Below are positions 1 to 24,333 of a DNA stretch of 24,333 nucleotides, piece by piece. The notes beneath the pieces were generated by a model. The model had not been told where the DNA came from. It did no database searches and saw only the letters and a program-made list of their open reading frames with translations. The stretch is from a virus. The DNA lies in the IMG/VR virus record IMGVR_UViG_3300018421_000200, positions 1-24,333 of that record; one strand, given 5' to 3'. Numbering within the stretch: the first letter of the stretch is position 1; the number at the start of each line of letters is the position of its first letter. The position numbers and the translations under genes are program-made.

Positions 1-622
1 TACCACTGGCATTTGGCTTATTTAAAACCTCCACAGCGGGAATGAAGCCCAGAGCATTGGGTTTTTTGCTCTTAGGACTCAACAAACCGCCGGGTTCAAG
101 GTCAAAACTCAGTTCTGTGTTCGATTCGTACTCAGAAATAGTATCTGCAGTCAAAGATAAGCGAACATAGCGCTTATTCTGATTCACAGCTTCGCTAGGA
201 AGCCCCAAAGCAGAATTTCTAACTTTATAGCTGTACAGAATGACGACTTCTTCTATGCCGCCGTTAACATCGTGATAAACTTTGTACTGATCCTTGTTAA
301 AAAAGTAAATCTGGTACTTTAACTTCTGATCAGGCCTGAAATAGAACAAACCACAACCGTCGATCAAGAAATTACGGATGATCGCCGGAAAACGTATGTC
401 TAACCTGTTCAGATCTATAAGATCAGCTAGAAATTTAGTCCTAGCACCGTAAGTATCCTGATCGCAGTAGAAAAACAGGCCCTGTTTCATCATCAGCAGG
501 ATCATCTGCTGTAAATGACCCAAGACCACCATCGTGGCCGATTGCTTGCTGCGATCCTGGGTTCGCGCAGCCTCCAGAATCTCACTAAAGCGACTGCGGA
601 CGCTCAGATTATCAGCAGGCAT
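1..622 (-). CDS. Portal protein, N-terminal part (runs off the window)
   Basis: An open frame runs from ATG at 622 to base 1 with no stop (about 207 codons), so the C-terminal part lies outside the window. The product looks like a tailed-phage portal, the dodecameric ring at the capsid vertex through which DNA is packaged and ejected. Visible signs are a helical N-terminus with LQQMILLMMKQGLFFYCD, then a segment DLNRLDIRFPAIIRNFLIDG followed by an alternating beta region (LKYQIYFFNKDQYKVYHD), and a portal-like GFIPAVEVLNKP segment near residue 200. It starts 21 nt after the GT17 gene and lies downstream of the large terminase on the same strand, which fits a packaging module. No strong Shine-Dalgarno is visible. 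The family call is from pattern recognition; the partial length prevents a firmer assignment. Confidence 0.78.
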   Translation of the reverse strand, partial: MPADNLSVRSRFSEILEAARTQDRSKQSATMVVLGHLQQMILLMMKQGLFFYCDQDTYGARTKFLADLIDLNRLDIRFPAIIRNFLIDGCGLFYFRPDQKLKYQIYFFNKDQYKVYHDVNGGIEEVVILYSYKVRNSALGLPSEAVNQNKRYVRLSLTADTISEYESNTELSFDLEPGGLLSPKSKKPNALGFIPAVEVLNKPNASG

Positions 623-643
623 CAGATTTAAACCCGTTTATCG

Positions 644-1492
644 TCAATTTGAGGTCGGAAGCAGGAAACTTCTGACTCGATCTATTCTAAACAGCTCAGG
701 CGGCAAAAACTCATGGGGATAATCGACAAGAATGTGGTCAGTGCGGCCTAAAGGATCTGTAGCACCAGCCTCAGCCTTGTACTTATCCATAAAATCAAGC
801 ATTTCCTGGCTGTCAGCGGGTGCTACAGCATTAGGAATAACGTCATAACAGTGAGAAAAAGACTGAACCTTAGTTTTGTGCCGGTCTGGGCCTCCCATCC
901 ACGAAAAATGCCACCCGGCATCGCAGTTCCCGTAGATGCAGTCGTTCGGATTCCGCCGAATCTGAGATAACGTCTCGCCATTCAGGTGCTCGTGGAGTAC
1001 AAAGGTGCCGCAAATCCAATTATTCGGTGCTTTTGTGTCATCACCGTTCGGATCTGTAACTCGAAGATCGGCCCGACCATAAAGCATAGGCATTGACAGC
1101 CGAATACAGCGATCCGGGGAGTCTTTAGCGATACGAGCGCCTTCAATTAAGGCTTCTGGCCTCGGAATTTCGTCTACATCACTGAAAAAGAAGACAGAAT
1201 CGGGCGGAGTCATCCGCATACCGACAGCCAAAGCGTCTCTTTGAGCGTACTCTCGCGCCCACGGGCTGAAAATCTCCTCTTTAGAGGGGAGCTCAACGTG
1301 TAAAACCTGCACTTTGTCCTCAGGAATGCCTAGCTCCCGAAGAGTATCAACGCACGTAAAAGGTTTAGGGTCGCCCTTAAACGTACGATTTGCGTCTGTG
1401 ATGATAAAACCGTCTACAACGTCTTTAAGAAGCTCATATCGAAGCTCTAAAAGCTCCTTCTCGTTGAAGTAAAGGAAACAATCGAACAACAT
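644..1492 (-). CDS. GT17-family glycosyltransferase (N-acetylglucosaminyltransferase-like)
   Basis: A 282-aa protein opening with MLFDCFLYFNEKELLELR and continuing with DVVDGFIITDANRTFKGDPKP, the hallmark start of family GT17 (the eukaryotic GnT-III, beta-1,4-mannosyl-glycoprotein GlcNAc-transferase family, which has bacterial and viral members). The motif FFFSDVDEIPRP at about residues 102-113 provides the acidic DVD/E metal and sugar-nucleotide site. It probably transfers a sugar from a nucleotide donor to a glycan in the cytoplasm; donor and acceptor cannot be read from sequence. I chose ATG 1492 over an in-frame TTG at 1504 because the family begins there and GAAG lies about 8 nt upstream. 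It sits between the DUF5872-like pair and the portal gene, an unusual place for a glycosyltransferase. Confidence 0.88.
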   Translation of the reverse strand: MLFDCFLYFNEKELLELRYELLKDVVDGFIITDANRTFKGDPKPFTCVDTLRELGIPEDKVQVLHVELPSKEEIFSPWAREYAQRDALAVGMRMTPPDSVFFFSDVDEIPRPEALIEGARIAKDSPDRCIRLSMPMLYGRADLRVTDPNGDDTKAPNNWICGTFVLHEHLNGETLSQIRRNPNDCIYGNCDAGWHFSWMGGPDRHKTKVQSFSHCYDVIPNAVAPADSQEMLDFMDKYKAEAGATDPLGRTDHILVDYPHEFLPPELFRIDRVRSFLLPTSN

Positions 1493-1545
1493 CAGCCGCT
1501 TCAAGCTGTCAATATAGTAGTACAGACAGCTTTAAAACACAAAAA

Positions 1546-1764
1546 TCAGTTGGATTTATCTCGACTTAGATAAGCCCTGGCTTTACGGCTGGCCCGTTTT
1601 GCAGCTTCTGTATTAGAAACTTGCGTATTGACTGGTTTGTCGCCACGGGTGGCAGCTTTTTTCTTCTCGTCAGTAGCCCTACGTTCCTCGGGGGACAGTC
1701 GAGCCCAAGCACTTTTAGGTAAGTACCGCTCAGTTCGACCTTTTTCGCGAGCTAGATCGGCCAT
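1546..1764 (-). CDS. Small basic protein, C-terminal half of a DUF5872-like family
   Basis: A 72-aa Lys/Arg-rich protein. The central stretch RYLPKSAWARLSPEERRAT, followed by DEKKKAA and NTEAAKRASRKARAYL, resembles the C-terminal half of a basic protein family I know as DUF5872, found in phages, bacteria and giant viruses. In that family this region normally follows, in the same polypeptide, the type of sequence encoded by the gene just upstream (1764-1994). Here ATG overlaps the upstream stop as TGATG, so translation is probably coupled and the two peptides may act together. Function is unknown; the high positive charge would suit nucleic-acid binding, which is inference. The family name is from memory and needs a profile search. 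Confidence 0.72.
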   Translation of the reverse strand: MADLAREKGRTERYLPKSAWARLSPEERRATDEKKKAATRGDKPVNTQVSNTEAAKRASRKARAYLSRDKSN

Positions 1765-1994
1765 CAGTCCTTCTTCTTCTTCTCGTACTCTTCCCTAGTC
1801 TGCCAATCTTCTTTAGACCACTTAGATAGTCTGTTCTTAGATGACTTTTTACCTTCGTAACTGCCTCCCATGTCCTTGTAATACTTTGTAGCCAACTGCA
1901 TAGCACGGGCACTGTGGCCGCCCATTTTGGCGCGAGCTTTCGCTTTAGCCCTCGCCCACTTCTGCGGATCTCGTTTTTTAGCAACTTCAGTCAT
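1764..1994 (-). CDS. Small basic protein, N-terminal half of a DUF5872-like family
   Basis: A 76-aa strongly basic protein. It contains KARAKMGGHSARAMQLATKYY, GGSYEGKK, then LSKWSKEDWQT and a poly-lysine end (YEKKKKD). The order GG-x-SAR-x-x-QLA, Y-x-GKK-S, LxKWxKExW matches the N-terminal half of DUF5872-like proteins as I remember them. The stop overlaps the next start (TGATG at 1762-1766), and the next gene supplies the missing C-terminal half in the -1 frame. The AAG-repeat run just before the stop is a place where slippage or a sequencing indel could occur. It begins with TAATG overlap to the upstream 98-aa gene, so the set is tightly coupled. A longer frame at 1730-1984 is a shadow. Confidence 0.75.
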   Translation of the reverse strand: MTEVAKKRDPQKWARAKAKARAKMGGHSARAMQLATKYYKDMGGSYEGKKSSKNRLSKWSKEDWQTREEYEKKKKD

Positions 1995-2290
1995 TAGTAA
2001 AGAACGAAGACGCCACCAATGTCACCGCTGTGGACAGCTGTGCAAGAGATAGGAACCAACATATCGCCCTTTAAGTTCTCTGCACGAGCATACTGCCCAG
2101 GAGCATCACTCAGTTCTACAGTTAACGTGCCGCCAGCTCCGTTGCTTTTAGACATGATAAAGATGGCCCGACAAGCGGCAAAATTTATTGAGCCGCCGTC
2201 TCCGCTAGGCGATGGCACAAAACCAAAGCCACTGGTGTACGGAACTTCACCGCGATACGGGTAAACGCCGCCGAAAGCACGAAGATCCAT
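1994..2290 (-). CDS. Small beta-rich virion-type protein
   Basis: A 98-aa protein without charge-rich helices and with many Gly, Ser, Val and aromatic residues. The C-terminal part (CRAIFIMSKSNGAGGTLTVE, then GDMLVPISCTAVHSGDIGG and a terminal VFVLY) has the pattern 'R-A-hydrophobic strand, G-rich turn, strand, G-x-x-L-P-V, strand, terminal hydrophobic-L-Y'. Small phage spike-base or capsid-decoration proteins, such as the Rcc01079 type of gene transfer agents, have this pattern. I infer a small beta-sandwich structural protein. It lies 23 nt after the DUF6378-like gene and shares TAATG with the next gene. ATG 2290 is the only reasonable start. No domain name can be assigned with certainty. 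Confidence 0.65.
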   Translation of the reverse strand: MDLRAFGGVYPYRGEVPYTSGFGFVPSPSGDGGSINFAACRAIFIMSKSNGAGGTLTVELSDAPGQYARAENLKGDMLVPISCTAVHSGDIGGVFVLY

Positions 2291-2307
2291 ATCAATAAAC
2301 TGTTTCC

Positions 2308-2320
2308 ACTATTCTACCTA
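2308..2320 (-). promoter_or_regulatory. Candidate promoter -10 region, copy 1 of a 13-nt repeat
   Basis: On the minus strand this reads TAGGTAGAATAGT and contains TAGAAT, a good match to the -10 box TATAAT. It lies at the stop codon of the 100-aa gene (TAG at 2314-2316) and 18 nt before the next start (ATG 2290). The identical 13-mer occurs in the same situation at 18959-18971. No convincing -35 box is seen, so this is a candidate only. Confidence 0.3.
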
Positions 2321-2616
2321 ACAACTCCGTTCAGTCGATCGCATACCAACATCGCATAACCTGCGATGTCTCGCCACGAGTCGTCGTAGTCGGCATCTCC
2401 ATTTACAATCCGTCCAATCTTATGACAAATCATATCTAGAGCTTCTTTCTGATCATCAGCTAACCTTTTATTCTCACACACAAGACCTTTAGCTATTACA
2501 TCTTTAAGATGCTGAGTAATACGAGCGTGACCAATGAAGCATCCGTAACGGCTCCCACGCTCGCTTAAGACCGAATCGAGATCACTAGGCTGCGTTGAAC
2601 CAGTAGACGGTTCCAT
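2314..2616 (-). CDS. DUF6378-like phage protein
   Basis: A 100-aa protein with a typical phage small-protein layout: ERGSRYGCFIGHARITQHLK near residues 19-38, then DDQKEALDMICHKIGRIVNG at about 54-73 and DDSWRDIAGYAMLVCDRL at about 78-95. The 'RGsRYG...hA', 'aLdMI..KigRIvnGd' and 'DSWrDIAGYA.L' blocks match the DUF6378 family, all-helical proteins of unknown role common in phages; the DUF number is from memory. ATG 2616 overlaps the end of a 50-aa gene by 32 nt. It belongs to the small-gene group between terminase and portal. Confidence 0.72.
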   Translation of the reverse strand: MEPSTGSTQPSDLDSVLSERGSRYGCFIGHARITQHLKDVIAKGLVCENKRLADDQKEALDMICHKIGRIVNGDADYDDSWRDIAGYAMLVCDRLNGVVR

Positions 2617-2737
2617 TGTGCTCTCTAAGAAACTTCAGAAGATTATAGGCGTCAGAACGCTCAAGGATTTCAGCTCCGCGCTGACCGTTAAGGATGTAAC
2701 ACACCGAAACCCGGCCAGCCCCTCTAGTTAAAGTCAC
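2585..2737 (-). CDS. 50-aa unknown protein
   Basis: A short frame bridging the glycosyltransferase at 2734 and the DUF6378-like gene. The GTG start at 2737 overlaps the upstream stop as GTGA, typical of coupled phage genes; an internal GTG at 2704 would give 39 aa. The predicted product contains CYILNGQRGAEILERSDAYN followed by LLKFLREHNGTVYWF, an alpha/beta pattern with good hydrophobic periodicity, and it fills an otherwise empty 117-nt gap. Its last 32 nt overlap the next gene. No family recognised. Support comes from the packing of the frame, its composition and the translational coupling. Confidence 0.5.
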   Translation of the reverse strand: MTLTRGAGRVSVCYILNGQRGAEILERSDAYNLLKFLREHNGTVYWFNAA

Positions 2738-3633
2738 TCAAGAACAAACATTTCGGTACAGTCTATAAGATCAACCCCGTTCTTACTTAACTCTGGAGCG
2801 TACTTATAGTCATTATGCTTCATCAAACAACATGCTTTTGGAATATAATTTCCATTTTTCTTGATCAGGGGGATGCAACGACGATGCTCATAGCCAACAG
2901 GAACATCTTCAAAAGCTAAACCCATAGAACTTCTATCTGCGATAGGCCAGTTACGGATGCCTACGCGGGCGTAACTCTTCTCAGGATCGAAGCTGTCAGA
3001 CCGGATATAAGCCTCACCATCCTTCTGATCTAATATCATCGCTCCATAGTAAGGGTTAGCGGCCTGCACAAACACACTTATCTCATGATCTACCACTAAG
3101 ATTTTAGGAACAGTGAACCCAACGTCAGACCAGACGTTAGGCGTCTCTCTCAAAAGGGAGTATCGATAGTGATTATCGAAAGGAACGCATAAACCGTTGT
3201 ACTCTTCGTACCTAATAAATCCAGGCTCAAACCCGGACTTAGCCAAGCGTGGCTTCCAAGCTAACCAGTAATGAAAATTATCTAAGTTGAGAGCCATATC
3301 ATTCTCTTGATAAATATAATAATCATGCCTTCTATTTAAAATCTCAAGAGCTAGATCCGTTTTATGCGCCCAGGTCAAGTACCAGCCTTCATAGCCAGGG
3401 CTAGCGACCTTGACGCTAGTGTTTACATTCTTGAAAATATTTACAGACTTCTCTAGGAACTCCAGGTCACCCTGAGAACCATAATCAATATAGATACAAG
3501 CAGTAACTCTGTACGGGAAAGAATCGTATTGCGACAGAGTATTAAGTAACGTAGACAGACGCTCAAGCGGTTTGTGCGCAGTAATAGCGACCCAAATACT
3601 CTTCACATCAGTACTCGATGGAGAAGTTGCCAC
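2734..3633 (-). CDS. GT-A type glycosyltransferase
   Basis: A protein of 290-299 aa with a Rossmann-like first strand IWVAITAHKPLERLSTLLNT (residues 13-32), a second strand region YRVTACIYIDYGS (41-53) and the acidic motif YYIYQENDMALN (105-116). The last has the spacing of the metal-binding DxD element of GT-A enzymes, here as END. This layout fits a cytoplasmic sugar transferase, perhaps GT2-related; donor and acceptor unknown. The longest frame begins at GTG 3633 and overlaps terminase by 26 nt. A second GTG at 3606, just after the terminase stop, gives a product starting VKSIWVAITAHKPL, which looks like the natural beginning. The gene is directly downstream of terminase and reads into the small-gene block. 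Confidence 0.75.
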   Translation of the reverse strand: MATSPSSTDVKSIWVAITAHKPLERLSTLLNTLSQYDSFPYRVTACIYIDYGSQGDLEFLEKSVNIFKNVNTSVKVASPGYEGWYLTWAHKTDLALEILNRRHDYYIYQENDMALNLDNFHYWLAWKPRLAKSGFEPGFIRYEEYNGLCVPFDNHYRYSLLRETPNVWSDVGFTVPKILVVDHEISVFVQAANPYYGAMILDQKDGEAYIRSDSFDPEKSYARVGIRNWPIADRSSMGLAFEDVPVGYEHRRCIPLIKKNGNYIPKACCLMKHNDYKYAPELSKNGVDLIDCTEMFVLE

Positions 3634-5128
3634 GCCGCTGGAGGAATGTGATCAACCAAGTATATGCGTCCAGTAAGTCATCGTGCGACGTAGCACCAAC
3701 ATTTATTAACTGTTCAAATAGCGCATCAAACTTCCTGTACTTGTTAAACACCACCTTTTTATGCTCAAGGATTCCCAAGGTGCCTCTAAAACGAGACAGC
3801 TTGTCGCCCCGGAAGCCTTTAACTTCATGGACATGTAAATTCGTCAACTCTCGCTCGTTAATCAACACCCTCTTGATATCCGCCGCCAAAGACGCCTGAT
3901 ACGCCACGGATTCAACTACCAGCGACACCGTGGAGTACGTAGGGACATACCGATCCTCTTGCTTATAGAGAATGCCCCACTCCAACAACATATCGCAGAG
4001 CAGATCGATCTTTTCTAAATTTCCGATACTCCGGCATTGGTGAGCATCGATGATGTAGTACATATCTTTCAGGCGGCCACCCAGAACGAAAGCTGTGTAA
4101 TCACTCGTTTCGTTCTTACTGGCCGACAGGTCGATGCCTACAGCCAGTGAATCGAACTCTGTAACCACTTCGCCTTTGACCAACAACTCAGGCGAAACAA
4201 TCAGGTCTGAAGTTAGAACAGGCTGTTGCTGGTACTGGAAGGCAAAAGCTACAGGATCCAGTTCTTTTTGCTGCTGTAAGTAACTAACGGACCACTGCTC
4301 AGGCCAGTAACTTACAGCTTCACCGCGATTGTCATAAGTCAAGGCCTCTTGAGTTACCTGCTTCCAGCCTTTTGATTCAACAAACAGAGTTTTGTGGATG
4401 TCGAGTGGGTGGAACCGAGTACCCAAGCAAATAGAACGCCCACCTTCGAAGATAATCGGCGCGATCACAGAAGACCAGTTATTATTCATTTCTTCCCTAA
4501 TAGTAGGGTTTTTGATATCCGTACTAGACTTAATGGGGTCATCTACAATAACAAGGTGAGCACGCTTAGACGTAATAGAACCTCTAAGACCGGCTGCACG
4601 AAGAGTAAATTCTTCATCGCCCACGCGGGGGATGCCTGCGTACTCAAAATCAATAGACCAGCCAACGTCCGACTGCATACCAGTCTTCAATCGAACGCGA
4701 GGGAAAATCTTCTTGAACTCAGCAGAGTCGATGATCTGCTTGATAATTCGACTTTTGGGTATAGCGGTATTGATGTTATACGAAACGTAAATAATCTGCA
4801 GAGGCAGCTTCGCAGACGTGTGCCGTCCTATAGTCCATGCAGTGAACAGGTTTAGTACGGTTGACTTTGCAGAGCCTCTAGGGCTTAGAATGTCAAGATT
4901 AGGTCCAGCAATGTCTATAAGATATTTATTAGAATCACCTGTTATCAAGTGCTGATGCCATTCCAGCATGTGCTTGGCTGGCGGTTTATCTAGAACCGTA
5001 CAGAACGTCTGGAAATCGTTAGCAGCCTTGGTGTAAACAGTATCTACAGCGTTTTCTGTTGTCTCTTGAGCACGAACTGCTTTGATCTGTGCAGCACGAC
5101 GGTAAGCAAAGGACTCGCGACTCGGCAT
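3608..5128 (-). CDS. terL: Terminase large subunit (DNA packaging ATPase/nuclease)
   Basis: A 506-aa packaging motor subunit. The ATPase domain shows a Walker A-like loop SPRGSAKST at 82-90, Walker B with catalytic acid HLVIVDD at 191-197 and a coupling motif CLGTRFHPLD at 234-243. The C-terminal RNase H-like nuclease domain shows GIDLSASKNETSDYTA at 331-346 (Asp333), VVESVAY at 404-410 (Glu406) and SHDDLLDAYTWL at 481-492 (Asp483/484), the three acidic clusters expected for metal-dependent cleavage of concatemeric DNA. Length is usual for the family. ATG 5128 is preceded by AGGA at good spacing. It is separated from the upstream virion genes by the plus-strand GT4/GH130 island and overlaps the next glycosyltransferase. 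The enzyme works at the portal on filling procapsids. Confidence 0.95.
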   Translation of the reverse strand: MPSRESFAYRRAAQIKAVRAQETTENAVDTVYTKAANDFQTFCTVLDKPPAKHMLEWHQHLITGDSNKYLIDIAGPNLDILSPRGSAKSTVLNLFTAWTIGRHTSAKLPLQIIYVSYNINTAIPKSRIIKQIIDSAEFKKIFPRVRLKTGMQSDVGWSIDFEYAGIPRVGDEEFTLRAAGLRGSITSKRAHLVIVDDPIKSSTDIKNPTIREEMNNNWSSVIAPIIFEGGRSICLGTRFHPLDIHKTLFVESKGWKQVTQEALTYDNRGEAVSYWPEQWSVSYLQQQKELDPVAFAFQYQQQPVLTSDLIVSPELLVKGEVVTEFDSLAVGIDLSASKNETSDYTAFVLGGRLKDMYYIIDAHQCRSIGNLEKIDLLCDMLLEWGILYKQEDRYVPTYSTVSLVVESVAYQASLAADIKRVLINERELTNLHVHEVKGFRGDKLSRFRGTLGILEHKKVVFNKYRKFDALFEQLINVGATSHDDLLDAYTWLITFLQRRGNFSIEY

Positions 5129-5181
5129 ATCAATATCCTGACAGTGTTGCTATAGTGACCCTACCGAGATTCTACATCTGA
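5129..5181. promoter_or_regulatory. Divergent promoter region between terL and the GT4 gene
   Basis: This 53-nt gap separates two divergent genes and must hold the start signals of the plus-strand island. On plus, TGTTGCTATAGTGAC offers TATAGT (5151-5156) as a -10; on minus, TAGAAT (5170-5175) and CACTATAG are possible -10 boxes. The near-palindromic CTATAG core is shared by both strands. Similar TGTTACTAT(A/G)G strings occur in the divergent gaps near 12230 and 17020. No consensus -35 box is visible, so the assignment is tentative. Confidence 0.35.
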
Positions 5182-6354
5182 ATGGCGAAAGTACTTTGGT
5201 ACGGAGACGCTTGTTCTAACACTGGATTTGGACGAGTAACGCACAGTGTACTAGATCACTTGCATAAACACCATGACGTTACAGTCATGGGAATTAACGC
5301 TGTAGGGGATCCTCACGAATACCCCTTTGATATCTACCCTGCTGCCACGGTCAACGCTCCTGACCGTTTTGGTATGCAGCGGCTGCCGGAGATCGTATCC
5401 AAAGTCAAACCAGACGTATTTATAGGTCTGAATGACATCTGGGTACTGAATCAGGTGTGGGAGAAAGTCCACTTCCTGAAGGAGCAGCACAAATTTAAGT
5501 TTCTGGCTTACTTCCCTACGGATAGCGAAGCGTATCTCCCCGATATGCTGCGCAACATCGAGCACTGGGATCTGGCCACGACGTTCACGATCGGCAGTGC
5601 TGAACGCTTACTGAAACACAAGATCCATCCGAAGCGCTTGGCGGTTCTGCCTCACGGTGTAGACAACGGGCGATTCAAACCCATGTCTAAAGACGAGGCA
5701 CGCGATAGCCTGGGACTCCCGAAAGACAAGTTCATTGTCTTCAATGGCAACCGTAACCAACCCCGCAAACGCATTGATTTAACGATCCAGGCGTTTGCCA
5801 AGTTCGCTGTAGATAAACCGGATACGATGCTGTATCTCCACATGGGTCTTAAAGACCTAGGGTGGGACATTATGCCGATCTTCCAACGGGAGATGGAGAA
5901 GTACGGCTTAGACCCGTACAACCGCTTGATTCTTACGTCCAACTCAATCTCTTACTTGGACGCTCCGCCAGACGAACTTCTTAACCGCATCTATAACGCC
6001 ACGGACGTTGGCCTGAATACAGCAGACGGCGAAGGCTGGGGCTTAGTTAGCTTCGAGCACGCAAGCTGCAAACGTCCTCAGATTGTACCTAATCACACTG
6101 TATGCAAAGACATTTGGGAAGGGGCGGGTATGCTCGCAGACATCGCAACTTGGGTCACCGATAAAGATCTCGGTGTTGTTAGGGGTCTAGTCGATACCGA
6201 CTCAGTGTGCAGCCAGTTAAATGAGCTTTACGAAAATGTAAGTACTTACATGGAAGTTGCAGACGCCTGCTACGCCTTGACTCAGCGTCGGGAATACAGA
6301 TGGGAACACATCGCTGATGGTTTCTCTCAAGCAATCACTGATCTCCTCGCCTGA
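5182..6354 (+). CDS. GT4-family glycosyltransferase (GT-B fold)
   Basis: A 390-aa retaining glycosyltransferase. The N-terminal domain has VLWYGDACSNTGFGRVT with the glycine-rich acceptor loop at 15-18; the C-terminal nucleotide-sugar domain has NGNRNQPRKRIDLTIQAF (188-205) and the family signature DGEGWGLVSFEHASC, with Glu284 and Glu292 forming the E-x7-E motif. The expected role is transfer of a hexose from a nucleotide donor to a glycan or lipid-linked acceptor in the cytoplasm; the specific sugar cannot be read. It is the first gene of a two-gene plus-strand island and is followed after 2 nt by the GH130-like gene, suggesting one transcript and a joint pathway. It uses CGC/CTG/ATC codons more than the neighbouring minus-strand virion genes, consistent with later acquisition. 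Confidence 0.9.
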   Translation: MAKVLWYGDACSNTGFGRVTHSVLDHLHKHHDVTVMGINAVGDPHEYPFDIYPAATVNAPDRFGMQRLPEIVSKVKPDVFIGLNDIWVLNQVWEKVHFLKEQHKFKFLAYFPTDSEAYLPDMLRNIEHWDLATTFTIGSAERLLKHKIHPKRLAVLPHGVDNGRFKPMSKDEARDSLGLPKDKFIVFNGNRNQPRKRIDLTIQAFAKFAVDKPDTMLYLHMGLKDLGWDIMPIFQREMEKYGLDPYNRLILTSNSISYLDAPPDELLNRIYNATDVGLNTADGEGWGLVSFEHASCKRPQIVPNHTVCKDIWEGAGMLADIATWVTDKDLGVVRGLVDTDSVCSQLNELYENVSTYMEVADACYALTQRREYRWEHIADGFSQAITDLLA

Positions 6355-6356
6355 TT

Positions 6357-7436
6357 ATGCAATCGACTAACCGCTTCTTCCACGCATACTCCGGCGTGGC
6401 TCAACTGATCCGCAAAGAAGAGAAGGGTATCCCTAACGTCTACCAACAGGCCGAAGCGCTTGGCGGCAAGTTCACCAGGATCACACACGGTCTACCGGAC
6501 AAGGCAGTTGCCAATTTCAGCCCTAGCATTATCAAGCACGGCGACAGAACCCTGATCGCCTGGCGCTGTCAGCCCGAACCTTTCTGCTTCCGGCACGACA
6601 GTAATTACTTCTACATGAACGAAACTCCTACGGAGGTGTACATCGGTGAACTCGCTGACGACAGTACAATCCTGGGTGCGAAAAAGATTAGATCAAAGCC
6701 GCACAGGCTTAGCTACGAAGATCCACGGCTGTTTCACGGACCTGACGGTGAACTATATGTTCAGTTTGTTGGGTCTACATACGCCAGCAAGTACAACAAA
6801 AAAGACAAAAAACTATTCGATCAACCGAAAGTAATCGTCTGCTACTTAAACAAAGAAGGGGAAGCTTTATACCCAGCGATCCCGCCTATTGGTGAGAACA
6901 AAGTCATAGGAAAACCCGAGAAAAACTGGTGTTTCTTCTCCCATGACGATCAACTTAAGTGCCTCTACTCCACAAGGCCTTTGAAGATCGAGTGTGAGCG
7001 AGGTGACAACGTTGAAATAGATACCAGTCCGCTAGAGGCAGCTACAGGCGGTAGCGCAACCTTCAACTCACTGCCGCCAATCAACCTCGGTTACGGCTAT
7101 CTGATCTTCTACCACTGGAAGCACATGGCCAAGGATGAAGCAGGGTTTACATACCTGCTGTATCACCTCGGAGCTTACATTATCGATAAGGAGTTTAAAG
7201 AAGTCTTGTACGTAGACGAGAAGCCCCTTTTCAGTGGCTCTCTGAATGACAGGCTTATTTCATGGACAGACGCCAACGCTAACGTTGTGTCGTTTCAACC
7301 AGCAGTGGTTCTGCCTTTTGGTGCCTACATCGAAGACACACAGCTGGTTATGTCATTGGGTGTTAACGATGCTTTCATGGGGGTCTTCCGATGCCCGCTC
7401 GAAAGTATCATGAAGCGTATGAAGAGAGTTAATTAA
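6357..7436 (+). CDS. GH130-like five-bladed propeller glycan phosphorylase/transferase
   Basis: A 359-aa predicted beta-propeller. Repeating blades show GH130 (DUF377) signatures: NFSPSIIKHGDRTLIAWR (53-70), SYEDPRLFHGPDGELYVQF (119-137) with the conserved EDPR, GGSATFNSLPPI (231-242), LIFYHWKH (249-256) and YHLGAYIID (269-277). GH130 enzymes phosphorolyse or hydrolyse beta-mannosides, and the related GT108 proteins make mannan, so with the GT4 gene just upstream a mannose-containing glycan is plausible; that is inference. Start ATG 6357 follows the GT4 stop by 2 nt. The stop shares TTAA with the opposing gene's stop at 7433-7436. Catalytic activity cannot be judged from sequence alone; a glycan-binding or transferase role remains possible. 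Confidence 0.75.
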   Translation: MQSTNRFFHAYSGVAQLIRKEEKGIPNVYQQAEALGGKFTRITHGLPDKAVANFSPSIIKHGDRTLIAWRCQPEPFCFRHDSNYFYMNETPTEVYIGELADDSTILGAKKIRSKPHRLSYEDPRLFHGPDGELYVQFVGSTYASKYNKKDKKLFDQPKVIVCYLNKEGEALYPAIPPIGENKVIGKPEKNWCFFSHDDQLKCLYSTRPLKIECERGDNVEIDTSPLEAATGGSATFNSLPPINLGYGYLIFYHWKHMAKDEAGFTYLLYHLGAYIIDKEFKEVLYVDEKPLFSGSLNDRLISWTDANANVVSFQPAVVLPFGAYIEDTQLVMSLGVNDAFMGVFRCPLESIMKRMKRVN

Positions 7437-7963
7437 CTCTTCTCTTCTCGCTCAACCACGGACCAGACCAGAAGCGCAGCATCCTCAAGCAGAGCTTGAA
7501 TCGTCGGCTGTGAGTCAAAGGTCTGGTTCAATTCCCTGAGGCAGCGATCGGCACCGGCAAGTAACAAGCCACGCCGATCCATGCCATCAGTAATGGCTCG
7601 AACAGATTGGATGTGCGAGCGGAGTTCTTTCTGAAGCGCTGAGATCTTAGTGGCCGCCGTGGCATGATCCAACATGCCTGTAGTCGTCATGTCTCTAACG
7701 TTTCTAATATCCATCTGCAGCTCATCAATCTCGATGAGCAGGACTTTACGCAAATCGACCTTAGGGTACTTCTCCTGCACCCAAGCAGTAAGGTCGCTGA
7801 TACTACCGTCATAGCTAGGCTTCAAAAACCTAGCGTATAGGTAGGCCTCTACGTCGCTGGCAGCATTTTTAGCGTAAAATAAGAACGCATCTTTGTTAGA
7901 CTTATCTAAAGAGTCTAACCAAGCAGCAACAGTCTGAGAGTTACCAATAGATGAAGTAATCAT
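7433..7963 (-). CDS. Unknown helical protein, possible small terminase subunit
   Basis: A 176-aa mainly helical protein. It contains ISDLTAWVQEKYPKVDLRKV (55-74), followed by a long helical segment LLIEIDELQMDIRNVRDM (75-92) and another around TKISALQKELRSHIQSVRAI. It has no membrane segment. The gene is ATGA-coupled to the preceding virion-type gene and is the last minus-strand gene before terL, with only the plus-strand GT4/GH130 island between. A small DNA-recognising terminase subunit usually occupies this position, and the size and coiled helical character would fit, but I see no diagnostic motif. It could equally be another virion or chaperone protein. Confidence 0.6.
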   Translation of the reverse strand: MITSSIGNSQTVAAWLDSLDKSNKDAFLFYAKNAASDVEAYLYARFLKPSYDGSISDLTAWVQEKYPKVDLRKVLLIEIDELQMDIRNVRDMTTTGMLDHATAATKISALQKELRSHIQSVRAITDGMDRRGLLLAGADRCLRELNQTFDSQPTIQALLEDAALLVWSVVEREEKS

Positions 7964-8661
7964 CTGAAAGCATTCGTCAAAGCAGCTCCACGGGCGTCTC
8001 TTCTATTAGCTAAGAAGAAGTCCTGTTGTTGTTTATTTAAAGCAGCCTGGGCTTTAGTTTGAGTATCTATTAGAGACATTTTAGCTTGCGCGTCTGCAGT
8101 CAATCCGTAAGCGTTATTTATAGCACTTTGCTTAGAAAAGCCCATATTACTTATAGCGTCAGCTGCTTTAGCATACATACCTGTGATTCCTTGCTGAGCA
8201 AGACTAACCTTATTAAAGGTGTCTGCTACTTTACCTTTTGTTATATCGCCAAAAGTATTTGGGACATTAAAAGAACTAGCTATATTAGCTAAATTTGAAG
8301 AACCTAAAGTGTCTATGTACTGCTGACCTAGAGTACCGGCAATACCAGCATGTAAAGCAGTTTGAGTATTTCTCTGATTTAATGCAGAAGCCAGGAACAT
8401 GTTTTGAGCAGTAGCAGCGAGGCTAGGACCAGTCCCCAAAGCTCCCGCATATATACCACCAACATTTCCATATAAACTAGCAGCAGTATTTAGAGGTGTC
8501 TGAGCAATACTAGCTAGCGCTAATTGACCGTAAAGTTTACTAGGGTCTGTAACTGTCTGCTGAGGGCCTCCACCAAACAAATTAGAGATGGCACCTATGG
8601 CTGCGGAGCCACCCCCAAGCAAAGAGCCGGCAGCTGTAAGAGTGGCGGGATCTAAGACCAT
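7960..8661 (-). CDS. Ala/Gly-rich virion protein, ejection (pilot) type
   Basis: A 233-aa protein with the composition of DNA-ejection proteins. A hydrophobic, glycine-rich N-terminus (LTAAGSLLGGGSAAIGAISN, from about residue 8, then LFGGG) could insert into or cross a membrane. It is followed by an Ala/Gln/Asn/Ser-rich helical body with few charges and a Gln-rich coiled-coil end (TKAQAALNKQQQDFFLANRR). Such a layout is seen in podovirus internal proteins and microvirus pilot proteins; homology is not claimed. Start and upstream stop share TAATG at 8659-8663, and the stop shares ATGA with the next gene, so it sits in a rigid translational chain with 8661-9602 and 7433-7963. Confidence 0.7.
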   Translation of the reverse strand: MVLDPATLTAAGSLLGGGSAAIGAISNLFGGGPQQTVTDPSKLYGQLALASIAQTPLNTAASLYGNVGGIYAGALGTGPSLAATAQNMFLASALNQRNTQTALHAGIAGTLGQQYIDTLGSSNLANIASSFNVPNTFGDITKGKVADTFNKVSLAQQGITGMYAKAADAISNMGFSKQSAINNAYGLTADAQAKMSLIDTQTKAQAALNKQQQDFFLANRRDARGAALTNAFR

Positions 8662-9602
8662 TAGCCTAAAGTAGTGCGAGGGGTAGGAAGGGAGATGTTG
8701 TAAGGGCCAACGGTACCAGCAAGACTGGCAGAGTTAGCGTTCAGTGCTTGCAACAACTGAGCACTAGGTCTAGATAAATCAGTTATAGCAAGGCCCACGG
8801 CTGCCATGGCGTTCTGTCTAGCCACCTCAATCGCTTTCTGCTTATCCAAGTAAGCTTGCTGAACCTTAGCTTCAGTCAGCTGTTGGATATCACCTCTACG
8901 AGCGGCGGCGAGAATCTCAAGCTCCTTTAGAGCATACATTCTCTGTGCGGCCGCTTGAGGCCCGAGAGCCTCTAGAGACCCTCTGAGAACGTCGAGAGGA
9001 TTTGTAACGCTGGGATCTACTTTATACTCAGGTCGCTCACCAGAAGAAGGAACAGAAGAAGCAGGCTGCTCAGGTAAGTCAGCTCCCGTAGCGGGCCTAC
9101 GAGCGGTCTCACCAGCGGAAGCAGCTGCACCAGCGCCCGGACCTGTATAGGGGTTTTCCTGATCGTCTTGAGCTGAGGCGGTTGCAGGAACAGTCCATTG
9201 CCCTTTAGATGCGTCCCAAGTAGCAGTCTTACCTCCTAAAGTTGCTTGCTGCCCCTGAGCCCTCCACGCGGCGGCTTTAGCTTCCTCTCCAGGTAATAAC
9301 CTACCCTGAGCATCACGGCGCCCAGTGTCAGGCTCGTATTTCTGAGTATAAGGATTTAATTTATAAGGCTTACCATCACGTACGGTAGTGGGAGGTAAAT
9401 CTTGCTGAGGGACCATCCTAGCGAATCTAAGAAACCTTCCAAGATTCTCTGCGCCTTTTTTCCAAGTCTCTGCCTTGAATAAAGGACCATTCTCAAGCGC
9501 ATCTAAAGCGTACGTAGGACTTACCGGCCCCAAAGGATTTTCCTTGAGGTAGTCAGAAAGCCACGAGGCGGGATCTGTTAGGGGATTATTAGTATTCGAC
9601 AT
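8661..9602 (-). CDS. Unknown Pro/Ala/Gln-rich virion-type protein
   Basis: A 313-aa protein. The N-terminal third carries Trp/aromatic-containing segments (DPASWLSDYLKENPLGPVSP), the middle (about 95-190) is low-complexity, rich in Ala, Pro, Gly, Gln and Thr and probably disordered, and the C-terminal third is a helical stretch with Ala/Gln heptad character (LKELEILAAARRGDIQQLTE onward). No enzyme motif, signal peptide or clear membrane helix. It is the second gene of the chain 10375-7433 whose members all have this composition, so I infer an internal or ejected virion protein. ATG 9602 follows the upstream stop by 5 nt. Confidence 0.68.
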   Translation of the reverse strand: MSNTNNPLTDPASWLSDYLKENPLGPVSPTYALDALENGPLFKAETWKKGAENLGRFLRFARMVPQQDLPPTTVRDGKPYKLNPYTQKYEPDTGRRDAQGRLLPGEEAKAAAWRAQGQQATLGGKTATWDASKGQWTVPATASAQDDQENPYTGPGAGAAASAGETARRPATGADLPEQPASSVPSSGERPEYKVDPSVTNPLDVLRGSLEALGPQAAAQRMYALKELEILAAARRGDIQQLTEAKVQQAYLDKQKAIEVARQNAMAAVGLAITDLSRPSAQLLQALNANSASLAGTVGPYNISLPTPRTTLG

Positions 9603-9607
9603 GGCGC

Positions 9608-10375
9608 TTACGAGACCGTGGGAAGGAGGGCCAGAGAGGAAGCAGCACTAGAGCTAGGCACAGAACCCAACAGGTTAGTAATAGTGCTATCCAAAAGACC
9701 CTTTGCTGTATCGTAAGCACTAAGAGTTTTCTGGCTAGCCACATTGGCTAAACCTACTTCCCTTTGTTTAGCGATCTCACGTTCTTTTATAATGTTTTCT
9801 CTTGCTACGTCAGCTCTACTTATAATATTCTGAATAGCTACATCGTAATCTCTTTTTGCTTGTATCTCTTTAATCTTCCGATCATTAAGAGCATATGCCT
9901 CACGCTGACGCATAGCCTCTATTCTTGCTTGATAATCATTAGGACTTTCGATCTCATAGGGTGGTTTATACTGTCCTAAAGTAAACAGATTTGCCAAGAA
10001 TCTATTAAAAGCTTCTTGACCAGCAAAGCGTTGATACTCTCTTAGATCTGTAAAAGGAATCCAATAAGGGTTACTAGGAGCCCTGTCTCCTACTGTTGGA
10101 CCTCTTAAATAGTCTAAGATAGCCTGTCCGCCTAAAGCACTACCACCGCCGAGAAGAGATGCTATAAGTTGGCGGTTAGTCCCAGGGGGCGCAAGACGCG
10201 AAGGTTGGGAAACAGGATCAGGTGACGCTCCCTGAACTAGGCTCGAAGCTACAGCCAGAGCCTGAGGGGACAGGCCTCTAAGAGCTTGTAAGACAGCAGG
10301 AACCTGAGACGCAGGTATAGCCGTACCGGCACCAGCAGCACCGGCAGCAATAGGAGCAGCAATAGGAGCAGCCAT
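9608..10375 (-). CDS. Unknown Ala-rich virion-type protein with central coiled coil
   Basis: A 255-aa protein. Its N-terminus is a hydrophobic Ala/Pro/Gly stretch (APIAAPIAAGAAGAGTAIPA) encoded partly by a duplicated 12-nt unit near 10345-10370. A second Gly-rich hydrophobic segment (LIASLLGGGSALGG) lies near residue 70. A charged coiled coil follows at about 145-210 (YQARIEAMRQREAYALNDRK onward), and a Ser/Ala-rich tail ends the protein. This order, hydrophobic head then coiled coil, suits a protein that is packaged and then ejected through a membrane, but no family is recognised. I use ATG 10375, which overlaps the previous stop as TGATG, rather than TTG 10378. Confidence 0.68.
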   Translation of the reverse strand: MAAPIAAPIAAGAAGAGTAIPASQVPAVLQALRGLSPQALAVASSLVQGASPDPVSQPSRLAPPGTNRQLIASLLGGGSALGGQAILDYLRGPTVGDRAPSNPYWIPFTDLREYQRFAGQEAFNRFLANLFTLGQYKPPYEIESPNDYQARIEAMRQREAYALNDRKIKEIQAKRDYDVAIQNIISRADVARENIIKEREIAKQREVGLANVASQKTLSAYDTAKGLLDSTITNLLGSVPSSSAASSLALLPTVS

Positions 10376-10611
10376 CAATACACCTGTGGACGGTCGTAAG
10401 AAGTTCCGCTACCCGGATTTCTTTTCTTTCTGAAGTCTAGCTGACTTTCATCAGACGTAGCTACCACGCCGTTAGCTTTTTGCTCCTCTGATGGATAAGC
10501 AGAAGTCTGAGGAAAGTTGGACTCTATATAAGAGTCTAGGAAAGATGTAGGATCTAAATCATCCGCATCGTTCCTAGCATCTCTGTCTAAAAGTTGCTGT
10601 CTGCGGTTCAT
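10375..10611 (-). CDS. 78-aa acidic unknown protein
   Basis: A small protein rich in Asp, Ser, Pro and Gln with little predicted order: NRRQQLLDRDARNDADDLDP at the start, a short helical element FLDSYIESNF at about 23-32, and a basic Gly/Ser tail. It begins 2 nt after the stop of the upstream gene and ends in TGATG with the next gene, so it belongs to the virion chain. An intrinsically disordered linker or scaffold-like role is possible, but nothing in the sequence decides it. Confidence 0.65.
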   Translation of the reverse strand: MNRRQQLLDRDARNDADDLDPTSFLDSYIESNFPQTSAYPSEEQKANGVVATSDESQLDFRKKRNPGSGTSYDRPQVY

Positions 10612-10612
10612 C

Positions 10613-11119
10613 TCAGCTCAGTTGTTGGAAACTAACGGAAGGAGGAATTTGACTGTTAGAAGGGGCGTTTAACACAGAGTAATGCCCGCCATAGTTAGGA
10701 ATATCGTACTCAATAGGAGCTTGTTGACTTAAATAATCACCAGAAGCTTCAGACTCCATTTGATCACCTAATAGCATATCTAAAAGCATTTCAACTAACT
10801 GAGGATTTTCTAGAAGAACCTCAGCTATAGCCTGAGCCTGCGCCATATCCTCAGAATCTGTGACGCCAGCCCGCATACGCTGCTCAAGCTGAGCCTTGAG
10901 CTCAGGCTGAGCCGTAGAAGGGGGAGCATTCAGTGAGCGAGTAGCACTTAAGGTCCGAACTGAGGGGTCTTCGAAACCAGGAGAAGGTGCCATACCACGC
11001 CCGAATTCTCTCAGAACACGAGCAACAATAGGGGCAGCAGCTGCCCGCTCAGCGACAGTACGAGGAACCGGAAGACCCGTAATACGGGCAGTTAGCTCAT
11101 AATCTGCGGGACTAAACAC
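10613..11119 (-). CDS. Unknown virion-cluster protein
   Basis: A 168-aa protein starting with FSPADYELTARITGLPVP, then a Pro-rich linker and an acidic helical part (DMAQAQAIAEVLLENPQLVE followed by MLLDMLLGDQ) near the middle and a Gly/Ser/Gln tail. An ATG at 11185 would extend the frame by 22 residues, but that part lies antiphase inside the HTH gene and looks like shadow sequence. GTG 11119 overlaps the HTH stop by 8 nt and gives a sensible N-terminus, so I prefer it; no Shine-Dalgarno is evident and coupling is likely. No family recognised. It heads the chain of virion-type genes 11119-7433. Confidence 0.62.
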   Translation of the reverse strand: MFSPADYELTARITGLPVPRTVAERAAAAPIVARVLREFGRGMAPSPGFEDPSVRTLSATRSLNAPPSTAQPELKAQLEQRMRAGVTDSEDMAQAQAIAEVLLENPQLVEMLLDMLLGDQMESEASGDYLSQQAPIEYDIPNYGGHYSVLNAPSNSQIPPSVSFQQLS

Positions 11120-11384
11120 CGGAACATACCGCCATCTGTGATTCCATATTAGACGAGATTCGCAATATATCGCCAGGCCCAACATCTAAAACTAAACAAA
11201 TCCTTTCTAAAACGTCAGGAGAAGGTATGTAATCAGAATCACTATAGATACGCCGAGTAGTCGTAGGCGAGAGATTAGCAACTTTACTAAGTTTAAACGA
11301 CGAGATGTTGCGGCTATCGAGAACACCGCGCAGCGAGTTAACTAACCGCTTCTTAGAAGGATAGGAAGAGTAAAAAGGCACCAC
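11112..11384 (-). CDS. XRE-type helix-turn-helix regulator
   Basis: A protein of about 90 aa with a Cro/CI-like DNA-binding domain: LVNSLRGVLDSRNISSFKLS then KVANLSPTTTRRIYSDSDYI and PSPDVLERICLVLDVGPGDI, giving the five-helix XRE pattern with the HTH at about 30-48. The likely role is repression or activation of a phage promoter. Starts are weak (two adjacent GTG codons at 11384 and 11381, with CAAGG immediately upstream), and initiation further downstream is possible. It lies between the GT2 gene and the virion block and may control the latter. No second regulator or operator repeat is seen next to it. Confidence 0.65.
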   Translation of the reverse strand: MVPFYSSYPSKKRLVNSLRGVLDSRNISSFKLSKVANLSPTTTRRIYSDSDYIPSPDVLERICLVLDVGPGDILRISSNMESQMAVCSGV

Positions 11385-11420
11385 CTTGAGACTCGCTAGT
11401 TTAATTTACCAATGGATGCT

Positions 11421-12188
11421 TCAAAAACCCAGGTTTTTAGTGCGTACGAAGTGGAGATCGTACGTCGTGTAATCAATAGGTATGCTGGGGTTATTGAATG
11501 GAGTCTTGTACACCTCCCCTTCTACGTGAGCCTGCCACGCTGGATTCCACTTCGAATGCAGGTACTGCTTGTTCAGTTCATGGGCGAAATTGATTTTTTG
11601 GGCCAATTCTGGCTCGGAGCGCCAGGTCTGTGACCCGTCCGCGTAATCCCCGGAGGTCTCCCCATGGAAATAAGGAACGCCAACAGACATACAACGCTTT
11701 AACTCCTGATGCTTAAAACGCATCCCATAGTCCATATCCTCACAGTACGCTGGAGCTAAGTTCTCATCAAATAAACCAAATTTCTGCACCACCCAGTCCT
11801 TCAGCAGGAACACATCCCAGCTTCCATTCTCCCCATGGACTATACCTGTTTCTGCATCCCCTGCGTGGTTTACCATGCGCTCTAGGAACCCAGGTGTGAA
11901 CATGATGTCATGGTTCACGATAACCCAGTAAGGGCTCATCATAAAGCATTTGACGATTAAATTCCAGTAGCCACTGCAACCAATATTCTGCGGCAAGTGG
12001 CAAACTTTAACCTGTTTAACGTACTTATGCGGTACTTTAGTCAGCAGGTCTAACTCCTCAGTAATCTGGTCCCTACCATTATTATTAAATACTACAAACG
12101 TATCTACAGGATAATCAATACTATAAAACAGTCTGTAAACCCAATGAGGTGCATTAACAACCCCAGTACCGATAACAGGTATTGACAT
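11421..12188 (-). CDS. GT2-like glycosyltransferase (GT-A fold)
   Basis: A 255-aa inverting-type glycosyltransferase. The nucleotide-binding first part contains VDTFVVFNNNGRD (28-40) and LPQNIGCSGYWNLIVKCF (65-82). The metal site is a DxD equivalent at WVIVNHDIMFTPGFLERM (88-105), and the catalytic-base region is GLFDENLAPAYCEDMDYGMR (138-157) with the ED motif typical of GT2 enzymes related to rhamnosyl and galactosyl transferases. It is short, with no membrane helix, so it is a soluble enzyme acting in the cytoplasm. The gene is divergent from the FkbM methyltransferase gene across a 75-nt gap, which may place both under shared control. Confidence 0.86.
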   Translation of the reverse strand: MSIPVIGTGVVNAPHWVYRLFYSIDYPVDTFVVFNNNGRDQITEELDLLTKVPHKYVKQVKVCHLPQNIGCSGYWNLIVKCFMMSPYWVIVNHDIMFTPGFLERMVNHAGDAETGIVHGENGSWDVFLLKDWVVQKFGLFDENLAPAYCEDMDYGMRFKHQELKRCMSVGVPYFHGETSGDYADGSQTWRSEPELAQKINFAHELNKQYLHSKWNPAWQAHVEGEVYKTPFNNPSIPIDYTTYDLHFVRTKNLGF

Positions 12189-12263
12189 ACGAACCGAGTG
12201 TCAGAAACTCGCTTAAAAACTGATACCATAGTAACACTCATTTCAAGTGAGGGTGCATAGCCA
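12189..12263. promoter_or_regulatory. Divergent promoter region between GT2 and FkbM genes
   Basis: This 75-nt gap holds start signals for both strands. On minus, GTGTTACTATGGTATC resembles the strings found in two other divergent gaps (5143 and 17020). On plus, TGAGGG about 10 nt before ATG 12264 is a plausible ribosome-binding site. A 6-nt inverted pair GAGTGT...ACACTC spans the gap. No clear -35/-10 pair is present, so the regulatory role is inferred from position. Confidence 0.3.
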
Positions 12264-12980
12264 ATGACAACTTTCCTTTGGGGGCCACAGGAGCCCCTGA
12301 TCCAGAAGATCCCCGGTCCCGCGTTTCTGATGCACGATGACGATTCGGGCCGTTGTCAGATGTTCAAAGTCGGCATCCCCGAACTTGCCTTAGTTGAATT
12401 TGCCAGAAAGATAAGACGCCCGGATTCCGTATTTATCGACGGCGGTGCCCACATGGGTGTGTACTCGATCCTGCTAGCAGACAGATTCAAGGAAGTACAC
12501 GCCTTTGAACCGCAGCGCCGCACATACAACCAACTGTGTGGCAACATCTTCATCAACGAAAAGAACAATATCTACACGCACAACGTAGCCCTCACTAACT
12601 TAGCTAACGCCAATACGACCAAGACCTTATCCATCGTGTCCGACGATGGTGGCGGATCTACCCTTCAAAAAACGACAGAGCACGTTCAAGCCACGGAGCT
12701 CGTCAAGACAGCAACGATCGACAGCCTTCACTTAGACAGCGTGGGGTTGATCAAGCTGGACGTTGAGGGCAACGAATACGAAGCCATCGAAGGCGCCCAG
12801 CACACGATCAAACGATGCAACTACCCGCCAATTCTCTTCGAAGCAAACGGGCACTCGTGGTACAACTACACAAACGAGAAATTATTCCAACTTCTACGAA
12901 ACATGAATTATCAAATCATGAAGACTCGTCCTTTTGAGAACATGTATGTAGCTCGACAAGGTACGGATCTATTAGCGTAA
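12264..12980 (+). CDS. FkbM-family SAM-dependent methyltransferase
   Basis: A 238-aa class I methyltransferase. Motif I is SVFIDGGAHMGVYSILLA (55-72), the acidic SAM-ribose position is VHAFEPQ (78-84), and the family signature TIDSLHLDSVGLIKLDVEGN at about 151-170, followed by EYEAIEGA, is characteristic of FkbM enzymes. FkbM-type enzymes O-methylate sugars and natural products, and phage copies often accompany glycosyltransferases, so O-methylation of a phage-made or host glycan is a reasonable inference. The start has TGAGGG at suitable spacing. The last 65 nt overlap the opposing dCMP deaminase gene tail to tail, so both C-termini are constrained by each other. Confidence 0.9.
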   Translation: MTTFLWGPQEPLIQKIPGPAFLMHDDDSGRCQMFKVGIPELALVEFARKIRRPDSVFIDGGAHMGVYSILLADRFKEVHAFEPQRRTYNQLCGNIFINEKNNIYTHNVALTNLANANTTKTLSIVSDDGGGSTLQKTTEHVQATELVKTATIDSLHLDSVGLIKLDVEGNEYEAIEGAQHTIKRCNYPPILFEANGHSWYNYTNEKLFQLLRNMNYQIMKTRPFENMYVARQGTDLLA

Positions 12981-13407
12981 AGTCTACGCCACACTCGCGG
13001 AACATATCCTTAGACAGGTTGAAGCTGTCCGCCCAACGATCGGGGATAGGCAGGTTTGGCGCCACCACTCGCTGAAAACCTGCCTGGAGCAGCAATGTGC
13101 AGCACGAGTTGCAGGGGGAAAACGGCCAAACGTAAATAGTTGAATTCTTCAAAGACACGCCATTACAGGCGGCTTGAGCGACGATGTTCGCCTCAGCATG
13201 GACAGTGCGCAGCAGCTTCTCAGAACGATTGTGGAGCCGCGTGGGGAAGTCACTCAACCCCTGGGGAAAGCCGTTGTAGCCGGTAGCCAGGACTCGGCGC
13301 TCACGAACTGCCACGGCGCCAACTTGGGTTGACGGATCCTTGCTCCACGAAGAGATGTGCCTAGCCATGGCGAGGAACCGAGCGTCCCACCTGTATACGT
13401 CTCTCAT
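12916..13407 (-). CDS. dCMP deaminase (zinc-dependent)
   Basis: A 163-aa deoxycytidylate deaminase that makes dUMP for dTMP synthesis. Residues 6-31 show RWDARFLAMARHISSWSKDP followed by STQVGA, the classical N-terminal signature. Zinc and catalytic residues are HAE (70-72) and PCNSC (98-102). The NGFP loop is at 45-48. An in-frame extension to 13524 would add 39 residues unlike the family and collide with a plus-strand gene, so I chose ATG 13407. The C-terminal tail (VELHTCSQKDESS) is antisense to the FkbM gene and beyond the catalytic core. It is next to an NrdR-type protein, which fits nucleotide metabolism, and is probably read in the tRNA/zinc-protein unit. Confidence 0.92.
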   Translation of the reverse strand: MRDVYRWDARFLAMARHISSWSKDPSTQVGAVAVRERRVLATGYNGFPQGLSDFPTRLHNRSEKLLRTVHAEANIVAQAACNGVSLKNSTIYVWPFSPCNSCCTLLLQAGFQRVVAPNLPIPDRWADSFNLSKDMFRECGVDFTLIDPYLVELHTCSQKDESS

Positions 13408-13420
13408 GAAATAATATGAG

Positions 13421-13426
13421 TAGAAT
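13421..13426 (+). promoter_or_regulatory. Candidate -10 box for the 111-aa plus-strand gene
   Basis: TAGAAT lies 29 nt before ATG 13456. This matches one mismatch from TATAAT and would place the transcript start near 13433, leaving a leader of about 23 nt. It also makes a TTG start at 13426 unlikely. No -35 box is visible. Confidence 0.3.
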
Positions 13427-13455
13427 TGAGAATAATACGACAGGTTCCGCCGGGC

Positions 13456-13791
13456 ATGGACCCTAAAGTTAAAGGCGCTCTTAGATTCGTAAACCAACAA
13501 ATCGGCCTTGGGCAGCCTACACACAGGAACCCCTTAGTCCAAGGCGCAATGAGAGCTGTAAAGTATGTAAATCCGTATTCAGTTAGAAATCAACTGGAAG
13601 ACACAGCGTACAGATTGGCGGGCCAAGTTTTTGGTGAAGAGTCTCCGGTCGTGAAACTTATTGGCAACTACGCTTGGGGGCCTCACGTAGGGACAGTACT
13701 AACAGTAATGGACCCCTTACCAGCAGGTCCAACTGACGAAGAAGAACGCAGAAGAATAGAAGAATACAATCGACAGTACCCTAACCGCTAA
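13456..13791 (+). CDS. 111-aa unknown protein
   Basis: A basic to neutral protein with MDPKVKGALRFVNQQIGLGQ at the start, a helical middle (AMRAVKYVNPYSVRNQLEDT, AYRLAGQVFG), a hydrophobic glycine-containing segment (VVKLIGNYAWGPHVGTVLTV) that could contact a membrane, and an Arg/Glu-rich tail with EEERRRIEEYNRQYPNR. No family recognised. It forms a one-gene plus-strand island and converges with the NrdR-like gene, sharing CTAA at 13788-13791. A TTG at 13426 is in frame but coincides with the candidate promoter, so I use the ATG. Confidence 0.6.
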   Translation: MDPKVKGALRFVNQQIGLGQPTHRNPLVQGAMRAVKYVNPYSVRNQLEDTAYRLAGQVFGEESPVVKLIGNYAWGPHVGTVLTVMDPLPAGPTDEEERRRIEEYNRQYPNR

Positions 13792-14147
13792 ACAAGTTCT
13801 GTATAACAGAAACACTCTTTAGCAAAATCTCCACCAGCCTCAGGGAATCCCATAGTGCAGCCCTGAGTCGCACTCATGTGAATACAGTAATCACACGAAT
13901 CACGAGGATTTGCACCGGCCACGCCGGATCCAGACTCCTCACCAAAACACGAACGGATACGGTCTAAGGTTTCAGCAGCTTTCCTGAGCTTCTCAAAGTA
14001 CTCAGACGAGAGCTCGTAAGTAGTAAACCTGTAGTCACACGAACGGCATATCTTACGTCGCCGAACGTGATCCTTCATTTTGTGGCTTTCCCCATAGCGG
14101 ATATTACGCTCTCCGCACTTGGGACAAGTAGGTAAGTTGTTTGCCAT
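13788..14147 (-). CDS. NrdR-type zinc ribbon protein without ATP-cone
   Basis: A 119-aa protein whose N-terminal half has the zinc ribbon of the ribonucleotide reductase repressor NrdR: CPKC at 8-11, CRSC at 34-37 and the flanking RRRKICRSCDYRFTTYE (29-45). NrdR proteins bind operators upstream of nrd genes. The ATP-cone that should follow is absent; instead residues 85-114 hold a second Cys set (CDYC, C97, C112, C114) that could bind another zinc. It may therefore bind DNA without nucleotide sensing, perhaps titrating or mimicking the host regulator, which is inference. ATG 14147 avoids an extension that would run into tRNA-Leu. It is near dCMP deaminase, consistent with deoxynucleotide control. 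Confidence 0.75.
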   Translation of the reverse strand: MANNLPTCPKCGERNIRYGESHKMKDHVRRRKICRSCDYRFTTYELSSEYFEKLRKAAETLDRIRSCFGEESGSGVAGANPRDSCDYCIHMSATQGCTMGFPEAGGDFAKECFCYTELV

Positions 14148-14161
14148 GATGTTGATGTGTA

Positions 14162-14234
14162 TACCCGAGATGGGATTCGAACCCACCCTGTAACGATTTT
14201 AAGTCGTTTGCCTCTTCCGCTGGGCTACTCGGGC
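14162..14234 (-). tRNA. tRNA-Leu(UAA), short variable loop
   Basis: A 73-nt cloverleaf is complete: acceptor GCCCGAG/CTCGGGU with a G1-U72 wobble, D stem GCC/GGC, anticodon stem AACGA/TCGTT around CTTAAAA (anticodon UAA, codon UUA), T arm with GGTTCGAATCC and discriminator A73. CCA is not encoded. The variable region is only 5 nt, whereas bacterial tRNA-Leu normally has a long variable arm. Confidence 0.88.
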
Positions 14235-14235
14235 G

Positions 14236-14311
14236 TGGTGCGCGTCGAGGGAATCGAACCCACCTCAGGCGAATTATGAGTTCGCTGCATTCACCAGATT
14301 GCTAGACGCGC
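14236..14311 (-). tRNA. tRNA-Met(CAU) (or tRNA-Ile with modified CAU), CCA encoded
   Basis: A perfect acceptor stem GCGCGTC/GACGCGC, anticodon stem GCGAA/TTCGC around CTCATAA (anticodon CAU), T loop TTCGATT, discriminator A and an encoded CCA at 14236-14238. The G1-C72 pair argues against an initiator. Whether it is elongator Met or lysidine-type Ile(AUA) cannot be decided by eye. It lies 1 nt from tRNA-Leu. Confidence 0.88.
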
Positions 14312-14367
14312 ATGGCAGAATCATAACGTCTGCCGGGTTGCATGAAGGCTGTGTAACGGAAAGCGAC

Positions 14368-14802
14368 TTATACGCCTAACTTCCCACAGCCGTCCATGAA
14401 CTTCTGCACATGCCTAGACCGATCAGTCTTACGCTTAGAACTATTCTTCCGGTTAGCTACATTTTTTACATGTTCCCCAAGCACCTTTTCAACCGCCAAA
14501 ATACCGCTACTTAAATATCCAAACGACCGAACGCTAGTCACCGTAGCGTCTGGTGCTTGGCATACATCACAGTAACCCGTATGGTACGTGGCGTACAAAG
14601 GGAAACAGTTAGAGCTCCCATATGTAGCGCCGCAGTGACCGCACACGAAATCTGCGTTATTTAAATCCCTCAAAAGCTCCTTGTAGGATTCCGTTACAAA
14701 GTCATCGTCAAGGTCGGGATCTAGGTCAGACAGAGGCAGGCGGAGTTGTGAGTTGGATACCACGGTTTTGATGAGCGACTTTGATGTTCGCCCTACACGC
14801 AC
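14368..14802 (-). CDS. Unknown zinc-finger protein
   Basis: A protein of up to 144 aa with a four-cysteine site: VCGHC at about 53-57 and CDVC at about 78-81, a zinc ribbon-like spacing. A basic C-terminal region follows (NVANRKNSSKRKTDRSRHVQ) that could bind nucleic acid. An acidic segment (LSDLDPDLDDDFVTESYKEL) precedes the finger. The GTG start at 14802 overlaps the upstream zinc-finger gene by 77 nt; a GTG at 14763 is an alternative, so the first 13-25 residues are uncertain. It is placed between tRNA-Thr and tRNA-Met in the same unit. No family recognised; HNH nuclease motifs are absent. Confidence 0.65.
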   Translation of the reverse strand: MRVGRTSKSLIKTVVSNSQLRLPLSDLDPDLDDDFVTESYKELLRDLNNADFVCGHCGATYGSSNCFPLYATYHTGYCDVCQAPDATVTSVRSFGYLSSGILAVEKVLGEHVKNVANRKNSSKRKTDRSRHVQKFMDGCGKLGV

Positions 14803-14944
14803 AGGTGTAGCTGCAATAAGGACCAGCCTTATCAGGCTTGGCCTTCACGGATTTTAGCCAGTCCCTCAATCTGGAACCACGCAGTTCAAACTCTTTGCCG
14901 CATTGCGGACAATCTTGCACCATTCGCGACGTGCGACTAACCAT
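14726..14944 (-). CDS. 72-aa zinc-finger protein
   Basis: A small protein with DCPQCGKEFELRGSRLRDWL and then PYCSYTCACR, so a C-x2-C / C-x3-C zinc site at about 12-15 and 44-48, similar to treble-clef or FYDLN-like mini-fingers common in phages. The loop between the pairs is basic. ATG 14944 lies 24 nt after tRNA-Thr. The C-terminal end overlaps the next zinc-finger gene in another frame. A role in binding DNA or RNA is possible but not shown. Confidence 0.65.
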   Translation of the reverse strand: MVSRTSRMVQDCPQCGKEFELRGSRLRDWLKSVKAKPDKAGPYCSYTCACRANIKVAHQNRGIQLTTPPASV

Positions 14945-14968
14945 AGACCGTGGGACTACAGAGGGTTA

Positions 14969-15040
14969 AGCCGACTAACGGATTTGAACCGATGGCCTTC
15001 GCTTTACAAAAGCGCTGCTCTACCACTGAGCTAAGCCGGC
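14969..15040 (-). tRNA. tRNA-Thr(UGU)
   Basis: A 72-nt cloverleaf: acceptor GCCGGCT/AGTCGGC with one G-U pair, D arm GCTC-AGTGGTA-GAGC, anticodon loop TTTGTAA (anticodon UGU, codon ACA), T arm with GGTTCAAATCC. The anticodon stem has a G-A mismatch at its outermost pair. No CCA is encoded. It is the first RNA of the tRNA/zinc-protein unit. Confidence 0.88.
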
Positions 15041-15143
15041 GTTGCGCACCAGAATAACCCACGAAGCGCTTGAACGACGTAGTTAGTTAAAGAAACATGT
15101 ACATATCTCAAACCACTAGACTAAAAAATATAGCTAGCCGGAT
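15041..15143. other. Divergent gap between tRNA-Thr and the TIM-barrel gene
   Basis: This 103-nt stretch has no coding frame worth calling on either strand. It is AT-rich towards the plus-strand gene (ACTAGACTAAAAAATATAGC), where TATAGC could serve as a -10 box. No hairpin terminator or repeat is visible. Confidence 0.4.
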
Positions 15144-16007
15144 ATGTCTAACTTCTTTAAAGGCCTCAAGCTAGCCGGTTCACACACCTGGAACACAGTC
15201 CAGCCGTTCAATAATGTAACTACACCACTAAGAAAACTCGTTGGAAATTTTACAAGACTCTGGACCATAGAAACACGGGGTATGGTCTTACAGAATTCAA
15301 CCTGGGGCTCGAACACACCAGGACTTGTAAGAGTCCAAGACGTACCGTGGAAAAAAGACGGCAGCCTAAACGAACGTTATTACAACCGCTTAGAGAACGT
15401 AGTACGTAAGGCAGAACGTAGGGATGTAGTTACAGGCGTTATACTCTTCGACCACGCCTTCAACGCATACTTCCCTCGTGGTTGGAAATTCCACCCCCTC
15501 AATGGCCTAGGACCCAAAGACGCGACTGAGATCCACACTAGAGGCCGGTGGAACAAGTACCAACGCGCCCATGTAAAAGAAGTAGTTAAGCGCCTAGAGG
15601 ACTACGACAACGTAATCTACGAAGTAGGTAACGAACTACATGGTAATTCCGTCTCTTGGTTCCAAAAAAAAGTAGTCACATGGGTCAAGAAGTGGACCGA
15701 TAAACCAGTTGGCGTTAGCTACGCATCTGGAATTAGACCCAGCAGAGGGCGTAGCCAAGACTGGATCACAAGGACAGGTGCTGATTGGGCCGCCCCATCA
15801 GGCGGGGAAAGAGTCTCAGGCTTCAAGGGACATTACGTTTTTGATACTGACCACGCCTCTGCCCTGCGTCCGAACGTATCTGGATTGCGTAGCGCATGGC
15901 AAAGAGGAGACTCCCTCTGGTTAATGGATGGACTTGACGGCAACATCCTTAGAAACCAGGGGAGTCTCGCTGCCGATCGGAACTTTATATCGGCAAGTAT
16001 TGGCTAA
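15144..16007 (+). CDS. TIM-barrel glycoside hydrolase-like protein (clan GH-A type)
   Basis: A 287-aa protein with alternating strands and helices. Strand-like elements are FTRLWTIE (36-43), VVTGVILFDHAF (95-106), DNVIYEVGNELHG (155-167), KPVGVSYASG (187-196), GHYVFDTDHA (229-238) and SLWLMDGLDGN (257-267). The Asn-Glu pair at 163-164 after a strand is the acid/base signature of clan GH-A (GH5-like) glycosidases. The strand where the nucleophile Glu is usual shows FDTDH instead, so catalysis may be altered or use Asp. There is no signal peptide. It may trim a glycan or act as a virion depolymerase. It is a one-gene plus-strand island ending in CTAA overlap with the opposing gene. Confidence 0.65.
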   Translation: MSNFFKGLKLAGSHTWNTVQPFNNVTTPLRKLVGNFTRLWTIETRGMVLQNSTWGSNTPGLVRVQDVPWKKDGSLNERYYNRLENVVRKAERRDVVTGVILFDHAFNAYFPRGWKFHPLNGLGPKDATEIHTRGRWNKYQRAHVKEVVKRLEDYDNVIYEVGNELHGNSVSWFQKKVVTWVKKWTDKPVGVSYASGIRPSRGRSQDWITRTGADWAAPSGGERVSGFKGHYVFDTDHASALRPNVSGLRSAWQRGDSLWLMDGLDGNILRNQGSLAADRNFISASIG

Positions 16008-16243
16008 TTTGAAGTACCAGACAATACTTCATCACCTGATATGGAAGCTACTAGAGCTAACATAGCCTCCCATTCACCCCAGGTGATGGATATGCGCTGC
16101 TCTGCTCTAGCGCTACTTATATGGATATCAACCCCTTCGCCGTTATGCCATTCAATAACTTCCAAGAAGTCACTTTCTTTGGCAAACCAGTCATACTCTT
16201 TTAGAGCACTAAAGCAGGCTTTGAGGTTGTAGGACTTGATCAT
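16004..16243 (-). CDS. 79-aa unknown protein
   Basis: A small acidic protein beginning MIKSYNLKACFSALKEYDWF, then a strand-rich middle (FLEVIEWHNGEGVDIHISSA) and WGEWEAMLALV, a helix with tryptophans. This alpha/beta pattern with conserved-looking Trp residues is typical of small phage genes of unknown function. ATG 16243 is preferred to TTG 16249. It is the last gene of the five-gene minus-strand unit 16977-16004, and its stop overlaps that of the TIM-barrel gene (CTAA at 16004-16007). The antisense plus-strand frame looks like a shadow. Confidence 0.62.
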   Translation of the reverse strand: MIKSYNLKACFSALKEYDWFAKESDFLEVIEWHNGEGVDIHISSARAEQRISITWGEWEAMLALVASISGDEVLSGTSN

Positions 16244-16268
16244 CTTCAAATTTGAATGAAATTAGGAG

Positions 16269-16541
16269 TTAGTTAGCCCTTACCACGGTCGAGAAGGCGT
16301 AAGCGTCAGGCACATCCGCAGTAGAGACCTTCCATGTGCGGTGATGCGAAGTAGGTTTTTCTACTGTTATGTAGCCACGCTCCTCCAAGTACAGGATGGC
16401 TCGGACATAATCCTTGGTCTGTGAGTTTACGCGAGGTGGAATGATGCACTCCTTACCTGGGTTCTTACTCTCAAATTGAATAATGTACCTAAGAAGGTTG
16501 CGCTCGATTGGAGTGAGGGATCTGCGGCGACCAGTCGGCAT
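16269..16541 (-). CDS. Winged-helix DNA-binding protein
   Basis: A 90-aa basic protein. The segments RRRSLTPIERNLLRYIIQFE (5-24), RVNSQTKDYVRAILYLEERG and YITVEKPTSHHRTWKVS give the order helix, helix, recognition helix, two-stranded wing of a winged-helix domain similar to small phage or plasmid replication and transcription regulators. It probably binds DNA as a regulator; the target is unknown. ATG 16541 lies inside the end of the upstream gene (53-nt overlap). The frame has good composition over its whole length. Confidence 0.7.
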   Translation of the reverse strand: MPTGRRRSLTPIERNLLRYIIQFESKNPGKECIIPPRVNSQTKDYVRAILYLEERGYITVEKPTSHHRTWKVSTADVPDAYAFSTVVRAN

Positions 16542-16725
16542 ATTTATGTCTTGTTAGAAACGTTTCCCCATCCGTCGGCCCTTCGGACTCCGGCTGAGCG
16601 AGAAATGCGCGGGCTTCCTGGGCCAACGCATGTGTCTCTCGGCGGTCATCCATCAGGAGCTGTTTGTAGTGATCTAGCTCATCAGCCAAGCGCTGGATCA
16701 GGTTGCGGGCAGTCAGATCAGACAT
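16489..16725 (-). CDS. 78-aa coiled-coil protein
   Basis: Starts MSDLTARNLIQRLADELDHY and continues KQLLMDDRRETHALAQEARA, a long amphipathic helix with heptad-like leucines, followed by a Pro/Ser-rich end that overlaps the winged-helix gene. Short helical proteins of this kind recur in phage small-gene operons; the function is unknown. ATG 16725 (not TTG 16728) overlaps the stop of the preceding 56-aa gene by 8 nt. Some of the C-terminal tail may be unconstrained because it is antiphase to the next gene. Confidence 0.62.
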   Translation of the reverse strand: MSDLTARNLIQRLADELDHYKQLLMDDRRETHALAQEARAFLAQPESEGPTDGETFLTRHKYADWSPQIPHSNRAQPS

Positions 16726-16888
16726 CAAGATACTCCAGACCGTTAACCGCTCTGGCTACCACGACCTGCTCAAATACTTCACCCAAGCAAGAACACCCGC
16801 CAGAGTACTCATCAATACCATCGGGACCATCCCATATCCTCCATGAATAAACTTCCAACCTAGGATCGTAGTTAACTTCTAGTTTCAT
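16718..16888 (-). CDS. 56-aa unknown protein
   Basis: A complete short frame with ATG 16888 and stop at 16718-16720. The product contains KLEVNYDPRLEVYSWRIWDG then EYSGGCSCLGEVFEQVVVAR, a compact beta-then-helix pattern with several Trp, Tyr and Cys. It overlaps the 30-aa membrane-peptide gene by ATGA (16885-16888) and the next gene by 8 nt, as expected for a real gene in a dense phage operon. No family recognised. Confidence 0.6.
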   Translation of the reverse strand: MKLEVNYDPRLEVYSWRIWDGPDGIDEYSGGCSCLGEVFEQVVVARAVNGLEYLDV

Positions 16889-16977
16889 TGATTAAAACGA
16901 GTCAAATAGATAGTCATGAGTGCGAGGCCTACTAGCCACGAGATCGTTACCAGGACGATTGGCGGAAGTTCTTTCAC
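16885..16977 (-). CDS. 30-aa single-span membrane peptide
   Basis: A GTG-initiated frame with the sequence pattern KELPPIVLVTISWLVGLALM followed by TIYLTRFNQ: a short charged N-terminus, about 20 uninterrupted hydrophobic residues and a short polar, positively charged tail. This is a textbook single transmembrane helix. Its stop overlaps the next ATG (ATGA). Possible roles such as holin-like, superinfection-exclusion or membrane anchor are guesses. It would be the first gene of the five-gene unit. No Shine-Dalgarno is visible. Confidence 0.5.
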   Translation of the reverse strand: MKELPPIVLVTISWLVGLALMTIYLTRFNQ

Positions 16978-17048
16978 AACAAAAGATCGATCAGAAGTTA
17001 AGCAGCTCCAAAAGACCCTGTTACTATAGAAACACAACTAGAAAAGTC
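16978..17048. promoter_or_regulatory. Divergent promoter region before the methyltransferase gene
   Basis: On plus, CTGTTACTATAGAAAC (near 17017-17032) offers TACTAT or TATAGA as a -10 box about 20 nt before ATG 17049; on minus, the same element reads TTTCTATAGTAACAG and offers TATAGT for the small-gene operon. The string resembles those in the divergent gaps at 5143 and 12230. No good -35 match is seen. Confidence 0.35.
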
Positions 17049-17675
17049 ATGCAAGGCACCTTAGACACTAAATACACCGTAACACATGCATGGTACGAAA
17101 TGCTAACAGGTGGGTATCAGAGGATTTTACAGGAGCCAAAGGCGCAGAAGCTGCACTTTGACCCTAGCGAAAAGCGAACCATCGTTGAAATCGGTGTTTA
17201 CGAAGGCGCATCATCGTGTTGGTGGTCCGATAACCTGCTCGAACACCCCGATAGCCTGCTTTACAGCATCGATCCCTTCCTTGGAAACGTCGAATACCAG
17301 CAGGAACGAGAAAATTTCCCCACGCTGGGTCAAATCGAGCACATCGCGAAGTCCAATATCGCCAAGAGCAAGCATCCTGGCAAAGTTACAGTTTTGAAAG
17401 GCGCCTCTTGGGACGAATTTCCCGACCTTTCCAGCGAGATCAAGGGAATGGGGCGCGAAATTGACATCCTTTACATCGATGGCGAGCACACATCAGAAGC
17501 AGTGTGCCGCGATATCGCCTTATACGTCCCACTTGTCCGGCGTGGTGGCGCTGTAATCATTGATGATTATGGCCACGAGGACGTTCGACGTGGTGTAGAC
17601 GGCGCTTTGGCCGCCCTAAACTGCATGGAAAACGCTTTTTATACAGGCTGGCAGCTTTGGTGCGTTAAGAATTAA
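17049..17675 (+). CDS. Class I SAM-dependent methyltransferase (Methyltransf_24-like)
   Basis: A 208-aa Rossmann methyltransferase. Motif I is TIVEIGVYEGASSCWWSDNL (44-63), the ribose-binding acid follows in YSIDPF (about 72-77), and the later strands are IDILYIDGEHTSEAVCRDIA (138-157) and RGGAVIIDDYGH (165-176). The YIDGxHxYE-like block and VIIDDY pair are typical of Methyltransf_24 and of sugar or cephalosporin-hydroxylase-like methyltransferases found among glycan genes. The frame extends to a GTG at 16920, but the extra 43 residues do not look like the family and cover the divergent promoter region, so ATG 17049 is chosen. A one-gene plus-strand island, converging with the next gene by TTAA at 17672-17675. 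Confidence 0.86.
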   Translation: MQGTLDTKYTVTHAWYEMLTGGYQRILQEPKAQKLHFDPSEKRTIVEIGVYEGASSCWWSDNLLEHPDSLLYSIDPFLGNVEYQQERENFPTLGQIEHIAKSNIAKSKHPGKVTVLKGASWDEFPDLSSEIKGMGREIDILYIDGEHTSEAVCRDIALYVPLVRRGGAVIIDDYGHEDVRRGVDGALAALNCMENAFYTGWQLWCVKN

Positions 17676-18445
17676 AGTTCGCCCCTATTGATTACGTAAC
17701 CCTCGGGAGAGTTTTTGATCTCATACGGTGCAGGAGTGTACGGCAGAAGATACAGTAACGCTCTAGCAGCGGATGTCGCAGGAGTGTTGAAGTTACTTTG
17801 CCGTTTCTCGTTATAAGAAGTTTCCCCTACTCTACGCTTGTCGAGGTAGCCAGATTTATTATCAAAGATACCTCGTATCTCCTCCAAAGCCTTATCAGGC
17901 CTAAATGTACCTTTAACAAGCTCAGGATCTTCGCCAGCATTTACCATATCGTACGGTGCATCAGATATAACTACTTTATTAGGTGTAACTTTATCAACAT
18001 TATAACTTCCTAACGAAAGGGAAGCGGCTTGCTCTTTACCTCCATACGGAGTGACTGGCCCAGTAGTTATAACACCGGGACCGGCATAACTACCTTCGGT
18101 CTGATTTAATTGGTTGAGAAATAACTCTGGATTAAATCCTGCCGCCTCCATTTCTTTGCGGATATTTAAAGGAATAGAAACCCTAGGTGCTGGAGAAACT
18201 TCAGCAGCCCGCAATAAAGACTTTTCTGTATTTTTATCTAATTTAAGATTAGCTCCGCCCACGGGGGTTACATAGCGTATAAATAAATTTGCAGGTGCAG
18301 GAAGTACATTCAAAGCAGAACCAGCCATGCGCTGCAGCGTGGGCGCCACCGGAACTCCACCACCAGGCAACAATCCGCCCAAGGCTCTATCCGCACTCAG
18401 AAGAGTGCTTCTAACCCGATCCCCGGCCATTCGAAAGAAATCCAT
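17672..18445 (-). CDS. Unknown virion-type protein
   Basis: A 257-aa protein. The N-terminal part is hydrophobic and Gly/Pro-rich (LSADRALGGLLPGGGVPVAP, APANLFIRYVTPVGG), the middle is beta-rich with SYAGPGVITTGPVTPYGGKE, then a conserved-looking stretch SYNVDKVTPNKVVISDAPYD. The end has SAARALLYLLPYTPAPYEIK. No enzyme motif is seen. Composition and its place after the HEXXH protein and the 159-aa gene suggest a virion or ejection protein. A TTG at 18496 is in frame but lies inside the upstream gene; ATG 18445 begins 13 nt after its stop and has GAAG upstream. Confidence 0.65.
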   Translation of the reverse strand: MDFFRMAGDRVRSTLLSADRALGGLLPGGGVPVAPTLQRMAGSALNVLPAPANLFIRYVTPVGGANLKLDKNTEKSLLRAAEVSPAPRVSIPLNIRKEMEAAGFNPELFLNQLNQTEGSYAGPGVITTGPVTPYGGKEQAASLSLGSYNVDKVTPNKVVISDAPYDMVNAGEDPELVKGTFRPDKALEEIRGIFDNKSGYLDKRRVGETSYNEKRQSNFNTPATSAARALLYLLPYTPAPYEIKNSPEGYVINRGEL

Positions 18446-18458
18446 TAAGCAGTATTCT

Positions 18459-18938
18459 TCACTCGACAGGATCAGGGGGCCAGGAACCTCCCCCAATATA
18501 TTCGTCCATCATATCGTACACATACTCGTTAGCTGTGTGATTTCTTACACCAAGTTTACGTAACTCTCTACGAACATCACTGTAATTTATGGAACCTACA
18601 GGACGCACAATCCAAGAGGGATAAATACGTTGAGCAGTATCCCCCATATCTTGTCCTAGGCCAATATATTCATCTAGGAATTTATTAGCATTCATCTGCG
18701 CCTTTCGCATAGGAGGCAAAGCAGGCTGCATCTTCTCTTGCATGTCAGACTGAGCCAAAGGCAGCCTCACGCCACCGGATCTTCTACGAATATCAGTGGG
18801 TACGTCACGGATCAACCTTCTAAATGCCGGATCGGGATCTTCCGTAGGAAGAACAGGCTCTCTGCGGCTAGGCACTACCCCAGGAATAGCAAAGCTGGGG
18901 TCAGCAGCCATCAACTCGCCGATAGATCCGTAGTACAT
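18459..18938 (-). CDS. Unknown 159-aa virion-cluster protein
   Basis: Begins MYYGSIGELMAADPSFAIPG, then an Arg/Pro-rich linker (DPDPAFRRLIRDVPTDIRRR), a helical part with NANKFLDEYIGLGQDMG, and a C-terminal helical portion SDVRRELRKLGVRNHTANEY. No known motif. ATG 18938 has GAGG about 8 nt upstream and is preferred to TTG 18953. It lies between the zinc-peptidase-like gene and the 257-aa gene, and the candidate promoter repeat at 18959-18971 is just upstream. Confidence 0.65.
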   Translation of the reverse strand: MYYGSIGELMAADPSFAIPGVVPSRREPVLPTEDPDPAFRRLIRDVPTDIRRRSGGVRLPLAQSDMQEKMQPALPPMRKAQMNANKFLDEYIGLGQDMGDTAQRIYPSWIVRPVGSINYSDVRRELRKLGVRNHTANEYVYDMMDEYIGGGSWPPDPVE

Positions 18939-18958
18939 CAGTAACCGCCTCAATACCT

Positions 18959-18971
18959 ACTATTCTACCTA
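18959..18971 (-). promoter_or_regulatory. Candidate promoter -10 region, copy 2 of a 13-nt repeat
   Basis: The minus strand reads TAGGTAGAATAGT, identical to 2308-2320, with TAGAAT as a possible -10 box. As in copy 1, it includes the TAG stop of the upstream gene (18969-18971) and lies a short distance before the next start (ATG 18938). A conserved promoter or processing signal is possible; no -35 box is seen. Confidence 0.3.
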
Positions 18972-19898
18972 CTGATACTTATTAATGATGTCTTGTAACT
19001 TAAAATCTATGATCTGTCTAGCACGATTCCTTATTGAATCCTCAGCAGACCTGTACTCAGGATCTAAAGCCAGATTTAACATACCTCTAGACACCTCAGA
19101 AGAAGGATTATAAACAGAGTAAGCAACAGCACTGTCTTCAGGTGTTTGCATTAAAGTCGGTCTAAATTGGCTATACATAGGCGCCCCTGAATAACGTCCT
19201 ACATTTTGCATTGCTGCGGAGTCTAACCCAATCTCCACCTTACTAGCAGGGTATCCTCTAAACATATAGTCTTTAACATAACTCCCAGGATTTACACCTA
19301 TTTTTTCTAAATAGTCAGCAGCGCCTCTATTAGCTTCAGCTTCCGCTTTTGTACTGTCTATGAAGCCGCGCATGTAGTCGCTTAAAAAAGCTTTAGGTGA
19401 TTTATTTAGGTCAGAATAAGAATCTTTTAAATAGTTGGAATACTGCTCACCTAAGAACTTATTCGTTAAACTAGGGTCTATATCAGGATCATGTGAATGC
19501 CGAGCTTCATGTGCGGTTAAAAATAGATCTACTTCGTCGTCCGGTTTTACATACACACCACGCTCCTTAGGATTGGAGTGTCCAAGATTAGGATTAGAAG
19601 CAGTGTAAAATCCACCTAGTTCAGGGCTAGTCTCCATGTCATACTTACTCATAGGCAGTATCTTTAAATCTAAACCAGAAGATTTCTTATACTCGTTTAT
19701 AAGTTTCTGTGCTGCTGCCGAAGGCACAAACCGTAACGAGCCTTCTCCTTTTTCTGGGCTTTCACTTTCAAAGTATCCAGCAGAAATAAAGGGTACAGTA
19801 TCTTGATCTTGATTATTAAGAGGATACAGTCTTAAACCAAGCTTATGAGGTAAATCATAGTTGTAAATCGGACCTAAAGGACTCGTAAGATACGACAT
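18969..19898 (-). CDS. HEXXH zinc metallopeptidase-like protein in the virion gene cluster
   Basis: A 309-aa protein. Residues 125-139 contain LFLTAHEARHSHDPD, an HEXXH zinc site with catalytic Glu131, and about 50 residues later STKAEAEANRGAADYL supplies Glu186/Glu188 in an E-A-N-x-x-A context like the third zinc ligand of gluzincins such as ImmA/IrrE. The rest is not family-typical: an N-terminal beta-rich part and a C-terminal helical tail (RNRARQIIDFKLQDIINKYQ). No signal peptide. It may process virion proteins, or be delivered with DNA and cut host proteins; both are inference. ATG 19898 is preferred to TTG 19907. Neighbours on both sides are virion-type genes. Confidence 0.6.
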   Translation of the reverse strand: MSYLTSPLGPIYNYDLPHKLGLRLYPLNNQDQDTVPFISAGYFESESPEKGEGSLRFVPSAAAQKLINEYKKSSGLDLKILPMSKYDMETSPELGGFYTASNPNLGHSNPKERGVYVKPDDEVDLFLTAHEARHSHDPDIDPSLTNKFLGEQYSNYLKDSYSDLNKSPKAFLSDYMRGFIDSTKAEAEANRGAADYLEKIGVNPGSYVKDYMFRGYPASKVEIGLDSAAMQNVGRYSGAPMYSQFRPTLMQTPEDSAVAYSVYNPSSEVSRGMLNLALDPEYRSAEDSIRNRARQIIDFKLQDIINKYQ

Positions 19899-19914
19899 AA
19901 AAATCAAGCCTACC

Positions 19915-19938
19915 CTAAAAGTAGTCTACATCTTTTAG
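19915..19938. repeat. 24-nt near-palindrome upstream of the metallopeptidase-like gene
   Basis: CTAAAAG (19915-19921) and CTTTTAG (19932-19938) are exact inverted arms around a 10-nt centre containing GTAGTCTAC, itself an inverted repeat. It lies 17 nt before ATG 19898 and could be an operator or a weak bidirectional terminator; the GC-poor stem argues against a strong terminator. Confidence 0.4.
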
Positions 19939-19990
19939 TTAACGGATCTAAAACCGCCATGCGTTAGACTGACTTGACGCGATCGACTCA

Positions 19991-20128
19991 ATGATCAACC
20001 TGGCTCGCATCCACGCCTATCGCAGTGGCATCTTCCAGTTGTTCGACGTACCTAAGAAAGAGTGCGAAAAACGAAAGAAGCACCTCATCTCAGAGGGCTA
20101 CGTAATCACTCATGTTGAGTACGTGTAG
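19991..20128 (+). CDS. 45-aa unknown protein
   Basis: A short plus-strand frame, ATG 19991 to TAG 20126-20128. The product MINLARIHAYRSGIFQLFDV followed by PKKECEKRKKHLISEGYVIT looks like a compact helix-helix-strand unit with a basic middle. It fills a gap between two minus-strand genes and its last 23 nt overlap the opposing 67-aa gene. No Shine-Dalgarno is visible. Composition is protein-like over the whole length, but at this size the call remains moderate. Confidence 0.5.
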   Translation: MINLARIHAYRSGIFQLFDVPKKECEKRKKHLISEGYVITHVEYV

Positions 20129-20309
20129 TCTCATCAGACCAACAGGCTGGGTTTTCGACGCAGTACTGCCGAAACTCAGCCTTAGTTTCAGTCCAGCTCT
20201 CAGCAGACGGTGTTCTCCCCATGTGCAACGAAGCCTGGGGAATATTCCACCGCGCTGTAAAAAGCATGTGCATGGCGTGGTCGAACGCTTCAGTAGTTTC
20301 TTTAGACAT
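20106..20309 (-). CDS. 67-aa small phage protein
   Basis: The product MSKETTEAFDHAMHMLFTAR then WNIPQASLHMGRTPSAESWT and ETKAEFRQYCVENPACW is helical, with two Trp-containing motifs. The order 'aRWNi.qAs.hMG....W.e.k.eFr.YC..nPaCW' is one I associate with small aquatic-phage proteins of unknown role. ATG 20309 is 5 nt after the stop of the 1007-aa gene, and AAGGGG inside that gene's end can serve as ribosome-binding site. A longer frame at 20090-20317 in another phase is a shadow. Confidence 0.68.
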   Translation of the reverse strand: MSKETTEAFDHAMHMLFTARWNIPQASLHMGRTPSAESWTETKAEFRQYCVENPACWSDETTRTQHE

Positions 20310-20313
20310 ACGA

Positions 20314-23300
20314 TCAATAACCCCTTAGCAACTCACTGATGCCAAGATCAAGCTTCTCAAGGTTAAAACGCTCTGCAGCTAAGCGAATACGGCGTTGAAT
20401 TTCGTTCTCGTTCTGACGACGTTGCATCTCAGCTCGCTGCGCTTGATTCAACGGACGGATTTGTGGCGTCACGACCGGCGTAGTGCGTTGAGGTGAGGCC
20501 ACGCCGGTTCTGGGTTCAGTGCCAATAGCCTGCCGAAGCTTGGGAACAATACCCTCACCAGTCTGCTGACGAACAACTTCGTTCAACGCTTTCGCAGCAT
20601 TAATGCCAAATAAGCCAGCGCCGATGCCAGGAGCGAAAGGAGCAGCGGCCGGCGTGGCTAGAACAGCAGCTGCAGCAGCACCAGTAGGTAAGCTCTGCAC
20701 AAACTCACGCCCCATCTGAGCACCCATAGCCGGCAACCCTTCTCGATACCCGGTACGAACGGCTTCTTCTGAAGGAAACAAGTCAGCAGCGCCAGGGAGT
20801 AATGCAGCCGGAGTCCTCTTGATACCTGTAGCTAACTCTCTAGCGCCAGCCACGGCGGCACTAACGGGGTCAAACGAGTAGTAAGCTTTAGACGTAAGAG
20901 GTAAACGATTTTGAGTTACTTCAATATCCCCAGCATCACTTATAGATAGCCTCCCTGCAAGAGCCGGCTCAGGTGGAGATAACTGCAGAGGAACCACCTT
21001 ACCTTGAGAATCTATGTAAGCATATTGGTTACCGCTAGTAACGGGACCGAAACCAGCGGCTTGATAAGCTAGGCCACGCACGTTGGGAAGGCTTTGGCCA
21101 GCCTCAACGAACGGCTTAAGTTTTCTAACTGTTGAGCTTGTATCCTCAGTCTCACCAGACCTAAGTTTTTGCTCATAGATATCTCTGGAGCCTAAGGGTG
21201 AGTTGCCAACTAAAGTTCCAGGGGGTAAACCTTCTAATGCTGTAGATGCAGCGAATCTACCGAAAGCATCAGAAACAGCAGAAGGTAATTCTTTCGGTTC
21301 GTAACTGTAGTAACTATTAGGGCTCTTTGTCGTAAAAGAAACTGAAGTAGTACCTAACACGGGGTTATCTGCAAGAAACTTCAAAGCATTTATAGACATA
21401 GTGCTAGGTAACGAACCGACACCCGCAGAGGGTTCGAATCTAGGCCTACCTGTACTTACCTTTATACCGTATTGTCCTTCCTCACCCGGCCCAGGTGTAG
21501 ATACTGAATCTGTATCTGGATCATAATTTAACTCTAGTTGTCTAGAAACTAAAGGAGCATCGAAATAATCAGGATAAGCTAAACGTAGGTCACCTGTAGG
21601 AACACCTGCTAGAGAAGACGATACTGCTCTAGATCTATTTTTTATGCTGTCAATGAGACTTGAAACCTCTGGATCAAGATTGCTGCCGTAAGTAGATACA
21701 TACCTTCCTCCACCCACAACGGGTCTGGACATAGATACAGCTGGGGTAGAGGCTGCCCTTAACTGATCACCTTTCTGGACAGCATCTAAAACTTGTAAAG
21801 CAGTCTTTTGGCTAGAAGTATTTCCACTCGTAAAAATATTCTCTACATTTTTAACAAAGTCAACGGCTTTACGGAACTCATCTGGATCAGCAGACTTCTC
21901 TGAGAGTATTTGATCATAAATAGCTTTTCTCGACTCTGGGAGAGTTATTAACTGTTCAGTGTCAACATAAGGAGCATACCTCTTCGAATCACTACTTTTG
22001 ACAGGTTTACGTTTAGTATCCTTTAGGGGATTATCTAAAAGATTAGACACTTCAGGGTATCTAGACAATATTGATTTAACTGCATTTATACGGTCAGCAG
22101 CAATCTGTTCATTTAGACCGGGTATAGGTCTCATTCCCTGGCTAGGCTCAACAGCCTCAGTAGGCCTAGTGACCTGCCCAACGTTCCGGTCTCTAATAGG
22201 CCCAGCTTCAGGCTGACTTCTAATTAAATTAAAATAATCAGAACGCTCTCGTATATTAGAACGCTCTAGATCTCTTTCAGCATAATAGCTACGATAAGCG
22301 TTCCTAGCAGCTCTCTCTGTCTCGTAATCTCCTAAAGCCTGTTCAACTTGAGGTAATACACTAGACCTCAGGGCAGCTCTAGCAAGATTATTAGGATTAT
22401 TACGACCACCAACGTAAGAAGCTAAATCTCTTTGGACAGACTGAAGTCTATTCCTAGCACTCGTCAACTCTTGTAAAGTATTTATAGAAGTAGGTAAGGA
22501 ATCTACACTAGACCTAATAGAATCTAATACTCTAGTAGTATTATATGTATCTATAGGAATATTAAGCTGTCTATTAGTACCGTAATCTTCAGTAGAGTCC
22601 GCAGTATCAGTAAGATTAGACTCATAGAACCTATTTAACCTATCTCTAGTCTGCTCTAAACCCTCCGTATACTCTCTTAAATTAGCTGCAACAGACTCAA
22701 GGTTTTGTATTTCGTTTAAAGCGTTAGCAGCATTCTCATAAGTAGTATATAGAGGAACTGTAGGGCCACCCGTGGCAGCTCTATTCACAGCATCAGCAAT
22801 ATCATACGCAGACTGACTGGAATTATTTTCTAATAAATCAGAATTTCCAATAAAACGTAAATCACTAAGACTCCTTAAATCGCTCTCACTAAACACCCCG
22901 GCTCTAATGGCCCGTAAAAACCGATCAGCAGCATCAGTACCACTCAGGTCTATAGTCTGGTTGGTAAAGAACTCGCGTGCTTTAGGGTTTTCATTTATAA
23001 AGTTATAAACTTCATACTCCTCAAGATCAGGGTTAACGCTTATGGAATCAGTAACGGGTATAGCATCGTCAAAATCAGGAGCCCATAACTGACCTCTACC
23101 CCTTTCTATGTCAGAATCAGTGATATCATAATAAGGGTCGAACTCTGGATCATTTGCATACCCTTCTTCTTCTAAAATTTCACGAACATAGTCATCAAGA
23201 AACCCACTATCGCGAGCTTGTTCAAACAGATATTGTCTAGCTCGATCTAAATTGTACGACTGACTTCCACCTCTGGTATAAGCGTTATACTCAGATATAG

Positions 23301-23337
23301 CTTTCCTTAAATCTTCTGTATTAAACTGACGAGGCAC
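20314..23337 (-). CDS. Large virion protein, probable internal or ejection type (1007 aa)
   Basis: The largest gene of the window. Residues 1-170 are acidic and helical; 200-390 form long charged coiled-coil stretches (LQELTSARNRLQSVQRDLAS); 390-560 are linker-rich; 560-830 are beta- and Tyr/Pro/Gly-rich. A strongly hydrophobic Ala/Gly segment near 905-935 (PTGAAAAAVLATPAAAPFAP) could insert into a membrane, followed by a Gln/Arg-rich tail (AQRAEMQRRQNENEIQRRIR). No enzymatic motif seen. Length, composition and neighbours suggest an internal or ejected virion protein. GTG 23337 is the only start near the 5' end, with AAGGG very close and a TATAAT box upstream. From about residue 860 Arg codons change from mostly AGA/AGG to mostly CGN, a sign of a mosaic gene. 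Confidence 0.75.
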   Translation of the reverse strand: MPRQFNTEDLRKAISEYNAYTRGGSQSYNLDRARQYLFEQARDSGFLDDYVREILEEEGYANDPEFDPYYDITDSDIERGRGQLWAPDFDDAIPVTDSISVNPDLEEYEVYNFINENPKAREFFTNQTIDLSGTDAADRFLRAIRAGVFSESDLRSLSDLRFIGNSDLLENNSSQSAYDIADAVNRAATGGPTVPLYTTYENAANALNEIQNLESVAANLREYTEGLEQTRDRLNRFYESNLTDTADSTEDYGTNRQLNIPIDTYNTTRVLDSIRSSVDSLPTSINTLQELTSARNRLQSVQRDLASYVGGRNNPNNLARAALRSSVLPQVEQALGDYETERAARNAYRSYYAERDLERSNIRERSDYFNLIRSQPEAGPIRDRNVGQVTRPTEAVEPSQGMRPIPGLNEQIAADRINAVKSILSRYPEVSNLLDNPLKDTKRKPVKSSDSKRYAPYVDTEQLITLPESRKAIYDQILSEKSADPDEFRKAVDFVKNVENIFTSGNTSSQKTALQVLDAVQKGDQLRAASTPAVSMSRPVVGGGRYVSTYGSNLDPEVSSLIDSIKNRSRAVSSSLAGVPTGDLRLAYPDYFDAPLVSRQLELNYDPDTDSVSTPGPGEEGQYGIKVSTGRPRFEPSAGVGSLPSTMSINALKFLADNPVLGTTSVSFTTKSPNSYYSYEPKELPSAVSDAFGRFAASTALEGLPPGTLVGNSPLGSRDIYEQKLRSGETEDTSSTVRKLKPFVEAGQSLPNVRGLAYQAAGFGPVTSGNQYAYIDSQGKVVPLQLSPPEPALAGRLSISDAGDIEVTQNRLPLTSKAYYSFDPVSAAVAGARELATGIKRTPAALLPGAADLFPSEEAVRTGYREGLPAMGAQMGREFVQSLPTGAAAAAVLATPAAAPFAPGIGAGLFGINAAKALNEVVRQQTGEGIVPKLRQAIGTEPRTGVASPQRTTPVVTPQIRPLNQAQRAEMQRRQNENEIQRRIRLAAERFNLEKLDLGISELLRGY

Positions 23338-23358
23338 GGCCCTTAGTCATCTTTATCA

Positions 23359-23364
23359 ATTATA
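23359..23364 (-). promoter_or_regulatory. -10 box TATAAT upstream of the 1007-aa gene
   Basis: The minus strand reads CGCTATAATTGAT with a perfect TATAAT 22 nt before GTG 23337, leaving a leader of roughly 14 nt. There is no TTGACA at 16-18 nt; TTGAGG lies 21 nt upstream, which is too far for a standard sigma-70 promoter. The gene is divergent from 23435, so a promoter is expected here. Confidence 0.45.
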
Positions 23365-23434
23365 GCGATGGATCAGACGGCGACCCCTCAAGGCAGAACG
23401 ACGTGGTACACTACATGAGTGCTATGAACTTCAA

Positions 23435-23782
23435 ATGGCTAACAGCATGATGACGATTGAAATCTACCGCCACGCGGGGACGTGGTGTTTTACGGACGAG
23501 GCTAGAGGTTTACTGCACGAGCCTTTTGTCTTAGGTATACCAAATATAATCGATAACATAATAAAAGATAACGAAAAAGAAAAACATACAATAACTTTCA
23601 GCTCTCAGAGGTTCCCTCTCTGCTGTATGAACATGAAAAAAGTGTACGAGGAGTACGGGGGAGCGTGGTATGAACTTGAGTCAGCCCTGGACATGACTTC
23701 AAAGAAGAAAGGTTGGCTTTGCCCCGCCACGCTGAAGTTCTTCTCAGACTTCCCAGACAACATTTACTTCGATATAGCCTAA
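23435..23782 (+). CDS. DUF6717-like protein
   Basis: A 115-aa protein with MTIEIYRHAGTWCFTDEARG at residues 6-25, LLHEPFVLGIPNIIDNIIKD, ITFSSQRFPLC, then the block GGAWYELE and GWLCPATLKFFSDFPDNIYF at the end. The order 'Y..gGTWvFdde..GL..EPFv.GIp..ID', 'fsa.pFP', 'ggnWY', 'GWLCPAL.kyF...P..iy' matches a family I know as DUF6717, from bacteria and phages, of unknown function; the name is from memory. ATG 23435 is the natural start. It forms the last plus-strand island and is followed by an intrinsic terminator. Neighbours give no functional hint. Confidence 0.78.
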   Translation: MANSMMTIEIYRHAGTWCFTDEARGLLHEPFVLGIPNIIDNIIKDNEKEKHTITFSSQRFPLCCMNMKKVYEEYGGAWYELESALDMTSKKKGWLCPATLKFFSDFPDNIYFDIA

Positions 23783-23797
23783 ATCCAACGAAAATGG

Positions 23798-23820
23798 CCG
23801 CCCGAGTGGGCGGTTTTTTT
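23798..23820 (+). terminator. Intrinsic (rho-independent) terminator
   Basis: CCGCCC, loop GAGT, GGGCGG and then seven T: a GC-rich 6-bp stem directly followed by a U-tract, 15 nt after the stop of the DUF6717-like gene. It ends the plus-strand transcript before it can run into tRNA-Arg. It is the only strong terminator recognised in the window. Confidence 0.9.
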
Positions 23821-23830
23821 GTGTCTAGAG

Positions 23831-23904
23831 CGCCCACGGCTGGATTCGAACCAGCGACCGACCGCTTAGAAGGCGGTTGCTCTAATCCGCTGAGCTACGT
23901 GGGC
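23831..23904 (-). tRNA. tRNA-Arg(UCU)
   Basis: A 74-nt cloverleaf: acceptor GCCCACG/CGTGGGC perfectly paired, D arm GCTC/GAGC, anticodon stem ACCGC/GCGGT around CTTCTAA (anticodon UCU, codon AGA), T arm GCTGG-TTCGAAT-CCAGC, discriminator G. CCA is not encoded. It decodes AGA, an arginine codon used heavily in the neighbouring 1007-aa gene. Confidence 0.93.
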
Positions 23905-23917
23905 TTGAAAACCGGGC

Positions 23918-24049
23918 TCAGTCTACCAAATTTCGCCGCGTAGCCTCGATTTCTTTACGAATATTGGCTGCCATGAACATATTTCCTGCTTTTTCAGCGA
24001 TTTTCAGCGCTTTTTGGAGCTTAGCGAGCCTGTCAGTTTCGGATTCCAT
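23918..24049 (-). CDS. 43-aa helical protein
   Basis: The product MESETDRLAKLQKALKIAEK followed by AGNMFMAANIRKEIEATRRN is a single amphipathic, probably two-helix hairpin. ATG 24049 begins 4 nt after the stop of the upstream partial gene and has CTCCTTGAG in front; an in-frame ATG at 24109 would add 20 residues overlapping that gene in another phase, so I prefer the short form. It lies between that gene and tRNA-Arg. Function unknown. Confidence 0.58.
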   Translation of the reverse strand: MESETDRLAKLQKALKIAEKAGNMFMAANIRKEIEATRRNLVD

Positions 24050-24053
24050 GGTC

Positions 24054-24333
24054 TCAAGGAGCCTGAATAGGTCCAAATACCTCTCGCAGTGTACGTGTGT
24101 CGTGATCAATTACGTCTAAATAATCCAAAAGTCTACGCTTTTGATCATCTTTAGTCAAAATACCAGGAATTAGACCCTGCTGACCGCCTGTCATAATGTT
24201 ATTTACAATACCCGGGGTTATTTGAGCGATAAATCCATCAAGAAACTCAAAAGGATTCTTCTTAACACCATATTCATCATCTTCTGTAAGGATAATATCG
24301 CTACCATCCCCAGCGGCGAAGCCTCTAGGACGA
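24054..24333 (-). CDS. Unknown protein, C-terminal part (5' end beyond the window)
   Basis: An open frame enters from the right edge and ends at TGA 24054-24056, giving 92 C-terminal residues. It contains DGSDIILTEDDEYGVKKNPF then EFLDGFIAQITPGIVNNIMT, a Gly/Gln-rich turn and a charged helical end (LTKDDQKRRLLDYLDVIDHD). The mix of a hydrophobic helix and charged helical tail suits a virion protein of the adjacent cluster, but no family can be named from this fragment. The next gene starts 4 nt after its stop. Confidence 0.6.
   Translation of the reverse strand, partial: RPRGFAAGDGSDIILTEDDEYGVKKNPFEFLDGFIAQITPGIVNNIMTGGQQGLIPGILTKDDQKRRLLDYLDVIDHDTRTLREVFGPIQAP

Follow-up and report, generated by a model that had tools for sequence, protein, structure and literature searches.

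A set of six glycan-type genes belongs to the core of one phage lineage related to Synechococcus phage S-EIV1. The genes code for a GT17 enzyme, an orphan GT-A, a GT4, a GH130-fold protein, a GT2 and an FkbM methyltransferase. They are encoded (Table 1) in the window, the 24,333-nucleotide stretch of viral DNA analysed here (IMG/VR record IMGVR_UViG_3300018421_000200, positions 1 to 24,333). The lineage is a large group of uncultured phages that probably infect cyanobacteria. The set probably constitutes a cytoplasmic pathway, encoded by the phage, for the glycosylation of virion proteins, with a putative acceptor on the particle.

Table 1. Features of the window, with coordinates, strand and main evidence.
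Feature	Position	Strand	Evidence
Portal protein, N-terminal 207 aa	2..622	-	PHROG 20475 virion structural protein 1e-32; PHROG 64 portal 2e-4; cut by window edge
GT17-family glycosyltransferase	644..1504	-	Pfam PF04724 2e-17, above cut-off
Three small backbone genes (1546-1764, 1764-1994, 1994-2290)	1546..2290	-	between GT17 and GT-A
Orphan GT-A-fold glycosyltransferase	2734..3633	-	AlphaFold model and Foldseek
Terminase large subunit (terL)	3608..5128	-	PHROG 38 8e-74; 53% to S-EIV1 TerL
Divergent terL/GT4 intergenic region, ~53 nt	5129..5181	.	core TAATATAGCxxxACTGTCA conserved
GT4-family (GT-B fold) glycosyltransferase	5182..6354	+	PHROG 2170 glycosyltransferase 1e-48; PDB 3oy2 profile 7e-33
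GH130-fold five-bladed propeller	6357..7436	+	Pfam PF04041 2e-7; Foldseek
Backbone gene upstream of terL	7433..7963	-	mean identity 81% in clade, ~42% in sister clade, same order
GT2-like glycosyltransferase	11421..12188	-	Pfam PF00535 (Glycos_transf_2) 2e-6; PHROG 29879 1e-20
FkbM-family methyltransferase	12264..12980	+	Pfam PF05050 2e-18; NCBIfam TIGR01444 9e-25; PDB 2py6 2e-6
dCMP/CMP deaminase	12916..13524	-	Pfam PF00383 3e-20; outer border of FkbM/GT2 block
GH5-like (GH-A) protein	15144..16007	+	Pfam PF00150 1e-6
Methyltransf_24-family methyltransferase	16920..17675	+	Pfam PF13578 7e-21; RMNT_CmcI 9e-5, slightly short of cut-off

Conservation of the gene set

The original prediction placed eight glycan-type genes in this region, and all of them are found there by Pfam and PHROG profiles and by AlphaFold and Foldseek. 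Sporadic occurrence in unrelated places would have spoken against a functional set. Across the clade, six genes keep the same place, order and strand; the GH-A protein and the Methyltransf_24 enzyme do not. Presence was counted over 83 distinct relatives, each gene being scored only where the contig is long enough. GT-A is found in 80/80, GT4 in 65/65, GH130 in 57/57, GT2 in 25/25 and FkbM in 20/23, while GT17 occurs in 53/53 of the distinct relatives holding a portal. One chimeric contig lacks GT17. A seventh gene, coding for a GT47-type enzyme, lies elsewhere in the genome of every near-complete relative. Since the relatives form one clade, co-occurrence this perfect may go back to one gain in their ancestor.

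The glycan enzymes are soluble proteins with retained catalytic motifs and are under purifying selection, with median dN/dS values of 0.08-0.21 obtained from few unsaturated pairs. Ranked by mean pairwise identity among 50 core genes, GT2 is 6th, GT17 10th, GT4 16th, GH130 21st, FkbM 24th, GT-A 28th and GT47 42nd. The GH-A gene is present in 0/17 relative loci with room for it and absent from all near-complete related genomes, its homologues being found on 9 viral contigs. The Methyltransf_24 gene is patchy and occurs in only some relatives. Both are sporadic accessories and were dropped from the core set.

The terL-to-portal string

GT-A and GT17 were confirmed as the two genes predicted to be wedged between terminase and portal. 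The GT17 gene is co-directional with the portal gene and lies 21 nt upstream of it, and its product features an invariant DxD motif (D109, D111). GT17 was not found in the sister clade formed by S-EIV1 and its kin, nor among 50,697 phage records. The start codon of the GT-A gene is located within the 3' end of terL, the overlap being 26 nt. GT-A gave no match to a family profile. Its AF2 model (pLDDT 86.8) matches the GT-A glycosyltransferases GT6, GnTI, LH3 and COLGALT1 in Foldseek with E ~1e-6 and a TM of only ~0.4. Residues E110-N111-D112 and D233 are invariant. GT-A homologues are encoded on 304 viral contigs, and no cellular relative was confirmed among 84,980 bacterial and archaeal genomes. 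PDB sequence searches with GT-A, GT17 and GH130 returned nothing useful, their haemagglutinin and designed-protein matches being noise. The small backbone genes that separate the two enzymes are seen in most relatives, and a homologue of the first (1546-1764) directly precedes the portal gene in part of the sister clade.

The GT4 and GH130-fold pair

The closest solved structure to GT4 is the GDP-mannose binder B736L of chlorovirus NY-2A (PDB 3oy2). Its match to Pfam Glycos_transf_1 (7e-6) is slightly short of the cut-off; in the EX7E motif E292 is invariant and E284 is found in at least 90% of sequences. The GH130 gene begins 2 nt downstream of GT4. The model of its product is a five-bladed propeller for which Foldseek matches GH130 mannoside phosphorylases (1.5e-12) and Leishmania MPT-1/2 (1e-7). 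An EDPR motif with its conserved Asp is a hallmark of GH130, and E121-D122-R124 are invariant in 26 sequences. From its modelled fold, the protein is a candidate mannoside phosphorylase or GT108-like mannosyltransferase. A scan of bacterial and archaeal genome contigs for cellular relatives gave a single weak match, from Planctomycetaceae.

The GT2 and FkbM block

The GT2 and FkbM genes are divergent, and H93-D94 and E150-D151 are invariant in GT2. Some relatives have the dTDP-rhamnose genes rmlA/B/D inserted beside FkbM/GT2, at the deaminase border.

Comparison with the sister clade

The S-EIV1 clade has the same backbone (the gene at 7433, TerL, portal and MCP) as the lineage of the window. 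TerL, portal and MCP are ~52%, 38% and 70% identical between the two clades versus at least 80%, 71% and ~95% within the window's own, and the portal fragment of the window is 37% identical to its S-EIV1 counterpart. Judged from these identities, the window's clade is a sister lineage outside the S-EIV1 clade proper. S-EIV1 and its kin retain a GT4 homologue (43%), but far from terL, and the gap between their 7433 counterpart and terL contains neither GT4 nor GH130. They lack GT17, GT-A, GH130, GT2, FkbM and GT47, all present in the window's lineage. Because the sister capsid protein, ~70% identical, does without them, the glycan set is not needed for the capsid fold. Alignment of both clades revealed no insertion resembling a glycan acceptor in the capsid protein of the glycan-bearing clade.

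Transcriptional signals

GT-A and GT17 share the transcriptional direction of terL and portal, whereas GT4, GH130 and FkbM run the other way. The intergenic region that separates terL from GT4, whose core was compared by eye over ~40 relatives, is a possible bidirectional promoter/operator. Sigma-70 sites and terminators showed no excess in a consensus scan of the window, and a phage promoter search in the intergenic regions of ten relatives found no motif common to glycan and capsid genes. Late expression of the glycan genes therefore remains a prediction.

Related genes in other viruses

Homologues of the window's GT4 or GT2 also occur, together with sugar or methyl genes, within the head modules of four other phages. 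The order is portal-gp13-GT4-GT2-methyltransferase-head in S-CBS4 and MCP-GT4-methyltransferase-GT2-neck in phiPsal1, so that a GT4, a GT2 and a methyltransferase (gp14-gp16 of S-CBS4, gp10-gp12 of phiPsal1) are flanked by portal/capsid genes on one side and neck/head genes on the other. The S-CBS4 GT4 and the GT2 of both phages are homologous to those of the window. S-CBS4 and phiPsal1 are cultured, unrelated phages without GT17, GT-A or GH130, and their cassette is compact whereas that of the window is interleaved. In TJE1 a nucleotidyltransferase-epimerase-FkbM-GT4 string is found upstream of terL-portal-capsid, and Mae-JY09 has the order MCP-GT4-epimerase.

Virion glycosylation encoded by the phage is established for mycobacteriophages Che8, Corndog and Myrna, according to PMC12363180 and PMC12619734 (citing Freeman 2023). 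In these phages, as in the window's lineage, phage-encoded glycosyltransferases are proposed to act on virion proteins; the mycobacteriophage glycans have been detected and single glycosyltransferases implicated. The window's lineage differs from these phages in having five glycosyltransferases together with a GH130-fold protein and a methyltransferase as a lineage-wide core. The chloroviruses PBCV-1 and NY-2A also combine several glycosyltransferases with sugar methylation (PMC9614988), but infect eukaryotic algae and have a different capsid and otherwise different enzymes. A common GT4 ancestry does not make the pathways identical. B736L itself has no proven acceptor, and the NY-2A capsid glycan has no mannose (PMC9614988).

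Function of the gene set

In the proposed pathway a short glycan would be assembled, trimmed and O-methylated on the capsid, the portal or an associated protein. GT17, GT-A, GT4, GT2 and the GT47-type enzyme would use nucleotide sugars of the host as donors, GT4 and its close neighbour the GH130-fold protein may act jointly on mannose, and FkbM would methylate a sugar. Encoded in the terL-to-portal string, GT-A and GT17 would be produced during head assembly. The glycan might benefit the phage through stability, shielding or effects on host range. As in virion glycosylation systems, the phage encodes its own glycosyltransferases and their genes are conserved inside the virion module. Transcription of GT4, GH130 and FkbM opposite to the structural genes counts against this role, and so do the sister capsid protein that does without the set, the possible single gain behind the co-occurrence, and the points on B736L and the NY-2A capsid glycan.

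The main rival role for the enzymes is remodelling of a surface polymer of the host, O-antigen or exopolysaccharide, in the course of infection, which would exclude other phages or prevent progeny from sticking to debris; we judge it rather unlikely. GT2, GT4 and FkbM families are also found in LPS/EPS loci, and the rml insertions would fit O-antigen rhamnose. Host remodelling is moreover the usual reading of glycosyltransferases in aquatic phages such as pelagimyophages (PMC7029224) and jumbo cyanophages (PMC7824862). However, the argument of PMC7824862 rests on sporadic presence and polymorphism, whereas the genes of the present lineage have a fixed occurrence and rank among its better conserved ones; the sporadic, highly polymorphic pattern of variable O-antigen genes is seen only in the GH-A and Methyltransf_24 genes. 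The set also lacks the membrane flippase/transferase components (GtrA, GtrB, GtrC) of Gtr-type O-antigen systems. Hydropathy scanning, a crude method, detected no transmembrane segment in the eight glycan proteins and no GtrA/GtrC-type polytopic protein in relative G002, with at most one segment per ORF. Recurrence of homologues in other head modules likewise speaks against host remodelling. The initial leaning towards assembly or capping of a virion glycan is thus strengthened by the GT4/GT2/methyltransferase sets of other phages, the low polymorphism and the missing membrane glycan machinery, except that the GH-A protein and the second methyltransferase fall outside the set.

Drift of mutually unconnected cargo genes (morons or auxiliary metabolic genes) into the structural region is very improbable. 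Such an origin would suit the scattered insertion sites, three of them around terL/portal and a fourth for GT2/FkbM, and it does fit the behaviour of the GH-A and Methyltransf_24 genes, but the other six are fixed, constant in order and strand, and under purifying selection. Still less probable is that GT4 and the GH130-fold protein serve host metabolism, independently of the other glycosyltransferases, by making or recycling a soluble mannoside such as a solute or a reserve glycan. Their 2-nt spacing, mannose-specific folds and the retention of GT4 alone in the sister clade favour this idea, which accounts neither for the fixed places of GT2, GT17, GT-A and FkbM in the same region nor for the GT4 genes within head modules elsewhere among phages.

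Sugar-coating of modified DNA bases in T-even style is the least credible alternative: it is within reach of phage GT-B enzymes, T4 alpha- and beta-GT also match B736L (PMC6024577) and ThyX and a deaminase are encoded, but a thymidylate-synthase-type hydroxymethylase (PF00303) is absent from nine near-complete relatives while 9/14 control genomes gave a match, and the GH130-fold protein and FkbM would be unexplained. A search for TET/JBP gave no match over the cut-off, which proves little by itself because no control matched either. DNA hypermodification and Gtr-type systems were thus rejected, for want of a PF00303 hydroxymethylase and of membrane machinery, respectively.

Glycosylation of virion proteins invites a broader, tentative proposal. 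A multi-enzyme glycan pathway (five glycosyltransferases, a GH130-fold enzyme that is possibly a GT108-like mannosyltransferase, a sugar methyltransferase and, in some members, rhamnose genes) could be a permanent part of the head-assembly module, as a bacterial counterpart of chlorovirus capsid glycosylation. If true, a widespread phage lineage would have virion glycosylation as a constant trait, which would then no longer be peculiar to mycobacteriophages, and cyanobacterial and actinobacterial phages would share a portable module for it in the form of the GT4-GT2-methyltransferase trio. The reading of glycosyltransferases in metagenomic phages would then change, because O-antigen or DNA modification is their usual assignment.

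Gene identities

The 24.3-kb window, a viral fragment catalogued as a virus record, shares 53%, 43% and 37% identity with Synechococcus phage S-EIV1 in terminase, GT4 and portal, respectively. The eight glycan-related genes of the original prediction are all found where it placed them, seven being backed by Pfam and PHROG matches. GT-A gave no family match in Pfam or PHROG; the AlphaFold model of its product (pLDDT 86.8) matches mainly GT-A glycosyltransferases (E ~1e-6, with a modest TM of ~0.4). Structure comparison assigns the GH130 propeller fold to the gene 6357 product (best E 1.5e-12, TM 0.57-0.67), which also matches Leishmania GDP-mannose-dependent MPT enzymes. The top PDB match of the GT4 profile is chlorovirus NY-2A B736L (7e-33; next entry 2e-4). 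Structural relatives point to mannose as a putative substrate of GT4 and GH130; FkbM presumably methylates a sugar.

Features of the window and of related contigs
Feature	Position	Remark
GT17	644	core
GT-A	2734	core
GT4	5182	core
GH130 fold	6357	core
o7433	7433-7963 (-)	backbone gene upstream of terL
Cro/C1-type HTH	11112-11384	directly downstream of GT2
GT2	11421	core
FkbM	12264	core
NrdR-like zinc-ribbon ORF	13788-14186	5' end overlapped by tRNA-Leu
tRNA genes (Leu, Met, Thr, Arg)	14162-15040; 23830-23904
GH-A barrel	15144
Methyltransf_24	16920-17675
ORF containing HEARH	18969-19907	variable region
Laminin-G-like block	L092:13087-16885	variable block of relative G002
Laminin-G-like protein	L090:16425-17162	adjoins FkbM
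rmlD, rmlB, rmlA	L094:17007-19689	beside FkbM/GT2
rmlD alone	L105:17722-18597	beside FkbM/GT2
Hybrid contig	L156:1-11147	switch at ~4125

The HEARH-containing ORF possibly codes a zinc peptidase-like protein. The block of G002 encodes several concanavalin/laminin-G-like proteins, two of them mutually similar; the L090 protein is a further one.

Core and accessory genes

TerL and GT-A searches yielded 142 loci of the window clade, the lineage carrying the core genes; 139 have TerL and reduce to 83 distinct loci after deduplication by the terL 3' end. Among distinct relatives whose contig reaches far enough for the gene in question, GT-A is present in 80/80, GT4 in 65/65, GH130 in 57/57, GT17 in 53/53, GT2 in 25/25 and FkbM in 20/23. 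Their strand is constant in all cases, and 2-11 nt separate GT4 from GH130. All six occur in 9/9 near-complete relatives, together with a GT47-type gene (Pfam Exostosin_GT47, 1e-10) located elsewhere in the genome. The proposed co-occurrence near terL and portal thus holds for these six genes but not for Methyltransf_24, patchy among near-complete relatives, nor for GH-A, found in none of the nine and whose nine homologues all lie on other contigs. Since the carriers all belong to one clade, a single acquisition in its ancestor may account for the perfect co-occurrence, which should not be taken for many independent events.

Contig L156 joins window-clade terL and GT-A to S-EIV1-type portal and capsid genes, without GT17. 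The switch is abrupt, within the small gene preceding portal, and the window-clade side has 99% identity. L156 is either a recombinant or an assembly chimera; deduplication dropped it from the count.

The catalytic motifs (GT17 DxD, GT4 EX7E, GT2 HD and ED, GH130 EDPR) show no or almost no variation. Median dN/dS is 0.08-0.21, from few unsaturated pairs (2-27 per gene). In mean identity among 50 core genes GT2 ranks 6th, next to portal, GT17 10th and GT47 42nd. The HTH gene, a possible regulator, is conserved in the clade (rank 20/50).

Insertion in a shared backbone

The order o7433, TerL, portal, MCP is kept in 80 S-EIV1-type loci, with no glycan genes within that stretch. Because this sister clade keeps the backbone without them, the window-clade genes can be placed at three of its boundaries: o7433/TerL (GT4, GH130), TerL/small genes (GT-A) and small genes/portal (GT17). 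GT2/FkbM lie ~6-7 kb from these boundaries. Searched with profiles, six complete sister genomes each showed a GT4 located away from terL; the other five core genes had no match in them.

TerL of four relatives (L126, L141, L168, L176) carries long in-frame intein-like insertions inside the Walker A motif or shortly before Walker B, apparently at both sites in L176. The window TerL has no insertion; that of S-EIV1 is also enlarged.

Similar sets in other phages

GT17, GT-A and GH130 had no match among 50,697 phage records. In S-CBS4, Mae-JY09 and TJE1 the GT4 homologue is always located within the terL-portal-capsid region or next to it. In S-CBS4, GT4 is followed by GT2, recognised by the window profile (E 2e-12 in that single comparison), and a methyltransferase. 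With the window GT2, phiPsal1 is the sole isolate hit; its gene order is MCP, GT4, methyltransferase, GT2, neck. In TJE1, nucleotidyltransferase, kinase, epimerase, FkbM and GT4 precede terL. Mycobacteriophages are known to encode glycosylation of their own virions (PMC12363180, PMC12619734); the literature searched held no lineage-wide interleaved glycan set of such size.

Predicted function

Host-surface remodelling, the second outcome originally proposed, is the main rival and is possible. For jumbo cyanophage glycosyltransferases, O-antigen diversification was inferred from a sporadic and polymorphic distribution (PMC7824862); the window-clade pattern is the opposite. DNA glycosylation is unlikely.

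Between deaminase and FkbM, relative G003 has rmlD, rmlB and rmlA, each of which exceeds its NCBIfam equivalog cut-off; G005 has rmlD at the same site, and four further window-clade contigs carry rml genes or fragments. These insertions connect the FkbM/GT2 block with the supply of nucleotide sugars. In most of the nine near-complete relatives, epimerase-family and nucleotidyltransferase-family matches are both absent; these phages would rely on host nucleotide sugars.

No transmembrane segments were found in the glycan proteins. Promoter searches were uninformative; co-directionality and the GT-A/terL overlap suggest late expression. Glycosylation of a virion protein, the putative acceptor, is most likely: soluble phage enzymes, produced together with the head proteins, would modify it in the cytoplasm.
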